Shown one piece after another: positions 1 to 64,000 of a stretch of 64,000 nt of DNA. A model generated the notes under the pieces. That model saw only the letters and a program-made list of their open reading frames with translations, was not told the DNA's origin and did not search any database. The translations under genes were made by a program, and so were the position numbers. Every line of letters begins with the position of its first letter. Positions within the stretch are counted from its first letter, which is position 1. Origin of the DNA: Dokdonia sp. (GTDB lineage: Bacteria > Bacteroidota > Bacteroidia > Flavobacteriales > Flavobacteriaceae); NCBI GenBank assembly GCA_020630915.1, contig JAHDIF010000001.1:354786-418785 (forward strand), read 5' to 3'.

Positions 1-2
1 AA

Positions 3-707
3 ATCATTCTTGTGGTTATTGGTATTTTGATTGCGCTTCAGATTAATAATTGGAATGAAAACCGAAAAGAGCGAGCACAAGAGCAAGAATTACTCTTGCA
101 ATTACAATCAGAATTTCAAAGTAATCTAGAGCAATTGGACAAAAAAACTGATATGCGAAATCAGATGAATTCTGCAGCTTTAAAGTTGCTTCACGCCATT
201 GACCATCCTGAAACGCGAAATGTAGACTCTATTACAAAACACATAGGACAAACGGCTGTAAATCCAACGTTTGACCCCATCATTAACGATATTAATAGCT
301 CTGGAAGAATACAACTATTACAAAATGTAGATTTAAAAGAACGATTGGCCAGATGGACAAGTGAAGTGATACAGGTAACCGAAGAAGAGCAAGCTTGGAT
401 ATTTATTAGAAACAATGAATATATGCCGATACTATCGCAAAAAGGCTTTATGAGAAATGTTTTAAATCGATATTGGAAAGATAATGTTCTTGCATCTTTT
501 CATTTAGACGAAGGCACTAAAACAGAAATTGATTTGGGAAATTCTAAAAAGGAAAATGTTATCTCAGCTATTTTAGATGACCCACTATTCGAGAGTTCTG
601 TCGCACAATGCACTACGTATACAAAACTCACAAATAGTCAAGCCGAGAGTTTGAGACAGCGTATCGTTGAGATTTTAGAGTTGATAGAACAGGATATTCA
701 CCCATAA
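3..707 (+). CDS. DUF6090 family membrane-anchored protein (5' truncated)
   Basis: The reading frame is open from base 3, so the gene begins before the window. The first visible residues are a hydrophobic stretch ending in QINNWNE, which matches the single N-terminal membrane anchor of flavobacterial DUF6090 proteins; those normally carry about 20 further residues ahead of this point. The rest is soluble and helical, with charged segments such as NRKERAQEQ just after the membrane. No catalytic motif is seen and the function of the family is unknown. The GTG at base 12 should not be taken as the start, because the hydrophobic frame continues upstream of it. Confidence 0.75.
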   Translation: MILVVIGILIALQINNWNENRKERAQEQELLLQLQSEFQSNLEQLDKKTDMRNQMNSAALKLLHAIDHPETRNVDSITKHIGQTAVNPTFDPIINDINSSGRIQLLQNVDLKERLARWTSEVIQVTEEEQAWIFIRNNEYMPILSQKGFMRNVLNRYWKDNVLASFHLDEGTKTEIDLGNSKKENVISAILDDPLFESSVAQCTTYTKLTNSQAESLRQRIVEILELIEQDIHP

Positions 708-736
708 GGCTATTCTTAATAAGATAATTCTATGTG

Positions 737-752
737 CGCTTTCGCGAAAGCG
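737..752. repeat. TTTCGCGAAA palindrome, intergenic copy
   Basis: A perfect 16-bp palindrome, CGCTTTCGCGAAAGCG, lies between the DUF6090 gene and the next gene. It belongs to a family with 19 exact TTTCGCGAAA cores in this window. The open frame can be read upstream through this copy (giving AFAKA), which falsely lengthens the next gene if the first ATG is used. Confidence 0.9.
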
Positions 753-806
753 AAACATAAATCAATCACTGATTTTCCCTATCTTTATAAAGCTAAAGAA
801 AAGAAG

Positions 807-1259
807 ATGAAGACTACTTCTCGTTTTGAAAATGCCATACAGAAGCTCTATAACGCTTTTAACAACAACACACTACATCCTGAGTATTGCCATCGTTGTG
901 CCGTAGGGAATATATTAGACAACGTAGATAGCTGGCAGCATCTTACAGACCGTCACGGTTCTGGAAAACTCAACTATGTAGGCCTAGTGAATCAAAACTT
1001 TGGAAAACGCTTTGCCGGATACACACCTCTAGAGCTACTAGAAATTGAAATCACTTTTTTGAAAGCTTGTGGCTACGCACTTCCTCTCAAGCCTGGGTCT
1101 ACACGTCCTGAAAATCCTCAAGACAAAGACATACTTTTTAATGGACTTTCGCAAGTTATTGCCTATCTCTGCCGTTTAGATAACATTCCTAATGTGATGG
1201 ATTATACTGCGATTTTTGAAAGAACTTTATATTCTGAAAAAGAACTCGTTTTATCCTAG
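807..1259 (+). CDS. conserved flavobacterial protein of unknown function
   Basis: 150 residues if started at the ATG giving MKTTSRFENA. I prefer this start because the residues before it are encoded by the TTTCGCGAAA palindrome and its flank rather than a plausible N-terminus. Visible features are a CHRCAVGNILD segment with two cysteines near the N-terminus, and conserved-looking blocks YTPLELLEIE and ACGYALPL. Small proteins of this kind are, from memory, sometimes annotated in Flavobacteria as a subunit of Na+-translocating NADH-quinone reductase, but nothing here resembles NqrF: there is no ferredoxin cysteine cluster or flavin/NAD domain. Soluble, with no signal peptide. Function not known. 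Confidence 0.7.
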   Translation: MKTTSRFENAIQKLYNAFNNNTLHPEYCHRCAVGNILDNVDSWQHLTDRHGSGKLNYVGLVNQNFGKRFAGYTPLELLEIEITFLKACGYALPLKPGSTRPENPQDKDILFNGLSQVIAYLCRLDNIPNVMDYTAIFERTLYSEKELVLS

Positions 1260-1435
1260 AAAACTATATGAGCTACCTTTCCAACTACTCACTATAGACT
1301 AGCGACTACAAACTAAAATGCAACATTTTATATTTTCTGTCGTTATTTAAGACACACCATTTTAAAAAATAAACAGCCTACGACCGTAACTTTACTTTAC
1401 ATCAACAGACGAACAACTAAATAATCAGTAAAGTT

Positions 1436-2539
1436 ATGATCCAACAATTCTTTATCCTGTGCTCAGGTGCAGACCGCGATGTCCTTGACACCTGCTCTCG
1501 AGGCGAAAAAAACAAATATGCAGGTATAGGCGCCACCGTATTTTTTACAGCTGTACTCGCCTCTATTGCCGCTACGTATGCCTTGTATACCATTTTTGAT
1601 AATGTATATCGCGCCATTTTATTCGGCATCTTATGGGGCTTTGTCATTTTTAATCTAGACCGTTTTATTGTCTCTACCCTAAAAAAACGTGACAACTGGT
1701 GGAAGGAATTTGGGATGGCGATACCACGATTAATTCTTGCAGTAATTATTGCTATTGTCATATCCAAACCACTCGAACTTAAAATTTTTGAGAAAGAAAT
1801 TGACCGTGTGATGCTTTCGCAAAAAAATGAGTACACTGTCCAAAATCAAGGCGAAATACTAGCAGCCTATACCCCAGAAATCAATAAACTAGACGCTCAG
1901 ATAGACGAGACCAAAGCAGAAATTGCCGCCAAAGAAACAGAAGTGAACAACCTCTATGAAATCTATATCGCAGAGGCAGAAGGTACTGCTGGGACAGAAC
2001 TCTTAGGAAAAGGTCCTGTATATCAAGAAAAACGTGACAAGCACGATGCTGCACTGGCAGAACTCACTGCAATGAAAGAAGCTAGTGTAGCTAAAATCGC
2101 TTTCGCGGAAGCAGAAAAACAAAGATTACGAGATGAGTTTAACACTGCCGTAAGCACGAGCCAGCCTATCATTAATAATTTTGATGGGTTAATGGCTCGT
2201 ATAGATGCCATGAAAGAACTCCCTTGGCTCCCATCATTATTTATATTCTTACTGTTTTTGGCTATAGAAACAGCGCCTATTTTCTCTAAACTTATTTCTC
2301 CTATGGGCGAATATGATATCAAGCTTGCAGATCACGAGGAGACCATAAAAGCGTGGAGTGCTCAAAAAGCAGCGCAACGTAGTATTCTTACAGAAACAGA
2401 CCATATCCTTAATGATCGTATTTATACAGATATGGCTAATGAAGAGGAGTTATACAATTACAAAAAGAAGATGGCAAAAGAGATTATGAAGCGACAGCAA
2501 GACGCTTTTTATCGCAGGCAAACAAAGATTTTGGGGTAA
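1436..2539 (+). CDS. DUF4407 membrane protein with coiled coil
   Basis: 367 residues matching the DUF4407 pattern. The conserved start is FFILCSGADRDVLD, followed by two membrane segments (about 32-55 and 62-80), a third around 100-120, a long charged region around 140-245 that looks coiled-coil, and a fourth membrane segment near 260-285. The tail is basic and rich in K, Q and R. Function is unknown; such proteins sit in the inner membrane. The segment IAFAEAEK is a degenerate copy of the TTTCGCGAAA palindrome. The last 56 bp overlap the 3' end of the convergent manA gene. Confidence 0.8.
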   Translation: MIQQFFILCSGADRDVLDTCSRGEKNKYAGIGATVFFTAVLASIAATYALYTIFDNVYRAILFGILWGFVIFNLDRFIVSTLKKRDNWWKEFGMAIPRLILAVIIAIVISKPLELKIFEKEIDRVMLSQKNEYTVQNQGEILAAYTPEINKLDAQIDETKAEIAAKETEVNNLYEIYIAEAEGTAGTELLGKGPVYQEKRDKHDAALAELTAMKEASVAKIAFAEAEKQRLRDEFNTAVSTSQPIINNFDGLMARIDAMKELPWLPSLFIFLLFLAIETAPIFSKLISPMGEYDIKLADHEETIKAWSAQKAAQRSILTETDHILNDRIYTDMANEEELYNYKKKMAKEIMKRQQDAFYRRQTKILG

Positions 2540-3512
2540 GGTAATCCCCTACAAAGACCTCCAAGAATTGAGCTCCTTTAGAAAAAAAATACGCATTTCT
2601 AGTTGAGGCCGGTAGTAAAACTGTTGTTCCTTTTGTTACCACTTCTGTCACATGATTTACAGTGATTGTTGCAGTACCCTCTGTACACATTAGAATGACA
2701 AAGGAGTCTAGATTGCTGTAGTCTTTGATGAAAGTACCGTATACATTAAGATTATTAGTGGTAAAAAAGTCACACTTTACTACTTCTGTAGATTGATTGG
2801 TACGTGCTACACAACTGTTTTTAGTAGATTTAGGAGAGGTTTTAGTTGCCTTTATAGCCTGATCAATATGTAGTTCTCTAGTATTTCCTTGTGAATCTTT
2901 ACGATCCCAATCATATACTCTATAGGTGATATCTGATGTTTGCTGTATTTCTGCTGCAAGAACTCCAGCTCCTATAGCGTGCACTTCTCCGGCAGGGATA
3001 AAATAAGCATCTCCTCGTGCTACTTTTTGCGCATTAAAAACGTCGTACACATTATCCTTGTTTATAGCGGCTAATACTTCTGTACTCGTGATCTCTTCAT
3101 TAAGACCTACTATAATTTCGGCATCCTCATCGTGATCCATAATATACCACATCTCTGTTTTTCCAAAAGAGTTATGCTCTTTTTGAGCCATCTCATCATC
3201 TGGATGTACTTGTACTGAAAGATTAGTACTAGCGTCTAGAAATTTAATAAGTAGAGGAAATTGATTTCCAAAGTTTTTAAAGTTTTGCACTCCTAAAAAC
3301 TGCTCTTCAAAGGCAGTTCCTAGTTGAGTAATGGTCATTCTGGAATATTTACCATTAGCCACTACCGATTCTGAACCTTCTACACCAGAAATTTCCCAGC
3401 TCTCACCTACGGTGTCGCACGTAGTTTTCTTATTCAGTACTTCTTTAAGCTTAGTGCCTCCCCATATTTTTTCTTTTAATATAGGCTCGAATTTAATTGG
3501 ATACGCTTCCAT
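2484..3512 (-). CDS. manA: mannose-6-phosphate isomerase, class I
   Basis: 342 residues of the cupin-type phosphomannose isomerase family, which interconverts fructose-6-phosphate and mannose-6-phosphate and so supplies mannose for GDP-mannose. Zinc ligands of the family are visible: QVHPDDE (His103), TEMWYI (Glu120) and YFIPAGEVHAIGAG (His178). It follows the GT2 gene by 29 bp on the same strand and probably shares its transcript, which ties it to surface polysaccharide or glycan synthesis. Its 3' end runs 56 bp into the convergent DUF4407 gene, so the last 18 or so residues are encoded opposite that gene. Confidence 0.9.
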   Translation of the reverse strand: MEAYPIKFEPILKEKIWGGTKLKEVLNKKTTCDTVGESWEISGVEGSESVVANGKYSRMTITQLGTAFEEQFLGVQNFKNFGNQFPLLIKFLDASTNLSVQVHPDDEMAQKEHNSFGKTEMWYIMDHDEDAEIIVGLNEEITSTEVLAAINKDNVYDVFNAQKVARGDAYFIPAGEVHAIGAGVLAAEIQQTSDITYRVYDWDRKDSQGNTRELHIDQAIKATKTSPKSTKNSCVARTNQSTEVVKCDFFTTNNLNVYGTFIKDYSNLDSFVILMCTEGTATITVNHVTEVVTKGTTVLLPASTRNAYFFSKGAQFLEVFVGDYLTPKSLFACDKKRLAVAS

Positions 3513-3541
3513 ATAGCATGTTTTTTAAGTTGGAAAAATGA

Positions 3542-4357
3542 TTAGGCTGCAATAGCTAGTTCGGGAGTAGAAGTTTCTAAAGAGAAGTCTGTAATGGGAG
3601 CTGCATATACAGCATTAAAAAAGGCTAATACATTATAATTTAACCAAATGTGTGCTAATCTCATTGGGATTTGCAAAGCGTCTTTAGCTCCTAATTTTGA
3701 GTCGTCTACGTGTACCCATCTCATTAAAGGCTGTTCTACAATAAATTGCATCGTCTGTTCCTTACCAAAAGTCTTTTTCAATCTTAGAAAGATCTCTACA
3801 TCAAAAAGCCACTTACTCAAAAAAGCATCTTGGTACACAACAGGCACTACGCTTCTCTTAAATACTTTAGCTCCACATTGGGTGTCTCTAATAGGTAATC
3901 CTAAAATAAAAAGGATAAACTGCTTGATAGTTTTAGAAAATAAGCCTCGCAAAAAATTACGCTCTATATTTCCTTTTCCGCCACTATTTCTTGATCCAAA
4001 GACCACTAGTTTATCTTCCCTTTCAAGGGTTTTAACTAGGTCTTTAAAATCTCTAAAATCGGTAGATAGGTCTGCATCTATAAATCCGATATTAGAGATA
4101 TTCTCAAGGTTATAAAGAAATCGTGCCCCTGCTCTTACAGCTGTTGCTTTACCCGAATTCTTCTTTACATCTACAATACTTATCCTTGTAGGTACGGCCT
4201 CCTTCATAGATTGTAATACACCTAACGTATTATCTTTACTCCCATCGTTTACAAAACATAAATGATAATCAGAGTGGTCTTTGATAAAATTGACAAAAGC
4301 ATCTTGGTCGAGTCTTTTCTCTTCGTTGTAGCAAGGGATGATAATTCCTGTTTTCAT
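3542..4357 (-). CDS. family 2 glycosyltransferase (dolichyl-phosphate glucosyl/mannosyltransferase-like)
   Basis: 271 residues with a GT-A fold pattern: IIIPCYNEEKRL at the N-terminus, FVNDGSKDNT around residue 40 for nucleotide-sugar binding, and FIDADLSTD near residues 93-100 carrying the DxD metal motif. The DTQCGAKVFKR and KWLFDVEIFLR blocks are typical of the Alg5/DPM1-like group that transfers a sugar to a polyprenyl phosphate. Only a weak C-terminal hydrophobic stretch is seen. Such an enzyme would supply lipid-linked sugar to the GT-C-like protein encoded divergently at 4543. Downstream is manA. The promoter carries a LytTR-type site (4433-4484) and a TATGTTTG box at 4393-4400. Confidence 0.85.
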   Translation of the reverse strand: MKTGIIIPCYNEEKRLDQDAFVNFIKDHSDYHLCFVNDGSKDNTLGVLQSMKEAVPTRISIVDVKKNSGKATAVRAGARFLYNLENISNIGFIDADLSTDFRDFKDLVKTLEREDKLVVFGSRNSGGKGNIERNFLRGLFSKTIKQFILFILGLPIRDTQCGAKVFKRSVVPVVYQDAFLSKWLFDVEIFLRLKKTFGKEQTMQFIVEQPLMRWVHVDDSKLGAKDALQIPMRLAHIWLNYNVLAFFNAVYAAPITDFSLETSTPELAIAA

Positions 4358-4392
4358 TGTTTTACTTTTTTAATTATTACTTAATGACAGGA

Positions 4393-4400
4393 CAAACATA
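4393..4400 (-). promoter_or_regulatory. -7 promoter box (TATGTTTG) of the GT2-manA operon
   Basis: On the minus strand the sequence is TATGTTTG, an exact match to the Bacteroidota TAnnTTTG box. It lies 35 bp upstream of the GT2 start codon. There is no good -33 element; instead a LytTR-type half-site ends 32 bp upstream. Confidence 0.55.
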
Positions 4401-4432
4401 TCCCGAATACGAAGGCAAGACAGCCGTTTTTC

Positions 4433-4484
4433 GATGAGTAGCTCGTAGCTTTCGACCAGATCCATTCATCGAAGGATGTACCAT
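4433..4484 (-). promoter_or_regulatory. putative LytTR binding array upstream of GT2-manA (site C)
   Basis: Minus-strand half-sites with a 21-bp period: ATGGTACATC (4484-4475), GGATCTGGTC (4463-4454) and GCTACTCATC (4442-4433). The last resembles ACCACTCATC at the flippase promoter, and the middle one is followed by GAAA as there. The proximal half-site ends 32 bp from the TATGTTTG box. Plus-strand words TCCATTCATC (4461-4470) and ACCATTTACC (4480-4489) also fit the half-site pattern, at a 19-bp spacing, so the divergent gene at 4543 may use the same region. Confidence 0.5.
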
Positions 4485-4542
4485 TTACCGAAAGAGGTAT
4501 CTTTACCTTATCATAAGAAAGGGTATCTTTTCATATACATAT

Positions 4543-7500
4543 ATGGAGTCTAAAACAAATAAATACTTAATCACAGCCATCCTCTTGGGAATGATTTTCC
4601 ATGGAGCGTCTATGTTTTTTACACTAGAAAGAACTTATGATGCGCTTATTCATTTGTTTTTTGCAAATCACTACGCTACGAGCTGGTTTGAACCTTGGAA
4701 CTATAGTTGGTACACCGGTTTTACCGTGATGGGATATCCTCCTTTAGTGCATCAGACCATCGGCGCGTTATCGTATATAGGAGGTCTCAAATTTGGAATG
4801 TTTACGGTAGCGCTTATAGGCGTACTTCTATTTATTACAGGTGTGTATCGCTTTACACAAGTGCTTATCCCAAACAAAAAAGTGGCAGGCTATGCCGCAA
4901 TTCTGGCCGTATTTTCCTCTTCCTTTATAGAAACCCTTCATATTTTTGGCCAGTTGCCCAGTATCATAGGGATCTCTGTTTTAATGCACGCACTTCCAGA
5001 AATATATCTCTGGACGAAGACAGGTCTTAAAAGTCACCTTTTTAAGGCGCTTGCGCTTCTGGCAGTCACGGTTACTTCGCATCACGTGACGCCTATATTT
5101 GGAATGGTATTTTTCATTTTTCCGCTCTTAGGAATGGTAGTAATGGATGCGGCTCGGGAAAAGGTTAAATCTAATAGAGAGGTAACTATTTTTACTTTCG
5201 CGAAAGCGTTATACACACACCTCAATCGTATCATGCTATTTGGTGCTTGCTCGCTCGTACTGATTATAGGTTGCATTCTTCCGTATTGGATTAACACCAA
5301 AAACAACCCGATTACACAAGTGCCTATACCACACGGATCACGAGATAACTTTCTGGAGGTTGCCTCATCTGGACTGGTGTTTTTTGTAATTCCGTGGGGG
5401 ATTTTGCTCTTTCTTTTGCCTTATTTCTTTTACAGATATTATAGCAAACGACTGCTGTTTTTTGGAATTTCATTTACCCTACTATTTGTTCTAGGAACAG
5501 GTGGCACTACGTCCATTCCGCTTAAAATACTGGGAGAAAATGCCTTTAATATCCTCACACTCGACCGTTTTACCTTATGGGCATCTATAATGGCCTTGCC
5601 TGTTTTTGGGGAGTTTTGTTACCGCTTTGTAGAAGGCGATTACAAAGTATACTTACAATCTAAATGGGGTGCCTTTACACATAGATTATCTGGCGGATTT
5701 CTTGTGATGCTTTTTATAGGCATTGCTTTGTTTACGATGACTTTAGGCAAGTTCAGACCAAGCCAACCAGACCCTATAAAAATGACACCTATCGTTAATT
5801 TTTTAAATGAAGATGAGCATTATAAATGGCGATATTTGCCATTAGGCTTTGGCGATCAAATGGCATGGCTTTCTGCACAAACAAAAGCCACTACCGTAGA
5901 TGGCGATTACCATTCTGCAAGGAGGCTTCCAGAACTTACCACGCGTGCTGTAGAACGCCTAGAAAACTCTAAATATAGAGGAATAGAAGGCATTGGATCA
6001 CTCCAACAATTTCTTACAGTACCGGAAAAATACAATCTTAAATATGTCTTTTCTAATGACAAATTTTATGACCCATTGCTCTACTTTACAGGATGGCACA
6101 GGCTTAGTTTATTAGAAAATGGTATAATGGTTTGGGAAAAGGCTGGCGTGGCTCCATTACCTAGTGTATTGCCTAAAGAAGAGGTCTCTTTGTACCTCAA
6201 ACTTATGTGGGGCATCATCCCATTTGCTACTGTAATTATTGCTTTTTTACTTCAATTAAAAGCCTTGTGGAAAAGGTCATTGGTAAGAGATAATACGCCG
6301 CCTGTTTACTTCAATTTTAAGCAAGTGTATAAAAAAGCACCAGGTATCTTGTACAATAGTTCCATATTATGGACAGGAATCTTAATGGTTCTTATCTCTT
6401 GGAGTGGATACCTTTTTTATATTAAAAATACGGCACAGCTATCTCCAGATAATGTCGTAAAAGCCTATTATGATGCGATAGATTTTAAAGAATTTGAGCG
6501 TGCTCACTCCTATTTAGATCCAGCTAGTGATAAAACATTATCTCAGTTTATGCTCGAAATATCTGTATCCGACGGACTCCTTAGTTCCTATGCAAAACTA
6601 GATGGCCTAGCTGTTGTTACTAAACTTAAATCAGATACCACTGCACAAGCGCATGTAGATGCAAAATGGGTAACTCCGCTTAAAGAAATTAGTACTCAGG
6701 ATGAGCTCATACTTATTAAACGTGAAGGCAAATGGCACATTGAACCAAAACAGGTAGACCCAGATATCCCGCCAGAACAATTATTAATACAAAGTGGCAC
6801 CACCTATTACAATCACGGGAAAAGATCGGTAACCTCTGAGCAAACATTTCACGAAGATGTATTAAAACAACCTGTCGTAGAAGTACTCTCTACAAGACTC
6901 GTGCAACTGGATAGCAGCTATGCGATTGTAGGTACTATCCAGAATGTAGATAATGTGCCTGCAGATATTTCGGTTACGGGAGCATTGTACGATTCCGATA
7001 ATAACGAACTAGCGCGCTTTAATGCCAAAGATGTTGTTAAGCATAAATTGCTTCCTAAAGAAATAACACCGTATCGCATCAATTTTGAAGGCATTGCTTG
7101 GCAGCATAAAAGTGAAGAAAAACCAGCAACCTACAATCCTAATCTTTTTATAGATATTGACCTAGCAGAAACTCCTGTCAATTTTGAAATTCAAGTTGCG
7201 GCTAATGTCGCGACAACAGATTTATATCAGTCCATAGCCGTCTCAAATGTTAGGCAAGAAAAAGAGCAATTAAAGGGTTTCTTATTTAATCCCAGTATGG
7301 AAGAAGCTACTATTCCGCAATTGCTTATTAGCTATTATAATCAAGACAAAGAACTCTTATGGGTCGAGTCAAAATATATAGACGAAAGTGTGCGACAACA
7401 GCGCAAAAGACCTTTTTCAGAATCGTTGCACAGCAAGGCATTGCCTATTGAAATTAAATCAGGATTGCGCACAGCCTCAGTAAATGGATTGCCTAATGAG

Positions 7501-7629
7501 AGTATTTCCAATAAAGTGGTACCCGAACGCAATGAGTCAGGAATTAATGAGCATTTTATAGCTATAAGAAATATGTCATATAGCTATATTACAATTAAAG
7601 CTAATAACTACGTAGGAAACCTCAACTAA
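4543..7629 (+). CDS. large multi-spanning membrane protein, 6-PTPS-related/GT-C-like
   Basis: 1028 residues. The first 400 or so hold about ten membrane segments. The early periplasmic loop with YDALIHLFFANHY and WSWYTGF/MGYPPL-like words resembles the 6-pyruvoyl-tetrahydropterin-synthase-related membrane family (PF10131), which I regard as GT-C-type glycosyltransferases using lipid-linked sugars. Further segments lie near 550-575 and 600-625. After about residue 640 comes a periplasmic part with an NTF2-like stretch (VVKAYYDAIDFKEFERA through EGKWHIEP) and a beta-rich C-terminus. It overlaps the next gene by one base (TAATG), so three genes form one operon. A TTTCGCGAAA copy encodes TFAKAL near residue 220. 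The substrate is not known; attachment or polymerisation of the local polysaccharide is an inference. Confidence 0.65.
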   Translation: MESKTNKYLITAILLGMIFHGASMFFTLERTYDALIHLFFANHYATSWFEPWNYSWYTGFTVMGYPPLVHQTIGALSYIGGLKFGMFTVALIGVLLFITGVYRFTQVLIPNKKVAGYAAILAVFSSSFIETLHIFGQLPSIIGISVLMHALPEIYLWTKTGLKSHLFKALALLAVTVTSHHVTPIFGMVFFIFPLLGMVVMDAAREKVKSNREVTIFTFAKALYTHLNRIMLFGACSLVLIIGCILPYWINTKNNPITQVPIPHGSRDNFLEVASSGLVFFVIPWGILLFLLPYFFYRYYSKRLLFFGISFTLLFVLGTGGTTSIPLKILGENAFNILTLDRFTLWASIMALPVFGEFCYRFVEGDYKVYLQSKWGAFTHRLSGGFLVMLFIGIALFTMTLGKFRPSQPDPIKMTPIVNFLNEDEHYKWRYLPLGFGDQMAWLSAQTKATTVDGDYHSARRLPELTTRAVERLENSKYRGIEGIGSLQQFLTVPEKYNLKYVFSNDKFYDPLLYFTGWHRLSLLENGIMVWEKAGVAPLPSVLPKEEVSLYLKLMWGIIPFATVIIAFLLQLKALWKRSLVRDNTPPVYFNFKQVYKKAPGILYNSSILWTGILMVLISWSGYLFYIKNTAQLSPDNVVKAYYDAIDFKEFERAHSYLDPASDKTLSQFMLEISVSDGLLSSYAKLDGLAVVTKLKSDTTAQAHVDAKWVTPLKEISTQDELILIKREGKWHIEPKQVDPDIPPEQLLIQSGTTYYNHGKRSVTSEQTFHEDVLKQPVVEVLSTRLVQLDSSYAIVGTIQNVDNVPADISVTGALYDSDNNELARFNAKDVVKHKLLPKEITPYRINFEGIAWQHKSEEKPATYNPNLFIDIDLAETPVNFEIQVAANVATTDLYQSIAVSNVRQEKEQLKGFLFNPSMEEATIPQLLISYYNQDKELLWVESKYIDESVRQQRKRPFSESLHSKALPIEIKSGLRTASVNGLPNESISNKVVPERNESGINEHFIAIRNMSYSYITIKANNYVGNLN

Positions 7630-8864
7630 TGAAGAGAATGAAACACATAGCTGCTTTGGGATGTATCAGTATTCTACTGATGACTACGCTGTTGCTTTCG
7701 TTCTATATGCCGCAAGAGAAACAAGCAATATCTCAGGGTTCATTTCGTATTGAAAAAATAGCAGATACTATTGCCAGTGCCGAGCCTAGAGTTGTGCGCT
7801 TTAGTACTTATGATTCTGTGCAAGAAGCAAATCTTCAACTTGTCTTATCAAGCACTTACGGCACGATTGCACTCTCACTAGAAAGCACTTTTTGGGATTA
7901 TTATTTTAGTATTCCTGCTGCCTTTAATAAAAACGCAGGAAAGGTCTCATATACATTTATACAAGACCAAAAAATCCTACAAGAAGGCAGCTATCAAATC
8001 TTAGCAGATACCACAAAATTAGGAACTCTAGAAACCCATCTCGGCCCACGAAGTATTGTGGCCAATGAACGTGATTATACGATGCTGGTCAGTATACCAA
8101 CCGACAGCTTAGACAATATGCTTCCGGACGGCACCCTAGTTAACCTTAAGAGCCAGTTTAAAAATACAACCACAGCAACCACACATCCATTACGTTCGGG
8201 TATTGCTTGGAAACGTATTTCTGCTCCTTTACAATCTGGAAGAATGAGTACGGCAAGCACCCTTAAAACCGCGTCTTCTAGAGAACTTGTGGCAGACATC
8301 TTTCCAGATGTCGCTCAGGATTTTTCGATTACGGCCTCTAGTCATCATAATTATGCAGATGGCAATGAGCTCATCACTTTCGAGACTTCGCAAATTAGAG
8401 ATGCTCACGGTAATATTATGACAGACGGCACGCTCATTACTTTTTACATAAAAAGCAACCTTGGCGATTATTGGCAAACGCAAGCAAGTACGGTTAACGG
8501 ATACGCTTTCGCGAAAGCGTTACATCCACAATCTCCTTCAAAATGGAAGATTACAGCAGCCATTACGGGCATTGCTCAGAGTGAAGAAATAGTTGTTACT
8601 TTTGAACCCATAATCAAACAAATACCCCTTACAATTACGACTTCAAGAAGCATCACAGTTGGACCACTTACGAGTTATCTTGGGCAATGGGTGCAAGAAG
8701 GAATAGCTGTTTCTCTTGAAATAGATGGCGTGATTTATACGGAACATACAAAAAAAGGTATTGTAACATTTTACTTGAAACCGGAGGATCACCCTACCGG
8801 AACGCATCCTAGTATCATTAGGGCATTAGGCATAGAAAAAAACCAACAACTTGTATTAGATTGA
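7629..8864 (+). CDS. exported or membrane-anchored protein with Ig-like region, polysaccharide locus
   Basis: 411 residues starting with a basic N-terminus and one hydrophobic segment (about 7-26), so either a signal peptide or a membrane anchor facing the periplasm. The body is beta-rich. The part around residues 225-320 (DGTLITFYIKSNLGDYW, then NGYAFAKALH) has the alternating pattern of invasin-like or Big_1 immunoglobulin domains. No catalytic motif is recognised. It is translationally coupled upstream (TAATG) and downstream (TTGA overlap) to the GT-C-like protein and the glycoside hydrolase, suggesting the three act together on one glycan. A TTTCGCGAAA copy encodes AFAKA. Function unknown. 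Confidence 0.6.
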   Translation: MKRMKHIAALGCISILLMTTLLLSFYMPQEKQAISQGSFRIEKIADTIASAEPRVVRFSTYDSVQEANLQLVLSSTYGTIALSLESTFWDYYFSIPAAFNKNAGKVSYTFIQDQKILQEGSYQILADTTKLGTLETHLGPRSIVANERDYTMLVSIPTDSLDNMLPDGTLVNLKSQFKNTTTATTHPLRSGIAWKRISAPLQSGRMSTASTLKTASSRELVADIFPDVAQDFSITASSHHNYADGNELITFETSQIRDAHGNIMTDGTLITFYIKSNLGDYWQTQASTVNGYAFAKALHPQSPSKWKITAAITGIAQSEEIVVTFEPIIKQIPLTITTSRSITVGPLTSYLGQWVQEGIAVSLEIDGVIYTEHTKKGIVTFYLKPEDHPTGTHPSIIRALGIEKNQQLVLD

Positions 8865-10372
8865 AACGCAACAAGACGCTATATCGCCTTCTCATTCTCT
8901 CTGGGTTCATACTTATAAACGCAGGGATTCTCTATGGTATCAGTCAGGTGATTGCTTATCTAAATTCTGGTGCAGATCGCTCTAAGATGTTGCATATTGA
9001 AAACGATCGTACGCGTTCGTATATACCTGAAATAACTTGGGAGTCATTAGAAAATTCTGGTAGGCCTATAGAAGCGGCCACTCAAAAAGCAATAGAAGAA
9101 GATTATTTGGATGCTTGGTATGTAAAAAATAATGCCTTTTATACGGGAGACGATGTGGGAATTTTTGATCACTATACCGCTAGTGCAAGAACAAAAATAG
9201 GCGATTTACTAGCCGTAAATAAAGAACAACAAACGACCATAGAAGCAACGACTATTGCTCATCATCTTAGTCTAGAATTTTACAGCGCAGATGGAACCCT
9301 TGCAGTGCTTACCGATCGCAATGTGAGTGGTGTAGAGCGTATATTTAAAAATAAGGAGTTTGTCTTAGAGCGGAATTTTAATGATGATTATAAACTCATC
9401 TTATTGCTCGAAGATGGCTTCTGGAGAATACGTCATTTTGAAAAAATAGCGAATACTACTCATACGCCGTCGTATACTCCTGTGTCATTAGACACTGCAC
9501 TATTAGAAGGTATTAATTACTATCCGCAAATGAGTCCTTGGGATACCTTTGGAGATAAGTTTAGTAGCGACACACTTTCTAAAGATTTTAAAATAGTCAA
9601 GGATCTTAGACTTAATAGTGTTCGCATATTTGTGGGCTATGAAGATTTTGGGAAAGCCCACGTATCTCAACATAAACTAGCAAAACTAACCACCTTGCTA
9701 GATGAAGCAGAAAAAGAAGGCGTTAAAGTTATTGTCACTCTTTTTGATTTTTATGGAGATTATCGCCTTCAGGACTGGACGCTTACCAATGCCCATCTCA
9801 AGTCTATTGTAACCTCTATTAAAGATCACCCAGCACTGCTGGCTTGGGATCTAAAAAATGAACCTGATCTTGATTTTGACAATCGCGGAGAACGTGAGGT
9901 GCTTTCTTGGCTTTCACACAGCATCAACTATTTAAAGGAATTGGACCCTAAGCACCCGATCACAATAGGATGGTCATCTCCAGAAAACGCATTGCTTCTT
10001 GAAAATAAGGTAGATATTGTATCGTATCATTATTATCGTGATCTAGAGGACCTTGCTAGTGCGCACACAATCCTTACAAATGCAACCTCAAAACCCGTAG
10101 TTCTTCAAGAATTTGGAATGTCCAGTTATCGTGGCCTGTGGAATCCGTTTGGAAATAATAAGAAAGACCAAGCAGCTTATTATACTGAGTTTTTTAAAAC
10201 CCAAAAGAGAGACAGTATAGACTATCTCTCTTGGACACTTTTCGATTTTGGGGATATACCGAATCGCGTGGCGGGGGATTTACCTTGGCGTAAGAATAAA
10301 CAGGCTTGTTTTGGTATTATAGATAACCTTGGGGTGAAAGTCGATGCCTATTCAATCATAAAACACAGGTAG
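8861..10372 (+). CDS. membrane-anchored glycoside hydrolase, clan GH-A (GH5-like)
   Basis: 503 residues starting with TTG that overlaps the stop codon of the preceding gene; a basic start and one hydrophobic segment (about 9-33) anchor it in the inner membrane. Residues about 75-195 look like an NTF2-like domain, similar in kind to the one in the protein at 4543. From about 205 a TIM-barrel hydrolase follows: EGINYYPQ, LRLNSVRIF, then WDLKNEPD with the acid/base Glu334 after Asn333, and VVLQEFGMSS with the likely nucleophile Glu417. Both residues of the retaining clan GH-A mechanism are therefore present. Its place in a polysaccharide operon suggests editing or length control of the nascent polymer, as with other synthesis-linked hydrolases; substrate unknown. 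Confidence 0.75.
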   Translation: MKRNKTLYRLLILSGFILINAGILYGISQVIAYLNSGADRSKMLHIENDRTRSYIPEITWESLENSGRPIEAATQKAIEEDYLDAWYVKNNAFYTGDDVGIFDHYTASARTKIGDLLAVNKEQQTTIEATTIAHHLSLEFYSADGTLAVLTDRNVSGVERIFKNKEFVLERNFNDDYKLILLLEDGFWRIRHFEKIANTTHTPSYTPVSLDTALLEGINYYPQMSPWDTFGDKFSSDTLSKDFKIVKDLRLNSVRIFVGYEDFGKAHVSQHKLAKLTTLLDEAEKEGVKVIVTLFDFYGDYRLQDWTLTNAHLKSIVTSIKDHPALLAWDLKNEPDLDFDNRGEREVLSWLSHSINYLKELDPKHPITIGWSSPENALLLENKVDIVSYHYYRDLEDLASAHTILTNATSKPVVLQEFGMSSYRGLWNPFGNNKKDQAAYYTEFFKTQKRDSIDYLSWTLFDFGDIPNRVAGDLPWRKNKQACFGIIDNLGVKVDAYSIIKHR

Positions 10373-10373
10373 G

Positions 10374-11576
10374 TTAAGCCGCTATTTGTACTTCTTCATT
10401 ATTCGTTAGTGGCCTTTCTGCAAAAACATCCAGATACATTTCCGTAATTCTGCTCATTGGTAATGCTGTGGCCGCTTGGTAATTGGATTTAGCTATTTGG
10501 TTTCTATAATTTTCATTAGTAACCAAATTTTGGATAGCTGTTGCAAGACTATTTACACTTATTGGATTAAAGAATTCTCCTCTATATCCTTCTTCTTTTA
10601 CGAGAATACTTAAGTCTCCAAGATCTGGCATTACCACGGCTTTACCGTAACTTCCGGCTTGATGTAGCACACCAGAACTTCCTGTTGTAGACGTATAAGG
10701 AAATACTACCATAGCACTTTCAGAAAAAATTACAGGCACATCCTCTTCTTCTACATACCCTGTAAAAGTGAGATTGGGAACATTAGTATATTTTGTTTTT
10801 ACGGCTTCCAAATATCCTGGAGTATTAGGGCTATCCGTACCTGCGATTACGATTTCTAATTCACGATCTGTTTTTTGTCTCACTTGTTGTACAGCTTCGA
10901 TTAGGATTTCTACCTTTTTGTAGGTGCCAAATTTCCCAAAAGTCATAATTTTCAGAGGTCCTTCAGGCAGCTCATACGAAGGCTCTTCTGGAATTTCAAA
11001 AGTACCGTGAGGAATGAGCACGCAGTTCTGGGCGTTGTATTTGTCTTCAAGAATGTCTACGTATTTGCTTATTGTAAGTGCAACGGTATCTGCTTTAAGA
11101 ACCACTCGTGTAAGCATCTCGCCTATAAAATTAAAAGCTTTTGCCTTTATCTTATTACTTGTAAAACCTGCACTGCTCAAATCTACCGTCTCCATAATGT
11201 TATGAAGGAGCACTGTAGTTTTCACCTTCATTAGTTTAGAAACCCAAGGAGAGAAAAGCCCCAAAGCTGCAGGAACCTTTTTATCTCCAAATTTCATAAA
11301 CTGCAGGTTATACAATACAGCATCTGGTTGAGTATTTTTTATGGCTTTTGCGATAGATATCACGTTTGTCAACCCATTAAATTTCCAACATTGCTTTACA
11401 GTGATTGTACACCCTTCTTCTTCAAAAGTGATGTCTGCGTCATCAGGAGTTACATCTGTAAGTAATACTAATTCTGTTACTTCTTGATGCTGGCGAAAAT
11501 GCTTTACTAAGTGATATGCATATTCGTTAAGTGTTACTTTACTCGGTGGATAGGCCGTTACGATTGCTAATTTCAT
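10374..11576 (-). CDS. GT-B fold glycosyltransferase (group 1 / GT4-like)
   Basis: 400 residues. The N-terminal half begins MKLAIVTAYPPSKVTLNEYA, typical of the acceptor domain. The C-terminal half has PLKIMTFGKFGTYKKVEILI, followed by VIAGTDSP, then FPYTSTTGSSGVLHQAGSYGK, which replaces the usual E-x7-E nucleotide-sugar site with an SGVL variant. Cytosolic, no signal peptide. It lies 36 bp after the STAS-like gene on the same strand and probably shares the LytTR-linked promoter upstream of that gene. It ends one base from the convergent hydrolase gene. The donor sugar cannot be read from sequence. Confidence 0.8.
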   Translation of the reverse strand: MKLAIVTAYPPSKVTLNEYAYHLVKHFRQHQEVTELVLLTDVTPDDADITFEEEGCTITVKQCWKFNGLTNVISIAKAIKNTQPDAVLYNLQFMKFGDKKVPAALGLFSPWVSKLMKVKTTVLLHNIMETVDLSSAGFTSNKIKAKAFNFIGEMLTRVVLKADTVALTISKYVDILEDKYNAQNCVLIPHGTFEIPEEPSYELPEGPLKIMTFGKFGTYKKVEILIEAVQQVRQKTDRELEIVIAGTDSPNTPGYLEAVKTKYTNVPNLTFTGYVEEEDVPVIFSESAMVVFPYTSTTGSSGVLHQAGSYGKAVVMPDLGDLSILVKEEGYRGEFFNPISVNSLATAIQNLVTNENYRNQIAKSNYQAATALPMSRITEMYLDVFAERPLTNNEEVQIAA

Positions 11577-11612
11577 TTTATTATTTTTTTAGATTGGAAT
11601 GAATGGAATAAT

Positions 11613-11912
11613 TTAGGCAGCTGCTTGATAAAAGTTTTCGGGGTTATTGAGCTTTTGGTACAACTTCTCAACCGCTGGACCAGGATAGCTGTAATAGTCT
11701 AATGATTGCTCTTCATTTAAGTTACTTCTTAAACCCTCTAGGATTTTAGTAAGTCGCTGTCTTCCTTGCTTTACTTCACATAGATTAATAATTACAGTAT
11801 CTTGGATATTTAGCAACGCTTTGAAATAGCTTTTCACTTCCTGCTCTTGAGAACCTGATACTTCCCCTTTCATACAAATTACTCCGTAAATATTATTGAT
11901 TTTAAGTGCCAT
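11613..11912 (-). CDS. small STAS-like protein
   Basis: 99 residues. The pattern IYGVICMKGEVSGSQEQEV, then DTVIINLCEVKQGRQRLTK, resembles the beta-alpha layout of STAS domains (anti-sigma-factor antagonist type), with a serine-rich turn after the first strands and a conserved-looking VIINL strand. The usual DSxG phosphorylation loop is not present, so a classic SpoIIAA role is doubtful. First gene of the probable pair with the GT-B transferase. STAS proteins sometimes regulate polysaccharide machinery, so a control role is possible but unproven. Its upstream region holds a LytTR-type site (11993-12023). Confidence 0.5.
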   Translation of the reverse strand: MALKINNIYGVICMKGEVSGSQEQEVKSYFKALLNIQDTVIINLCEVKQGRQRLTKILEGLRSNLNEEQSLDYYSYPGPAVEKLYQKLNNPENFYQAAA

Positions 11913-11952
11913 AATGTTTTTGTTTTTAAATAGTTATGTTTTTTTGATAGTT

Positions 11953-11960
11953 CAAATTTG
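11953..11960 (-). promoter_or_regulatory. -7 like box (CAAATTTG) upstream of the STAS-like gene
   Basis: Minus-strand CAAATTTG differs from TAnnTTTG only at the first base. It lies 40 bp from the start codon and 32 bp downstream of the proximal LytTR-type half-site, the same gap as at the other sites. Confidence 0.4.
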
Positions 11961-11967
11961 CGATTTT

Positions 11968-11982
11968 GCTTTCGCGAAAGCG
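11968..11982. repeat. TTTCGCGAAA palindrome, intergenic copy
   Basis: GCTTTCGCGAAAGCG lies between the -7-like box and the LytTR-type site of the STAS/GT promoter. It falls inside the region where RNA polymerase would bind, so here it may not be neutral. Confidence 0.9.
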
Positions 11983-11992
11983 ATCCAAAAAC

Positions 11993-12023
11993 GATTGATC
12001 GACAATTACTGTAGACGAACGGT
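11993..12023 (-). promoter_or_regulatory. putative LytTR binding site upstream of STAS-GT pair (site E)
   Basis: Minus-strand half-sites ACCGTTCGTC (12023-12014) and TCGATCAATC (12002-11993) start 21 bp apart. The first nine bases of the first, ACCGTTCGT, match the published LytTR half-site pattern [TA][AC][CA]GTTN[AG][TG] at every position. The linker begins TACAGTAA, shared with the flippase site. Confidence 0.6.
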
Positions 12024-12036
12024 AATTTTCTTTCGA

Positions 12037-13290
12037 TTATGCTATTTTGCTGCTACGCTGTGAGAAGAAAAAATAAGCCACTTGAGCTAGCAGTAAGGTT
12101 CCCATAGCAATCACTTGAGCAATCACTACTTGGAACAGACTATTATGAAAACCAGCAATTAAAACCACTTGTAATACCCCAAAAACTGCGGCGATCACAA
12201 TAGGCTTGTAATGATCGAGAGATAAATAGTAGTAAGCAAAAATATTAGAGAGAGCAAAAAAAGAAGTGGCTAAGGCATACCAGCCTAGTAAAGGTGCAAT
12301 TGAGATATACTGTTCACCAAACAGCAGTTGTACCGCAAGAGAGGGAAACAAAAACGTAAAAGCCACAATGGCACTGGCAAGTGCAGTAATATATCCCACA
12401 TATTTTAGTAAGACTGGAACCGAGTTTTTGCCTTCTTTGCGCATAGAAACTACTGTAGGCAATAGCAACATGACAAACATCCAGGTTACAAAATAAACTA
12501 CTCTACCTATAAGCGCTAGCGAGGCGTATAATCCAGCGTCGTATGATGGGAAATAATGTTTTACTAATAGGATATCACTATTGTTACATATGATTTGGGT
12601 AAGTTCATAACAAGCAGTAAGTACAAAAAACTGTAAAATTATTTTGTTCTCTTTAGTTGAAAATGATGTGTGTGATACCCTTTTAGTGTTCATTTTTTTT
12701 AAGGGAAAGACACCAGCAATAAATGAAATTGCAATGGCACTAGACACGGCAATCGAGGAGTTTATATTGAAGATAAGTAATAAGGCAAATGTGAGCGCCA
12801 GTCTGCAAACCATTTCTAATTGATAGGTTACAGAGAGTTGTATGAAGGCCTTTTTACCTTGTAAGGTCCCTCTATTAACACTCATAATAAAGTAAATAGG
12901 TACAGCCAATCCAAAAATGGTAAACATCACAGAAGATTCTGTTTGAAATAGTTGCTGTAATTCTGTCGCAAAAATGACAATTGCCGCTCCTAATGCGAGA
13001 CCAAAACGAGAGGCCTGTTTAAAAGCTCGATGCGTAAACGCCTCTTGTTTTTGATCATCAAACTCGGTAGTGAATTTTGCCACCGCAAGTTGAAAAGTCA
13101 TCGCTACAAAAGATAATACTAGCATAAGCGTGATTAGTATAGCGGCATCTGCAAAAGCACCTGGACCTAAAACACGCCCTAAAGCTAGGTTGTATAGATA
13201 GTTTCCTCCATTTACCACAAAAGCACTCGCCATAAATACTTGTTCTGGCGTAAGAGCTTTTCTTATTTTTTGTTGGATTGCGATCATCAC
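12037..13290 (-). CDS. polysaccharide flippase (Wzx/MOP superfamily)
   Basis: 417 residues with about twelve membrane segments and the layout of MOP-superfamily lipid-linked oligosaccharide flippases: N-terminal FMASAFVVNGGNYLYNLALG, then GRVLGPGAFADAAILITLML as in Wzx/PST proteins. It would move a lipid-linked glycan across the inner membrane. Either of the two first methionines could be the start. The start lies 160 bp from the nearest -7-like box, so the leader is long. It has its own LytTR-type site upstream (13491-13521). No Wzy polymerase or Wzz chain-length protein is recognisable nearby. Confidence 0.8.
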   Translation of the reverse strand: MMIAIQQKIRKALTPEQVFMASAFVVNGGNYLYNLALGRVLGPGAFADAAILITLMLVLSFVAMTFQLAVAKFTTEFDDQKQEAFTHRAFKQASRFGLALGAAIVIFATELQQLFQTESSVMFTIFGLAVPIYFIMSVNRGTLQGKKAFIQLSVTYQLEMVCRLALTFALLLIFNINSSIAVSSAIAISFIAGVFPLKKMNTKRVSHTSFSTKENKIILQFFVLTACYELTQIICNNSDILLVKHYFPSYDAGLYASLALIGRVVYFVTWMFVMLLLPTVVSMRKEGKNSVPVLLKYVGYITALASAIVAFTFLFPSLAVQLLFGEQYISIAPLLGWYALATSFFALSNIFAYYYLSLDHYKPIVIAAVFGVLQVVLIAGFHNSLFQVVIAQVIAMGTLLLAQVAYFFFSQRSSKIA

Positions 13291-13450
13291 TTTTAATGTG
13301 TAAGTAATTGGATGACTGGCTTATCTATCTTTTTGTGTACGAGATTAAGTGTACATCTAGGTACGGGATCGTACGTATTGTGTACAATTCTTAATGTGTT
13401 TGTGTTGTTAATTACGGTAAGTCCCATAGTTTTGTTCTTTAATTATGATA

Positions 13451-13458
13451 CAAATATG
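13451..13458 (-). promoter_or_regulatory. -7 like box (CATATTTG) upstream of the flippase gene
   Basis: Minus-strand CATATTTG, one mismatch from TAnnTTTG, 32 bp downstream of the proximal LytTR-type half-site. If used it leaves a leader of roughly 150 bases before the flippase start. Confidence 0.35.
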
Positions 13459-13490
13459 CAGGCAATTCTAAGGGACTCTTAGGATATTTC

Positions 13491-13521
13491 GACCAATTGA
13501 ATTTTACTGTAGATGAGTGGT
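13491..13521 (-). promoter_or_regulatory. putative LytTR binding site upstream of flippase gene (site D)
   Basis: Minus-strand half-sites ACCACTCATC (13521-13512) and TCAATTGGTC (13500-13491) start 21 bp apart, with linker TACAGTAAAAT whose first eight bases equal those of the STAS-GT site. The site lies in a 521-bp stretch without a confirmed gene (13291-13811), which otherwise holds only the hairpin repeats described next. Confidence 0.55.
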
Positions 13522-13595
13522 GCTATTTGCTCTTTTAACTTTTTTAATATTGAGTTTTGGGCTGTTGGGTTGGAAATCGTTTTCTGTGCGTAATA

Positions 13596-13627
13596 CATCT
13601 CCACCCAGCCTCCTCTTCAAAGAGGAG
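13596..13627. repeat. solo copy of the CATCTCC/GAGGAG hairpin repeat
   Basis: CATCTCCACCCAGCCTCCTC followed by TTCAAAGAGGAG. The CTCCTCTTCAAAGAGGAG part is a hairpin. It has no inverted partner of its own and may be a decayed half of the element seen twice further right. Confidence 0.7.
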
Positions 13628-13700
13628 TAGCAGTGTAGTTCTTTACTTGAAAAAGGGATGTGGAATTCAAATTGTGTGATGCCACTCTTTCCCTATAAGA

Positions 13701-13814
13701 CATCTCCTCCCAACCTCCTCTTCAAAGAGGAGGAGCAATAGGTCATTTCTGTATTAAATATTCCTTTATGAGGAGTGGTAAAAGCCCCTCTTTTTAAGAG
13801 GGGTTGGGGAGATG
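13701..13814. repeat. MITE-like element, copy 1 (left of the DUF559 gene)
   Basis: The left end reads CATCTCCTCCCAACCTCCTC then TTCAAAGAGGAGG. The right end, 13785-13814, is the inverted form: CCCCTCTTTTTAAGAGGGG then TTGGGGAGATG. The two ends are near-perfect inverted repeats about 114 bp apart overall, each with an inner hairpin. The last bases overlap the first ATG of the DUF559 frame. There is no coding potential inside. Confidence 0.7.
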
Positions 13815-13874
13815 TCCGCGTATCGCTATGTAGACTTGTTTATAATTTTGATTACTTTTAGGAAAACACCTTGC

Positions 13875-14234
13875 GTGAATACAATAATCCCTTATCGGAT
13901 AGACCTCAAACTAAAGGCTCGCGAACTACGAAAAAATATGACTCTTGCCGAAAAGGAGTTATGGGGTCGTATTAGACGCAAGTCTCTTGGTGTAGAGTTT
14001 CATAGGCAAGTTCCTATGCTCGATTATATTGTAGATTTCTATTGCCACGAAATAGGCCTCGCCATAGAGGTTGATGGCGAATATCACGATAACCAAATTC
14101 TCAAAGATGCTTACAGGCAAGGGCGATTAGAAAAACGAGGTGTTCATTTTTTACGATTTAAAAATAAAGAAGTTTTAAGTGATATAGATTGTGTTCTAAG
14201 AGCTATTGCAGAGCGGATTGAAGAGTGTATTTGA
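13875..14234 (+). CDS. DUF559 (Vsr-like fold) endonuclease-domain protein
   Basis: About 119 residues from the GTG giving VNTIIPYRID. The open frame extends to an ATG at 13812, but that ATG lies inside the flanking repeat and the extra residues look unlike the family. Features: LKLKARELRKNMTLAEKELW at the start, RRKSLGVEFHRQVPM, then YIVDFYCHEIGLAIEVDGEYH, which carries the D-x(n)-E-x-D pattern of the PD-(D/E)XK/Vsr-like nuclease fold, and VHFLRFKNKEV. The cellular role of DUF559 proteins is unknown. It sits alone between two copies of a MITE-like repeat, a context suggesting a mobile or repeat-associated gene. Confidence 0.75.
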   Translation: MNTIIPYRIDLKLKARELRKNMTLAEKELWGRIRRKSLGVEFHRQVPMLDYIVDFYCHEIGLAIEVDGEYHDNQILKDAYRQGRLEKRGVHFLRFKNKEVLSDIDCVLRAIAERIEECI

Positions 14235-14274
14235 TTATAAGTGCTGTTGCACATGCCACTCTTTGCCTGTAGGA

Positions 14275-14361
14275 CATCTCCTCCCAACCTCCTCTTCAAA
14301 GAGGAGGGGTATCTATTTCTCAATTAAAAGTGCCCCTCTTTTTAAGAAGGTTGAGGAGATG
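14275..14361. repeat. MITE-like element, copy 2 (right of the DUF559 gene)
   Basis: The left end is CATCTCCTCCCAACCTCCTC then TTCAAAGAGGAGG. The right end (14333-14361) is the inverted form, CCCCTCTTTTTAAGAAGG then TTGAGGAGATG. The 25 or so bases before the left end (ATGCCACTCTTTGCCTGTAG) also match those before copy 1 with a few changes, so the repeated unit is longer than the hairpin. Between 14235 and the next gene (about 280 bp) only this element and the site at 14424 are seen. Confidence 0.7.
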
Positions 14362-14423
14362 CTTTTGTGCTGCTTTTCACCTCCAACAAGCTCTAATCTC
14401 ACCATCCTAAATCATTCAACCTC

Positions 14424-14454
14424 CACCAATCGACCATAAGTGTAGACGAGTTGC
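14424..14454 (-). promoter_or_regulatory. putative LytTR binding site upstream of TPR/barrel gene, inverted (site F)
   Basis: Read on the minus strand the half-sites are GCAACTCGTC (14454-14445) and TCGATTGGTG (14433-14424), 21 bp apart, with a linker starting TACA as in sites D and E. The gene it precedes is on the plus strand, so the site is inverted relative to the others. It lies 61-92 bp before the chosen start codon at 14516. No clean TAnnTTTG box is seen on either side; TATAACTTG at 14488 is the nearest. Confidence 0.4.
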
Positions 14455-14515
14455 ACGTACCCTCAGATTGAAACCTTGGTATCTGGGTATAACTTGCCAT
14501 TGTAAAACAATCACA

Positions 14516-16522
14516 ATGAGAACACTTGTAATTATATGCGTCTTTTTAATAAGTAGTCAATCGTACGGACAAGATATGTCTGCAGGGTTTACCTTATTAG
14601 AAACGGGAAAGTATCAAGAAGCTAAACGCTTTTTTGAAAACATTCTGAAGACTGCTCCCGATAATAAAACCGCACGGCTTTGTTACGGACGCGCGTTAGG
14701 ATTGAGTGGTGACAGCACTGCTGCCAGAACACACTTTAGCTCTCTAAAAACTGACTTTCCTCAGGATTATGAAGTAGCACTCAATTATGCCGAATCCTTA
14801 TTATGGGACAAGGACTTTAGCAGCGCAAAAACGGTTTACCAAAAACTCATTGCGCAAGACAGTACCAGTTTTTCGGCTTTATTAGGATATGCCAATACTC
14901 TTTCTAATCTTAAGGAATATAATAACGCCCTTACGTATGTAACCAAAGCCCTGAACCAACAACCCGGAAATGCCAATGCACTCATCTCCAAAAAATATAT
15001 GATACTCGGTAAGGCAGCTATCCTCTCTCAAAGCTTTCAGTATGAAGATGCGGTGACTTTGTTACGTACTGCTTTACAAACCACACCGCAAGATGCCCAA
15101 CTTATTAGCGCACTCGCAAATACCTATATCGCACAGCAAGCATACGACAGTGCTCTTGAGCAGTATACTTCACTTACAGATACACTTAGCTCACGTGTGG
15201 GTATGTCTCTAGTGGCGCATTTACAAAAAAAGGATAAACGCGCCTTAGCATATGCAGCGGAAGCTCTCGCTTTCGCGAAAGCGAAAAAAATAGACAGTAC
15301 CCGATTAATCACAGCTAGCGAACGCTATATCCAAGCCTTGATCTGGAATGGCAACTATAGAGAAGCAAGATCTGCCATTGCTAGCCTAACAACCACTTAT
15401 CCCACAAACAATCGTGTAGCGGCACTAGAAGCTACCTTAGGAATGTATACAGGAACCTTCTCAAAAAGTATTGCAGTTTACAAAGCGATGCTAGAAAAAG
15501 ACAGCACTTCTTTTGACGGCAATCTAGGCATCGCAAATGCATATCGTGCACAAGGCAATCTGGATAAGGCAACCGCTTTCGCGAAAAAAACTCTGGACTT
15601 CTATCCCAATCAAAAGGATGCTACCGCACTTCTACAAACCATAAAAAACAGCTTATCTCCTACTGTAGAGGCGCGCGCTTCTTATACCAAAGACAATGGC
15701 GATAACGAAGCTTATGCAACGGGAGCCACTGCAACACTTCCATTTTCTGACCGATTTAGAACCATTTTCTCATATACCTACAGAGAAACCGAAAATAAGA
15801 CAACCCAAAATATGGCTTACAATACCAATGCTTCTATAGGAGCACATTACCGTGTGCATAACAACACTTGGATAGAAGGCACACTAGGTTTTGTAAAAGC
15901 AAACGCTAGTGCTAATGATTTTACCGATGTTAATGGGAACGTGTTTATCAAGTCTAGACCGTTACCCTTACAATATCTAGAAGTTGGCTATAGCCGCAAC
16001 TTGCAGGATTTTAATGCAGCGCTTATAGATGAAAAAATATTTATGAATAACTACGTGCTCAATTACAATATGGGCACCAATATTAATCTAGGTTGGTATA
16101 CGGGACTAATGCACACCCAACAAACCGATAGCAATAGCCGCAACCTGCTATTTAGTTCGCTGTACTATACATTTACAAAAAGTCCAGCCCTTAAAGGTGG
16201 CATTAATTACCAATACTTGAGCTTTGTAAACCAAGTACCTACCTTATATTTTAGCCCCTCAAGATACCAAGCGGCAGAGCTATTTATAGACCTTAGCGGT
16301 ACTGCTGGAAAATGGAGCTATGCCGCAAACGCTGCTGGCGGTTTACAACAAGTTGAGAATGATAAAGCCACCACACTTTTTCGCTTAGAAGGAAAACTCA
16401 ACTATACCTTTTCTAACCGCTTTGAAGCAGGCGCTTACGGCAAGTATAGCAATATCGCTTCTGCTACGGCTGCTGGGTTTGAGTTTATGGAAGTTGGGGT
16501 GAGAGTTTTGGGGAGGTTTTGA
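14516..16522 (+). CDS. TPR protein with C-terminal outer-membrane beta-barrel (polysaccharide export type)
   Basis: 668 residues from the ATG giving MRTLVIICVF, chosen because it starts a signal peptide ending near SYGQ; the longer frame upstream lacks one. Residues about 20-390 are tandem TPR repeats (GKYQEAKRFFENILKTAPDN and similar). Residues 400-668 alternate in the manner of an outer-membrane barrel and end in the aromatic VLGRF. This layout resembles PgaA, BcsC or YaiO-type exporters, so it could pass the polysaccharide through the outer membrane. Two TTTCGCGAAA copies encode AFAKA and AFAKK within the TPR part. The final 59 bp are duplicated at 17944, marking an insertion. Confidence 0.7.
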   Translation: MRTLVIICVFLISSQSYGQDMSAGFTLLETGKYQEAKRFFENILKTAPDNKTARLCYGRALGLSGDSTAARTHFSSLKTDFPQDYEVALNYAESLLWDKDFSSAKTVYQKLIAQDSTSFSALLGYANTLSNLKEYNNALTYVTKALNQQPGNANALISKKYMILGKAAILSQSFQYEDAVTLLRTALQTTPQDAQLISALANTYIAQQAYDSALEQYTSLTDTLSSRVGMSLVAHLQKKDKRALAYAAEALAFAKAKKIDSTRLITASERYIQALIWNGNYREARSAIASLTTTYPTNNRVAALEATLGMYTGTFSKSIAVYKAMLEKDSTSFDGNLGIANAYRAQGNLDKATAFAKKTLDFYPNQKDATALLQTIKNSLSPTVEARASYTKDNGDNEAYATGATATLPFSDRFRTIFSYTYRETENKTTQNMAYNTNASIGAHYRVHNNTWIEGTLGFVKANASANDFTDVNGNVFIKSRPLPLQYLEVGYSRNLQDFNAALIDEKIFMNNYVLNYNMGTNINLGWYTGLMHTQQTDSNSRNLLFSSLYYTFTKSPALKGGINYQYLSFVNQVPTLYFSPSRYQAAELFIDLSGTAGKWSYAANAAGGLQQVENDKATTLFRLEGKLNYTFSNRFEAGAYGKYSNIASATAAGFEFMEVGVRVLGRF

Positions 16523-16523
16523 G
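16465..16523. repeat. 59-bp direct repeat, left copy (3' end of TPR/barrel gene)
   Basis: This 59-bp segment includes the last codons and stop of the TPR/barrel gene and recurs at 17944-18002 with three mismatches, offset exactly 1479 bp. Together the copies enclose the nucleotidyltransferase/HTH pair. Confidence 0.85.
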
Positions 16524-16561
16524 AGGATATTGACGTGATCTTACTCCTAGGAAATTTCTAA

Positions 16562-17254
16562 TTACAATTTTAATATTTGACTAATTTTAGTTTCAACAAT
16601 AGGTAATCGTTCTTCCAATACTAAAGGATGGATATTAGCTAGTAAGACTTCGGTAAGAATTCCTTTATTACTCATTACTCTTAACTGCTCTTGCAAAAAC
16701 TTCTTAATGGTACTATCAACGGTATCTATTTCTTGAACAATATTAAGACGATTATCCAAAATATAAATAATATCTTCTATGTCGTGGCTTGACCTATAAT
16801 CTTTTCCTCGACTATTAAACGCCTCAAATTTTGTAGCTAGGAAACAAGGAGCCGACAAGACATGTACCGATTGATCGTTTGCTTGCATCGACCAAAGATT
16901 CTGAAAACCTACTCTAAACCATCTATTTGTAGGTCCCAGCGGCCCGTCATCCATCGTCATAATGTCAATAGCTATGTCCTTATAAAGATAACTACATATT
17001 GAATTTCCAAATGGATCTGGATGAAACCCAATTTGAGCTAACTCCTCTTGAACTTTTTCCCAATGACTTAAATTTACAATATGAACAGTAAGATCAATAT
17101 CTTTTGTTGGCCTAATCTCATTTGCAGCCGGATCATCAGTATACAGGCTTATTACGGCTCCTCCTACAAAAACCATTGTTTCTTTAATTTCCCTTAACGC
17201 CTTTGCAACTTGCGCAACCGTGTCAATATTTATTATTTTATTCTCCAATTTCAA
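16562..17254 (-). CDS. nucleotidyltransferase of the AbiEii/MNT type (putative toxin)
   Basis: 230 residues. VFVGGAVISLY near residue 30 gives the GG motif of the minimal nucleotidyltransferase fold, and RPTKDIDLTVHI supplies the DxD metal-binding pair. The middle holds KFEAFNSRGKDY and HDIEDIIYIL, which match the Lys and Asp-rich motifs of AbiEii-type proteins. Such enzymes act as toxins or abortive-infection effectors by adding nucleotides, probably to tRNA acceptor ends, as known for related toxins. It overlaps the upstream HTH gene by 17 bp, so the two are coupled, as in toxin-antitoxin pairs. The pair sits between 59-bp direct repeats. Confidence 0.7.
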   Translation of the reverse strand: MKLENKIINIDTVAQVAKALREIKETMVFVGGAVISLYTDDPAANEIRPTKDIDLTVHIVNLSHWEKVQEELAQIGFHPDPFGNSICSYLYKDIAIDIMTMDDGPLGPTNRWFRVGFQNLWSMQANDQSVHVLSAPCFLATKFEAFNSRGKDYRSSHDIEDIIYILDNRLNIVQEIDTVDSTIKKFLQEQLRVMSNKGILTEVLLANIHPLVLEERLPIVETKISQILKL

Positions 17255-17762
17255 ATATTTTTTTGATCTCTTCTATGGCAATACCGCGCTCTCTCGATTT
17301 GCCTATTCGCAAGGCATCTACTAAGGCAAGTAATTGATGCAGTTTTTCATCTTTTAATGCGGCTTGTGGCACAGAATTATATAAAGGTATCACACTATGA
17401 CCTCGCATGGTACCTTTAGCATAAGGCCAGACATAATTTTCTGAACTCGTAATAAACTTATTTAAAGGCGCTGCCGAATGTGAAGTGGGAACACCTCGCA
17501 CAACGGGGCCAGCCTTTTGAGGAAACACATAACGTAAACCGTATTGAATAAACTCAAGCAGGCCAAATTTGAGAACGCTCTTCCCTCGAGGGTCTACCAG
17601 ATTGGCATATTTACACCTTGCAATCGCCTCACTAACTTCTGACTGACTCAAACCTAACTCATTTGCTAGGTCTTTTTGTTTCCAATTAGGGTTTTTGATA
17701 CTGATTATTTTTAATAACACCACGACGTCTTGTGGCTTTAAATATTGACTTTGAGTTTTCAT
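17238..17762 (-). CDS. HTH protein, probable antitoxin/autoregulator of the nucleotidyltransferase
   Basis: 174 residues. Residues 25-60 (NWKQKDLANELGLSQSEVSE) form a clear winged or XRE/MarR-like helix-turn-helix. The rest, with RGKSVLKFGLLEFIQYGLRY and a long C-terminal helix, is not recognised. First gene of the coupled pair. Just upstream are a 30-bp palindrome (17769-17798), covering the -7 to -36 region relative to the start codon, and a 24-bp palindrome (17837-17860), both containing TATCGC and GCGATA; these are likely its own operators. Acting as antitoxin is inferred from position. Confidence 0.65.
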   Translation of the reverse strand: MKTQSQYLKPQDVVVLLKIISIKNPNWKQKDLANELGLSQSEVSEAIARCKYANLVDPRGKSVLKFGLLEFIQYGLRYVFPQKAGPVVRGVPTSHSAAPLNKFITSSENYVWPYAKGTMRGHSVIPLYNSVPQAALKDEKLHQLLALVDALRIGKSRERGIAIEEIKKIFEIGE

Positions 17763-17768
17763 ACGGCA

Positions 17769-17798
17769 TAATATTGCATATCGCGATATACAATATTA
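17769..17798. promoter_or_regulatory. 30-bp palindromic operator next to the HTH gene
   Basis: The arms TAATATTG and CAATATTA flank a central ATATCGCGATAT, with one mismatched pair (C/A) between arm and centre on each side. It begins 7 bp upstream of the HTH start codon, so bound protein would block transcription or translation start. Confidence 0.6.
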
Positions 17799-17836
17799 AT
17801 CATTTACTTGCTGTTATACAAATACTTACTGATTTT

Positions 17837-17860
17837 TATCGCAAATCACGATTTGCGATA
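17837..17860. promoter_or_regulatory. 24-bp perfect palindrome upstream of the HTH gene
   Basis: Arms TATCGCAAATC and GATTTGCGATA are perfect reverse complements around a 2-bp AC spacer. It shares the TATCGC/GCGATA ends with the operator at 17769 and lies about 55 bp (centre to centre 65 bp) from it. No T-run follows, so it is not a terminator. Confidence 0.6.
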
Positions 17861-17943
17861 GCGCATCTGTATTGCACTATATTTTTAGACCGTTGCGTTT
17901 GGATGCTTACTACATTGGACTAACGTAAAGCTTTACACAAGAT

Positions 17944-18002
17944 TACGGCGCCTGGGTTTGAGTTTATGGAAATTGGGGTGAGAGTTTTGGGGAGGTTTTG
18001 AG
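17944..18002. repeat. 59-bp direct repeat, right copy
   Basis: Matches 16465-16523 with three substitutions. In frame it would still encode PGFEFMEIGVRVLGRF and a stop, the C-terminus of the TPR/barrel protein. It bounds a 1.48-kb cassette. Apart from this and the two palindromes nothing else is seen between 17763 and 18113. Confidence 0.85.
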
Positions 18003-18113
18003 GATTTCCTTTCTCTTTATAGAATTACAAACTTTACATTTAACATTATTCGACAGGACATTTATTGCTTCTATTGTTGTATAATTGTTTGTTTTTACAA
18101 AATCAATTAATTG

Positions 18114-18629
18114 ATGAAGTTATTTTTTAAATATATTGGGGAAAATCTGCGATTTTATCCTCAAATAAAACTTTCTAAAAACGATGAAAAGTTAATCCAA
18201 ATTTCAGCTATGAATCATCTCGGATTAACTAATCTTAATCATTTAAGAGACAGGTTTGAAGGTCAAGCTTTTCTTGATAAAACGACAAAAAATATAGGTG
18301 GTTTAATTGCAATGCAAAAGCATTTGACTATTGAATCAATTGATTTAAACAAAACCAAATTAAATGACTTTCAACCTCATATTGAATTAGAAGGACAAAA
18401 AGTACTTGTCAATGTTTTTAAATTTGGAGAATTACCCTTAGTAAATGTATCAGAAGTGAAAAATCCCATAATATTTATAATTCAAAAAGATACATTGACA
18501 TTTTTACTTTGTGGACTGGCATCAATAGAAGTAGTTACAAATAATTTAATTGAAACTTCGATAGTCAAATCAAACAATGCCAAATTTATGGAATTTACTG
18601 GTTTTAATTTTTTAGAGAAATTGGATTAA
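18114..18629 (+). CDS. unknown protein next to the restriction-modification genes
   Basis: 171 residues from the ATG giving MKLFFKYIGE (a TTG one codon upstream is also in frame). The sequence begins with KYIGENLRFYPQIKLS and has HLRDRFEGQAF near residue 45; no motif is recognised. No signal peptide or membrane segment is seen. It converges on the restriction gene with a 4-bp overlap of stop codons. The base composition is AT-rich like the restriction-modification genes and unlike the polysaccharide locus, so it was probably acquired with them. It could be a small accessory or defence protein, but this is only context. Confidence 0.5.
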   Translation: MKLFFKYIGENLRFYPQIKLSKNDEKLIQISAMNHLGLTNLNHLRDRFEGQAFLDKTTKNIGGLIAMQKHLTIESIDLNKTKLNDFQPHIELEGQKVLVNVFKFGELPLVNVSEVKNPIIFIIQKDTLTFLLCGLASIEVVTNNLIETSIVKSNNAKFMEFTGFNFLEKLD

Positions 18630-19930
18630 TCATCAACATTTTCAGGTATTAATTCGTCATTCATAAACGACTCAAAAGCTCCAATAGGTGCAAAATCTAT
18701 GTTAAAAGTGGAGTAGTCTTCTTTTTTTCTCCATAAACGAACGGAATCAGTTTCTTTTCTATGTAACCATTCTAAAGTAACTTTCTTTCTTTCTTTTAAT
18801 CCTAAAACATCTACTAGCAACCATTGACCTAATGCATTTTGGCCAAATCTTTTACCATTCTCATCATATTCTGTATTACTTCCAGATTGAAAATTTTTCA
18901 TATTATCTCCAGTCAATAAAGCTGGGATTTTTTTTCCATTAGGAAGCAATAAGTGAAATCGCACCTCTGGTTTAGATCCATTTGTCCCTTTAAGTTGATT
19001 TCTTTTTTTTATTATAGATATTATATCTTTTGTAAAAAATTCAGGGTTTTTCTTATGAAATTCTTTTGGAATTGGAATGTACACTTCATTAAGAGGCCTT
19101 GGGATACTACTGAATTTTGATTTTGGAGACGCATTCCAAGCATTTAAACCAGATTTTTCTCCAACTTCTTTAGACTTGAATGAATATAAGGGTAAGTATG
19201 CTTCAACTATATTTTCCTCAACTACTTGAGGTTTATTAATTAGTTTTAAGTATGCCTCTAAAAGAAAAGAAAATGGATCGTCAATTATTTTTACATCAAA
19301 AGAGGTAAGTAAGATTGATTTGTACTTATTTGAGTCGAACTTTTGCCAGATTTGAGAATCGCCAAAAGTATACTTGTAATCTTTATTTCCATCAGACCAG
19401 GTAAAAGCTGTTTTTGTTTTATTAAAATCACACAATCCTTTCAAATCAATCAAAGGGTAAGCACACTCATTAATAGTAAAGCTTCCCTTATCTCTTGTTA
19501 CATAATGATAAATATTATTATTTTCTTTTAATCCAAGACGTTCATAATCACTCAATACCCTTTCGTTTCTAATATCGGAAATTTTGTAAGCTAAATCATC
19601 AAGATTATTTTTATAATTATTTATTTCATTCTGATATCGTTTTAATTGCATTACTTTTTGAAAAGATGGTTTGCTTCCCATCCAAGTTTTCAATCCAATA
19701 CCAACTCTTTTATTTCCAAAAACAGATAATATATCGTGAGGTGTATTACCTATATCAACATTTTTAGCATCAAAAGATTTTGCAAAAATTGTTTCTTGAT
19801 ATTTAGAATCAAGATAAGGGATTAAATCACCCTTCTTTTGACGAAACAAATTTGTAAGAGCTCCATATACCTGCAAAAATTTGATATATTCTTCTTTTTG
19901 TTCTTTTGAATATTGGCCCCAAACACTCAT
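18626..19930 (-). CDS. putative type II restriction endonuclease
   Basis: 434 residues, AT-rich, directly following the cytosine methylase with no gap. The N-terminal part has NTPHDILSVFGNKRVGIGLK then WMGSKPSFQKVMQLKRYQ, reminiscent of a D-x(n)-x-K nuclease core with a serine/glutamine strand as in some PD-(D/E)XK restriction enzymes, although the usual acidic residue before the lysine is not obvious. The C-terminal half is lysine-rich with no recognised domain. The call rests mainly on linkage: a gene of this size abutting an orphan-looking C5 methylase is usually its partner. The recognition sequence cannot be read. Confidence 0.6.
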   Translation of the reverse strand: MSVWGQYSKEQKEEYIKFLQVYGALTNLFRQKKGDLIPYLDSKYQETIFAKSFDAKNVDIGNTPHDILSVFGNKRVGIGLKTWMGSKPSFQKVMQLKRYQNEINNYKNNLDDLAYKISDIRNERVLSDYERLGLKENNNIYHYVTRDKGSFTINECAYPLIDLKGLCDFNKTKTAFTWSDGNKDYKYTFGDSQIWQKFDSNKYKSILLTSFDVKIIDDPFSFLLEAYLKLINKPQVVEENIVEAYLPLYSFKSKEVGEKSGLNAWNASPKSKFSSIPRPLNEVYIPIPKEFHKKNPEFFTKDIISIIKKRNQLKGTNGSKPEVRFHLLLPNGKKIPALLTGDNMKNFQSGSNTEYDENGKRFGQNALGQWLLVDVLGLKERKKVTLEWLHRKETDSVRLWRKKEDYSTFNIDFAPIGAFESFMNDELIPENVDD

Positions 19931-21163
19931 TTACAAAACTCTAATTATTTCATTTGTTATCCTCTCAATTAAATTTGTTGTTACTGAATTACCTGCTTGC
20001 ATATATAGTTTACTATCAGCAATTTTAGGTAAAACATATTTATCCATATTATATCCTTGAAATGCAAAACATTCCTTAGGTATTAATTTACGAATACCAA
20101 AATTATCTTTAATCAAGGGTACATTATGACCACCAGTACCCATATTAGCGGTTAATGTAGGACAAACATTACTTTTATTTTCGCGGACATAAACTCTTCG
20201 CCATTGATAAACAGTATTTTTGTTTTTCATTGTTTTAGACAATTCAGGATAATATTTATGTTCCTTGGAATAATAATATTTCGTCTCCTTCTTGTCATTA
20301 TCAAGAATATCATGAATAGTCTTTGTAAGGCTTATTTTATCAGGAAAACTGAAATCTGAATAATTAGAAACCTGTTTCGGATCAAATGCCACAATAAAAA
20401 TGCGTTCCCTATTTTGAGGTATGTTTGCGTGTGTCATTGAATTTAAAATATCATAGAATACTTTATATCCCAATTTCTTTTCTAATATTTCAATTATTAC
20501 TTGAAATGTTTTTCCTTTATCATGAGACACTAGATTCTTGACATTTTCAAGAAAAACTACTTTAGGCCTGTGTTTTTCAATGATCTGCTCAACATCAAAA
20601 AAGAGTGTCCCGCGCGTATCAGAAAAACCTTTTCGATTTCCTGCTATAGAAAATGCCTGACAAGGAAATCCAGCACAAAGAATATCAAATTTATGTGGAA
20701 TATAATTTTTCACTCTCTCTTTTGTAATATCACCAAATGGAATGTCGCCAAAATTTGCTCGGTAAGTCTTTTGAGCTTCCTTGTTCCATTCACTGGTATA
20801 AATACATTTCCCTCCAAGATTTTGCATTGCAATTCTAAACCCACCAATTCCTGCAAACAAATCAATAAATTTGAATTTTGGATTTTCTGGTGCTGGAAAT
20901 GGAACAGATTTATTGAGGTCAAAAATTAAATATTGAAGTGCATCTTCTGCAACTTTATCCGTTATTTCATTAGTCGGAAATTCTTTTTTAAGAATCTCTT
21001 TTACAAATGCAAGTGCATCTTTTTTATAGAATTGAGAAACTCCGTTGGTATGATTATGCAAATAATGTGTAAAAGAAGCTGGCTTAGAGTTTTCTGGTTC
21101 CACAACTTTTATTTCAAACAGCTGTCCATCAATATTTTCTATGTCAATTCTTTCTTTTATCAT
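19931..21163 (-). CDS. DNA (cytosine-5-)-methyltransferase of a type II RM system
   Basis: 410 residues with all main C5-methylase motifs in order: FIDLFAGIGGFR (motif I, about 99-110), ILCAGFPCQAFS with catalytic Cys168 (motif IV), VVFLENVKNL (motif VI, about 202-211), PQNRERIFIVAF (motif VIII, 249-260) and QAGNSV near 392 (motif X). It transfers a methyl group from S-adenosylmethionine to cytosine C5, protecting DNA from its partner nuclease. An N-terminal extension of about 95 residues precedes motif I, longer than in minimal enzymes such as M.HhaI. The restriction gene follows immediately. Composition is AT-rich, consistent with horizontal transfer. Confidence 0.92.
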   Translation of the reverse strand: MIKERIDIENIDGQLFEIKVVEPENSKPASFTHYLHNHTNGVSQFYKKDALAFVKEILKKEFPTNEITDKVAEDALQYLIFDLNKSVPFPAPENPKFKFIDLFAGIGGFRIAMQNLGGKCIYTSEWNKEAQKTYRANFGDIPFGDITKERVKNYIPHKFDILCAGFPCQAFSIAGNRKGFSDTRGTLFFDVEQIIEKHRPKVVFLENVKNLVSHDKGKTFQVIIEILEKKLGYKVFYDILNSMTHANIPQNRERIFIVAFDPKQVSNYSDFSFPDKISLTKTIHDILDNDKKETKYYYSKEHKYYPELSKTMKNKNTVYQWRRVYVRENKSNVCPTLTANMGTGGHNVPLIKDNFGIRKLIPKECFAFQGYNMDKYVLPKIADSKLYMQAGNSVTTNLIERITNEIIRVL

Positions 21164-21273
21164 TTGGCCATATTTGACTTCACAAGTTAAAAAAGTTAAA
21201 CATTAAATATGCTATTATTACTATTTTTTGTTCACATCTTAGTGTCAACAATCTAGATTCAAAATATGCTGAC

Positions 21274-21304
21274 AAAAAAAACCACCACTCTCCCAAGTGA
21301 TGGT
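21274..21304 (-). terminator. rho-independent terminator of the T9SS protein gene
   Basis: On the minus strand the stem is ACCATCACT with AGTGGTGGT (one G-U pair) around a TGGGAG loop, followed by a run of eight T. It begins 26 bp after the stop codon of the gene at 21330. Confidence 0.8.
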
Positions 21305-21329
21305 CTTTTCTTCCAATCAAAAAAACTAA

Positions 21330-23903
21330 CTATTGTTTTATAAATTTTCCAGTATAAGTGTGTGTATGATCTGTAAGCGTATAGGAGTATATACCTGGAG
21401 CCAATTGTCTCGGTTGATATTGCACTCTATTGCTTCCTGAGGCTTCCAATAGTTGCTGGTCTACTATGCGACCTAGCATATCTACCACTGTTATTTGTAC
21501 GCTGTGCATAGGCGTAGGAAGTTGTAGGGTTGTACTGCTAGAGAAGGGATTCGGGTAGTTTTGTACACTCGTTGTTTGTAGTGAACTTATTGTTTCTAAG
21601 CCCAAAGTTTCTTCTGTCGTAAAACGAGCTTCTTGTAGGTTCATTTCTTTGGTTTGCATACTGCCATCTTCTGAGACCATCGTAAATACAAGGGTCACCA
21701 CATCTTCCAGTTGTGCCTCTTCTATAGAGACCATATATTCTTCTAAAGTATTTGTAAGTTGGACCGTTGTACTGTATTGTTCTTCCCAGTTGTCTATACT
21801 CGCTCTTACAAAAGTAATTTCTAGCGAACCGGTACCACTTGCAGCGAACTTAAAACTGTTATAGTCTGTTACATCCACGGGCATAAAACGAGGTGTAAGG
21901 GCGCGATATACACCTACATAGGTGTCTGTAGTAGCTTCTAGATGCACATTACGAGCAACAGGGAATTCATTCTCTTCATACGACGTATTATTTTCTGTGA
22001 TCTCATAGGCATCTACTATCGTATTAGGTTGACTATCATCTACGCCCCAAGGACCGTCAGATAAAAAGAGATCGTCTGCTATATTCAGACCATCGCCTAT
22101 TCTAAATCCAATGTCAAATAAAGGTCCCACAGCAATCTCTTGATACGAGATATAATCACCGTTTAAGTTAAGTGTGGTACTCATCGTTTCGGTAGTACTG
22201 GTTTCGGTGGCTCTTAGACCTGCATCAAAGGTGATTTCTTCTGTCTGGTTGGTATTCATAATCACCAGATCTAAGGCACCATTATAATAGGTTCCTTTTT
22301 TTACAAAAACCGTTGGTGGTGGTGATAACTCATACCCATTTATTGGTTTTTCTACTTCTAGTAGTGTCAATACTTCTTTTCCTAACAGGTACAAATCATC
22401 TACTGAGTTTGCCCATATCTGAAAATTGTAATAGGTCGCCTCGGCTTCATAAGCGTCTAGATTCCAATGGCTATCTATACGAAAATTTGTCGCGTCTTCA
22501 GACATTTTCGCCGAAAGGCTTAATACAAATTCTAAACCACCGTCAGTATTTTTTACCAAGGCCTTAATAAACTGATGCTCTTCTATAGTCATTGTAGAGA
22601 CTGATAGTAACTCTGCTCCCAACAAACGATCGCAGATATATTTTGTGTGCTCATATACTCCGTTTTCTGTTTTTAAAGCCAGTAAAGAGGCTACGGTATT
22701 TTCGTTACGTATATAATCTACCCCTAAAACTTCTGTGGCGTTGGTAATATTTACAAGGTCTTCCGGAGTGGCATTAAGAACGGCATCTTCTCCTATAATT
22801 TGCAGGGGCACAAAATCTTCTAAGGTAATCGCATCATTTGCATTGCGTTGTGCGTAGTTTTCTGTCTTTTGTATACGTGGCGCTGTCGCTTTATCAAAAC
22901 GATGATTGCTTTTTGCACGATTGTAATTACGCTGGTTAATGGCTTGAGACAACCTATTGTTACTTTCTAAACCACCTTCATCTGCACTTTTTGCTTCGGG
23001 ATCTATCACATCGCAATTGCCATATCCCGAGCAGGATGGATCTTCACAATCTATGAGTCCGTCGCCATCATCATCAATCCCATTGTCACATATTTCTTGA
23101 GGTACAGGTGCCGTAGGACAACGTGCCCCATCATTACTAGCACTGGAAGGTCCAAAGGCAAAGAGATTAGAGTCTATGCTATTGGTGCCATCTAAGTCTT
23201 GTACATTTTGTATCGCATAGATCGTTCCTGTCTGATTAGAAGATACATAAAATCGTCCCGTTACGTCAAAATAAACGGCTCCATAGGTGTAATTCAACCC
23301 AGATAGAATAGGAACTTCTCCTAAAGAAGTGACATTGCCATTTTCGGGGTTAATACGATAGAGTTGATTAGTGTTTTTTTCTACAGCATATAGATATCCA
23401 TCTACCGCATTAAATGCCCAATCGTGAATACTCAAACCCTGTGATAGGTTGCCTGTGGCTGTATATCCGCCATAATTTGCAGATTCTGGGTTTAGATCAA
23501 TCATATAATAGGTAGATCCTCCACCTTTGAGATAATACATACCATCCATACTCACATCTCCTATATATCTATTACTCAACGGCAACTCGTCTATATAAAA
23601 AGTGGTTGTTTCAAAATTTGCGCCTATACGCACGATTGATTTTGAGGGTGAGGTGAGTGAGCCCCAAATAAATCCATCTGCTGGATTGTATCCCGCTGCA
23701 TTAATGTTTCCCGCCGTAATATCTGTTGCTATCTGATAAGAGCTTCCTGAGGCGAGATCTATCGCGTATACGTCATTATACTGAAATAAATAAGCGCTAT
23801 AGTCACAATTAAAAGGGACGTCTTGCGCGCTGCCTTTCATGCTAGTTAAACAGCATATAACTGCTAACAATGTAGTTTTTACAAAGAATAATTTTCCGTT
23901 CAT
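21330..23903 (-). CDS. T9SS-exported surface protein with MopE-like motif
   Basis: 857 residues with a signal peptide ending near GSAQ. The first 280 residues repeat short blocks such as LYRINPENGNVTSLGEV, suggesting a beta-propeller of the DUF6923 kind. EICDNGIDDDGDGLIDCED follows near 275-295, the Asp-rich MopE-type metal-binding motif. The middle part is unrecognised and the C-terminal 75 residues form a T9SS type A sorting domain (YPNPFSSSTTLQL, VVDMLGRIV, LAPGIYSYTL). It would be exported by T9SS and anchored to or released from the surface. Its promoter has a LytTR-type site (23970-24021) that abuts the 3' end of the LytTR regulator gene. Possible surface adhesin or matrix protein; function not known. 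Confidence 0.75.
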   Translation of the reverse strand: MNGKLFFVKTTLLAVICCLTSMKGSAQDVPFNCDYSAYLFQYNDVYAIDLASGSSYQIATDITAGNINAAGYNPADGFIWGSLTSPSKSIVRIGANFETTTFYIDELPLSNRYIGDVSMDGMYYLKGGGSTYYMIDLNPESANYGGYTATGNLSQGLSIHDWAFNAVDGYLYAVEKNTNQLYRINPENGNVTSLGEVPILSGLNYTYGAVYFDVTGRFYVSSNQTGTIYAIQNVQDLDGTNSIDSNLFAFGPSSASNDGARCPTAPVPQEICDNGIDDDGDGLIDCEDPSCSGYGNCDVIDPEAKSADEGGLESNNRLSQAINQRNYNRAKSNHRFDKATAPRIQKTENYAQRNANDAITLEDFVPLQIIGEDAVLNATPEDLVNITNATEVLGVDYIRNENTVASLLALKTENGVYEHTKYICDRLLGAELLSVSTMTIEEHQFIKALVKNTDGGLEFVLSLSAKMSEDATNFRIDSHWNLDAYEAEATYYNFQIWANSVDDLYLLGKEVLTLLEVEKPINGYELSPPPTVFVKKGTYYNGALDLVIMNTNQTEEITFDAGLRATETSTTETMSTTLNLNGDYISYQEIAVGPLFDIGFRIGDGLNIADDLFLSDGPWGVDDSQPNTIVDAYEITENNTSYEENEFPVARNVHLEATTDTYVGVYRALTPRFMPVDVTDYNSFKFAASGTGSLEITFVRASIDNWEEQYSTTVQLTNTLEEYMVSIEEAQLEDVVTLVFTMVSEDGSMQTKEMNLQEARFTTEETLGLETISSLQTTSVQNYPNPFSSSTTLQLPTPMHSVQITVVDMLGRIVDQQLLEASGSNRVQYQPRQLAPGIYSYTLTDHTHTYTGKFIKQ

Positions 23904-23930
23904 AATCTTGTCTTATCTGATTTATAAGAA

Positions 23931-23938
23931 CAAAACTA
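23931..23938 (-). promoter_or_regulatory. -7 promoter box (TAGTTTTG) of the T9SS protein gene
   Basis: Minus-strand TAGTTTTG matches TAnnTTTG exactly, 27 bp upstream of the start codon. No -33 element is evident; the LytTR-type array lies 31 bp upstream of it instead. Confidence 0.55.
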
Positions 23939-23969
23939 GAGGGAAAAAGACCCGTAAATTAAAGTATTC

Positions 23970-24021
23970 GTTAAGGGAATTTGTTACTTCGGTAGATGGT
24001 CGTTTGTTGTAGACCAGTGGT
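23970..24021 (-). promoter_or_regulatory. putative LytTR binding array upstream of the T9SS gene (site A)
   Basis: Minus-strand half-sites ACCACTGGTC (24021-24012) and ACCATCTACC (24000-23991) start 21 bp apart; a third, weak position is TTCCCTTAAC (23979-23970). The pair closely resembles ACCATTGGTC / ACCATCCACC upstream of the signalling operon. It begins one base beyond the stop codon of the LytTR regulator. Confidence 0.6.
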
Positions 24022-24022
24022 T

Positions 24023-24742
24023 TTATAACAAATTGAGACGACGCATTAATTCTGGTCTATTAGATCTACTAATTGGCACCACATCTCTTTCAATAAGTAC
24101 GCTATTATCTTCTATATCTATAATGCGTTTAAAATTAATAACGTAAGATCTATGCACTTTTAAAAACAAGCTGTCTGGAAGTTTTTCTTCTATCTTTTTA
24201 AGGGTAGAATGTACGGTATAACTCTTATCATCTGTCTTGATTAAAATATAATCTCCCTTAGCTTCAATAAGGTATATTTTATCAAACTCAATCTTTATAA
24301 GACGTCTGTCTATATTTACATACATCTCCTTTTCTGTAGACGCATCAGATGGTGGTGCAGCAGTTGGAACAGCTTTGCTAGCCGCAGGTGCTTTAAAACT
24401 TTGCACTTTAGTCATTGCCTTCATAAAGCGCGGTAAAGTGATAGGTTTTACGAGATAGTCTACAATGCAATCGTACTCAAAGGCTTCTATTGCAAAATTA
24501 CGATCTGAAGTCGTGAGCACTATTTTAGGCGGATTCTTAAGCGTGTCTATAAAATCAAATCCGGTAAAGTCAGGCATATGGATATCCAAGAATATAAGGT
24601 CTATCTCGTTCTTGTTTAGGAATTTTATCGCCTGCATCGCATTAGGAAACTGGTCTATCACGTGCAAGTCTTCTACCTGTTCACATAGGTGTGCAACAAT
24701 TGTTCTTGCCGCCATTTCATCATCTACTATAATACAATTCAA
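24023..24742 (-). CDS. LytTR-family response regulator
   Basis: 239 residues. N-terminal receiver domain: CIIVDDEMAA with Asp7/Asp8/Glu9, phosphoacceptor Asp53 in LIFLDIHMPDF, and Lys99 in YLVKPI. A linker rich in Ala and Pro (about 115-130) leads to a LytTR DNA-binding domain (about 138-239: VNIDRRLIKIEFDKIYLIEA, LFLKVHRSYVINF, VPISRSNRPEL). LytTR proteins bind direct repeats spaced about 21 bp and often control extracellular polysaccharide, fimbriae or toxins. It is the last gene of the signalling operon and the natural output of the phosphorelay encoded upstream. Direct repeats of the expected spacing lie upstream of this operon and several polysaccharide genes. Confidence 0.92.
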   Translation of the reverse strand: MNCIIVDDEMAARTIVAHLCEQVEDLHVIDQFPNAMQAIKFLNKNEIDLIFLDIHMPDFTGFDFIDTLKNPPKIVLTTSDRNFAIEAFEYDCIVDYLVKPITLPRFMKAMTKVQSFKAPAASKAVPTAAPPSDASTEKEMYVNIDRRLIKIEFDKIYLIEAKGDYILIKTDDKSYTVHSTLKKIEEKLPDSLFLKVHRSYVINFKRIIDIEDNSVLIERDVVPISRSNRPELMRRLNLL

Positions 24743-24762
24743 AGCTTCAGTATGTTTGTTCG

Positions 24763-25089
24763 TTATTCCAACGATAAAGTAAGCAGAAATTCTTGAATTC
24801 TCTGTAAAATATCTTCAAAATCTTTGCGCAGCTCTGTTTTCTCTTTTAGTAATTGCTCTTCATAGTCTATCGCAATCTGGTAGCTTTTTTCTAATCCTAG
24901 AATCCCGAATTTATGTTTGATTTTATGTACGTTTTCGGCCGCTTTCGCGAAAGCGTGCTTCTCCATATTCCCTTCGTAAATAACCTTCTCCTCCGGAAAT
25001 TCTTGAACGACTACCGCAAGTAGCTTTTTTTCAAAAGCTTTATCACCCCCAGAAAGCTGTTGGACATATGAAAGATTAGGTTGCTCCAT
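24763..25089 (-). CDS. histidine phosphotransfer (HPt) protein
   Basis: 108 residues, all helical. ENVHKIKHKFGILGLE carries the HxxK-x-x-G layout of HPt domains, with His55 the likely phosphorylated residue. HPt proteins shuttle phosphate between kinase receivers and response regulators. It overlaps the upstream kinase gene by 14 bp and precedes the LytTR gene by 20 bp, so it may link the two kinases to the LytTR receiver. A TTTCGCGAAA copy at 24940-24955 encodes AFAKA (residues 46-50), just before the active histidine and apparently tolerated in the helix. Confidence 0.8.
   Translation of the reverse strand: MEQPNLSYVQQLSGGDKAFEKKLLAVVVQEFPEEKVIYEGNMEKHAFAKAAENVHKIKHKFGILGLEKSYQIAIDYEEQLLKEKTELRKDFEDILQRIQEFLLTLSLE
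24940..24955. repeat. TTTCGCGAAA palindrome inside the HPt gene
   Basis: Full 16-bp copy CGCTTTCGCGAAAGCG inside the coding region, read as AFAKA a few residues before the catalytic histidine. It is given its own entry because of this position; the other coding copies are listed in the finding on this repeat. Confidence 0.9.
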
Positions 25090-26242
25090 GGCTATTTTTT
25101 GCTAATGTAAAGTAAAATGTAGTCCCTACACTTTCTTCACTTTCTAGCCAGATCTTTCCTTGATACATTTCGACAATTTTTTTAACGATAGAAAGGCCTA
25201 TTCCTGTAGAGGTCTCGCTGGTTTCTAGCTTTTCGAATACTTTAAAGATCTTTTTGAAATATGGGTCCGGAATTCCTTTCCCATTATCTTGTATATAAAA
25301 CTCCCAAAAAGCTCCTTTTTCTTGTGCGCCTACGACGATTTTTCCTTCTGGCTTGTCGTTGTAGGCAACGGCATTGCCTATTAAATTTTGAAATAGCTGT
25401 TGCAATCTGTATTTATCGCCTATAATAGTAGGGAGGATAGCTGTATTTATGGCTATGTGATCTGGTACTTCTATTAACGATAAAATATCTTTTACTAATA
25501 GGTTGAGATCTACTGGGTAGGCCTCGATATGGGTCTTTCCAATAGTTGAGTATTCTAATATACCACTAATAAGGGTATCCATTTTTTCTACACTGTTGCG
25601 TATGGATATGATCTGTTTATTACCTGATTCATCCAGTTTACTAGCATAGTCTTCTTGCAACCAGGTGGTAAGTGTATCTATACTTCTCAAAGGAGATTTA
25701 AGGTCATGAGATACCATATGTGCATAATCACTGAGCTCTTGGTTTTGTATCTCTAAACTGTGTAATAATTGCTGCTGTTGTCTAAAGGCTTTACACGCCT
25801 TTAAGTTTACAGAAAACTTCTTTATCACCGGACGCAATTGCGCCAAATCTTTCTCAGAAATATTGTCCTTTTTAGAATACAAAAATAAATAACCTTGATC
25901 TTGAAGATTAAAAATGGCAACCATCCCTTCTTCCAGATTTAATGGAGAAATACTCGAAATGAGGTCGGTTCTCTTTACAATCGTACTCTCTTCAATATCG
26001 CGGGTTACTTGTATCACACTGTCTGCATCAACAACTGTTTTTTGCCCTAAAGGGATCGCGTATGTAGACTGATAATTCTCATCTTTTTTCTCAAGGATCC
26101 AAGCAGCATTAAGATTTTTACGCTTGAGCAATAGCTTTATAAATAAATCACAACTCTCTCTATAATCTAGCGACTGGCCTATGGCCATCCCGTACTCGTG
26201 GAGTTGTAAAATATCTAATATGTGGTTTTCTACTTTGATCAT
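25076..26242 (-). CDS. sensor histidine kinase (partner of FIST protein)
   Basis: 388 residues, no membrane segment. The N-terminal 150 residues look GAF-like (SCDLFIKLLLKRKNLNAAWI), followed by a short helix and a HisKA domain with the H-box YAHMVSHDLKSPLRSI near residue 185. The HATPase_c domain has NLIGNAVAYND (N box), DNGKGIPD (G1) and TGIGLSIVKKIV (G2). It overlaps the FIST gene by 4 bp (ATGA) and the HPt gene by 14 bp. The arrangement FIST protein then soluble kinase matches NosP-linked kinases, where the haem-bound FIST protein controls autophosphorylation. It shares its kinase core with the paralogue at 27338. Confidence 0.88.
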   Translation of the reverse strand: MIKVENHILDILQLHEYGMAIGQSLDYRESCDLFIKLLLKRKNLNAAWILEKKDENYQSTYAIPLGQKTVVDADSVIQVTRDIEESTIVKRTDLISSISPLNLEEGMVAIFNLQDQGYLFLYSKKDNISEKDLAQLRPVIKKFSVNLKACKAFRQQQQLLHSLEIQNQELSDYAHMVSHDLKSPLRSIDTLTTWLQEDYASKLDESGNKQIISIRNSVEKMDTLISGILEYSTIGKTHIEAYPVDLNLLVKDILSLIEVPDHIAINTAILPTIIGDKYRLQQLFQNLIGNAVAYNDKPEGKIVVGAQEKGAFWEFYIQDNGKGIPDPYFKKIFKVFEKLETSETSTGIGLSIVKKIVEMYQGKIWLESEESVGTTFYFTLAKNSHGAT

Positions 26243-27336
26243 TCAAATAAACCAACTACGGTTGTTTTATTATAAAACTCTAAAAACCCTTCTCCATAGG
26301 ATGAGATTTCTCCTAGCGTGAGGGCGCCACCTATAGACAAATCTGGATAACTCCCATGTATGGTTTCTGTAATCGCGTTTAACTCTTGTTCAAAACTATC
26401 TTCTAGAAATAGAATTCGGGAGATACAATCTATAATGATTGCTTTTCTTGGAGCTGTAGCCTTCTGGACACTTGCTTCTGCAGCTTTTTGAGCAGCGTCT
26501 ATAAGAGAGTCATTATTACCGTTTAAAATGTCTACGAGCATATTTTCTTCTAGCTCGCCTACACACACGAGTTCTCCATTTTCATTGGTCATTAATGGAT
26601 CCCGTACGATACATTCTGCATCTTCTTTTAAGATTCCAAAAGGATACCCTTTTGCAATATCAAAGAAATTATCTTCTGTAAATATTAATCCAGAGTGTTC
26701 TTCTACCACCTCTTTATATACCTGGAAAGGGTTTTTCCAGTTGATCTCTTTAATAATGTTCCCTTCTGATTTTGTAACAATAAAAGGGCCGCCTACCTTT
26801 TTCCAACCGTGACGTACACCTATGTTAGAAGCCATATTCATAACTGCTACCACAGCAGCATCTTGATATATCCCTTTGTTACAAAAAACACAAGGCTGTT
26901 GCTCTAAAGAAAGACTTCCTGCTCCGCCTCCAAAATAATTAGTTTGCATCCCGTAGTTTTCATAAAGCTCGCTGAGATAATGAGAAATGTTAGACGTAAG
27001 TCCATCTACATAGGTAAATAAACTATACGGTTGATTCTCTTTAAACGTAATTTCTGGGATGGTGTACTCCTTAGTGCTAATATTCTCAACTAGAAAGAGG
27101 GTTTCTAAATTATTGAGGGTATTAATAACGATACCCTTTTCTAACACTGTGTTCCCGTGAATAACTCTTGGAAACAAACCTCCCATAAACTCAAGTCCAG
27201 ATTGCTGTAGTGCTCCTACAAATTCTTTAATATCAATTTCGGTGTGTTCTCCTACAGAGATAAGTACTGCATTGTCATTTACGTGCGCCGAGATCGCAGT
27301 GATAATCTCGTCAATATTTGTTGTAGATATAAGCAT
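26239..27336 (-). CDS. FIST-domain protein (NosP-like candidate NO sensor)
   Basis: 365 residues with FIST N and FIST C domains: FMGGLFPRVIHGNTVLEKG in the N-terminal half, YFGGGAGSLS at the domain join near 160, and a C-terminal part with GYPFGILKED and LSIGGALTLGEISS. FIST proteins are ligand sensors placed next to signal-transduction genes; a subgroup called NosP binds haem and nitric oxide. Whether this one binds haem cannot be told from sequence. Direct linkage to a histidine kinase (4-bp overlap), and the presence of an H-NOX gene in the same operon, favour a NosP-like role. Confidence 0.8.
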   Translation of the reverse strand: MLISTTNIDEIITAISAHVNDNAVLISVGEHTEIDIKEFVGALQQSGLEFMGGLFPRVIHGNTVLEKGIVINTLNNLETLFLVENISTKEYTIPEITFKENQPYSLFTYVDGLTSNISHYLSELYENYGMQTNYFGGGAGSLSLEQQPCVFCNKGIYQDAAVVAVMNMASNIGVRHGWKKVGGPFIVTKSEGNIIKEINWKNPFQVYKEVVEEHSGLIFTEDNFFDIAKGYPFGILKEDAECIVRDPLMTNENGELVCVGELEENMLVDILNGNNDSLIDAAQKAAEASVQKATAPRKAIIIDCISRILFLEDSFEQELNAITETIHGSYPDLSIGGALTLGEISSYGEGFLEFYNKTTVVGLFE

Positions 27337-27337
27337 A

Positions 27338-28549
27338 TTATTTTTTTAAAGTGAAAAAGAAGGTCGCACCTATTCCAGGAGTACTGTCTATCCAAATGTC
27401 GCCTTCGTGAAGGCTCACTATTTTTTTTACGATAGAAAGTCCTATTCCCGTAGAGTCCTCCCGCTTATTTAACGTATTGAATATCTTAAAGACCTTGTCT
27501 TGAAACTTGGGTTCGATTCCTATTCCGTTATCTTTAATAGAAAACCTGTAGTGGCTTTCCAGATCTAGCACGTCTATCTCGACAAAGCCTTTTTCTTTGT
27601 CATTAAACTTGATCCCATTACTAATAAGGTTTTGAAATACTTGCTGCAACTTGGTTTTATCGCCTAGTACTGTTGGCAGTTTGTGCATCACTTTGATTTC
27701 AATATGTTCTGGAACAAATAATATGGGTATCAGATCTGAGACTAGAGAATTCAAGTCTACTTGTTCTGCAATATTGTTATCTGCTGCAACACTGGAATAA
27801 TTTAAAACATCAGAAATAAGCAACTCCATCTTTTCTAATGTTGTCTGTATAAGTGAGAGGTTTTGCTCACTTGCCGCATCTAATTTTCCCTTATTATCTT
27901 CCTTAATCCAACTTACGAGGGCATCTATACTTCTTAAAGGAGATTTTAAATCGTGCGATACAATATGCGCATATTCTTGTAATTCCTCATTACTTTTTTC
28001 CAGTTTAAGGAGCAATCTTTCTTTTTGATTCTCTAGATTCTTTAATTCGGTAATATCGCGCACAATCCCTTGAGCAGCGATGGGACTATTGCTCTCGTCA
28101 TAAATTAAACTCGCGTTTATATGAACCAAACGCTCACTCTTATCTGCAATGACAATTTTTACCTGAAAGTCTGTAACCGCACCGTCTTCTAATAAAGTGG
28201 CAAACCCTGCAACTACCTTTTCTTGTTCTTGAGGATGCACCATTTGCATCAGATTGATTGAATCTTCTATAGTATATCCTAAAAGATTTTCTGCCGCTTC
28301 ATTCATTTTCAGCACGTCACCCATAAGATTCATCACGACATAGGCATCTACAATATTCTCAAAAACCCCTTTAAGCTGCGTGGTTTTTTCTCTAACCAGC
28401 AGTTCCAACCTTTTATTTAATTCTTCTAACTCTTGTGATTTAAAATAAAGTTCGCGAGATTTTTCTTCTAGAATTTGCTCTGCAGCCTTTCTAGCAGCTT
28501 TTTCTCTTACGATTGCACGTTCTAAAATTTTTACCTGCCTATCCTTCAT
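27338..28549 (-). CDS. PAS-domain sensor histidine kinase (partner of H-NOX)
   Basis: 403 residues. An N-terminal coiled coil (about 1-58, REKAARKAAEQILEEKSREL) leads into a PAS domain (about 60-175, with NEAAENLLGYTIED and a PAC-type GIVRDITELK), then HisKA with H-box YAHIVSHDLKSPLRSI near 200 and a HATPase_c domain (NLISNGIKFND, DNGIGIEP, TGIGLSIVKKIV). It overlaps the H-NOX gene by 11 bp. Coiled-coil starts of this type are common in flavobacterial kinases encoded after H-NOX, where the sensor binds and inhibits the kinase. Soluble. It probably feeds the HPt protein. Confidence 0.88.
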   Translation of the reverse strand: MKDRQVKILERAIVREKAARKAAEQILEEKSRELYFKSQELEELNKRLELLVREKTTQLKGVFENIVDAYVVMNLMGDVLKMNEAAENLLGYTIEDSINLMQMVHPQEQEKVVAGFATLLEDGAVTDFQVKIVIADKSERLVHINASLIYDESNSPIAAQGIVRDITELKNLENQKERLLLKLEKSNEELQEYAHIVSHDLKSPLRSIDALVSWIKEDNKGKLDAASEQNLSLIQTTLEKMELLISDVLNYSSVAADNNIAEQVDLNSLVSDLIPILFVPEHIEIKVMHKLPTVLGDKTKLQQVFQNLISNGIKFNDKEKGFVEIDVLDLESHYRFSIKDNGIGIEPKFQDKVFKIFNTLNKREDSTGIGLSIVKKIVSLHEGDIWIDSTPGIGATFFFTLKK

Positions 28550-29084
28550 TTGCTGTTATACTAAACTTGACTTCTGTTCCCTGCTCATTTAGTTTTTCAA
28601 TGATAATAGTCGCTTTCTGATTAAAGTGATCAAAAGCCATATTCATTAGGCCTTTTCCAAAGGCGTGCATCGCCCTACTGGACTTATAAATCATAATTAA
28701 ATGGGTCTGAGACTGCTCTTCTATCGTAAATGTAGGCAACTCTGCATCTGGATAAATTTTTCTCACCTCAACGTGTATATGGTCTTCAATAGAAGCAAGC
28801 ATCTCTATGGGATCTTTATATAACTCTAAAAAACCCGGGTAACTCTTTTTGATCACACTAAAAAAATGCTCTCCATATACGAGTAATAAATAGTCTACAG
28901 GAATTGCAGTTTCTTTGTTAAGATTGGTAAGAAGAGATACCATTTCTCCAAAACTATAGGTCCCCACAGCAGTATAAACCCCATTAAATGGCAACTCAGA
29001 ATTACTGATGATGGTGTCTACCATTTCTAGACCAAATTTTTCCTCAACCAATTCTAAAAATTCTGTAAATACGATTCCTTTCAT
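28539..29084 (-). CDS. H-NOX (haem NO/O2-binding) domain protein
   Basis: 181 residues, a stand-alone H-NOX. The likely proximal haem ligand is His104 in the helix IHVEVRKIYPDAELP, matching the IHxxV-x-K-x-YPDA pattern of bacterial H-NOX. The haem-propionate motif YxSxR is present as YKSSR (Tyr133, Ser135, Arg137). Such proteins sense nitric oxide at picomolar to nanomolar levels and control a partner kinase or cyclase; in Shewanella and Vibrio they tune biofilm through kinases. It overlaps the kinase gene downstream by 11 bp and the receiver gene upstream by one base. The distal tyrosine typical of O2-binders is not evident, favouring NO. Confidence 0.88.
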   Translation of the reverse strand: MKGIVFTEFLELVEEKFGLEMVDTIISNSELPFNGVYTAVGTYSFGEMVSLLTNLNKETAIPVDYLLLVYGEHFFSVIKKSYPGFLELYKDPIEMLASIEDHIHVEVRKIYPDAELPTFTIEEQSQTHLIMIYKSSRAMHAFGKGLMNMAFDHFNQKATIIIEKLNEQGTEVKFSITANEG

Positions 29085-29494
29085 TATGCTTTTATTAATT
29101 CAATCATACTCCAATATGCCAATAATTTTTCGATTTTCTCTATATAGTGCTCATATTTTAAAGGTTTTAAAACATATCCTGCAATTCCAGCTTTATAACA
29201 CTCCAGTAAATCTTTTTGATTATTGGAAGTGGTTAAAATAATAGTTGGAATATATTGAAGTCTGTTATCTCCTTTTAAAATCTTTAGAAATTCAACGCCA
29301 TTAATCTTAGGCATATTTAGATCTAATAAAATAATATCTGGTAGGTTATCTTTTTGCTCAAGAAGTTGTAGCGCATCCTCACCATTATTGGCCTCGATAA
29401 TTTTATGCTTATGACCAAATGAGTTACAAACTCTTTTGAGCTTCATAACTTCTATTGCATCATCTTCTATTAAAAGAATGTTTAGGGATTTCAT
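29084..29494 (-). CDS. single-domain response regulator (Rcp1-like receiver)
   Basis: 136 residues, a receiver domain alone. Acidic pocket LLIEDDAIE (Glu10, Asp11, Asp12), phosphoacceptor Asp58 in ILLDLNMPK, conserved Thr and Ser in ILTTSNN and Lys in YVLKPL. Without an output domain it is likely to be an intermediate or phosphate sink in the relay, or to act through protein contacts. First gene of the seven-gene operon and the one nearest the promoter carrying LytTR-type site B, so the pathway probably controls its own level. Confidence 0.88.
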   Translation of the reverse strand: MKSLNILLIEDDAIEVMKLKRVCNSFGHKHKIIEANNGEDALQLLEQKDNLPDIILLDLNMPKINGVEFLKILKGDNRLQYIPTIILTTSNNQKDLLECYKAGIAGYVLKPLKYEHYIEKIEKLLAYWSMIELIKA

Positions 29495-29517
29495 ACTATA
29501 ATTTAATTAATATGATG

Positions 29518-29525
29518 CAAATTAA
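29518..29525 (-). promoter_or_regulatory. -7 like box (TTAATTTG) of the signalling operon
   Basis: Minus-strand TTAATTTG, one mismatch from TAnnTTTG, 23 bp before the first start codon and 31 bp from the nearest LytTR-type half-site. Confidence 0.35.
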
Positions 29526-29556
29526 TCGCCTAAAGCACTAGTGTCTTGATTATTTC

Positions 29557-29608
29557 GATTGATCTAATTTTAGTGTCGGTGGATGGTAGAAAAGTGTCGA
29601 CCAATGGT
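29557..29608 (-). promoter_or_regulatory. putative LytTR binding array upstream of the signalling operon (site B)
   Basis: Three minus-strand half-sites at 21-bp steps: ACCATTGGTC (29608-29599), ACCATCCACC (29587-29578) and TAGATCAATC (29566-29557). The first two align closely with site A; the third with TCGATCAATC of site E. It suggests autoregulation by the LytTR protein at the end of the same operon. Confidence 0.6.
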
Positions 29609-29639
29609 TTTTAGGTTTCGATCAATGTTTTACAATTAA

Positions 29640-30533
29640 TTACGCAAGCTTCACTAGTATGCCTTTTGCAAATCGCTCAGCACTTTCAGGCGCATGGCGA
29701 ATCCACAGTTCTGGCTCTATGACTTCAATTTCACCTAGGAGCATACTTCCGTCTTCGTCCCACAGGATATCTGCTCTTCCATAAGCAGGTAAGGAAGGGC
29801 ATGCTGCAAAGCACGCTTTCGCGAAAGCGATCTCCTCCTCACTAGGCTCATAGTCATGTACCGTGCCGCCCCAATCGTCCTGCACTCTATAGTCTCCTTT
29901 CTTTGCCTTCTTCAAGATGGCATGGGTATACTCTCCATTAAAAACCATTAACGAAGCCTCTCCACGACTCGCTATACTTTTTATAAACGGCTGGATTAAC
30001 ATATCCCGCTCACTCACTAATTTTTTGAAGAGCTCTTCATACTGATCACGCTCATTTTCTAGCACTTTATGCGTATGAAAAGCACCGCCAGCAATGGCTG
30101 GTTTTATCACTACATCAGACCACCCTTTTTCTTTACAAACTTGATCGATACTTAGATATTTATCCTTATCTACAAAAACTGTTGGAACAATAGCAATGCC
30201 TGCTTTTTCCAAATCTGTGAGATAATGCTTGTCAATATTCCACTTTACAAGGTTAAAAGAGTTGATAAATTGGGTTTTAGACCTCGTGTTTTCCATCCAT
30301 ACTTCAAACTCGTCGTAACGTTCAAAATAATCCCAAATGGTTCTAAAAACCACAGCTCTAGTTTGCGACCAGTTATAGTCTGGATTGTCCCAATTCGTAA
30401 CTTCTACGGTTAATCCTTTTGCTCTCAGGGCATCCATAATGAGGTTTCGCTCTTGTACTATATTATCTGTATAGGCAACTCCTAGTTGTGGATTGAGGTA
30501 GGATTGTTGGGTGAGGATGGTGATGTCTGTCAT
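29640..30533 (-). CDS. ATP-grasp domain protein (RimK/glutathione-synthetase-like)
   Basis: 297 residues. The N-terminal part has VVFRTIWDYFERYDEF, then NSFNLVKWNIDKHYLTDLEK as in the pre-ATP-grasp region. The ATP-grasp fold follows: VVIKPAIAGGAFHTH for nucleotide binding, LIQPFIKSIASRGEASLMVF, and the metal-binding end ILLGEIEVIEPELW-like. These enzymes ligate a carboxylate to an amine with ATP; the substrate here is unknown. It stands alone, just upstream of but not coupled to the signalling operon. A TTTCGCGAAA copy encodes AFAKA near residue 240. Confidence 0.75.
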   Translation of the reverse strand: MTDITILTQQSYLNPQLGVAYTDNIVQERNLIMDALRAKGLTVEVTNWDNPDYNWSQTRAVVFRTIWDYFERYDEFEVWMENTRSKTQFINSFNLVKWNIDKHYLTDLEKAGIAIVPTVFVDKDKYLSIDQVCKEKGWSDVVIKPAIAGGAFHTHKVLENERDQYEELFKKLVSERDMLIQPFIKSIASRGEASLMVFNGEYTHAILKKAKKGDYRVQDDWGGTVHDYEPSEEEIAFAKACFAACPSLPAYGRADILWDEDGSMLLGEIEVIEPELWIRHAPESAERFAKGILVKLA

Positions 30534-30765
30534 TTATTAAAAGGGAATAAGGGACTCGTGTACTAATGGGATAATGAGGTATTGGAGTAATGGAATACTG
30601 TTTGTTATAATTTCAAAAATAGTAATTTCGACAGAGTGAGGCACGAACGAAGTTCAATCACATAACCTCTTAGCTCCTTTATGAGATCTCTCCTATGGTC
30701 AAGATGACGGTAGTCGTCACACTAAAGTCGTTTTAGTGTCCCATAACGCTGAGCAACTTGTGTGA

Positions 30766-30789
30766 TCCTGAAACAAGTTCAGGATGACG
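30766..30789. repeat. intergenic hairpin repeat (CCTGAAACAAGTTCAGG type)
   Basis: CCTGAAACAAGTTCAGG forms a short stem with a 5-base loop, followed by ATGACG. Copies or relatives occur at 35501, 37042, 37386 and 55914. It touches the stop codon of the dehydrogenase gene. The 257-bp gap 30534-30790 otherwise shows only decayed repeat text. Confidence 0.75.
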
Positions 30790-30790
30790 A

Positions 30791-32038
30791 TTAAAATTTA
30801 CGATCCGGATGAAACAATTCCATATTCATACTAGGTTTTACATCATCTATAATTTCTTGAACTAACTTCCCCGTACTAGGTCCTAGACTCCATCCCATCA
30901 TTGCGTGACCTGTTGCTAGTGTGAGGTTTTTACACTTAGCACTTTTTCCTATATACGGCATCCCATCTGGTGTTACGGGTCTTAGGCCACAAGCAGCAGC
31001 ATCTTTTTCTTCATTAGTAAGCTGTACTTCTGGAAAATAGTTTTGCACACCTTGTGTAATGGCATCTACTCTATTGGTATTAATCGTATGGTTAATTCCA
31101 GCAATTTCCATCGTCCCGGCAAAACGGGTAAATCCATTCATAGGCGTCACAGCTATTTTAGCTTCTGCCAGAATAGAAGGGTAGGTAATTCCCGTTGTAG
31201 CTTTAGTCTGTACTCGATACCCTTTTCCTGCTTGAAGGAGGAGGTTGATGTTTAGCTTTCGCGAAAGCGCACTCGTCCAACTTCCCGCTGCCAGCACTAC
31301 CTCCTCAGGTTTGTACTGGGCTTTGTCTGTTTGTACAGCAGTAATGGTACCTCCAGTTACAGCCAAATCAATTACCTTTTCCTCTTGCTTGATGATTACG
31401 CCCGCATTGATTAAATAAGTTTTGAGTTCGCTCATAAATTCGTCTGGCGTTGTGTGATGGTCACACTCAAAATAGGTGCCTCCAGCAATTTTTAATGCCG
31501 CATTGGGCATCATTTGCTGGATTTCTTGTGCGCTGTGAGTACGAGCGACTAATCCTTCTTTAACTGCAATATCTACAAGATGTCCTTCCTCCTCTAGCAT
31601 ATGTTCTGTCTGGCAAAGCATAAACAGCCCTTTTTTCTCCAGCTGAAAATTAAACCCTTCTTCTTGCTTAATCTCATTATATAAATCGCGCCCTAACACT
31701 GCAATTTCCTTCATAACAGGGATCGCCTTATTGACCTTAGCCTGGTTACAGGATTTATTAAACGCCCACGACCATTTTAAAAACTGAAGATCCAATCTAG
31801 GTTTTATATACAGCGGACTCTTATCGCTAAACATCCATTTAATGCCTTGTTTCATCATGCCAGGTGCCGCCAGAGGGATCAAATGGCTAGGTGCCAGATA
31901 TCCCGCGTTTACATAACTCGCGCCTCCATCCATTTTAGACTGGTCTATCACAGTAACTTGGTGTCCCGATTTATGAAGATAATAGGCGCAACTTAGTCCT
32001 ATAATTCCACCGCCTATAATTACAATTTCCTTTCCCAT
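30791..32038 (-). CDS. FAD-dependent D-amino-acid (D-hydroxyproline) dehydrogenase
   Basis: 415 residues from the ATG giving MGKEIVIIGGG, chosen because it overlaps the preceding stop (TAATG); an in-frame ATG lies three codons earlier. The dinucleotide-binding fold IVIIGGGIIGLSCAYYL marks a DAO/DadA-family flavoprotein, and CGLRPVTPDGMPYIG with a final GHAMMGWSLGP closes the FAD site. In the trans-4-hydroxyproline pathway this enzyme oxidises cis-4-hydroxy-D-proline to pyrroline-4-hydroxy-2-carboxylate. That assignment rests on linkage to the epimerase, deaminase-like and semialdehyde dehydrogenase genes. A palindrome copy is read as ALSRKL. Confidence 0.82.
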   Translation of the reverse strand: MGKEIVIIGGGIIGLSCAYYLHKSGHQVTVIDQSKMDGGASYVNAGYLAPSHLIPLAAPGMMKQGIKWMFSDKSPLYIKPRLDLQFLKWSWAFNKSCNQAKVNKAIPVMKEIAVLGRDLYNEIKQEEGFNFQLEKKGLFMLCQTEHMLEEEGHLVDIAVKEGLVARTHSAQEIQQMMPNAALKIAGGTYFECDHHTTPDEFMSELKTYLINAGVIIKQEEKVIDLAVTGGTITAVQTDKAQYKPEEVVLAAGSWTSALSRKLNINLLLQAGKGYRVQTKATTGITYPSILAEAKIAVTPMNGFTRFAGTMEIAGINHTINTNRVDAITQGVQNYFPEVQLTNEEKDAAACGLRPVTPDGMPYIGKSAKCKNLTLATGHAMMGWSLGPSTGKLVQEIIDDVKPSMNMELFHPDRKF

Positions 32039-32550
32039 TACTTCCAATGAAAATTACGATTTTTAATGGCTATACTTTCCTCGACTAGGTAATCTGTGAT
32101 CAATCGTTTTGTTCCAAATTGATTATGATAAAATGAGACTGCAAGCGAATCCTTATCGAGATATAATAACTTAAAATCAATGGTGTCAGACTCTTGATTT
32201 AATAGATCAGAAACACCCTCATCATACACCTGCAAATAGAAAAACCCATTGTCTTTTTGTTGAATCTGCCATTCGCCTGTAAGACTGGGTCCGCAATTAG
32301 CATTCTGACTATTATTATCTGTTACTATACCATCTTTATGAAACGTTTGAAGATATTTAAGAAAGCAGCCTTCCATGTTCATACGAGTCTGTCCATTGTA
32401 ACGTCTAGCAAACTTCCACGTTTTTACACTGTCATTAGTCAAGAGTTCAACAGCATTCTCCGGCGGGTGAAAAGGTGGTTTTTTTTCTGTCTTTTTACAT
32501 GAGATAGACATTAGAAAAAATACAACTAAGACGTAGGAATATCTGCTCAT
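32038..32550 (-). CDS. putative lipoprotein, unknown function
   Basis: 170 residues with a lipoprotein signal: a hydrophobic stretch and lipobox LMSISC, so it is likely to be anchored by Cys18. The mature part resembles small lipocalin-like proteins (TNDSVKTWKFARRYN, LTGEWQIQQKDNGFFYL). No known domain is certain. It overlaps the dehydrogenase gene by one base and follows the epimerase by 12 bp, so it is cotranscribed with the hydroxyproline genes, but a link to that pathway is not established. Confidence 0.65.
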   Translation of the reverse strand: MSRYSYVLVVFFLMSISCKKTEKKPPFHPPENAVELLTNDSVKTWKFARRYNGQTRMNMEGCFLKYLQTFHKDGIVTDNNSQNANCGPSLTGEWQIQQKDNGFFYLQVYDEGVSDLLNQESDTIDFKLLYLDKDSLAVSFYHNQFGTKRLITDYLVEESIAIKNRNFHWK

Positions 32551-32562
32551 TTTAATAACGTA

Positions 32563-33570
32563 TTAAATCACTGAAAACCCAAACGCATATGGGTCATCTT
32601 CATCTATAGTTATGGTATTATGTCCATAAATACGAGCCCATCCTTTTATACTAGGGGTCATCGCTTTATAGTCTCCTAAAGATATTGCTTTTTCTACTTT
32701 TCCTGTAAACTTAGATCCTATAAAACTCTCGTGTATGTACTCATCACCTACCGCAAGTTTTCCTTTTGCATATAACTGTGCTAACCTGGCTGAAGTTCCT
32801 GTACCACAAGGACTACGGTCGATGGCTTTGTCTCCATAAAATACCGCGTTGCGTCCATCTGATGTGGGATCGATAGGATTGCCTGTCCATAGCATATGAG
32901 TCACGTTACGTATGGTCTCATTCTCTGGATGTATAAATTGATCGGGGTATTTTTCATTAATACGTTCTCTAACCACCTGACTGTACTGTATAATCTGGCT
33001 TGCAGTATACTCATGCACTCCAGAAAAATTATTTTGAGGATCTACGATGGCATAAAAATTACCTCCATACGCTACATCAAAAGTGATCTCGCCCAGCTCG
33101 GGACAGTTGACCGTAAGTCCTTCTGCGGCGAGGTAACTGGTCACATTCGTGAGTTTTACCCAATCTACTTTAGATCCCGTTTGCTGGTAATCTATCTCTA
33201 CCAATCCTGCAGGAGCTTCCATTCTAATCTTTCCTGATGTTTTAGGGATAATGATTCCTTCTTCTATTGCAATCGTAATGGTACCAATAGTACCGTGACC
33301 GCACATAGGCAAACATCCCGAAGTCTCTATAAACAGTACTGCAAAATCATTGTTGGGATCGTGAGGAGGATATAATATAGTCCCACTCATCATATCGTGA
33401 CCTCTAGGTTCGAACATTAACCCTCTTCGTATCCAATCGTATTCTTTTATAAAATGCTGACGCTTCTCACTCATCGTCTTTCCTATGAGTTCCGGGCCAC
33501 CAGCTTTTACAAGTCGTACTGGGTTGCCACAAGTATGAGCGTCTATACAGGTGAAGGTGTGCGTTCTCAA
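32563..33570 (-). CDS. 4-hydroxyproline 2-epimerase (proline racemase family)
   Basis: 335 residues with both catalytic cysteines of the family: Cys90 in LPMCGHGTIG and Cys255 in DRSPCGTGTS. Proline racemases and hydroxyproline epimerases both carry this pair, while trans-3-hydroxyproline dehydratases have Thr in the second place, so a two-base epimerase is indicated. It would convert trans-4-hydroxy-L-proline to cis-4-hydroxy-D-proline, the first step in the catabolic pathway encoded here. Linkage to the dehydrogenase, DHDPS-like and semialdehyde dehydrogenase genes supports this over proline racemase. Cytosolic. Confidence 0.88.
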   Translation of the reverse strand: MRTHTFTCIDAHTCGNPVRLVKAGGPELIGKTMSEKRQHFIKEYDWIRRGLMFEPRGHDMMSGTILYPPHDPNNDFAVLFIETSGCLPMCGHGTIGTITIAIEEGIIIPKTSGKIRMEAPAGLVEIDYQQTGSKVDWVKLTNVTSYLAAEGLTVNCPELGEITFDVAYGGNFYAIVDPQNNFSGVHEYTASQIIQYSQVVRERINEKYPDQFIHPENETIRNVTHMLWTGNPIDPTSDGRNAVFYGDKAIDRSPCGTGTSARLAQLYAKGKLAVGDEYIHESFIGSKFTGKVEKAISLGDYKAMTPSIKGWARIYGHNTITIDEDDPYAFGFSVI

Positions 33571-33683
33571 GGGAATAATGGTTTAATGATTAAATGTTTT
33601 TTCCAAGTGCTTCTGCTGCAACACTTCATAATTCTCACCATACTTTTCAAATTTCGTCGTTCGTAACTCGTACTTCGTATTTT

Positions 33684-35396
33684 CTACTTTCTACTTTCCT
33701 CAATCCACTCCCTAACCCTCTTCTGCAAAATAGGCAACGTCACCGTGCCTTGTTCTAAGATGCGTTCATGAAATTCTCTAATGTCAAAATCTGCGCCCAT
33801 CGCAGCTTCTGCTTCTTTGCGCAGTTCGCGTATTTTGAGTTCGCCTATTTTATAAGATAAGGCTTGTCCTGGCCACGAGATATAGCGATCTGTTTCTGTA
33901 TTTACTTCGTGCAGAGATAAGGCAGTATTAGAGGCCATATAATCTACCACCTCCTCTCGTGTCCATCCTTTGGCGTGTATTCCTGTATCTACCACGAGCC
34001 TGCAAGCACGCCACATCTCATAGGTTAATTGGCCAAAACGTTCATAAGGCGTGGTATACATACCCATTTCGGCGGCGAGGAATTCGGTGTAGAGTCCCCA
34101 ACCTTCGCCATAGGCAGAGAGATACATATTTTTTCTAAACTGTGGGATGCTATCTCCCAACTCGTTATTGAGACTGCCTTGTAAGTGATGTCCTGGCACG
34201 GCTTCGTGTACCGTAAGTGATGGTAACGTATACAGCGGCCGACTAGGCAAATCATACGTGTTTACCCAATAATACCCAGGATCTGTGCTGTTCTTACTCG
34301 TACCCACATAACGACCTCCTGTATATTTAGGTGCAATCGCATCTGGCACGGGAGCAACTCCATAAGGCTTTCTGGGAAGCGTTTTAAAAAATCGTGGTAA
34401 CTGCGCATCTGCGCGTTTTGCCATATCGCGAGCGTGCATTAAAAGCTCTTTAGGAGATTTGGCATAAAACTGCTCATCAGTGCGCAGGAATTTTAGAAAA
34501 TCTGCAAAGGAGCCTTCAAAGCCTACTTCCTTAATAATTTTTTTCATCTCTGCACGAATACGTGCAACTTCACTCAAGCCTTTGTTATGAATCTCGTCTG
34601 CCGTGAGATCGAGTGTAGTGTAATAGCGAATTCGGTTTTGATAATAGGCCTTACCATTTGGGGTTTCAGATACACCAAGTGTTGTTCTTGTTTTTGGCAA
34701 ATATTCGGTCTCAAAAAAGGTTTTTACACGTTCAAATGAGGGGATTACACTTTGTTCTATGGCATTTTTGGCAGCTGATAGAATGGAGTCTTTTTGCTTT
34801 TGCGAAAGCGTACTAGGCAAACTCTTAAAAGGCTCGTAATAAAAACTGTCTTGATAATTAGATACTAAATGCGTGTTGTACGTACTCTCATATCCATTAA
34901 AAATAACACGAGGTTGCGATACGCCTTTTTCTAAACCTTCTCGTAATAATGGCAAGTACTGATCGACCGCTTGCGGCAAGGCATTGAGTCTGTTGAGGTA
35001 AGAAATAGCTTGATTGTAGTTACTAATAGGTCGCACCATATAGTTCCAGCTACTGTGAAAACCCGAATCAGACAGCAGCGGATTTAGGTAACGTTCATAG
35101 GCTGCGTAGTCTATCGTTTCTTGAAGCTTGAATTTCATAAGCTCCAGCGTGATAGCATCGGTTTCAGATAAATTGGCCGCTGAAAAGTCATTAAGTTTTT
35201 TGAGTTGCGCTTTCGCGAAAGCGGCTTCCTTCTCAAAATATTCCCTGGTGAATAATCCCATAGGATACTCACTTCTGTCATAACCTTGGTGGTTTGCAAT
35301 TTCTTGAATAATAGTGGCGAGTTCCTCGTTGGGACTTTGGGCGTAAGTGCAAAAAGCGATACACGCAGCCAGAAATGTGAATACTATTCTTTTCAT
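33684..35396 (-). CDS. DUF885 family secreted metallopeptidase-like protein
   Basis: 570 residues with a signal peptide ending near CTYAQ. The central LTVHEAVPGHHLQGSL carries an HExxxxHH zinc-type motif of the DUF885 family, thought to be M3-like peptidases. EGWGLYTEFLAAEMG follows with the likely third ligand Glu. It probably acts in the periplasm on small peptides. In a hydroxyproline cluster it could release hydroxyproline-containing peptides from collagen-like material, but that is conjecture. One exact TTTCGCGAAA copy (AAFAKA) and one degenerate copy (TTTTGCGAAA, 34798-34811) lie in the gene. Confidence 0.78.
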   Translation of the reverse strand: MKRIVFTFLAACIAFCTYAQSPNEELATIIQEIANHQGYDRSEYPMGLFTREYFEKEAAFAKAQLKKLNDFSAANLSETDAITLELMKFKLQETIDYAAYERYLNPLLSDSGFHSSWNYMVRPISNYNQAISYLNRLNALPQAVDQYLPLLREGLEKGVSQPRVIFNGYESTYNTHLVSNYQDSFYYEPFKSLPSTLSQKQKDSILSAAKNAIEQSVIPSFERVKTFFETEYLPKTRTTLGVSETPNGKAYYQNRIRYYTTLDLTADEIHNKGLSEVARIRAEMKKIIKEVGFEGSFADFLKFLRTDEQFYAKSPKELLMHARDMAKRADAQLPRFFKTLPRKPYGVAPVPDAIAPKYTGGRYVGTSKNSTDPGYYWVNTYDLPSRPLYTLPSLTVHEAVPGHHLQGSLNNELGDSIPQFRKNMYLSAYGEGWGLYTEFLAAEMGMYTTPYERFGQLTYEMWRACRLVVDTGIHAKGWTREEVVDYMASNTALSLHEVNTETDRYISWPGQALSYKIGELKIRELRKEAEAAMGADFDIREFHERILEQGTVTLPILQKRVREWIEESRK

Positions 35397-35412
35397 TTGT
35401 ATGTTTCATTTC

Positions 35413-35432
35413 ATTTCCGCGAAGGCGGAAAT
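35413..35432. repeat. hairpin ATTTCCGC/GCGGAAAT with GAAG loop
   Basis: A perfect 8-bp stem around GAAG, between the DUF885 start and the aldehyde dehydrogenase stop. There is no T-run, so it is not a classic terminator; it looks like one of the scattered intergenic hairpin elements. Confidence 0.6.
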
Positions 35433-35500
35433 CTCATTGTCATTTTGTTATTCTTATCACAGCAGCTCCCCTTATTTTCTCCTTAATCACACTTGTGACC

Positions 35501-35523
35501 CCTGAAACAAGTTCAGAGTGACG
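35501..35523. repeat. intergenic hairpin repeat (CCTGAAACAAGTTCAG type)
   Basis: CCTGAAACAAGTTCAG followed by AGTGACG, a relative of the copy at 30766. It ends 12 bp before the stop codon of the aldehyde dehydrogenase gene. Confidence 0.7.
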
Positions 35524-35534
35524 CTTCCACCTGT

Positions 35535-37034
35535 TTATTTCAAAAACTCAGGAAGCAACTCTTTTGGAAATCCCTGATAGCTAAAAGGACGTACCCATCT
35601 TTTTATACTTTGATTCCCTACGGCTGTAAAACGGCTATCTGTACTCGCAGGATACGGACCGCCATGTGTCATTGCATCTACAACGGCAACTCCTGTAGGT
35701 ACACCGTTAAATACGATGCGTCCTACACGATCTTGAAGTCTCTCAATAATGGGAGAAAGACTGGCATAATCTTCTTCTTGTGCGATAATCGTTCCTGTGA
35801 GTTGGCCTTCTAATTGTTCTATAATGTCCAGTAATTCGGCTTCATCTTTGCATTGTACGACCAGAGAAAATGGCCCAAAAACTTCTTGATGTAGCTTTGT
35901 ATTCTTTAAAAATACCGCTCCAGGAACGGTGGCTATTTTTGCTTTCGCGAAAGCGGGCTCCGTATCTCCTTGATAGCTCGCGACGAGTTGTATTTCATTT
36001 TGTGACAACACATCTTCTCCATTAGACTCAAAAGCGTTATGGATATTAGGATGCAACATACAATACGGATCTATACTTGCTGTTTTTGCACCTAAATCAT
36101 TTACAAATTCTGCCATTTGCGGACTTGCCACACCTAGAATCAAACCAGGATTGGTACAAAATTGACCCACTCCTAAGGTGATAGAATCTGCATAGGTTTG
36201 AGCAATCTCAGCACTTCGGTTTTCTAAGGCATTTTGAGTAATTATTACCGGATTAATACTTCCCATTTCAGCAAATACCGGAATAGGCTCAGCTCTTTGG
36301 GAGGCAAGATCATACAGAGCACGACCTCCTTTTATGCTTCCTGTAAAACCTACGGCTTTAACCTGAGGATGCTTTACTAGCTGCACACCTACTTCTATAC
36401 CAGCACTATTAAGATTGGAAAAAACGCCTTCTGGCATTCCCGTATCTTTTGCGGCCTTTACAATAGCGTTTGCGACGAGCTCACCTGTTCCGGCGTGCAT
36501 AGGATGTGATTTTACTATCACGGGACATCCAGCTGCAAGTGCACTTGCCGTATCTCCTCCAGCCGTAGAATACGCCAACGGAAAGTTGCTGGCACCAAAA
36601 ACTACCACAGGTCCCAATGGGATGAGCAATTGTTTTAACTCTTGAGATTCTCCCGAAATTGTGGGATTGCGCCAGTCTTCATTTTGCACAAGGGCTGCAA
36701 ACATTCTTAACTGTCCCAAAGTCCGACCACATTCCCCTTTTGCGCGTCCTTCAGGCAGTCCTGTTTCTGACATATAGGTCGTAAAAAGCGTATCACCCAG
36801 CGCCTCAATTTCATTTGCAATAGCTTTTAAAAATTGTGCGCGTTGCGCTCCAGAGGTCTTTCTAAAACTAGAAAAAGCTTTATGAGCTAGCGATACAGCG
36901 CTGTCTATTTCTTGTGTAGTCGCCTCGTAAAAGGTAGGTGCATTCTTCGCATTTTCTTTAGGGTTAAAGGTATGGTAGGTTGTATCTCCATTAGCACTTT
37001 GTGCGTAACCTATGTAATTTTTTCCTGTGATCAT
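35535..37034 (-). CDS. alpha-ketoglutaric semialdehyde dehydrogenase (aldehyde dehydrogenase family)
   Basis: 499 residues of the ALDH family. FGASNFPLAYSTAGGDTASA and CPVIVKSHPMHAGTGE form the cofactor site, with VGFTGSIKGGRAL following. FAEMGSINPVI carries the general-base Glu and GVGQFCTNPGLIL the catalytic Cys. The SHP and GSIKGG words fit the NADP-type group that oxidises 2,5-dioxopentanoate (ketoglutaric semialdehyde) to 2-oxoglutarate, the final step of hydroxyproline catabolism. Neighbours encode the earlier steps. A palindrome copy at 35941 encodes AFAKA. Confidence 0.85.
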   Translation of the reverse strand: MITGKNYIGYAQSANGDTTYHTFNPKENAKNAPTFYEATTQEIDSAVSLAHKAFSSFRKTSGAQRAQFLKAIANEIEALGDTLFTTYMSETGLPEGRAKGECGRTLGQLRMFAALVQNEDWRNPTISGESQELKQLLIPLGPVVVFGASNFPLAYSTAGGDTASALAAGCPVIVKSHPMHAGTGELVANAIVKAAKDTGMPEGVFSNLNSAGIEVGVQLVKHPQVKAVGFTGSIKGGRALYDLASQRAEPIPVFAEMGSINPVIITQNALENRSAEIAQTYADSITLGVGQFCTNPGLILGVASPQMAEFVNDLGAKTASIDPYCMLHPNIHNAFESNGEDVLSQNEIQLVASYQGDTEPAFAKAKIATVPGAVFLKNTKLHQEVFGPFSLVVQCKDEAELLDIIEQLEGQLTGTIIAQEEDYASLSPIIERLQDRVGRIVFNGVPTGVAVVDAMTHGGPYPASTDSRFTAVGNQSIKRWVRPFSYQGFPKELLPEFLK

Positions 37035-37041
37035 ATATATT

Positions 37042-37106
37042 TTGTCAGTCTGAGCCGGTCGAAGACCCTGTGTTATTAAAAACCCTTCGACAAGCTCAGG
37101 GTGACA
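37042..37106. repeat. long inverted repeat of the TGTCA...TGACA type, copy 1
   Basis: The left arm TGTCAGTCTGAGCCGGTCGA pairs with the right arm TTCGACAAGCTCAGGGTGAC, with about 20 bases between. The right arm contains the stop codon and last codons of the DUF1272 gene. A second such element (37386-37452) lies on the other side of that gene. Confidence 0.7.
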
Positions 37107-37374
37107 TCTTGTTTGTTAATTTATCTTTATGTTTCGCCACATCAACGGGTTTATGAATCCGTTTTTGTGAAATAGGATATTTCTCGTGTAATACTTTTGG
37201 CCGTATGGGTCTTTGTTGGAAATCGCCTCCGCAGTTGGGACACACATGATTGAGAATAGTCTCTACACACTCTTTGCAAAAGGTACACTCAAACGTGCAA
37301 ATAAAAGCCTCTTTAGAATCGTAGGGAAGATCCTTATCACAATGCTCACAACTCGGTCGTATTTCTAACATCAC
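37096..37374 (-). CDS. DUF1272 small cysteine-rich (zinc-ribbon-like) protein
   Basis: 92 residues. Four CxxC-type pairs are visible: SCEHCDKDL, CTFECTFCKEC and CPNCGG, which would bind zinc. EIRPSCEHCDKDLP and CTFECTFC match DUF1272. The family has no known role. The C-terminal residues lie in the repeat 37042-37106, which may have altered the natural end. The gene is enclosed by two long inverted repeats, suggesting it was moved or is bordered by decaying repeat elements. It sits within the hydroxyproline cluster with no clear link. Confidence 0.75.
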   Translation of the reverse strand: MMLEIRPSCEHCDKDLPYDSKEAFICTFECTFCKECVETILNHVCPNCGGDFQQRPIRPKVLHEKYPISQKRIHKPVDVAKHKDKLTNKMSP

Positions 37375-37385
37375 TTTATTTTTTT

Positions 37386-37452
37386 GTCAGTCTGATCTTG
37401 TCGAAGACTTATAGATTAGTTAATATATCCTTCGACAGGCTCAGGATGACAA
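37386..37452. repeat. long inverted repeat of the TGTCA...TGACA type, copy 2
   Basis: Left arm TGTCAGTCTGATCTTGTCGA and right arm CTTCGACAGGCTCAGGATGA, which pair with a few mismatches around an AT-rich loop. Same family as 37042-37106. Confidence 0.7.
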
Positions 37453-37455
37453 TTG

Positions 37456-38370
37456 TTATAAATTTTTATACGCAGGAAGTGTCGGTCTAGTGGCAATTCC
37501 TTTTTTAATAACATCCAGAACATGAGCTCTCTCATCTCCAGCTAGTGGTAGCCTTGGAGCTCTTACGTACTCAGTACCTATTCCTGTATGAACCTCTGCT
37601 AATTTTATGTTTTGTACTAATTTCGGGTTTATATCTAACTCTAGCAAAGGAAGGAACCAACGATATATTTCGATCGCTTCTTTTATCCGACCCACTCTTT
37701 GTAATTCATAAATAGCAACGGTCTCCGCCGGAAAAGCACAAACCAATCCTGCAATCCAACCATCTGCACCCATCAATAATGACTCTAATGCCAGTGTATC
37801 TACTCCTGTTAATATTTTGAGCCTATCTCCAAACGCACTTTTAATACGTGTTACATTAGAAATATCGCGTGTGCTCTCCTTTACTGCTTGAATATTGTCA
37901 TATTGCAATAATTCATTTAACATCTCGAGAGTGACATTAATTTTGTAATCAATTGGATTATTATAGAGTAATATAGGTAGACTCGTATTTCTAGCAACAG
38001 CCCCAAAATATTCGACCACCTCTGCATCACCTGCTTTGTATTGCATAGGCGGCAACATCATCAAGGCTGTGGCGCCATCTTCTTCTGCCTTGTGTGCAGC
38101 AGCAATGGCATTGCGTGTGCTTCGTTCTGCAATATTCATAAGTACAGGTACTTTGCCTTCTACACTCCTCACAGTTTCTTGAGTGAGAATGCTCTTTTCT
38201 TCTTCGGTCAAGGTACTTGCTTCTCCTAAGCTGCCTCCTAGCACAAGACCGTGTACACCTGCTTCTAACTGTGCTTGCACATTTACAAAAAACATATCGA
38301 GATCCAGCGTATCATCTGGCGTGAACTTGGTGGTTATTGCGGGCATGACACCCTTCCATTGTATTTCCAT
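37456..38370 (-). CDS. dihydrodipicolinate synthase family enzyme (probable Pyr4H2C deaminase)
   Basis: 304 residues, DapA/NAL-type TIM barrel. GGSLGEASTLTEEE holds the phosphate/carboxylate loop, PILLYNNPIDY the catalytic Tyr, and IQAVKESTRD the Schiff-base Lys. Within a hydroxyproline cluster the expected role is deaminating pyrroline-4-hydroxy-2-carboxylate to 2-oxoglutarate semialdehyde, rather than lysine synthesis. It is the first gene of the minus-strand cluster and has a clean -7 box 23 bp upstream of its start, divergent from the AraC-type regulator. Confidence 0.85.
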   Translation of the reverse strand: MEIQWKGVMPAITTKFTPDDTLDLDMFFVNVQAQLEAGVHGLVLGGSLGEASTLTEEEKSILTQETVRSVEGKVPVLMNIAERSTRNAIAAAHKAEEDGATALMMLPPMQYKAGDAEVVEYFGAVARNTSLPILLYNNPIDYKINVTLEMLNELLQYDNIQAVKESTRDISNVTRIKSAFGDRLKILTGVDTLALESLLMGADGWIAGLVCAFPAETVAIYELQRVGRIKEAIEIYRWFLPLLELDINPKLVQNIKLAEVHTGIGTEYVRAPRLPLAGDERAHVLDVIKKGIATRPTLPAYKNL

Positions 38371-38392
38371 TAGTTTTTATTTTAATAAGGTA

Positions 38393-38400
38393 CAAATGTA
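38393..38400 (-). promoter_or_regulatory. -7 promoter box (TACATTTG) of the hydroxyproline operon
   Basis: Minus-strand TACATTTG matches TAnnTTTG exactly, 23 bp before the DHDPS-like start codon. No -33 TTG is seen at the expected distance, which fits an activator-dependent promoter in the 138-bp space shared with the AraC gene. Confidence 0.5.
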
Positions 38401-38508
38401 GCCAAGTCTCTCTTTGTACATTGAGCTTCTATTATCCAATACTGTGCTTATTTTATCCAAAATATTTCTTAATTCTCTATTTTTTAGATAAAAATGTAAC
38501 TTTACCTT

Positions 38509-39342
38509 GTGAAAGCACTCCCTTTTAAAATACCCAAGCCTACCAATACTGCCATTATTTTTCAAGAAGATCAAGGCGCATTTTATAGCCAACTGCATCA
38601 ACACGAAGAATTACAAATAAGTCTTATCCGCAAAGGCCAAGGCACTCTGGTGGTTGCAGATACCGTTCATCACTATAAAAAAGGAGACCTTCTCATTTTA
38701 GGAGGGCAGCAACCTCATGTCTTCAACAATGATGCTTCAGAAGGATTAATGCATACGATCTTTTACAGTCCGCAAAGTTTTGGACAAACCTTTATTGATC
38801 TAGAAGAAGGAAATGCTGTAGCTTCCTTTTATGCTTTCGCGAAAGCGGGATTTAAAACCACGGCAACTCCTGCCATTCAAACACTATTTGAGCACCTTAA
38901 AAAAGCAAAGGGCATTCATAAACTCTCCTATTTTTTGCAATTACTAGCCATTCTTGAAGTGATCAAAAAAGAGCCGCTCTCCAGTTTTGTCTACAAAAGG
39001 AAAATTTCAAATCGTGATGGCAAGAAAATGCATCGCATCTTTGAGTATACACTCTCTCATTTTGATCAAACCATATATCTAGATGACATTGCAGCCATTG
39101 CTAGTATGACGCCTAATGCCTTCTGTAAGTATTTTAAGAAGCGAACGAATAAAACATATTTCCAGTTTCTAACTGATTTAAGAATTGAGCAAGCCTGTAA
39201 ATTACTTAGCGACACTCCAGATATGTCAATTGCCAGCATAGCTGCTCAAGCTGGTTTCCAAACCCTTTCCCATTTTAATAGAAAGTTCAAGAAGTTGAAG
39301 GGAATTAGCCCAAGAGAATTTAGAAAATTACTATTTGACTAG
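38509..39342 (+). CDS. AraC-family transcriptional regulator of hydroxyproline genes
   Basis: 277 residues from a GTG start (KALPFKIPKP). The N-terminal cupin domain has HQHEELQISLIRKGQGTLVV and GDLLILGGQQPHVF for ligand binding. The C-terminal 100 residues hold two HTH motifs of the AraC type: LDDIAAIASMTPNAFCKYF and SIASIAAQAGFQTLSHFNRK, ending GISPREFRK. It is divergent from the DHDPS-like gene with 138 bp between, so it probably activates the hydroxyproline operon in response to a pathway metabolite. A palindrome copy encodes AFAKA near residue 113. The 3' end overlaps the next, convergent gene by 12 bp. Confidence 0.88.
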   Translation: MKALPFKIPKPTNTAIIFQEDQGAFYSQLHQHEELQISLIRKGQGTLVVADTVHHYKKGDLLILGGQQPHVFNNDASEGLMHTIFYSPQSFGQTFIDLEEGNAVASFYAFAKAGFKTTATPAIQTLFEHLKKAKGIHKLSYFLQLLAILEVIKKEPLSSFVYKRKISNRDGKKMHRIFEYTLSHFDQTIYLDDIAAIASMTPNAFCKYFKKRTNKTYFQFLTDLRIEQACKLLSDTPDMSIASIAAQAGFQTLSHFNRKFKKLKGISPREFRKLLFD

Positions 39343-40173
39343 GAATTTATTAGCGTATTGAACAATACCTCCATTAAGAATTTGATACAAGTATATTCCT
39401 GCATTTAAGTCATTTCTTTTAATCTGGACTTCATTGGACAGTAGAACTTCCTCTTTGAGAAGTTTTCCTGTGACATTATAGTATCTAATTATACCATTTG
39501 AAAGAGTTTCTGGTAATTGTAAGGTTGAAATATACGTTACGGGATTAGGAAAAAGTTTTAATTGTGGTTTTCTGTTTTCCTCAATACTTAAAAAAGTATT
39601 ATTGCACATTGTTGCTCCATTAAAAAATGTTGTTTCATTGTTTTTTTCAAAACATACGAGATAATTTCCTGAATCTGGATCTTCTGCTCCAGGCGCTATC
39701 CCTTCTGTAGACCCTATCCCTTCAATCCATAATTCCCCGTAATCAGAAAATTCAATAACCTTTCTAACCTCACCAGCAATAAAATCTTCATAAACTGCAG
39801 TTACTACTAAATCATAATAAAAACTTCTATAGCTGTAACATAAATCATATTCTATTTCAAAAACATCTCCAACTTCAAGCGTAAAATCAATTACAATTCG
39901 TTCTTCTCCATCTTCTACAAATTCATAAATGATACCATTTTCCTCTCTCCATAAACATCCGAAAGGGCTTATCTCTTTATAAATCACCCCCTCAATGTCT
40001 TGTTCTCCAGAAATAATAACTTTAAAGGATTGTACATTAAATGAACCATTAAAATTACTTCCCCAAAAGTCAACGCCCCAAGAGTTATCTTGTTGAAGCA
40101 TAGGAATATATTCTTGAGAAAGGACAGGTTTGTTAAAATATAAAGTAATCAAAAAAAATAGTAGGATTCTCAT
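39331..40173 (-). CDS. T9SS-exported protein with C-terminal sorting domain
   Basis: 280 residues. A signal peptide (RILLFFLITLYFNKPVLSQ) is followed by a beta-rich body with no recognised domain (WGVDFWGSNFNG, FEVGDVFEIEYDL-like words) and a T9SS type A sorting domain from about 205: LFPNPVTYISTLQLPE, NVTGKLLKEE, NAGIYLYQIL. The protein would cross the outer membrane by type IX secretion. The end overlaps the convergent AraC gene by 12 bp. Confidence 0.78.
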   Translation of the reverse strand: MRILLFFLITLYFNKPVLSQEYIPMLQQDNSWGVDFWGSNFNGSFNVQSFKVIISGEQDIEGVIYKEISPFGCLWREENGIIYEFVEDGEERIVIDFTLEVGDVFEIEYDLCYSYRSFYYDLVVTAVYEDFIAGEVRKVIEFSDYGELWIEGIGSTEGIAPGAEDPDSGNYLVCFEKNNETTFFNGATMCNNTFLSIEENRKPQLKLFPNPVTYISTLQLPETLSNGIIRYYNVTGKLLKEEVLLSNEVQIKRNDLNAGIYLYQILNGGIVQYANKFLVK

Positions 40174-40202
40174 AATGTGATGTTTACATCATTAAAGATA
40201 CA

Positions 40203-41204
40203 TCAATTCCCCTTAATCCGTTCCCACAGTGTTTCAAAAACAGCTGACGCATTTTCGGGTTGCGGTCTATCTTCTGTAGCAACCACATCACCATCCTTTT
40301 CTTCTAATTGATATCTAAAGACAAATTGAGGATTTTCTGGATCAATAGGAATCAATCCAAACCGTAAATCATTAAAATACCACTTCCCTTGTTCTTGCTG
40401 TAAGATATACCAGCCTTCTGAAATCGAAATGAGACGCTGTACGCCATTGGTTTGCTCTATCCCTTTTGAGGCCTTTCGGTTTTTTGAGTAGGCTCTAAAT
40501 ATAGGCTCTTTAGTATCAAAAAAACTATAGTCCCCTATCAGGTATTCTTCTGGGGTGTCTACATTGGCATTCCATAGTATGGTGTTTAATGGAGCCGGTC
40601 TTGTTGAAATTTGAGAATACGATATGTTTTGATTTTCTAGGGCAGCTGTTATTCTGGTGTGTGCGGCCCACTTCAAGAGCAAGGTTACTACCAGATAACC
40701 AGAACTAAGATAAATGCCTAGGTTGTTCATACGCTTTCGCGAAAGCGAACCTTTCTTTCTAAAAGCCGCTATGATTAAGCATACTAGAAAAGGGACAGTA
40801 TATAAAGGGTCTAGCACAAAAATGCTATTAAAAGCCACGCGCCAATCGAAAGGCCAAAATATTTGTGTTCCCCAAGTGGTAAATGCATCTAACAAAGGAT
40901 GTGTAAATAATCCCCAGAAAAAGAGCCAACTCCATCCTTTCCAACCTACATCGGGTCGTTTTTTAAGTTGATGCACGAGCCATCCGAACAGAGGTGCTGC
41001 CAGTATTGAAAAAAGAATGGAATGACTAAATCCTCGATGCATCTCTGTTGCGGTAATGGTGTCTGTGAGAAAACGCCATACAACATCAAGGTCCGGAATG
41101 GTACCCGCTATGGCGCCCCATAGCATCGCTCTGTTTCCTACTTTTTTACCGAGAACGGCTTCGCCTACTGCGGCTCCTAATACGATTTGAGTGAGTGAGT
41201 CTAT
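40203..41204 (-). CDS. membrane-bound metal-dependent hydrolase, YdjM/DUF457-like, with an ATA start position
   Basis: 334 residues if read from the ATA at 41204. The upstream 26 codons read IDSLTQIVLGAAVGEAVLG, which is the normal family N-terminus (MDSLTQ...) with ATA in place of ATG; a TAA lies two codons further up, so no earlier start exists. The first ATG is at 41126 (MLWGAIAGTIPDLDV) and would delete a conserved block. DLDVVW and EMHRGFSHS supply the Asp/His metal motif, HPLLDAFTTWG a second. Four or five membrane segments follow, then a soluble tail. A palindrome copy is read as LSRKR. Either ATA is used, or the gene has lost its start. Confidence 0.7.
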   Translation of the reverse strand: MDSLTQIVLGAAVGEAVLGKKVGNRAMLWGAIAGTIPDLDVVWRFLTDTITATEMHRGFSHSILFSILAAPLFGWLVHQLKKRPDVGWKGWSWLFFWGLFTHPLLDAFTTWGTQIFWPFDWRVAFNSIFVLDPLYTVPFLVCLIIAAFRKKGSLSRKRMNNLGIYLSSGYLVVTLLLKWAAHTRITAALENQNISYSQISTRPAPLNTILWNANVDTPEEYLIGDYSFFDTKEPIFRAYSKNRKASKGIEQTNGVQRLISISEGWYILQQEQGKWYFNDLRFGLIPIDPENPQFVFRYQLEEKDGDVVATEDRPQPENASAVFETLWERIKGN

Positions 41205-41212
41205 GGGTTAAG

Positions 41213-41282
41213 GATTGTTGATTGTTGATTGTTGATTGTTGATTGTTGATTGTTGAATAACGAATAACGAATAACGAATAAC
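41213..41282. repeat. heptanucleotide tandem repeats (GATTGTT x6, GAATAAC x4)
   Basis: Six exact GATTGTT units (41213-41254) are followed directly by four GAATAAC units (41255-41282). The array begins 9 bp upstream of the ATA start position of the hydrolase gene. Both units are 7 bp long, as is the array near feoA, which points to a shared slippage or polymerase-driven origin. Confidence 0.95.
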
Positions 41283-41372
41283 GAAATTACCATTTTGGAA
41301 TTATATCCAAGCGTATCAAGAAAAAACCGCTACACACTCTCATTCCTAATCCCTTATCCCTAATGCCTAAAG

Positions 41373-41744
41373 TCACACGTGCTGATCAATCAAAATCATA
41401 TTCCCATCAGGATCCTGAAGCATACAACTTCCCTTGCCCGTGGTTGTTTCGTCTACTTCTGTCAATAAAGTAATGTTGTTACTTTTTAAATGCTTTTGAA
41501 TAGCCCGAACATCATCAAAGTTATCTTGTTTTTGTGCACTCTCATCCCAGCCCGGATTAAACGTGAGAATATTACCCTCAAACATCCCTTGAAAAAGACC
41601 CACTAATGCGTTTCCGTTTTTCATAATGAGATAATTGTGTTCCATACTTCCCGCAAACTGGGAAAAGCCTAAGGTTTCATAAAATGTTTTTGAAGTAGCG
41701 AGATCTTTTACACTCAGACTCGCAGAAAAAGCACCAAGTTTCAT
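41373..41744 (-). CDS. VOC (glyoxalase/bleomycin-resistance) family protein
   Basis: 123 residues from the ATG giving MKLGAFSASLSVKDL; the frame is open further up but that part overlaps the next gene and is not VOC-like. LSVKDLATSKTFYETLGFSQ opens the first beta-alpha module; GSCMLQDPDGNMILIDQ closes the second with the DPDGN turn. Metal ligands of the glyoxalase type may include His54 and Asp/Glu near the end. Substrate unknown. Confidence 0.8.
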   Translation of the reverse strand: MKLGAFSASLSVKDLATSKTFYETLGFSQFAGSMEHNYLIMKNGNALVGLFQGMFEGNILTFNPGWDESAQKQDNFDDVRAIQKHLKSNNITLLTEVDETTTGKGSCMLQDPDGNMILIDQHV

Positions 41745-41782
41745 ATTTATACTTTTTAGGTTGTACCTAAAGATAGGCAACC

Positions 41783-42262
41783 TCAGTTCAATAAGAAAAC
41801 AAAGTCTATTAGTAAGACTACTTGCGTTACAAAAACCAGGGTATTGAGTTTTTCCCTTCTCCTTATGCCCAATACTAAAACAATAATAGCAAACAAAGGG
41901 ATAATACATCCTGTCATCCATCTAAAAGAGAATTTCTCACTCATTCCCGTTGTTACATTAGTCACCCGGTTTACCTCATTAAAAAGCAAAGACTTTTCAA
42001 AAGTGAGGGTATGCTCTTTTTTTGTGGCGTCCCCAAAATCTTCTGAGACAGCAATTGTATAATCTCCTGCGGTAAGATGAGCAGAGTAGTAATAATTACG
42101 TCCTGTGCTTTGTCTGTTTTCTAATCTATTTTGCTTTTTATCTACTAGGTAGGTAATTGTTTCACTAGAAAATTCAAAGTCGGCGAGAATCGCCATCGCC
42201 ACGCCTATCATTACAATCATAAACACCAATTGCACTTTACTAAAAAGAAGGTCTTTATCCAT
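41783..42262 (-). CDS. small membrane protein after the MutS-like gene
   Basis: 159 residues from the ATG giving MDKDLLFSKVQ, chosen because the longer frame runs back into the MutS-like gene. Three membrane segments: residues about 9-27, 110-128 and 140-158. The intervening loop (SSETITYLVDKKQNRLENRQ, FGDATKKEHTLTFEKSLL) faces the outside or periplasm. It begins two bases before the end of the MutS-like gene and so is probably cotranscribed. No family recognised. Confidence 0.6.
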   Translation of the reverse strand: MDKDLLFSKVQLVFMIVMIGVAMAILADFEFSSETITYLVDKKQNRLENRQSTGRNYYYSAHLTAGDYTIAVSEDFGDATKKEHTLTFEKSLLFNEVNRVTNVTTGMSEKFSFRWMTGCIIPLFAIIVLVLGIRRREKLNTLVFVTQVVLLIDFVFLLN

Positions 42263-42263
42263 T

Positions 42264-44039
42264 TTAATCCACAATTTCCATTTTCTTAAGCAGGAAACTA
42301 GCATTCATATTTTCGCAGATTCCCTTTTTTAAGGTGTAATCAAAAAAGAGTTCATCATCTACAATGCGTGCATCAAAAAAGTAATTCTCTACAGCTGCTA
42401 ACTCCTCTGCTGCCTGCGTAAGGCTAAGGTCGTGCGTCGCAATAATGCCTGTGGATTTTGACGCCACTAACTTGTCTACAAATTTTCTCGAGCCTATCGC
42501 TTTATCGGTACTATTAGTACCCTTTAAAATCTCATCTAGGATTATAAAATAGCGATCATTCTTAATCTCGTCTACAATAAATTTTAATCGTTTTAACTCA
42601 CTAAAAAAGTAACTCTCATCATCTGTAAGACTATCTGTTGTGCGCATACTCGTGATGAGTTTTATGGGTTGATAGCTCACCTTTTCTGCTGGCAGAGGCA
42701 ATCCCATATTACCCATTACGATCTGCAAAGCTACCGTTCTTAAAAAGGTGCTTTTACCTGCCATATTAGCTCCCGTAACAATAAAAAATTGTTCTCTACC
42801 AATAGTAATATCACTAGAAATAGCGACTTCCGGATCGAGCAAAGGATGGATTGCTTTTGTGCTGTGCAGTGTGTTTCCTTGAGCCACAATTTCTGGAAAC
42901 TGATAGCTGGGATGATTAAAAGCATAATTCCCAAGACTGTTATAGGCATCAAAAAACGCAATAGTCTCAAACCAAATACCTACTTCATTTTTATGTGCTG
43001 CAATCCACTGTTCTATCTTATGCGTAATCAAAATATCTCTTAGAAAAAATCCATTTACAAAAATGGCAACCAGTATATTATTACGCTGATCGAGGGCATC
43101 TAGTAGTTTTGAAAACTTCCTCAATTTTCCAGAAGTAGATGATGCTGTGTTAATAATGTCAGTACGCTTTCGCGAAAGCAAAACACTTTTCATTTCCTGC
43201 TCTTCTATACAAGCAATGAGCTTAGCATACTGATCAAATGTGCTTTGTACTTTACTAACTGTATTGGACAGCTTCCCTATTTTTCCCATGAACCTGGCGG
43301 AAATGAGCAGCCCTAACCCAAAAATGGCAAACACCACAAAACCTGAAATAAACTGAAAATAATAGGCGATAAATCCAAGAAGTGTCACCGCCGAAAATCC
43401 ATAAGACAACGCCTTTGAAAATGAAGGGGTAAACGCCGCATAGTTTTCTAACCAATACGTAACCGTTGTAGCAGAGGCTTCGGTTTTTACAAGTGTAGCA
43501 ATAGACCAAAACCGCTGTCTCCAGGCGGCAAGCACACTTAATTCTTTTATGGCTTCTTGCTTATCTAGTATGTCTGTAATATCGTTGGCTAAAAATGCAT
43601 TTGCCAAAACATCTGTCCCACTTGCTAAGGCCGTTCTATTGAGATATTGAAAAAAAGATCCTCTCCCAAAAAGGTCAATATCCTGACTATACTCATGCGC
43701 TGGATTATTATACGACAGTCCATCTGGTAAGTCGTGAAAATCTCTATTGAGAACTCTAAGTTCGCGCTGGTTATACTCCAGTAATGCTTGGGTAATGTCC
43801 CTTTGATATTTAAGTTGGGTATGCCTTGTAACTAGAAATAAAAAAATGACAATACCTACTATCGCAAAAGGTATGACCACTTGAAGATTACCCCATAAAA
43901 AATAAATACCTGCTGCAATCCCCAAAAACACCAACAGTCGTAGGGTGCTCGATAGATTTAATTTTCTTTTTACAACAGCAAGTTCTTGGGCATGCTGTTC
44001 TAGTTTTGAGTTGTAAAATTGCTTTGGGCTATCCTTCAT
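42264..44039 (-). CDS. MutS-family ATPase with membrane segments (not canonical MutS)
   Basis: 591 residues from the ATG giving MKDSPKQFYN; an upstream ATG at 44075 adds 12 residues and cannot be excluded. N-terminal residues 35-80 hold two membrane segments, and two more lie around 210-250. The C-terminal MutS ATPase domain has the Walker A GANMAGKSTFLRTVA, the ST motif DSLTDDESYFFSELKR, and Walker B FIILDEILKGTNS with the HDLSL signature. The mismatch-recognition domain is lacking, so it is a MutS-like membrane ATPase typical of Bacteroidota, with unknown substrate. A palindrome copy is read as LSRKR. Confidence 0.82.
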   Translation of the reverse strand: MKDSPKQFYNSKLEQHAQELAVVKRKLNLSSTLRLLVFLGIAAGIYFLWGNLQVVIPFAIVGIVIFLFLVTRHTQLKYQRDITQALLEYNQRELRVLNRDFHDLPDGLSYNNPAHEYSQDIDLFGRGSFFQYLNRTALASGTDVLANAFLANDITDILDKQEAIKELSVLAAWRQRFWSIATLVKTEASATTVTYWLENYAAFTPSFSKALSYGFSAVTLLGFIAYYFQFISGFVVFAIFGLGLLISARFMGKIGKLSNTVSKVQSTFDQYAKLIACIEEQEMKSVLLSRKRTDIINTASSTSGKLRKFSKLLDALDQRNNILVAIFVNGFFLRDILITHKIEQWIAAHKNEVGIWFETIAFFDAYNSLGNYAFNHPSYQFPEIVAQGNTLHSTKAIHPLLDPEVAISSDITIGREQFFIVTGANMAGKSTFLRTVALQIVMGNMGLPLPAEKVSYQPIKLITSMRTTDSLTDDESYFFSELKRLKFIVDEIKNDRYFIILDEILKGTNSTDKAIGSRKFVDKLVASKSTGIIATHDLSLTQAAEELAAVENYFFDARIVDDELFFDYTLKKGICENMNASFLLKKMEIVD

Positions 44040-44088
44040 AAAACGGGTTGCTGGAGACAACGTATCTGTCTTCAAATTGTGCCGTAAG

Positions 44089-44445
44089 TTACAACTGCTC
44101 CAGTTCTGTACGAAGTTTTTTAGTCATTTTTGACACTACTAATTCATAAGAGTGATCTATAAGTTCCATAATAAGTTTGGGAGGTACTTCTTCCAAAATA
44201 ACGGTATTCCAATGGAGCTTATTCATATGGAAGGCTCCTGTTATCGCTCCATCATATTCTTCACGAAGTATCGCAGACCGTTCTGGGTCACATTTTAAAT
44301 TGACAGCGGCTGGTATTCGTTCCAACCCTGACAAGGCAAACATCTTGCCCATTACTTTAAAGACCAAGGTCTTCTCATCAAAAGGAAAAGATTCTGTTAC
44401 TCCTTTTTTTGATAAACAATATTCTCTTACATTCTCTATATGCAT
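44089..44445 (-). CDS. MmcQ/YjbR family protein
   Basis: 118 residues. REYCLSKKGVTESFPFDEKT and FKVMGKMFALSGLE match the MmcQ/YjbR (DUF419) fold; NLKCDPERSAILREEYDGA and FHMNKLHWNTV follow. These small proteins have a double-winged, DNA-binding-like fold but no proven role. Its start overlaps the stop of the transglutaminase gene by one base. Confidence 0.85.
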   Translation of the reverse strand: MHIENVREYCLSKKGVTESFPFDEKTLVFKVMGKMFALSGLERIPAAVNLKCDPERSAILREEYDGAITGAFHMNKLHWNTVILEEVPPKLIMELIDHSYELVVSKMTKKLRTELEQL

Positions 44446-45383
44446 TACTTAACAAGATAAGCTACTAATGGTTTTGAACCATCATAAATTATTAATCTAT
44501 TCGTTCGCTTGGTAGTACGTATAAAAAAGGTGGTCTTATCTCCCTCCTGTATGGTATCAAGTTCTCTCATAATACCATCTTCTAACATATACAATAATGT
44601 ATCCGTAGGAGTCATTACCATGGAAAAATTAATTCCATTTTTGAGATCCTTATACTTGATCATCCCAGATTTATTAGTCAAATGCTCAAGTTGAATTTTT
44701 GGATGGAGAAGCAAAGGCCAATTAGAAAAATCTTCTTTTGATACAGAACTATTTACATAGGCATCATCAAACACTTCTGGATAGTGTGTTTTTAGAAAAT
44801 GGGCAGGAGCAACATCATAGTAAGCATAAGAAGGCTCTTTTTGAAAGGTCTCCAGATACCTGCCTGCTCCCCAAGTAGGGTCCATTATTACGGGCTTTTG
44901 ATGTACTGTAGCTACTAGCCACATGTGGTTTTTCTTAAAGGGTCTTCCTATATCTATTACATCTCTTTTTACATCACCTCGTACCACATAGGAGTTAATC
45001 CCTAGTTCTTCAAGTATACGTTCCAAAGTGAGTGCATATCCTTCGCACACAGCTTTTTTACCGTTCATTGTACGTGTAATTATATCCTCTCGCGTACTGG
45101 CCAATTTTGCGTTACGCTCTTCTAATATTCTGTATTGAAATTGATAGGTAAGATACTCATCTGGCTCATAAGCAATATTATGAATTACCCAAGTATAGGC
45201 CGCTCTCAATTGATCCTGAGGGTCAGAAAAATCAGTTTTAATCTGACTTGCTAAAGACTGCGCGGTGTAAAATTTAGCCGGATAAAAAATAACCGTAGCA
45301 TCTACTTTACTAAAATCACGTTCTTGACTTTGTACACATAGAGTAAATAGAAATAAGAAACAAAAAAAAGTAGAAAGCCTCAT
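44445..45383 (-). CDS. transglutaminase-like secreted protein
   Basis: 312 residues with a signal peptide ending near CVQSQ. The transglutaminase core is visible: KKAVCEGYALTLERIL with the catalytic Cys, KNHMWLVATV with His and MDPTWGAG with Asp, giving a complete triad. Such proteins act as proteases or crosslinking enzymes in the periplasm. It lies between YjbR and DUF4230 genes on the same strand with almost no spacing, so they are cotranscribed. Substrate unknown. Confidence 0.82.
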   Translation of the reverse strand: MRLSTFFCFLFLFTLCVQSQERDFSKVDATVIFYPAKFYTAQSLASQIKTDFSDPQDQLRAAYTWVIHNIAYEPDEYLTYQFQYRILEERNAKLASTREDIITRTMNGKKAVCEGYALTLERILEELGINSYVVRGDVKRDVIDIGRPFKKNHMWLVATVHQKPVIMDPTWGAGRYLETFQKEPSYAYYDVAPAHFLKTHYPEVFDDAYVNSSVSKEDFSNWPLLLHPKIQLEHLTNKSGMIKYKDLKNGINFSMVMTPTDTLLYMLEDGIMRELDTIQEGDKTTFFIRTTKRTNRLIIYDGSKPLVAYLVK

Positions 45384-45998
45384 TTACTCGTTAAGTTTAG
45401 GAGTAGACTCGTCTTCGACTAAAAGTGCGTTGTAATCCAATTTCCACCCTATTGTTTCTACCAGTTTTTGCATAAGTTGAACGGTGTCTAAGGCTTGCTG
45501 CTTTGCTTCTTGATACAAACCACTCTCTGGGACTTTATCAATAATATGCTGTTTTGCTTCTCTATTAATATCGGTTAAATCTGTACTTGTAAAGGGGTTT
45601 GCCCAACCCTCTTTCTTGTCGTAGTATTTAAAGTCTGTTTCTATAGATAATATTTGCGGTTGCGGAAAAGCATACAGTCTGATCGTCTTATTTTTATCAT
45701 CTGCATCCATTTTTACTTTGGTGAGATCAAAACCTATATGTGCTTTTGCATCTATTAACACAATTGCTTTTTTGGTTCCTAAGAGTTTTTCAACCCATTT
45801 TTTTTTGAGACTTTCGTAATGATATATCTCGGAGAAATCTCCTTCTACGGTTATGAATTTACATACGGTACGGATACGCTCCATCAAGATAACAGATTGT
45901 GTCTTTGCATTGGATTTGTTTCCCTTTCGCGCAAAGCGAGCATATAAAAAATAGGCAAGGATCGCACCAATTGCGAGACCTAGAAATAATAATTCCAT
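45384..45998 (-). CDS. DUF4230 membrane-anchored protein
   Basis: 204 residues. One N-terminal membrane segment (LLFLGLAIGAILAYFLY), then a basic patch, then the DUF4230 body: TVCKFITVEGDFSEIYHYES, KKAIVLIDAKAHIGFDLTKV and AFPQPQILSIETDFKYYDKK are typical. The function of the family is unknown. It abuts the transglutaminase gene (no gap). A degenerate palindrome copy with one extra base (CTTTCGCGCAAAGCG, about 45924) encodes ARFARKGNK. Confidence 0.82.
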   Translation of the reverse strand: MELLFLGLAIGAILAYFLYARFARKGNKSNAKTQSVILMERIRTVCKFITVEGDFSEIYHYESLKKKWVEKLLGTKKAIVLIDAKAHIGFDLTKVKMDADDKNKTIRLYAFPQPQILSIETDFKYYDKKEGWANPFTSTDLTDINREAKQHIIDKVPESGLYQEAKQQALDTVQLMQKLVETIGWKLDYNALLVEDESTPKLNE

Positions 45999-46053
45999 AA
46001 GAGTAAAAATACCAAATTACAGCTTGATATTCCCAAAAGGTGTGCCAGATATC

Positions 46054-46797
46054 CTATTCTAGTGCATAAAGTACCGGTTTGCTGGGTGTGGCGTCATTCT
46101 CAAAAGAAGCAATTTGCAGATTGAGTAAATAGCTTCCATCTGCAATCACATGAGGCACATAAATCATCTCTGTAATTGTGGCATCTAGTCTGGGGCTTTC
46201 TGGCACATTCCAGAAAGCGTGATGCGATAATAAGTGACCATCATCCTTTTCTGGGTCTACGCTAGGCAGGTCTATGAGCAGGTGTTTTACCCCTAATTCC
46301 CGTAACTGCTTCATCCCATTTTCTGATATGTATGGCCAGTGCGTGTGCGACCAGTTTTTAGTTTTCTTTTCTATGGTATTGGGGATGGTTCTAACGACCA
46401 ATGCTTCTGGTGTTTTGCCTCCTAAAAGATATAATAGCTGCTTACGCGAAATAACTAAATCTTCTCCTCGAACCTCTGGCGCAACGGTTATTAACTCTGC
46501 CGTAAAGAAAAACTGCGTCAAGCATTTGTTAATGCTATGGATCTCCTCCATAATATGACCAGCAGTTTCTGTGTGTGTACCGTGCGCGTGCGGGTTAAAG
46601 GTGATGGTATTAAAATTTACATCACCTCCTTGAGCTACATTGCCTATCCAATCATCTGTCTTTACCGCTGTAATATCTAGTGGGTCTATATACCACGCCA
46701 GCGGGTTTTGAACTGCACTGAGCGGAATAGAAATATCAATAGGTTGCGATAAGTCTACAGTAAACGTTGATTTGTTATGGGTGATGGTGGCTTTCAA
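46054..46797 (-). CDS. cyclase family protein (kynurenine-formamidase-like)
   Basis: 247 residues. GDVNFNTITFNPHAHGTHTE carries the metal-binding H-x-x-x-H-x(n)-H-x-x-T of the cyclase family (PF04199), as HAHGTHTETAGHI. HHAFWNVPESPRLD and YVPHVIADGSYLLNLQ complete the fold. Such enzymes hydrolyse amide or ester bonds, for example N-formylkynurenine. No kynurenine pathway genes lie nearby, so the substrate is open. Cytosolic. Confidence 0.8.
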   Translation of the reverse strand: MKATITHNKSTFTVDLSQPIDISIPLSAVQNPLAWYIDPLDITAVKTDDWIGNVAQGGDVNFNTITFNPHAHGTHTETAGHIMEEIHSINKCLTQFFFTAELITVAPEVRGEDLVISRKQLLYLLGGKTPEALVVRTIPNTIEKKTKNWSHTHWPYISENGMKQLRELGVKHLLIDLPSVDPEKDDGHLLSHHAFWNVPESPRLDATITEMIYVPHVIADGSYLLNLQIASFENDATPSKPVLYALE

Positions 46798-46844
46798 GAA
46801 GATGGGTTTTGATTAAAGATAAATAATATAGTTTTTAATCTAAA

Positions 46845-47222
46845 TTATTCAGGAGTATTTGTTTTCAAAAACAAAATTGTTGTGCAGAGAGTAAATACTA
46901 AACAACCTAATCCTAAGAGTAGTTTTTCTTTCTTAGAGTTATTACTTAACCACTCATTGATTCTCCTACTTCCTTTAGGCGAGGATGCCGCAAAATAAAT
47001 TGTAAAAAATACAGACAGCAATAGGACAACAATCAGAAAGCTATTTAGATCTCTAATATCAAAACCACATACCTTTGTGATTAGAGCAATGAACATAGCC
47101 AAAACCCCTGTCATAAATAAGGTAGCTTTAGAATGTTCATTACCTACTCCTATATCTAAGAATCTTATAAGTCCTAAAATACAAGCATAAAATACAACAA
47201 GAAGATTATATTCTTTTTTCAT
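46845..47222 (-). CDS. small membrane protein, unknown
   Basis: 125 residues from the ATG giving MKKEYNLLVVF (a TTG two codons earlier is also in frame). Four hydrophobic segments at about 6-24, 35-53, 65-83 and 102-120. Charged residues are few. No family recognised. Confidence 0.55.
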   Translation of the reverse strand: MKKEYNLLVVFYACILGLIRFLDIGVGNEHSKATLFMTGVLAMFIALITKVCGFDIRDLNSFLIVVLLLSVFFTIYFAASSPKGSRRINEWLSNNSKKEKLLLGLGCLVFTLCTTILFLKTNTPE

Positions 47223-47233
47223 TAACAAGTATT

Positions 47234-47806
47234 CTACCCCCTACTCCTCTTTATAGTCATCACAATCTGCCCCATATGATTGGCTTGATGTTCCATCACG
47301 TGGTACCACGCCCAATGATTATTCATACTACTATTAGGGACTTGCTTTGCAAACCAAGCATCGTCTTTTGTTTTTAGTAATTGTAATGTCTCTTCTCGTA
47401 CCTTATCCCATATATTGAGGTAATAAGATATAGGCTTTCCTTGTAACTCTTTCCTCGCTTGTGCTCCTAGGTTTTGGGCAATGTCCCATTGGGCACTTTC
47501 TTCTGCATTGAGACCACGATTTTCAAAAGTATATAGTTGATAATATTTTTCGGTCGCTGCGAGATGCAAGATCATGGCCCCTATTCTATTTGCATCTTCG
47601 TCCAATAAAAAGTCTGTCTCTTCTTGAGATAGTCTATATACAATTCTAGTAACGCGCCCTTTTAAGTCTTCTAGCATAGATACCAAGTTACCAATCTGTG
47701 TATCATACCCTCTAGGTGCTTCAATCACATTTTGTCCAAACACAGTGGTGTTAAAAGTCGTGATTAAAAGGATTGCTATGAAGCAACATTTTGCATAATG
47801 TCTCAT
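47234..47806 (-). CDS. DinB-family protein with signal peptide
   Basis: 190 residues from MRHYAKCCFIAILL, chosen as the start because it begins a signal peptide ending near TVFGQ. DinB/YfiT four-helix pattern: MILHLAATEKYYQLY with a first metal-type His, and WAWYHVMEHQANHMGQIVMT with the second and third (His and HxxxH) that bind metal. The family includes bacillithiol transferases; here the exported position suggests another substrate. Unknown role. Confidence 0.75.
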   Translation of the reverse strand: MRHYAKCCFIAILLITTFNTTVFGQNVIEAPRGYDTQIGNLVSMLEDLKGRVTRIVYRLSQEETDFLLDEDANRIGAMILHLAATEKYYQLYTFENRGLNAEESAQWDIAQNLGAQARKELQGKPISYYLNIWDKVREETLQLLKTKDDAWFAKQVPNSSMNNHWAWYHVMEHQANHMGQIVMTIKRSRG

Positions 47807-47871
47807 TTGTTTGGTAAAATTTGTTAGATATCTTACCAAATTACAAAAACAAACCACTCACAATAAGTTGT

Positions 47872-49026
47872 TTAGATTAAATTAACTAAAAACAAATCTG
47901 CCGCAATACCATCACTTAAGAATTTGCCTTCCTTAGATACAAAAAGATAATCGCCTTCTTTAAAAAGCAAATGCTCTTCTATATGAGGTTGCGCTTGCTT
48001 AAGGAGATAATCGTAGTAGGTATTCCCAAAAACCTCTTTTACTTCCTGTAAAGAAACCCCTTTTGCAGTGCGCAATCTGGTCATTACATACTCATTGTAA
48101 CGATCTGTTTTAGAGAGTTCTTCTACTTCTTGAGGGAGCTCTCCTGAAGTAATCGCCTTAATGTATTTTGGATTGTTACTCACATTCCAAGCACGGCGGT
48201 TGCCATTATAGCTATGTGCTCCTGGTCCTATCCCTATGTAGGTTTTACCTTCCCAATAGGCAGTATTGTTTCGGGAATGAAAGCCTGGTTTTCCAAAATT
48301 GCTAAACTCGTAATTCTCATAGCCCGCAGCATCCATTTTATCCAACAGAATTCGGTGATGTTCCTGCGCCACCTCATCTTGTACAGGCGGGATAATTCCT
48401 TTTTTGATAAAGTTTTCTAAGGCTGTTTTAGGCTCGACGGTGAGGGCATAGGCAGAGATATGCGGTATTTCTAATGCCAGTGCTTTATCTATATTTTCTT
48501 CCCAGCGAGCATTACTCATTCCTGGAATTCCGTAAATAAGATCGAGTGAACTATTTTGAAAATGCTTTCGCGAACCTGCCTGTTCGGCAGACAGGAGCGT
48601 GATACAATCCACCGCCTCCTGTGCATTGTGGGCTCTATTCATTAACTTCAAGTCTTCGTCAAAAAAGGATTGGACTCCTATGCTTAGTCGGTTTATTCTA
48701 GACGCTGCTAGTTGGGAAATCTTTTCTTTAGAAAGGTCGTCTGGATTTGCCTCTAATGTAATTTCAGGATTGTCGCCCACCTTAAAATGGTCGTAAACTG
48801 TTTGTATTAAACTATTGATTTCCGAAGTTTCCAAAACCGACGGCGTCCCTCCACCAAAATAGATACAGTCTACCACCTCATCCTTAAATTCATTTTTTCT
48901 AAGTATCATTTCGCGCGCAAGCGCTCTCATCATCTCCTCCTTTTTACCCATAGACGTAGAGAAGTGAAAATCACAATAATGACACGCCTGTTTGCAAAAT
49001 GGGATATGGATGTATATGGAGGCCAA
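47872..49026 (-). CDS. hemW: HemW-type radical SAM protein (coproporphyrinogen dehydrogenase-like)
   Basis: 384 residues. ASIYIHIPFCKQACHYCDF has the radical SAM CxxxCxxC cluster; YFGGGTPSVL and LEANPDDLS follow, then LIYGIPGMSNARWEEN and, near the end, the HemW C-terminal domain. HemW is a haem chaperone rather than the classical HemN oxidase. Near residue 145-155 the usual short loop is lengthened by LSAEQAGSRKHF, encoded by an interrupted palindrome copy (48564-48599). Confidence 0.88.
   Translation of the reverse strand: MASIYIHIPFCKQACHYCDFHFSTSMGKKEEMMRALAREMILRKNEFKDEVVDCIYFGGGTPSVLETSEINSLIQTVYDHFKVGDNPEITLEANPDDLSKEKISQLAASRINRLSIGVQSFFDEDLKLMNRAHNAQEAVDCITLLSAEQAGSRKHFQNSSLDLIYGIPGMSNARWEENIDKALALEIPHISAYALTVEPKTALENFIKKGIIPPVQDEVAQEHHRILLDKMDAAGYENYEFSNFGKPGFHSRNNTAYWEGKTYIGIGPGAHSYNGNRRAWNVSNNPKYIKAITSGELPQEVEELSKTDRYNEYVMTRLRTAKGVSLQEVKEVFGNTYYDYLLKQAQPHIEEHLLFKEGDYLFVSKEGKFLSDGIAADLFLVNLI
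48564..48599. repeat. TTTCGCGAAA palindrome interrupted by a 21-bp insert inside hemW
   Basis: GCTTTCGCGAA (48564-48574) and AGCG (48596-48599) are the two parts of one perfect palindrome unit. Between them lie 21 bp (48575-48595) that form their own near-palindrome, CCTGCCTG ... CAGACAGG. The insert is a multiple of three, so the hemW frame is kept with seven added codons. Confidence 0.85.
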
Positions 49027-49067
49027 GGGTTCTTATTAATTAATATGTGGTTAAGTATTGATTAAAA

Positions 49068-49544
49068 TTATAAAAAGGCTATTTGCGCCGTGCCAACTTC
49101 GATAACTATCCAATTATTAAATTTGAGACCCAGACCATGTTCCACATCCCATTCGCACTCCATTGAAATTGCAAAATTCCCATCAGAACATAATTCTTCA
49201 GCCTCGATGAATAGTTCTACATCACTTACTAATTCCAAAAGTTTTTCTTCAGTCATTAATCTAGGCAAAACAGCCTCTATTTGAGTTAATCCTAAGCCAG
49301 CACTACTCCAACCTTCATAATAAAATGGATAGACCTTGTTATAATAATCAATTACTGGTCCTACAGCATCTTTTATCACCTTAGATTCTTTTGAAATAAA
49401 TTGATTCAGCATATTCCTCTGCTTTATCCCTAATTCTTTAGTCCCTAGAAAGCGAACATCTACAATCGCTTTGAAATATCTGCTGGAAAAATTGGTAGTT
49501 AATTCATCTCCATCCAATATCAAATTCTTAGGCCAGTTTTTCAT
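49068..49544 (-). CDS. hypothetical protein (DUF6985-like)
   Basis: 158 residues. The C-terminal MECEWDVEHGLGLKFNNWIV then EVGTAQIAF resembles the DUF6985 layout seen in some immunity-like proteins. No signal peptide or membrane segment. It follows RuvC by 5 bp on the same strand. The role is unknown; an immunity function would need a toxin partner that is not seen here. Confidence 0.55.
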   Translation of the reverse strand: MKNWPKNLILDGDELTTNFSSRYFKAIVDVRFLGTKELGIKQRNMLNQFISKESKVIKDAVGPVIDYYNKVYPFYYEGWSSAGLGLTQIEAVLPRLMTEEKLLELVSDVELFIEAEELCSDGNFAISMECEWDVEHGLGLKFNNWIVIEVGTAQIAFL

Positions 49545-49549
49545 TTCAC

Positions 49550-50104
49550 CTACTTTTTCACTCTCTTCTCATTCTGTTTTACAAAAGCTTCCCAACCTGT
49601 ATAGTGTTTTCCAGTTTCAATCTTTCCAGAATTATAGAAATGGCATACAGCAGCGGCTAGACCATCGGTACTATCAAGGTTTTTGGGTAGCGTTTTTAAC
49701 TTTAAAAGGGACTGTAACATTTTTGCTACTTGCTCTTTGCTGGCATTTCCGTTACCTGTTATGGCCATCTTTATTTTTTTGGGTAAGTACTCCGTAATCG
49801 GTATTTCACGAGATAAACCTGCTGCCATTGCTACGCCTTGAGCGCGACCTAGCTTAAGCATACTCTGTACGTTTTTACCAAAAAAAGGTGCTTCTATCGC
49901 AATCTCATCTGGGTGATAGGTGTCTATAAGCTCAATGGTACGTTCAAAAATAAGTTTGAGCTTTACATAGTGGTCTTTGTACTTACTAAGCAGCAGTTCA
50001 TTGAGTTGGATGAACTCCATCTTTTTACCCACCACTTTAATTAAACCAAATCCCATAATGGTCGTCCCTGGATCAATTCCTAAAATAATTCTTTCTTCTG
50101 CCAA
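49550..50104 (-). CDS. ruvC: crossover junction endodeoxyribonuclease RuvC
   Basis: 184 residues. ILGIDPGTTIMGFGLIKV supplies the first catalytic Asp; EIAIEAPFF a Glu, and LDSTDGLAAAVCHFYN the final DxxDA-like pair typical of RuvC (with D-G-L-A). It resolves Holliday junctions with RuvAB during recombination. Length is usual for the family. No ruvA or ruvB nearby. Confidence 0.92.
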   Translation of the reverse strand: MAEERIILGIDPGTTIMGFGLIKVVGKKMEFIQLNELLLSKYKDHYVKLKLIFERTIELIDTYHPDEIAIEAPFFGKNVQSMLKLGRAQGVAMAAGLSREIPITEYLPKKIKMAITGNGNASKEQVAKMLQSLLKLKTLPKNLDSTDGLAAAVCHFYNSGKIETGKHYTGWEAFVKQNEKRVKK

Positions 50105-50235
50105 GGGTTTTATTGTTACTTTGCTTAGGTATTATGCTCGTTTTCCAAATTTAATCATTTCTTTTGGGGAGTGCTCTTAGAAATAGTAGCAATATAAATT
50201 TATTATATATTGCAATATTACATATATATACTTAA

Positions 50236-51396
50236 TTGGGATTAATTGTCTTTATATTAATAGGTTTTTACGCCATTCTTATTGGTGGATTTATCGTTGG
50301 GTATTGGCGATTGCCTAAATACAAGCCTGTGAAGCAGGAAAAGCAGATACATTTTAGTGTTATTATTCCTTTTAGAAATGAAGCTCACAACCTGCCCTAT
50401 CTTTTAAAAAGTATCGCTTCACTAGACTATCCTTTCCAAGCTTTTGAAGTACTATTTATAGACGATGAATCTACTGATACCTCCTTTCTGATTATCCAAG
50501 AATTTATAAATAGCCACCCTTCACTTTCTATACGGGTGCTTCCTAGCATAAGAACGACAGGATCTCCTAAAAAAGATGCACTTAGTGTAGGTATTGATCT
50601 AGCACAAAATGAGTGGATACTTACTACAGATGCAGATTGTATTTTAGAAAAAACGTGGCTTCTTGCCTTAAATGATTGTATTCAAACCTATGCGCCCAAA
50701 ATGGTTGTAGCTCCTGTATCAATTACTATTTCGCATAGGGTTCATTTTATCCACGCCTATGAACAGCTAGATTTTCTCAGTCTTATGGGAGCAACTATCG
50801 GAGGTTTTGGGCTGGGGCTCCCTTTTTTGTGTAATGGTGCAAATCTTGCGTATGAAAAAGAAGCATTTATAGCGGTTCATGGCTTTGTAAACAACGATCA
50901 TATTGCCAGCGGTGATGATCATTTTTTGCTAGAAAAATTTGTCAAAACCTTTTCTATGGACGTGTGCTATCTCAACTCCTTAGAAGCAGGTGTGACCACA
51001 CGACCACAATCTCATTGGAAAGCACTCATCTCCCAACGCGTTAGATGGGCCTCTAAAGCATCGTCTTATTCATTTTGGTTTCCTAAAATGGTAGGCAATG
51101 CTGTTTTTTTAGCAAATTTAATTGCGGGAATATTCGTCCTTGCCCTACCGTTTGTTTTTCTAGGTGATACCGCTTTCGCGAAAGCAATCCCTACCCAATT
51201 CATTATGTTCTCATTAATTACAAAATGGGTTGTAGACTTTATTCTTCTTGCGCAAACAGCCTCTTTTTTTGATAGAAAAAAATATCTCAAATGGTATCCT
51301 CTCATTATGATTTGTTATCCTATTATTACGGTCTATATTTCAATAAAAGCACTTACATCTTCTTATGAATGGAAAGGGAGGCGTTTTAAACAATAG
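50236..51396 (+). CDS. family 2 glycosyltransferase with C-terminal membrane segments
   Basis: 386 residues from a TTG start; the codon before it but one is a stop, and the first ATG is far inside. FSVIIPFRNEAHNLPYLLKS begins the GT-A domain, with FIDDESTDTS and TTDADCIL (DxD) and later RVRWASKASSY (QxxRW-like). An N-terminal membrane segment and three to four at the C-terminus (about 290-370) place it in the inner membrane, as with processive synthases or lipid-linked transferases. It is separate from the polysaccharide locus. A palindrome copy at 51171 encodes AFAKA. Confidence 0.8.
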   Translation: MGLIVFILIGFYAILIGGFIVGYWRLPKYKPVKQEKQIHFSVIIPFRNEAHNLPYLLKSIASLDYPFQAFEVLFIDDESTDTSFLIIQEFINSHPSLSIRVLPSIRTTGSPKKDALSVGIDLAQNEWILTTDADCILEKTWLLALNDCIQTYAPKMVVAPVSITISHRVHFIHAYEQLDFLSLMGATIGGFGLGLPFLCNGANLAYEKEAFIAVHGFVNNDHIASGDDHFLLEKFVKTFSMDVCYLNSLEAGVTTRPQSHWKALISQRVRWASKASSYSFWFPKMVGNAVFLANLIAGIFVLALPFVFLGDTAFAKAIPTQFIMFSLITKWVVDFILLAQTASFFDRKKYLKWYPLIMICYPIITVYISIKALTSSYEWKGRRFKQ

Positions 51397-51429
51397 ATTT
51401 TGGTATCTTTAAATTCCAAATCTCATTTT

Positions 51430-52308
51430 ATGAAACGTTTATTACTAGTGACCCTTCTCATTTGTACAACAACCTTTGTGCAAGGGCAAACACAAACCCA
51501 AACCGTAAACGGTGAGTCTCTAGAACTTCGCACCGATGTAGACGGCACCCTATCCTTACTATGGAATATCTTTGATCAAGAGTATCGCTATTTTATTAAA
51601 AAGAACGGCAACATCACCGAACTTACCAATGAAAAGGATGGCAAGAAATATACAGATAGTTACAAGAACCAGCTAGCGACCCTCACTTCAGACTACCCTG
51701 TAAGTACGGACAACGTAAAACTTACCCTTGCTAGCCTTCGAAAGTTTACAAACGTCTACAATACAAAGGCAAATCCTGATTATGTAACTAATAGTACTGT
51801 GGTAAAACCTAGTTTTAGATTAGGAGGGTTTGCGGGTATCACTAATAGTATTTATACCACTAACCCTACAAATGCGAGTAATACTCAGTTAGGAATTGAT
51901 TTTGAAATTCTAGATACACAGGCACTCCCTCGTCACTCATTTGTAGTGCAGTACAAGCAAACCTTGTCTAGTGATGACTATGATTATAGCGCCACTCAGT
52001 TTTCATTAAATTACAGGTTTAAGTTTATAAAATCTGAGCGTATAGATGTATTTCTAAACACCAAACTAGCAACCTACACAAGTGCTACTACAGGAGATAT
52101 CGAGACTGTTGTAGATGATCAAATTTTTGTGACTGAAGGAGCTTCTGGCGGGAGCTTTCAAGGGCCTTTTCTTTTTGGTCTAGGCGCAGATATTGCTTTG
52201 GGTAATGGCTATTTAATGCTCAATTATCTAGATGTATATTCCTTTTTCTTAGATGATAATGGTGAGTTTCCTGTAGACTTTAGTATAGGTTATAAATTTA
52301 ATCTTTAG
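51430..52308 (+). CDS. putative outer-membrane barrel-like protein, unknown
   Basis: 292 residues from the ATG giving MKRLLLVTLLICTTT, a signal peptide ending near FVQGQ; the upstream frame is not signal-like. Alternating hydrophobic patterns (FVVQYKQTLSS, FSLNYRFKFIKSE, FLNTKLATYTS) and a final aromatic-rich SIGYKFNL suggest an outer-membrane beta-barrel. Lies 34 bp after the GT2 gene on the same strand. No family recognised. Confidence 0.6.
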   Translation: MKRLLLVTLLICTTTFVQGQTQTQTVNGESLELRTDVDGTLSLLWNIFDQEYRYFIKKNGNITELTNEKDGKKYTDSYKNQLATLTSDYPVSTDNVKLTLASLRKFTNVYNTKANPDYVTNSTVVKPSFRLGGFAGITNSIYTTNPTNASNTQLGIDFEILDTQALPRHSFVVQYKQTLSSDDYDYSATQFSLNYRFKFIKSERIDVFLNTKLATYTSATTGDIETVVDDQIFVTEGASGGSFQGPFLFGLGADIALGNGYLMLNYLDVYSFFLDDNGEFPVDFSIGYKFNL

Positions 52309-52784
52309 TCCACTTTAAGCACTAGCGGAATTTTAAATTGAGCCCTCACAGGAATACCTCTTTTTGTAGCAGGTCGCGCTTCTGGTAGCTGCACAACTGC
52401 GTCGTGTATAATCCTTTCCATGCTAGGTAACTCCTCACTAACTTCTGATGAAATACGTAGTGAGTCCAAACAAAATTTCCCTTTTTCATTAATCATGAAA
52501 TCTACCCACACCGTATCGTGAATGGGTTTTGTAACGATTAATGTTTGGTATGCCAGATGACTAGAAAGCGTCTGTTGGATAGTCCCTTCAAAACACTTTT
52601 TATGATCAAGCCTCGTAGCCGTCGTATCGCACGTTTTAAAAGAAGGGTACTCTTCAACTTCATTTAAGGATATGGTTTCCCATTTTTGATGTAAGATTTC
52701 TTGGGTAGACACTTTTTTTGTCTCCCAAGAGGTGCAGGAAGCCATTACAAGCAACAGGAATACTAAACTATATCTAAACCACAT
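52305..52784 (-). CDS. lipoprotein with TonB-C-like domain
   Basis: 159 residues with lipobox VMASC, so a lipoprotein. The C-terminal half (VWVDFMINEKGKFCLDSLRI, LPSMERIIHDAVVQLPEARP, GIPVRAQFKIPLVL) matches the TonB C-terminal fold as used in Bacteroidota regulatory or transducing proteins. Similar to the C-terminus of the M56 protein at 54032. The role may be peptidoglycan or receptor contact. Confidence 0.62.
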   Translation of the reverse strand: MWFRYSLVFLLLVMASCTSWETKKVSTQEILHQKWETISLNEVEEYPSFKTCDTTATRLDHKKCFEGTIQQTLSSHLAYQTLIVTKPIHDTVWVDFMINEKGKFCLDSLRISSEVSEELPSMERIIHDAVVQLPEARPATKRGIPVRAQFKIPLVLKVD

Positions 52785-52843
52785 ACAAAGTAGTAAATAA
52801 TATGGTGAAGATACTTTAATTTAAGAGCTATAGCAAGCCCGTT

Positions 52844-54025
52844 CTAGTTACCATCCTTATCCATAAAAATCTCCCTATTTAAGATTTTTACCCGTTCTTG
52901 GGCGAGTTTTACAGTATAAATATATTTAGGATTATTCTCAAACTTAGAAACAAACTGCTGGTACAAGGTCACCACGGCTTTCTTATCCTTGTAATAATTA
53001 TCTGCGCATATGGCAAGATTATGGTACGCCCCTCCTTGTTCTGGATTTTCTTTAATAGCATTTTGAAATTGCTCTATAGCTTCTGGCCATTGTTTGTGTA
53101 ATCTGTAGGTAGCACCTAAGGTCATATAAACATCATCAAGTGGCAAATCTTTAAAATAAAGGGCTTTCTCACTCGCCTCAATAGCCTTCTCTTTATCTTT
53201 TATATGGTTATATAGTTTTGCAAGTATATGGTAGGTTCCGTAGTGCTCATCATCATATTCTAGTAAGATGTTGTATTGATCTATAGCGAGCTCATACATA
53301 CGCTCTTGGTAATACCCATACCCCAATTTCTCATGTATAAATGCAGACTTTTGACCAAGCGCTACTAATTTTTCAAACCAGTCTACAGCCTCAGTGTAGA
53401 AGCCTCGATTATAAAAATTTTGAGCAAGGAGGTTCATAATCTCAATATTCTCTGGATCTGATTCTAGTGCTTTAAAACAAAGCTTTTCTACTTCGGGGTA
53501 GTCACTTTGTTGTAGGTGATATAGGGCTAGCTGCCCTATTGCTTTGAGATGTGTGGAGTCTAGGGATACCGCTTTCGCGAAAGCGGTTACATACCTCTTT
53601 TCAAACGCTTCTTTACGAATCGCTGTGTCTCTTTTTAACTTACGTAATGCTCTCCCATGTTGATAGTAATACTCTGGGTTATCTGGATACCGCGCTGTTA
53701 GCAACCCAAAAATAGAATCTGCTTGTGCAAATTTATTTCTGGTAAGCAACATTTTACCATACTCAGTGGTGGCAATAGGTTGCTCTTTGTCCATTTTTAA
53801 AGAGATCTGGTATGCCTCTAAAGCTTGCGCCTTATTCCCTAAGCCTTTATAAGCTCGTGCTATCTTAAGGTAATTTGATGCACTTTGAGGGTTTGTTTCA
53901 TATACTTTGAGGGCCTGAGAATAATTGCCCACAGCATACAAACTATCTGCAATAGCAGAAGCCGGAGTTTGCGCTCCGGCTTTGCATATTATAAATAATA
54001 CGATCCCTAATACTAGGTTTTTCAT
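52844..54025 (-). CDS. TPR-repeat protein with signal peptide
   Basis: 393 residues. Signal peptide ending near CKAGAQ. About nine TPR units follow (NYSQALKVYETNPQSASNYL and others). Such proteins scaffold complexes in the periplasm. It is encoded just after the M56 peptidase gene (6-bp gap) and so is probably cotranscribed with the BlaI/BlaR1-like pair. A palindrome copy at 53570 encodes AFAKA. Confidence 0.72.
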   Translation of the reverse strand: MKNLVLGIVLFIICKAGAQTPASAIADSLYAVGNYSQALKVYETNPQSASNYLKIARAYKGLGNKAQALEAYQISLKMDKEQPIATTEYGKMLLTRNKFAQADSIFGLLTARYPDNPEYYYQHGRALRKLKRDTAIRKEAFEKRYVTAFAKAVSLDSTHLKAIGQLALYHLQQSDYPEVEKLCFKALESDPENIEIMNLLAQNFYNRGFYTEAVDWFEKLVALGQKSAFIHEKLGYGYYQERMYELAIDQYNILLEYDDEHYGTYHILAKLYNHIKDKEKAIEASEKALYFKDLPLDDVYMTLGATYRLHKQWPEAIEQFQNAIKENPEQGGAYHNLAICADNYYKDKKAVVTLYQQFVSKFENNPKYIYTVKLAQERVKILNREIFMDKDGN

Positions 54026-54031
54026 AAGTTC

Positions 54032-55504
54032 TTATTCTTGTATTTTAAATGTAATAGGAAGGCTGTATAAAACATCTACTGGCTCTCCATTTTGCTCTCC
54101 AGGTTTCATTTGAGGCAAGGTTTTGATAACTCTTTCTGCTTCTTTCTCCAAACCTGGATGCGAAGCTCTTGATCTTATATTAACGATCTCCCCAGATTTG
54201 TTGATCATAAAAGAAACAAAAATTCTATTTACCCCAGTGAGTCCTAATTCTTGCCCCAAAGAGGTGTTAAAACCACGATTTACGGTCTTCGCAATTTTAT
54301 CTGACATACATTTCTTAAGCTCCTCATTGGTGCTTCCAGAACAGCCTGGATAGGTAGGTACTTTTTCTATTACAGCATAAGGAACAGCGTGAGCATCGTC
54401 AAAGTCTATATATTTTGATTCTCTTTCGTAAAAAGTTTCATCCGAAGTGCTTTTAGTATTTTCCTTTCTAATAGTTTTATTAATCTGATTTTCTAATGCC
54501 GTAAGCTCGCTTAAATCATCGAAGGTAAGATCGTCCTTTTTTGCCTCAAGCTCTAATCTTAAGGCCGTTATCTGACTTTCTAAAGATTCTGTATCACTTA
54601 TACTTTCTTGTGGTAGTTCCTCAGAACAAGCAACATAAAAAAGCATAGCGCATACTACTGGAATTAATAAGACATACTTAAAGCGAGCAAAAGGTGTTGA
54701 TTTTGATTTCTGTAACATAATGATTCGCTTTTTGATGAATGAATGATTAAAAAATGTATTGATGAATGAAATATTTTCTGTCTGGAACACCTGTTCTAAT
54801 AGGTTCTGGTAGTAATTACGTTTATCTAATTGTGCAACAACTTTTGCATCTGCCATATACTCTTGCAACAAAATCATATTTTTTTGATAGGCATATACCA
54901 AGGGATTGAACCAAAACAAAATCCTCTGCATCTCAAAAAAGAGCATATCCAGAGAATGCTTTTCCCGCATATGGATCGCTTCGTGCAAGACGATACCACT
55001 TTGTTGTTTTTTAGACAAATTCTCACCTAAAAACATGGTATTAAAAAAAGAAAAGGCAGTCGTACTGTTGGGTATTATAATGACACGCATTCCATCAATA
55101 TATGTTTTGCTACCTAAGCGCTCTAGTTGCCCTATTTTATAAAGTTTGAACACAAATACCAATAAACTTACAGCAATTCCTACATACCAAATGCTTAACA
55201 GTATCTGAAATAGGTCTAAAGGAGCGTCGCCAGAAACCACTACTTCAGGAAGCATTTCTCCACGTATCAAAAGCTCTTGATATGTATTTCCTAGAAGGAT
55301 TTCTGGCAGTTCAATCCTATAGGTATCAGGAATACTTTGTTGTAATACGGGAATTTTCACAAAAGGAAGCACAAGACTCACTAAAGGTGTTACGAGTAAA
55401 TAAATTCTGTTCCAGGTAAAGAAGGTTTCTTTCTTAAGAAAAACCTCGTAAGCCATAAGAAATAGTAACTGGAAACCGATTATCTCAAGTATATAATGTA
55501 TCAT
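54032..55504 (-). CDS. BlaR1-like M56 metallopeptidase with TonB-C domain
   Basis: 490 residues. Four membrane segments at about 5-22, 33-50, 102-120 and 275-295, with the M56 zinc motif GIVLHEAIHMREKHS (HExxH) on the cytosolic side before the last. The C-terminal third has TonB-C features (FVSFMINKSGEIVNIRSRAS, MKPGEQNGEPVDVLYSLPI). BlaR1-type proteins sense a signal and cleave the BlaI repressor. It overlaps the BlaI-like gene by 4 bp, the standard arrangement. Beta-lactam sensing cannot be assumed. Confidence 0.85.
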   Translation of the reverse strand: MIHYILEIIGFQLLFLMAYEVFLKKETFFTWNRIYLLVTPLVSLVLPFVKIPVLQQSIPDTYRIELPEILLGNTYQELLIRGEMLPEVVVSGDAPLDLFQILLSIWYVGIAVSLLVFVFKLYKIGQLERLGSKTYIDGMRVIIIPNSTTAFSFFNTMFLGENLSKKQQSGIVLHEAIHMREKHSLDMLFFEMQRILFWFNPLVYAYQKNMILLQEYMADAKVVAQLDKRNYYQNLLEQVFQTENISFINTFFNHSFIKKRIIMLQKSKSTPFARFKYVLLIPVVCAMLFYVACSEELPQESISDTESLESQITALRLELEAKKDDLTFDDLSELTALENQINKTIRKENTKSTSDETFYERESKYIDFDDAHAVPYAVIEKVPTYPGCSGSTNEELKKCMSDKIAKTVNRGFNTSLGQELGLTGVNRIFVSFMINKSGEIVNIRSRASHPGLEKEAERVIKTLPQMKPGEQNGEPVDVLYSLPITFKIQE

Positions 55505-55866
55505 TCTTTACCTTCTTTATTAATCTCTTCCATAATCTCCTCCATTTCCGATATACTTACATCATTCTTTTTCACAAAAAAAGACACCATACTTTTAAAT
55601 GAGCCTTGAAAGTATCCGTCCATGATCTTATGTAGCGACTGGCTACTATACTCTGCTTTTGCCACTTTAGGAAAGTATATATGACCCCGCCCTTCTTTTC
55701 TATAATCTACAAATCCTTTGTCTTCTAATATTCGTACAATGGTAGAAACCGTGTTATACGCAGGTTTAGGTTCTGGAAATTGCTCAATAATGGCGGCGAC
55801 TTTTGCTTCCTGTAGCTCCCAGAGTACTTGCATGATATCTTCTTCTGCCTTTGTGAGTTGTTTCAT
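55501..55866 (-). CDS. BlaI/MecI-family repressor
   Basis: 121 residues of the BlaI/MecI/CopY winged-helix type: LTKAEEDIMQVLWELQEAKV, then AYNTVSTIVRILEDKGFVDY as recognition helix, and GRGHIYFPKV. The C-terminal helix dimerises and carries the site usually cut by the BlaR1 partner. It is coupled to the M56 gene. Two ACTAAnnnnTTAGT dyads upstream (55960-55999) are the likely operator. Confidence 0.88.
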   Translation of the reverse strand: MKQLTKAEEDIMQVLWELQEAKVAAIIEQFPEPKPAYNTVSTIVRILEDKGFVDYRKEGRGHIYFPKVAKAEYSSQSLHKIMDGYFQGSFKSMVSFFVKKNDVSISEMEEIMEEINKEGKE

Positions 55867-55913
55867 TTTAGATATTGTTATAAGGCTGTATACAAAACAC
55901 AGACTTGATGAGA

Positions 55914-55937
55914 TTCTGAAACAAGTTCAGAATGACG
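55914..55937. repeat. intergenic hairpin repeat (TTCTGAAACAAGTTCAGAA type)
   Basis: TTCTGAAACAAGTTCAGAA is a relative of the repeat at 30766; TGACG follows. Placed between the BlaI start and its operator. Confidence 0.7.
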
Positions 55938-55959
55938 ATTATTACAATCAGGATATAAA

Positions 55960-55999
55960 TATAACTAAAAAATTAGTTTAAACTAATTTTTTAGTTATA
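55960..55999. promoter_or_regulatory. 40-bp perfect palindrome: probable tandem BlaI operator
   Basis: Bases 55960-55999 form a perfect palindrome centred between 55979 and 55980. It consists of two dyads, ACTAA-AAAA-TTAGT (55964-55977) and ACTAA-TTTT-TTAGT (55982-55995), 18 bp apart. It lies between the divergent BlaI-like and DUF456 genes, so it could control both. Confidence 0.65.
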
Positions 56000-56051
56000 A
56001 AATTGTAACGTTTACGTTCACATGTCGTCTTATACTGTATAAACACTTATA

Positions 56052-56564
56052 ATGATTGATATCTTACTTGTCTTATTAGGGCTTGTACTTATCGTTTTAG
56101 GAATGATCGGGAGCTTTCTTCCTGTATTGCCCGGACCACCCGTAAGTTGGGTAGGTCTCTTACTACTTCATTTTACAAATACAGTACCTGTGAGTATTAC
56201 CTTTTTGGTGGTAACCGGACTTGTTGCGATTGTCATGTTCGTTCTGGATTACATTATACCCGCTGCGGGCACAAAGCGCTTTGGCGGGAGTAAAGCGGGC
56301 GCAATAGGAACCACTATTGGGCTTATCGTTGGTATACTAGCTCCTATCCCTTTTGGTATTTTGATTGGTCCCTTTTTAGGAGCTCTCATTGGTGAAATAG
56401 GGTTCAACAAGTCAGACTCTAAGACTGCTGTAAAAGCCGCAACAGGTTCTGTACTTGGATTTCTTGCCAGTTCTTTTATGAAATTTGTAGTTTGCCTTTC
56501 TTTTCTAGTGTTTTTTGTTGGAAAAGTGATTATGAATGGTACGGCTTTATTACAGATAAATTAG
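56052..56564 (+). CDS. DUF456 family membrane protein
   Basis: 170 residues with four or five membrane segments. FLPVLPGPPVSWVGLLLL and DYIIPAAGTKRFGGSKAGAI match DUF456. The family is conserved in bacteria without a known role. Divergent from the BlaI-like gene. Confidence 0.85.
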   Translation: MIDILLVLLGLVLIVLGMIGSFLPVLPGPPVSWVGLLLLHFTNTVPVSITFLVVTGLVAIVMFVLDYIIPAAGTKRFGGSKAGAIGTTIGLIVGILAPIPFGILIGPFLGALIGEIGFNKSDSKTAVKAATGSVLGFLASSFMKFVVCLSFLVFFVGKVIMNGTALLQIN

Positions 56565-56577
56565 ACACTCTTTTTAT

Positions 56578-56592
56578 GCTTTCGCGAAAGCG
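56578..56592. repeat. TTTCGCGAAA palindrome, intergenic copy
   Basis: GCTTTCGCGAAAGCG, 14 bp after the DUF456 stop codon. No T-run follows, so it is not a terminator. Confidence 0.9.
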
Positions 56593-56644
56593 GTCTATAA
56601 ACATTCACAAACCATAGAGAACGAACAGCGCTCATAGGCCTCCA

Positions 56645-56672
56645 CAAAAAAGCCCCTAGTTTTCTAGAGGCT
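56645..56672 (-). terminator. rho-independent terminator of the OmpA/PD40 protein gene
   Basis: Minus-strand stem AGCCTCTAG / CTAGGGGCT (one G-U pair) with an AAAA loop and a T6 tail, 24 bp after the stop codon at 56696. Confidence 0.75.
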
Positions 56673-56695
56673 CATTATATCGAATAAAATGATCG

Positions 56696-58642
56696 TTACA
56701 TTTTTACAATGATAAACTCAGATCGTCTATTAAGTTGATGCTCTTCTTCAGAACAATCTACACCGTTTGAACACCCATTTACTAGCTGACTCTCACCATA
56801 CCCGCGCCCTGTAAGCCTACTGCTATTGATCCCTTGATCAATAATGTAAGCAATGGTGGATTTATTCCTTTTATCTGACAGCTTCGCATTATAAGCATCT
56901 GGGGCACGGCTATCTGTGTGTGACCTCACGTCTACCAACATGGTAGGATACTCTCTCATTACTGCAATTACTTTTTCTAATTCTAAAGCAGCATCTGGAC
57001 GAATATTAAATCTATCAAAATCAAAATAGATAGGATTTAACTCCAATACCTTTGCAAGGTCATCTCCTACTTCAAAAGGTTTTTTATTAAGCTCTAAGTA
57101 TAGATTATTAGATACAGTTCCAGAAACATCTGGTGTGTTAAATAACTTCTCATCTCCACTATATTCTTCTTTTGAACCTCTAACGATGTATTGACCTTCA
57201 CAACCTGCGGTGTCAAAACTATACTTTCCTTGATCATCTGTTATTGCAGAGTCTACAACATTACTGTCTTTATCTAATAACTCCACTGTAACTCCGCTTA
57301 CGGGCTCGTTAGAATCTTTATCTAAGGTAACTCCATCTGCAATGATTGCACAAATTATTTCTTGGTTAAACTTATAGATATCATCGCTTCCAAGACCTCT
57401 CTTTCTATTAGATGCAAAGTATCCTACAAGAATACTATCCTTCACGATAAAAGAAAAGTCGTCATAAGAACTATTAATAGGCTCTCCTAAGTTTATGATT
57501 TCTTTCTGCGCTCCAGCATTATCATCTGGAGTGGTAACAAAAACATCTAGCCCTCCTAGTCCAGGGTGTCCATCAGATGCAAAGTATAAATTACCCATTT
57601 CACTCATAAATGGAAACGTCTCTCTACCTTCTGTATTAATAGGCTTTTGCATATTTACTGGAGTGCCGTAGCTACCATCTTCTGCAATTTCTACATACCA
57701 TATATCCGAAAGTCCTATTGTACCTTCCATATCTGATGCAAAGTATAGTCTCGTATTATCTTTATTTAATGCTGGATGTGCCGTAGAATATTCGTCACTA
57801 TTAAAAGGCATTTCAACAGGCGTATTCCATTTGCCGTTTTCCTTCACAGACTTGTAAATCTTCAGTTTATTAGTCCCGTTTTTATCCTTTCTGTATTTTC
57901 CGCCATTATAGTTATTACGAGTAAAATATACTGTCTTCCCATCATTTGAAAAGGTAGTAGTACTTTCGTGAAATTTAGAATTCAATTCTCCACTAAAAGG
58001 TTTTGGCTTACTATAAGAACTAGTCGCTTCACCCACAGTAGACTCATATAAGTCTAAAAAGGGTTGGTTGTTCCACTTATGAATACGTTTGGCACCTCCT
58101 CCAGAGTCTCTTGAAGTTGCAAAAATCAATTTTCCCTCATATAACATCGGGGCAAAGTCAGACAATCTAGAATTTATTGCTCTAATATCTTCTAGAGTAT
58201 AGGTGCTCGCTTTATAACCAGCAGTACTTAAATAATCTGGTGATTCTACAAATAAATCTGCTCGGTAATCTTTATTACTTACTTTATTAAAGGCAGTCAT
58301 CATTTCATCTGCTTTATCATAATCTTTCACAGACCTTAGCGATTGAGCATATCTAAAGTAATACTCGGGTAAAGCTTCAGACGGGTAGTTTGTCACTAAT
58401 TTGTCATACCAAGCTACCGCTTCAGTATACTGAGCATTAAAATAATAGGAGTCTGCGATTTTTTTATATAAATCTGCAGATTCAAATCCTTTTTCTACCA
58501 CTTCTAGATATACTTTTCGCGCATCTACGTAGGAGTATTGATCAAACATTTTGTCTGCTTTACTAATCTTTCCAGTTTGTGCTAGTAAAGAAGTAGTCAT
58601 AAAAAATACAACTACGAGGGTAATTTTTGTTAGTGTTTTCAT
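56696..58642 (-). CDS. OmpA-family protein with TPR and PD40 repeats (PorE-like)
   Basis: 648 residues. Signal peptide ending near LLAQ; TPR-like helices (about 25-135); PD40/WD40-like repeats (about 165-410: GKTVYFTRNNYNGGKYRK and LNKDNTRLYFASDMEGT); a carboxypeptidase regulatory-like domain near 435-500; and a C-terminal OmpA domain (YFDFDRFNIRP, VRSHTDSRAPDAYNAKLSDK) binding peptidoglycan. The layout matches PorE-type T9SS-associated proteins. A hairpin lies 14-33 bp upstream of the start. Confidence 0.85.
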   Translation of the reverse strand: MKTLTKITLVVVFFMTTSLLAQTGKISKADKMFDQYSYVDARKVYLEVVEKGFESADLYKKIADSYYFNAQYTEAVAWYDKLVTNYPSEALPEYYFRYAQSLRSVKDYDKADEMMTAFNKVSNKDYRADLFVESPDYLSTAGYKASTYTLEDIRAINSRLSDFAPMLYEGKLIFATSRDSGGGAKRIHKWNNQPFLDLYESTVGEATSSYSKPKPFSGELNSKFHESTTTFSNDGKTVYFTRNNYNGGKYRKDKNGTNKLKIYKSVKENGKWNTPVEMPFNSDEYSTAHPALNKDNTRLYFASDMEGTIGLSDIWYVEIAEDGSYGTPVNMQKPINTEGRETFPFMSEMGNLYFASDGHPGLGGLDVFVTTPDDNAGAQKEIINLGEPINSSYDDFSFIVKDSILVGYFASNRKRGLGSDDIYKFNQEIICAIIADGVTLDKDSNEPVSGVTVELLDKDSNVVDSAITDDQGKYSFDTAGCEGQYIVRGSKEEYSGDEKLFNTPDVSGTVSNNLYLELNKKPFEVGDDLAKVLELNPIYFDFDRFNIRPDAALELEKVIAVMREYPTMLVDVRSHTDSRAPDAYNAKLSDKRNKSTIAYIIDQGINSSRLTGRGYGESQLVNGCSNGVDCSEEEHQLNRRSEFIIVKM

Positions 58643-58655
58643 TTCAAAATTATGT

Positions 58656-58675
58656 TATCGACTTCATCGTCGATA
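58656..58675 (-). promoter_or_regulatory. 5' leader hairpin of the OmpA/PD40 gene
   Basis: TATCGAC and GTCGATA, a perfect 7-bp stem around a 6-base loop, begins 14 bp upstream of the start codon. It may act on ribosome access. The 292-bp gap 58643-58934 otherwise shows no gene or clear repeat. Confidence 0.35.
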
Positions 58676-58934
58676 TATTAGGGGTATACATTAAAAGCTT
58701 AAAAAAAATTAAAAGCAACTATCTCTCTTGTTCAAGAATCTGTTTTCAAATTCCATTATTAGAACGTCAAAAATAATTAAATCGTCACAAGTAACTCTTA
58801 TTCAAATTCATGTGCCAATTAATTCGACCAAAACAATAGTATACTCGATAAAATCATATAAAAGGCCTTAAAACTCGACGTAAGTCACTAAAATAATAGT
58901 AATTTGTGAAAAATAACAAGTAAAAATTAATGAG

Positions 58935-59507
58935 TTATTCTGTTACAAAATGCACATAGCCTCCTAGATGAAGAGGTTCTTTTTTGACTGAAACAGGATC
59001 TTTCAAGTATCCCAGGTAAAAGAATCCTAGGCATTTTTGACCCTCCTCCAGTCTATAAAATTCTCTAAAATAATCCTTAAGACTAGGGCTACTCCAGTAA
59101 CCGCCCAATTCTAATTCTTCAAGTCTCAACCATACATTTTGCACGGCCATAGCGGTAGCAGCAACTTCCTCCCACTCTGGAACTCTTTCCTTAAGGTCTC
59201 GTTGCATACATATGGCTATGACTGCACCAGATTGCAACGGTTTTTGAGCAACTTTTTGATGCTTAAAAGCAGAGAACTTATCTGCTGGAGTAACTTTTTG
59301 ATACGTATCTGCAAGAAAATGAGCAAACTTAGTTTTGACATCTCCAGTGAGCACAATAAAGCGCCACGGGTTTGTTTTTTTATGAGAAGGAGCATAGGTA
59401 GCACTACTAAGTAGATCACTTAGCAATTCCTTAGAGATTTCTTTGTCAATAAATTGATCTGGATAGACAGATCTTCTGGAGGCAATAATATCTTTAATAG
59501 CACTCAT
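58935..59507 (-). CDS. nitroreductase family FMN protein
   Basis: 190 residues. IIASRRSVYPDQF at the start and YAPSHKKTNPWRFIVLTGDV match the FMN-binding nitroreductase family; AVQNVWLRLEELELGGYW and LGYLKDP close the fold. It would reduce nitro or quinone compounds with NAD(P)H. It begins 20 bp after the rseP stop on the same strand. Confidence 0.85.
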   Translation of the reverse strand: MSAIKDIIASRRSVYPDQFIDKEISKELLSDLLSSATYAPSHKKTNPWRFIVLTGDVKTKFAHFLADTYQKVTPADKFSAFKHQKVAQKPLQSGAVIAICMQRDLKERVPEWEEVAATAMAVQNVWLRLEELELGGYWSSPSLKDYFREFYRLEEGQKCLGFFYLGYLKDPVSVKKEPLHLGGYVHFVTE

Positions 59508-59527
59508 CTAGTACTCTTTAACTTTTT

Positions 59528-60847
59528 TTATTCAATAAAACGTTTGATTACATTCCAGATATCATTCCCAAAGATCACTACCATAAGCCCCATAACAATT
59601 ACAAATCCTACAATCTGACCTCGCTCTAGTGTTTTCTCACTAGGCGCTTTTCCAGTGACCATTTCATATAGCAAAAACATTACGTGCCCTCCGTCTAGCG
59701 CAGGGATAGGTAAGATATTTACAAACGCTAGCCATACAGAAAACATGGCAGTAAAGCCCCAGAAAGCATACCAGTCCCAAGTAGGAGACATCATCTCTAC
59801 AATTCCTATAGGACCTTTTACCTTTTTATATCCCTGTATCTTTTTATTAAATATGAGTTTAAACTGTCGCACTTGTTTTGATAAAACATCGAATGTCTTT
59901 GTAAAAGCTACTGGAATGGCATCGAGAACTCCATATTCATCTTTAACTTCGTATCCTGAATCATCAGGACTAAGGCCAAAAATTGTCGCATCCATAGGAA
60001 TAAAAGCATATTTGTGAAATATTGTATCTCCTTGTTTAAATTTAACAGACAGTACATCTCCTCTTCTTTTATTTATTCCTCGAACTATTTCGTGCCAATA
60101 TTCTACCTTCTTCCCATTGACCGAATATATTTCTGCCCCAGGTTTAATTCCCACACCTTCAGCAATACTTCCCTTTCCTATTTCACCCATAATATTTGAG
60201 TACCTAATAGCTATAAAGCGACTTTCTCTATCTAAAATTGATTTTTTTGCTTCATCTGGTAAAGTAACATCTATTTCCTTTCCATCTCTCAAAACTGTTA
60301 TCTCATCTCCTAACAGAACATCGATTTGTGCATCGTCAAAACGGGTTGCAATCTTATCGTCAATCTTAAGAATCTGATCTCCATTTTGCAACCCTAATTG
60401 CTCTCCTACTTCTCCTACGGCAATACCATATTTAAGTCTATCTGCCGGCACATACTCATCTCCATAATACACGAGCATTGCTGCATATATAAACCAAGCT
60501 AATAACACATTTACCGTTACACCGCCTACCATTACGATAAGACGTTGCCAGGCTGGCTTAGAGCGAAATTCCCAATCCTGCGCTGGCTTTGCCATTTGCT
60601 CGGTATCCATACTCTCATCTATCATCCCTGCAATCTTCACATAGCCACCTAGCGGCAACCATCCTACGCCATAAACCGTCTCTCCTATTTTCTTTTTGAA
60701 GAGCGCAAACTTTACGTCAAAAAACAAAAAGAACTTCTCCACCTTAATGCCAAACCATCGGGCAGGTAAAAAATGACCAAACTCGTGTAGCACCACCAGT
60801 ATAGAGATTGACAAAACAAATTGAGATATCTGTATCAATAATTCCAT
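59528..60847 (-). CDS. rseP: RIP metalloprotease RseP (site-2 protease)
   Basis: 439 residues. Zinc motif VVLHEFGHFLPARWFG (His21, Glu22, His25), two PDZ-like domains, and NILPIPALDGGHVMF with the third ligand Asp near the C-terminus; about four membrane segments. It cleaves anti-sigma factors or signal peptides in the membrane. A perfect -7 box lies 28 bp upstream of the start. Confidence 0.92.
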   Translation of the reverse strand: MELLIQISQFVLSISILVVLHEFGHFLPARWFGIKVEKFFLFFDVKFALFKKKIGETVYGVGWLPLGGYVKIAGMIDESMDTEQMAKPAQDWEFRSKPAWQRLIVMVGGVTVNVLLAWFIYAAMLVYYGDEYVPADRLKYGIAVGEVGEQLGLQNGDQILKIDDKIATRFDDAQIDVLLGDEITVLRDGKEIDVTLPDEAKKSILDRESRFIAIRYSNIMGEIGKGSIAEGVGIKPGAEIYSVNGKKVEYWHEIVRGINKRRGDVLSVKFKQGDTIFHKYAFIPMDATIFGLSPDDSGYEVKDEYGVLDAIPVAFTKTFDVLSKQVRQFKLIFNKKIQGYKKVKGPIGIVEMMSPTWDWYAFWGFTAMFSVWLAFVNILPIPALDGGHVMFLLYEMVTGKAPSEKTLERGQIVGFVIVMGLMVVIFGNDIWNVIKRFIE

Positions 60848-60874
60848 AAAATCTTAATCCTAATTAGAAAGGCA

Positions 60875-60882
60875 CAAAAGTA
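60875..60882 (-). promoter_or_regulatory. -7 promoter box (TACTTTTG) of rseP
   Basis: Minus-strand TACTTTTG is an exact TAnnTTTG match, 27 bp upstream of the rseP start. No -33 TTG at a good distance. Confidence 0.4.
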
Positions 60883-60912
60883 ACCTTTTGAAGCGGTTTA
60901 TGCTAGTGTTTA

Positions 60913-60928
60913 CGCTTTCGCGAAAGCG
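60913..60928. repeat. TTTCGCGAAA palindrome, intergenic copy
   Basis: CGCTTTCGCGAAAGCG extended by TA on both sides (20 bp in all), between the divergent rseP and SCO genes. Confidence 0.9.
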
Positions 60929-60979
60929 TAATTAAGAAACTTTTAATTATTCCCTTTAGATCATCTAAGGTTTGCGTCG

Positions 60980-60987
60980 TAATTTTG
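60980..60987 (+). promoter_or_regulatory. -7 promoter box (TAATTTTG) of the SCO gene
   Basis: TAATTTTG exactly matches TAnnTTTG and lies 15 bp before the ATG at 61003, leaving a very short leader. Confidence 0.45.
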
Positions 60988-61002
60988 CATAAAACCATAG
61001 TA

Positions 61003-61707
61003 ATGGCAACACTTTTAGCTAGATATAAAACGCTTTTTATCACACTTTTAATACTCTCAACTATTATACTTTACGTGATATATCAGTTGCTCAATGTGCC
61101 GCCTAAACTACCTATTTACCAACCAGAAATGGTAAGCAAGGAACTTGTAGACACCACATTACAATATGTAAAAAAATATCACAAAATCGCCCCTTTCTCC
61201 CTTACTAACCAGAATGGAGAAACCGTTACTCAGGCAGACTACGAAGACAAAATATACGTGGCAGATTTTTTCTTTACCACGTGTCAAACTATATGTCCAG
61301 TAATGACAGAGCATATGATCCAAATTCAAAAGGAACTTAAAGAAGATCAAGAAGTAAAGCTACTATCACACACCGTGTTCCCTAACCAAGACACGCCAGA
61401 AGTACTTAAGGCCTACGCTCTCAAAAAAGGAGTGGACGACAACAAATGGAATTTAGTAACTGGATCTAAAGAAGATATATATACGCTTGCGCGAAAAAGT
61501 TATCTCGCCGTAAAGGATCTTCCAACAACAGCAGATGACTTAGATATGGTACATACCGAAAATTTCATGCTTATTGATAAAAAAAAACAAATAAGAGGCT
61601 ATTATGATGGCACACTCGATAAAGATATTGATAGGCTTCTAGACGATATCAAAATACTTAAAACAGAATATGCTCCTAAGAAAAGTTTCTGGCAAAAGTT
61701 GTTTTAG
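61003..61707 (+). CDS. SCO1/SenC family protein (copper chaperone/thioredoxin-like)
   Basis: 234 residues from the ATG giving MATLLARYKT; a TTG six codons earlier overlaps the promoter box. One N-terminal anchor (about 12-30), then a thioredoxin-like fold: FFFTTCQTICPVMTEHM with the CxxxC copper pair and MVHTENFMLID with the conserved His. SCO proteins deliver copper to cytochrome oxidase. A degenerate palindrome near 61485 is read as LARKS. Confidence 0.88.
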   Translation: MATLLARYKTLFITLLILSTIILYVIYQLLNVPPKLPIYQPEMVSKELVDTTLQYVKKYHKIAPFSLTNQNGETVTQADYEDKIYVADFFFTTCQTICPVMTEHMIQIQKELKEDQEVKLLSHTVFPNQDTPEVLKAYALKKGVDDNKWNLVTGSKEDIYTLARKSYLAVKDLPTTADDLDMVHTENFMLIDKKKQIRGYYDGTLDKDIDRLLDDIKILKTEYAPKKSFWQKLF

Positions 61708-61740
61708 ATTGAGGGACTAGAGGTACGAGATAAAAGGTAC

Positions 61741-61789
61741 GAGGTACGAGGTACGAGGTAGGAGATACGAGGTACGAGGTACGAGGTAC
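61741..61789. repeat. heptanucleotide tandem repeat GAGGTAC (7 units)
   Basis: Seven 7-bp units, five exact GAGGTAC and two variants (GAGGTAG, GAGATAC). A 24-bp unit rich in ACCAAATTACC then repeats twice at 61818-61865. The 258-bp gap upstream of feoA is mostly made of these arrays. Confidence 0.9.
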
Positions 61790-61931
61790 GAGAATATTAT
61801 ACCAAAATACTAACCTACCAAATTACCAACATACTGAAATACCAAATTACCAACATACTGAAATACCAAAATACCAGTCTACCATCACCAACTATTTTAC
61901 AAAAACCCTTTACGCTTTTATCCAAATCCAT

Positions 61932-61939
61932 TATTTTTG
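61932..61939 (+). promoter_or_regulatory. -7 promoter box (TATTTTTG) of feoAB
   Basis: TATTTTTG is an exact TAnnTTTG match 26 bp before the feoA start codon. Confidence 0.45.
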
Positions 61940-61942
61940 TTG

Positions 61943-61959
61943 TTTAAATTCAATCTAAA
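61943..61959. promoter_or_regulatory. 17-bp dyad at the feoAB transcription start (possible iron-repressor site)
   Basis: TTTAAATT-C-AATCTAAA; the arms match as reverse complements at seven of eight positions. It lies where the transcript should begin (just after the -7 box), as expected for an iron-responsive DtxR-type repressor site. No canonical Fur box is seen. Confidence 0.4.
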
Positions 61960-61965
61960 TAAACA

Positions 61966-62196
61966 TTGAAAAAAACTGTTGCTCATTTATTAAAAGGAGA
62001 AAAAGCCATCATACTAGATGTAGCAACAGATCATGTGCCTCTCAAACTCCTAGAAATGGGCTGTTTGCCAGGTAACGAAGTACAACTTTTACAATTAGCA
62101 CCCTTTGCAGATCCTATGTATGTAAACATAAACGGGTGTCATATGGCAATTCGCAAAGAAACCGCCATCCATATTCTCATTGAAACTCCCACTTAA
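61966..62196 (+). CDS. feoA: ferrous iron transport protein A
   Basis: 76 residues from a TTG start (KKTVAHLLKG). SH3-like FeoA fold: LEMGCLPGNEVQLLQLAPF, DPMYVNINGCHMAIRKETA. It is a cytosolic partner of FeoB. Overlaps feoB by one base (TAATG). Confidence 0.88.
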   Translation: MKKTVAHLLKGEKAIILDVATDHVPLKLLEMGCLPGNEVQLLQLAPFADPMYVNINGCHMAIRKETAIHILIETPT

Positions 62197-64000
62197 TGGC
62201 AAAGCAACTTAATGTAGCGCTCATAGGAAACCCCAATACCGGTAAGACTTCTGTATTTAACCACCTTACAGGTCTTAACCAGCAGGTAGGTAACTACCCT
62301 GGCATCACAGTCGAAAAAAAAGAAGGCATCTGTAAACTTGGACGTGGCGTAAAAGCCCATATTCTAGATTTACCAGGCACATACAGTTTAAATGCATCTT
62401 CCTTGGATGAAAATGTGGTTATAGAGTTGCTCCTTAACAGAAATGACAAAGACTTTCCAGACGTAGCTGTGGTCGTTTCTGACGTTGAGAATCTTAAACG
62501 TAATTTACTCCTTTTTACACAGATAAAAGACTTAAGCATTCCTACAATACTTGCCATAAATATGGCCGACAGGATGAAGCGAAAGGCTATAAGCCTAGAC
62601 ATCCCATCGATGGAAGAAAAGCTACAAACAAAGATTGCCTTAATAAGTAGTAGAAAGAATCAAGGAATAGAGTATCTAAAAGAGCTTATTACTCAGTATA
62701 AAACAATTTCTACTACTCCTTGTGTAAATGCGTCTGTAATTGCTCCTGAGTATTTTGATAGACTGCGCAACGCATTTCCTAATCAAGACTTGTACAAACT
62801 CTGGTTAGTAATCACTCAAGATGTAAATTTTGGAAAAGTAGAACGTCAAGAAATGAAGACCATAGCGTCTTTCAAGACAGAGTCTACCAGCAACCTCAAA
62901 CGACTGCAACAAAAAGAAACCATTATTAGATATAAATTTATCAATGATGTGCTTAAAGAAACGCAGACCATTGATACAGCCAACGCAAAAGACTTACGTT
63001 CTCGATTAGACCGTATTCTTACTCATAAAATCTGGGGTTATGTGATCTTTTTTGCCATTTTACTACTCATTTTCCAAGCAATTTATGATTGGTCCAGTTA
63101 CCCAATGGACTTTATAGATGAGACCTTTGCTTCACTTAGTGAATGGGTAAAAAACACGCTTCCAGAAGGAGCTCTTACGAACCTTCTTGCCGAAGGTATA
63201 GTTGCAGGACTAGGAGGGATTGTCATTTTTATACCTCAGATCGCCTTCTTATTTCTATTTATTTCCGTTTTAGAAGAGAGTGGGTATATGAGTCGAGTAG
63301 TATTTTTAATGGATCGCGTGATGAGACGCTTTGGACTAAGTGGTAAAAGTATTGTCCCTCTTGTATCTGGAACAGCCTGTGCGATTCCCGCAATTATGGC
63401 AACCAGAAATATAGAAAGTTGGAAAGAACGACTCATCACCATTTTAGTGACACCGTTTACAACCTGCTCAGCGAGATTACCTGTGTACTTAATCATTATC
63501 GCTCTTGTAATTCCAGATAAGGAATGGGGTGTTTTTAATGTACAGGGATTAGTTTTAATGAGTTTGTATTTACTTGGATTTGCAACCGCTATAGGCGCTG
63601 CTTGGTTGCTTAATAAGATATTAAAGATCAAAAGCAAGTCCTTCTTTGTGATAGAAATGCCTAACTATAAGCTGCCATTATTAAAAAATGTAGCTATTAA
63701 TGTGGTAGAAAAGACGAAGGCTTTTGTGATAGACGCAGGTAAAATTATACTTGCTATTTCTATAGTGCTCTGGGTGCTGGCCTCTTTTGGCCCGACCAAA
63801 GAGTTCTCAAATGCAGAGGCTATTGTAACGGCGCAGATGGAGGAGGGCGCTTTCGCGAAAGCGGACTTAGAAAAACAAATCGCTTCTCACAAATTGGAGC
63901 ATAGTTACATAGGATATATGGGTAAATTTATTGAACCTGCTGTAGAACCTTTGGGTTATGACTGGAAAATAGGAATTGCCATCATCACCTCTTTTGCGGC
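62196..64000 (+). CDS. feoB: ferrous iron transporter B (3' end beyond window)
   Basis: At least 601 residues, open to the window edge. The G-domain has GNPNTGKTSVFN (G1), YPGITVEKKEG (G2 region), DLPGTYSLN (G3) and NMADR (G4). Membrane segments follow from about residue 285, with the FeoB 'gate' words VPLVSGTACAIPAIMATRNI and TPFTTCSARLPVY carrying the conserved cysteines. It imports Fe2+ across the inner membrane. A palindrome copy at 63849-63864 encodes AFAKA in the loop before the last visible membrane segments. The gene was found by reading the frame to the end of the window. Confidence 0.92.
   Translation, partial: MAKQLNVALIGNPNTGKTSVFNHLTGLNQQVGNYPGITVEKKEGICKLGRGVKAHILDLPGTYSLNASSLDENVVIELLLNRNDKDFPDVAVVVSDVENLKRNLLLFTQIKDLSIPTILAINMADRMKRKAISLDIPSMEEKLQTKIALISSRKNQGIEYLKELITQYKTISTTPCVNASVIAPEYFDRLRNAFPNQDLYKLWLVITQDVNFGKVERQEMKTIASFKTESTSNLKRLQQKETIIRYKFINDVLKETQTIDTANAKDLRSRLDRILTHKIWGYVIFFAILLLIFQAIYDWSSYPMDFIDETFASLSEWVKNTLPEGALTNLLAEGIVAGLGGIVIFIPQIAFLFLFISVLEESGYMSRVVFLMDRVMRRFGLSGKSIVPLVSGTACAIPAIMATRNIESWKERLITILVTPFTTCSARLPVYLIIIALVIPDKEWGVFNVQGLVLMSLYLLGFATAIGAAWLLNKILKIKSKSFFVIEMPNYKLPLLKNVAINVVEKTKAFVIDAGKIILAISIVLWVLASFGPTKEFSNAEAIVTAQMEEGAFAKADLEKQIASHKLEHSYIGYMGKFIEPAVEPLGYDWKIGIAIITSFA

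Follow-up and report, generated by a model that had tools for sequence, protein, structure and literature searches.

A LytTR-type direct-repeat array predicted to link an H-NOX/FIST phosphorelay operon to surface-polysaccharide genes in Dokdonia and other Flavobacteriaceae

The window analysed here (the whole stretch of 64,000 nucleotides from Dokdonia sp.) carries, at five promoters, direct repeats with a 21-bp period that probably (at about 0.8) define a LytTR-activated, self-activating, and nitric oxide (NO)-responsive regulon that covers exopolysaccharide genes and the gene of a T9SS-sorted surface protein, in which the binding, the activation, and the NO signal are predicted. The computational observations behind this reading are the sites, their spacing, their distance from the −7 box, their conservation, their co-occurrence with the LytTR protein, the content of the signalling operon, and the conserved catalytic residues. 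The link between this operon and the polysaccharide genes, which was the central claim of a preliminary description of this DNA, is strongly supported by co-occurrence in 149 genomes, by relocated targets, by the box distance, and by the published repeat rule, with LytTR as the predicted binder (Table 1).

Table 1. Genes, half-site arrays, and −7 boxes of the predicted regulon (window coordinates)
Feature	Position	Strand	Details
RR, stand-alone receiver, Asp58	29084..29494	-	Pfam Response_reg 2.7e-23
H-NOX haem NO/O2-binding sensor	28539..29084	-	Pfam HNOB 1.5e-38
PAS histidine kinase	27338..28549	-	Pfam
FIST protein, weakly NosP-like	26239..27336	-	Pfam FIST 9.1e-27
Second histidine kinase	25076..26242	-	Pfam HisKA, HATPase_c
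Hpt phosphotransfer protein, His55	24763..25089	-	Pfam Hpt 1.5e-4
REC-LytTR response regulator, candidate array binder	24023..24742	-	Pfam LytTR 1.1e-19, Response_reg 4.8e-18
T9SS-sorted surface protein, 857 aa	21330..23903	-	DUF6923, Por_Secre_tail
TPR protein	14468..16522	+	BcsC/PgaA-like matches below cut-off
Polysaccharide flippase	12037..13290	-	Pfam Polysacc_synt_3 1.4e-12
Glycosyltransferase family 1	10374..11576	-	Pfam
GT2 glycosyltransferase	3542-4357	-	Pfam
Mannose-6-phosphate isomerase (manA)	2484-3512	-	Pfam
Signalling-operon array	29557..29629	-	half-site starts 29629, 29608, 29587, weak 29566; 21-bp steps
Signalling-operon −7 box	29518..29525	-	TTAATTTG, one mismatch; 31 bp past proximal half-site
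T9SS array	23970..24021	-	half-site starts 24021, 24000, weak 23979; precedes T9SS-sorted protein gene
T9SS −7 box	23931-23938	-	TAGTTTTG, exact; 31 bp past proximal half-site
Flippase-unit array	13491..13521	-	half-site starts 13521, 13500
Flippase −7 box	13451-13458	-	CATATTTG, one mismatch; 32 bp past proximal half-site
STAS-GT site	11993..12023	-	strong 12023, weak 12002; precedes 99-aa protein and glycosyltransferase
STAS-GT −7 box	11953-11960	-	CAAATTTG, one mismatch; 32 bp past proximal half-site
GT2-manA site	4433..4463	-	weak half 4463, strong half 4442
GT2-manA −7 box	4393-4400	-	TATGTTTG, exact; 32 bp past proximal half-site
Two half-sites 19 bp apart, facing 1028-aa gene at 4543	4461..4489	+	box TATCTTTA at 4498-4505
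Additional site, 16.5 bits, adjoining TPR gene start	14422..14455	-	similar sequence in L069, L149

The repeats are real and nearly exactly as the preliminary description had them: they are phased by 21 bp, and a base-by-base check finds the proximal half-site 31–32 bp from the −7 box at all five promoters, with the sigma-A sequence TAnnTTTG exact at two of them and one mismatch away at three. The description was too generous at GT2-manA, where the register at 4475-4484 holds no half-site (−12 bits), and at four half-sites that score from −4.6 to 1.8 bits (T9SS 23979, operon 29566, STAS 12002, and GT2 4463). The STAS-GT and GT2-manA sites are weak in the present genome; the former is kept in all eight relatives where the 99-aa gene was located, and the GT2 pair is strong in 2 of 11 relatives (24–27 bits in G002 and G015, 3–11 bits in the other nine). 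The layout at 4461..4489 recurs in 10 of the 12 Dokdonia regions examined, the window among them. The name “STAS” is rejected for the 99-aa protein, which has no Pfam match at E ≤ 0.001 and no STAS match at E ≤ 1; a STAS domain (4.8e-10) is encoded by the gene that opens the flippase unit in locus L109. Neither the 1028-aa protein nor a 411-aa protein matched a Pfam family at E ≤ 1, and the TPR protein is perhaps an export porin.

In this genome, loose patterns distinguish the sites poorly. The pair ACCAYTSRTC-N11-ACCAYTSRTC, with up to three mismatches, has four matches in the window (at three promoters) against 0.04 expected, a count to be read with the fact that the consensus was derived from these same sites. 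A 33-bp pattern with three mismatches gave eight matches in the genome and five in the reversed control, a signal that is not separated, and with four mismatches an opposite-strand spacing of 14 bp was as frequent as one of 21 bp (four each). Because signal and background were not separated at three to four mismatches, these counts were replaced by a model (R1) made from 24 sites of other Dokdonia genomes, the window being excluded; these are the non-identical ones among 31 relatives’ sites, without the flippase sites of G017, G002, and G015. In the 2.97 Mb genome, the top three R1 matches are three of the five sites, namely the flippase (E 1.2e-5), the operon (1.2e-3), and T9SS (4.9e-3), for all of which common descent helps since orthologous promoters were used in training; STAS and GT2 were untrained. 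A fourth match at E ≤ 0.05 (C3:69365, E 0.013) is regarded as background: it adjoins an apparent enolase 3′ end and, by eye, has no box in the printed sequence. STAS comes next, at E 0.59, and when the window is taken by itself, the five sites rank 1, 2, 3, 4, and 6.

The array is conserved across the Flavobacteriaceae. Of 80 loci, 73 were used for the counts of sites, placement, and spacing, after the exclusion of six Dokdonia-clade records and a duplicate (L160). In these 73 loci (1.41 Mb), which cluster in few genera and are not independent, 258 sites reach at least 14 bits compared with none in the reversed control, and 249 of the 258 are intergenic, though 91% of the sequence is coding according to a simple ORF caller. 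An array lies within 700 bp upstream of the RR gene in 66 of the 73 non-Dokdonia loci. When the half-site model has no built-in spacing, 78 of 95 same-strand pairs up to 70 bp apart are separated by exactly 21 bp, and 214 half-sites point toward the gene and 18 away from it (133 upstream regions). The reversed control, the spacing-free model, and the box distances given below speak against chance for the family as a whole; that successive registers inside an array differ by exactly 21 (42 of 42) is forced by the model, and this count was set aside.

The box keeps its place as well. Around 234 arrays, 84 exact boxes were counted up to a distance of 100 bp, and 78 of them are 31–32 or 52–54 bp from the last scored 10-mer; when one mismatch is allowed, 193 of 235 arrays have TAnnTTTG at one of ten chosen offsets. 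The two favoured distances differ by 21 bp. In a box-anchored alignment, information peaks at the half-sites and the box and is low at most positions between. No target could be named for 58 arrays, 39 of which stand directly after lytTR, ahead of a different gene.

Of the 64 genomes that carry the LytTR orthologue, 47 have strong sites (E ≤ 1e-3); of the 85 that lack it, one does (p 3.6e-23). The orthologue line (E ≤ 1e-70) was picked after the table was seen, and the site search in the 149 genomes used stricter filters. Carriers of the orthologue without a site number 17 of 64 at E ≤ 1e-3 and 5 of 64 at E ≤ 0.05; at the latter threshold, 14 of the 85 genomes without the orthologue have some match. 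The sole strong-site genome in this group (G062) keeps RR, H-NOX, and the PAS kinase, with neither Hpt nor LytTR showing in the part that was read. All 13 orthologue-bearing genomes of the genus Dokdonia have matches, 12 of them having supplied training sites, so that only G000 is a fair test. This co-occurrence is in part the co-inheritance of one locus, which relocated targets escape: T9SS and flippase genes lie on contigs other than that of lytTR in G002 and G015 and apart from lytTR in G138, as does the flippase gene in G142, and all retain their sites; in G102, a single 4.04 Mb contig, the polysaccharide genes and a site upstream of a glycosyltransferase are 2.3 Mb from lytTR. For the 23 distal matches, tblastn confirmed that those in L184, L189, and L190 belong to known targets and those in L191 and L193 to the RR operon; the others were read by eye.

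To judge from its domains, the signalling operon probably encodes a four-step phosphorelay fed by H-NOX and the FIST protein, that is, a predicted NO-sensing system. A kinase, a receiver, an Hpt protein, and a receiver-output protein are all present with their phospho-acceptor residues, as a His-Asp-His-Asp relay requires; the operon’s kinases showed no receiver domain of their own. Asp58 of the receiver is kept in 77 of 77 aligned RR sequences (L177 included, where the match is the receiver of LytTR itself), Hpt His55 and LytTR Asp53 are each invariant in the alignments of relatives (80 of 80), and six of the seven positions of the LytTR motif F-L-K-V/I-H-R-S are kept in at least 79 of 80. 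Both domains of REC-LytTR score well above their Pfam cut-offs, which with the conserved Asp fits a LytTR response regulator, and the Hpt protein scores slightly below its own (22.4 against 24.6 bits).

The hallmark of H-NOX is a proximal haem His together with a Y-x-S-x-R motif. The operon’s sensor has this signature, in its HNOB match and in the alignment, where His104, Tyr133, and Ser135 are found in 72 of 72 sequences and Arg137 in 67, with Lys in the other 5. It matches PDB entries 6bde (E 9.4e-80) and 6bdd (6.8e-79) over 180 residues; a passage of PMC7356049 uses 6BDD as the H-NOX structure of Kordia algicida. Kordia is itself a genus within the Flavobacteriaceae. The FIST protein matches the NCBIfam NosP model at 3.3e-7 over residues 105-207, scoring 29.7 bits where the cut-off is 450, and so is filed as FIST only; it has no solved-structure relative at E ≤ 0.001. 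The preliminary description named neither sensor. H-NOX is absent from six Tenacibaculum loci, and in five of these the operon array is missing too; FIST is present in 47 of 80 loci. Because of this, NO cannot serve as the signal in every locus.

A mechanism can be proposed in which the two kinases, informed by H-NOX and the FIST protein, would feed the stand-alone receiver, from which the phosphoryl group would pass to Hpt and then to REC-LytTR, the putative output of the relay. In its phosphorylated form, LytTR would occupy one face of the DNA, as dimers or longer chains, at half-sites near ACCAYTSRTCKA that recur every 21 bp. The last of these ends 31–32 bp ahead of the −7 box, so that the LytTR bound there would contact RNA polymerase and activate promoters without a good −33 element. 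Its targets would be its own operon (a positive feedback), the adjacent gene for the T9SS-sorted protein, the flippase, the glycosyltransferases, and probably GT2-manA. Kinase activity, and with it the output of polysaccharide, would most likely fall in the presence of NO.

Sigma-A promoters of Flavobacteria have a TTG element at −33. The preliminary description proposed that LytTR replaces this element, an idea that is modestly supported: TTG is found at −33 in 6.2% of 193 array promoters (8.5% by shuffling) and, in a second comparison, in 3 of 72 array promoters and 7 of 45 control boxes (p = 0.04). The control promoters, however, are few and likewise show no strong −33 element. The 21-bp period fits the LytTR operator rule given in part of PMC11347149, a pair of 9-bp direct repeats 10–13 bp apart. 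Since a box of the TAnnTTTG type occupies −12 to −5 (according to a passage of PMC9723704), the centre of the pair here would lie near −60, and this placement of the repeats points to activation rather than repression.

It is unlikely that the sites are repressor operators through which the relay switches the polysaccharide genes off. CoxC, in the passages of PMC11347149 on it, does repress through three direct repeats overlapping the −35 box, and the half-sites facing the gene at 4543 end 8 bp ahead of its box, a position suited to repression; at most array promoters, however, the repeats stop 31–32 bp upstream and leave the box uncovered. Published self-activating systems mostly have their repeats 10 bp upstream of −35 (a passage of PMC6193735), and the centre of the AgrA pair is close to −60 (a passage of PMC4227749), where that of the pair here would also fall. 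Still less probable is that another regulator binds the repeats and that LytTR only travels with the locus. This would be favoured by the presence of several LytTR proteins per genome, six being above the cut-off in the present one; yet of the 85 genomes that lack the orthologue, most of which carry other LytTR-type matches, 84 are without a site at E ≤ 1e-3, while relocated targets retain their sites and a Pfam search of the operon proteins found no DNA-binding domain besides LytTR. As to chance, or the leftover homology of duplicated promoters, the weak GT2 and STAS half-sites and the loose patterns near background are what it would predict; the 258 sites against none in the reversed control, and information concentrated in the half-sites and box, make it exceedingly improbable.

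The relay might also be real and its signal something other than NO, such as O2 or redox read by H-NOX, or a different FIST ligand. O2 is bound by some members of the H-NOX family, and the low NosP score of the FIST protein and the Tenacibaculum loci without H-NOX agree with this possibility, which we rate as unlikely but not remote. Against it, the H-NOX aligns over 180 residues with 6bde and 6bdd, with the haem His and Y-x-S invariant, and in Vibrio, H-NOX and NosP control the kinases of biofilm relays (a passage of PMC6769237). An NO-responsive regulon is the reading that we prefer.

Among known systems, Spo0F-Spo0B-Spo0A has a separate kinase, receiver, phosphotransferase, and DNA-binding receiver, as does the predicted Dokdonia relay, which differs in its output domain, its ordinary Hpt protein, its single operon, and the absence of sporulation. 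AlgR of Pseudomonas is a LytTR regulator of exopolysaccharide with another sensor and another promoter layout. In the Vibrio relays (HqsK or VpsS, LuxU, LuxO), as treated in part of PMC6769237, a soluble haem NO sensor likewise stands beside a kinase, an Hpt protein takes part, and biofilm genes are controlled; the Dokdonia operon, in contrast, encodes a receiver and an Hpt protein separately, and its LytTR output is placed for direct action on polysaccharide promoters instead of LuxO and small RNAs. AgrA and the LytTR regulatory systems HdrR and BrsR resemble the Dokdonia system in positive autoregulation and in having direct repeats at intervals of about 21 bp ahead of the core promoter (passages of PMC4227749 and PMC6193735), whereas here there are two to four half-sites, a Bacteroidota −7 TAnnTTTG with little trace of −33, and a predicted NO-type relay upstream rather than a peptide or a membrane inhibitor. 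RcoM and CoxC, which respond to CO, also have LytTR as the output of a diatomic-gas sensor and three direct repeats (part of PMC11347149); in CoxC, however, sensor and LytTR form one protein, unlike the several-protein relay here, and it represses.

The literature search found, among the matches listed, no paper describing an NO-sensing LytTR regulon. The LytTR passages of PMC6769237 deal with AgrA nitrosylation and contain no relay joining H-NOX to LytTR, those of PMC8396549 mention LytTR in general lists with no H-NOX relay, and those of PMC5395568 count LytTR regulators in Flavobacterium and treat denitrification with the two unlinked.

The odds are about even that such an NO relay is common in Flavobacteriaceae, with H-NOX and FIST sensors acting on one self-activating four-step phosphorelay whose LytTR protein would drive distinct sigma-A promoters without −33 from a ladder of 21-bp half-sites, thereby setting exopolysaccharide export and the T9SS protein together. 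If true, this would be for Bacteroidota what the c-di-GMP and quorum-sensing outputs are for H-NOX in Proteobacteria, and it would propose a testable function for relatives of the Kordia H-NOX. A proximal half-site 31–32 bp from TAnnTTTG could be used to find LytTR-activated promoters in other Bacteroidota. For the control of surface polysaccharide in Flavobacteriaceae, which are common marine and soil bacteria, the analysis defines an operator, names candidates for the regulator and the signal, and lists the targets.

On base-by-base reading, half-sites near ACCAYTSRTC, spaced 21 bp, lie upstream of five transcription units, as the preliminary description had it, and the -7 box (TAnnTTTG of sigma-A promoters) that it placed 31–32 bp away was found at each, as TATGTTTG, CAAATTTG, CATATTTG, TAGTTTTG and TTAATTTG at 32, 32, 32, 31 and 31 bp, respectively. 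Two units are the weakest cases: before GT2-manA, no half-site but the proximal one is good, and nothing stands in the third register that had been claimed; before STAS-GT, the first half-site stands and the second is weak.

Sites and neighbouring features in the window
Feature	Positions	Strand	Remarks
Sites, GT2-manA	4433-4463	-	
Half-sites facing the 1028-aa gene (start 4543)	4461-4505	+	spacing 19 bp; TATCTTTR box 8 bp further on
Sites, STAS-GT	11993-12023	-	
Small ORF (MGLTVINNTN...)	13293-13427	-	conserved, 44-46 aa; first gene after the flippase array
Sites, flippase	13491-13521	-	
Palindrome-like short repeats (CTCCTCTTCAAAGAGGAGG)	13600-13812, 14270-14370		around a DUF559 gene
Sixth site	14422-14455	-	reverse to a TPR gene and just upstream
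C-5 cytosine methylase and adjoining protein with NgoFVII-like DNA-binding domain	18626-21163	-	
Sites, T9SS	23970-24021	-	
Signalling operon, genes	29494 down to 24023	-	receiver, H-NOX, PAS kinase, FIST protein, kinase, Hpt, REC-LytTR
Sites, signalling operon	29557-29629	-	four half-sites in phase, the last weak

As for chance, the consensus gives four matches in the window against 0.04 expected, but it was derived from these very sites. A sequence-only model was therefore trained on other Dokdonia genomes, using 24 sites that belong to three promoters (those of the operon's first gene, a stand-alone receiver termed RR, and of the T9SS and flippase genes). In the window's whole genome, these same three promoters are its top three matches (E 1.2e-5, 1.2e-3 and 4.9e-3); the fourth (E 0.013) lies beside a gene end with no box visible, and the fifth is the STAS site (E 0.59). 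When the window alone is scanned, the five sites rank 1, 2, 3, 4 and 6. Since the training sites are orthologues of three of the promoters tested, common descent adds to these scores; STAS and GT2 were outside the training. A strict pattern gives 28 matches in 18 Dokdonia genomes against seven in the reversed control.

The LytTR orthologue is present in 13 of the 18 genomes (71–89% identity in relatives), and all 13 have a model match at E ≤ 1.4e-5, 12 of them having supplied training sites. Among the five genomes without it, G008 has no model match, and the best E value in G003, G013 and G014 is no lower than 0.099; in G009, which is just 76% complete, a flippase site remains that equals one of the training sites. 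The distance from array to gene is steady at orthologous promoters: 118–120 bp before RR in 12 relatives (for G017, from the second-best pair), 117–119 bp before the T9SS gene in eight (70–97 bp in three), 230–238 bp before the flippase gene in eight (about 490–550 bp in G002, G015 and G017), and 109–130 bp before the 99-aa gene behind the STAS-GT site in seven (126–147 bp in G006).

Outside the Dokdonia clade, 73 non-duplicate loci were scanned from the best 80 of 552 retrieved by the LytTR protein. They contain 258 sites of at least 14 bits, and the reversed control has none. In this DNA, 91% of which is coding, 249 of the 258 are intergenic. At 12 bits or more, 235 arrays occur in 69 loci, with 76 at most 700 bp before RR, 41 at flippase, 30 at glycosyltransferase, 27 at T9SS and three at STAS genes; of the 58 others, 39 directly follow lytTR, upstream of some different gene. 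The RR array is absent from seven loci, namely five from Tenacibaculum without H-NOX and two contigs ending short of the operon start; a sixth Tenacibaculum locus without H-NOX retains it. With a half-site model that has no built-in spacing, 78 of 95 pairs were spaced 21 bp, and 214 of 232 half-sites were oriented toward the gene. Around 234 arrays, at most 100 bp away, 84 boxes match TAnnTTTG exactly; their distance from the last scored 10-mer is 31–32 bp for 43 and 52–54 bp for 35, with six elsewhere, and the two classes are offset by one 21-bp step.

Sites and protein also co-occur. Among 149 genomes, one per genus, 64 have an orthologue (E ≤ 1e-70), and a site at E ≤ 1e-3 is found in 47 of these versus 1 of the 85 without (p 3.6e-23), or in 46/63 versus 1/85 when the genus itself is excluded. 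At E ≤ 0.05, the figures are 59/64 and 14/85, so the weaker matches include noise. The sole exception, G062, has an operon of RR, H-NOX and PAS kinase with a strong array, and no Hpt or LytTR within the 19 kb read, perhaps owing to recent loss. In the class as a whole, a LytTR match at E ≤ 1e-60 is present in 8 of 296 genomes; three are outside the family, and one of these, at 69% identity, may reflect transfer. Distant targets keep their sites: the T9SS and flippase genes of G002 and G015 are on a different contig from lytTR, as they are in G138 (56% and 58% identity), and so is the flippase gene in G142 (51%). On the 4.04-Mb contig of G102, the position of lytTR is 0.82 Mb, whereas the genes for flippase, glycosyltransferase and TPR protein are found at 3.10 Mb, and a site stands upstream of this glycosyltransferase. 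These arrangements argue for regulation in trans and speak against simple co-inheritance.

The operon's H-NOX matches PDB 6bde (E 9.4e-80) and 6bdd (E 6.8e-79), the latter used as the H-NOX of Kordia algicida, a member of the Flavobacteriaceae, in an excerpt of PMC7356049. In alignments that count the window's copy, receiver Asp58 (77/77), Hpt His55 (80/80), LytTR Asp53 (80/80) and H-NOX His104, Tyr133 and Ser135 (72/72) are invariant, and H-NOX Arg137 is kept in 67/72. Profile searches detected H-NOX in 72 of 80 loci, the misses being six Tenacibaculum loci and two contigs ending before it, and FIST in 47. One genome (G132) has a tandem Hpt-LytTR duplication, and another (G162) a compact form with receiver and LytTR in about 1.4 kb behind an array and no H-NOX or Hpt match within the stretch.

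From these domains, the signal would pass from kinase to receiver, Hpt and LytTR. With the -7 box at -12 to -5, where PMC9723704 places it in the text available, the half-site pair is centred near -60, like that of AgrA (PMC4227749, in part), and occupies the place that direct repeats have in self-activating LytTR systems (PMC6193735, likewise), which argues for predicted sites that activate, with positive feedback on their own operon. Which sign an NO effect would have here is a guess drawn from Vibrio, whose kinase is inhibited once NO has bound to H-NOX or NosP, according to an excerpt of PMC6769237. The proposal that LytTR replaces a -33 element is modestly supported: when 193 array promoters are aligned by their boxes, 6.2% have TTG at -33 (8.5% by shuffling) and none has TTTG, and within the same loci TTG is rarer at array boxes (3/72) than at others (7/45; p 0.04), but the other boxes form a small control set in which no -33 element stands out either.

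A second geometry concerns GT2 and the divergent 1028-aa gene. The GT2-facing half-sites obey the 21/32 rule, but 2 of 11 relatives, G002 and G015, are alone in having a strong pair. For the half-sites that face the 1028-aa gene, nine relatives show a spacing of 19 bp and a TATCTTTG box at 8 bp, the window having one box mismatch; this layout recurs in 10 of 12 Dokdonia regions examined, the window included, and four further loci lack one or both genes. This arrangement differs in geometry from the other sites and is possibly repressing. In two other genera (L195 and L200), a site followed 28 bp past the model match by a box one mismatch from TAnnTTTG lies upstream of a gene for a DoxX-like membrane protein (named by eye), a possible further target.

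In loci of Patiriisocius, Nonlabens and Leeuwenhoekiella, too, the small ORF is the first gene behind the flippase array; in many others, a 92–98 aa ORF takes its position, and the single one searched with Pfam is a STAS protein. Sequence similar to the sixth site is found in the loci L069 and L149, and the true start of the TPR gene is probably near 14516. The palindrome-like repeats recur at 16400-16900 of L069, in a relative's corresponding intergenic region. The methylase and its neighbour, flanked by the T9SS gene on one side and the polysaccharide genes on the other, are a probable restriction-modification pair.

Among the matches listed, mainly from open-access PMC literature, there was no description of an H-NOX-LytTR relay or of an operator with 21-bp repeats in Flavobacteriaceae. 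As judged from sequence, we regard the conserved LytTR-type regulon as real and its control by the predicted NO relay as probable; together, they would be a novel variation on already known kinds of system.
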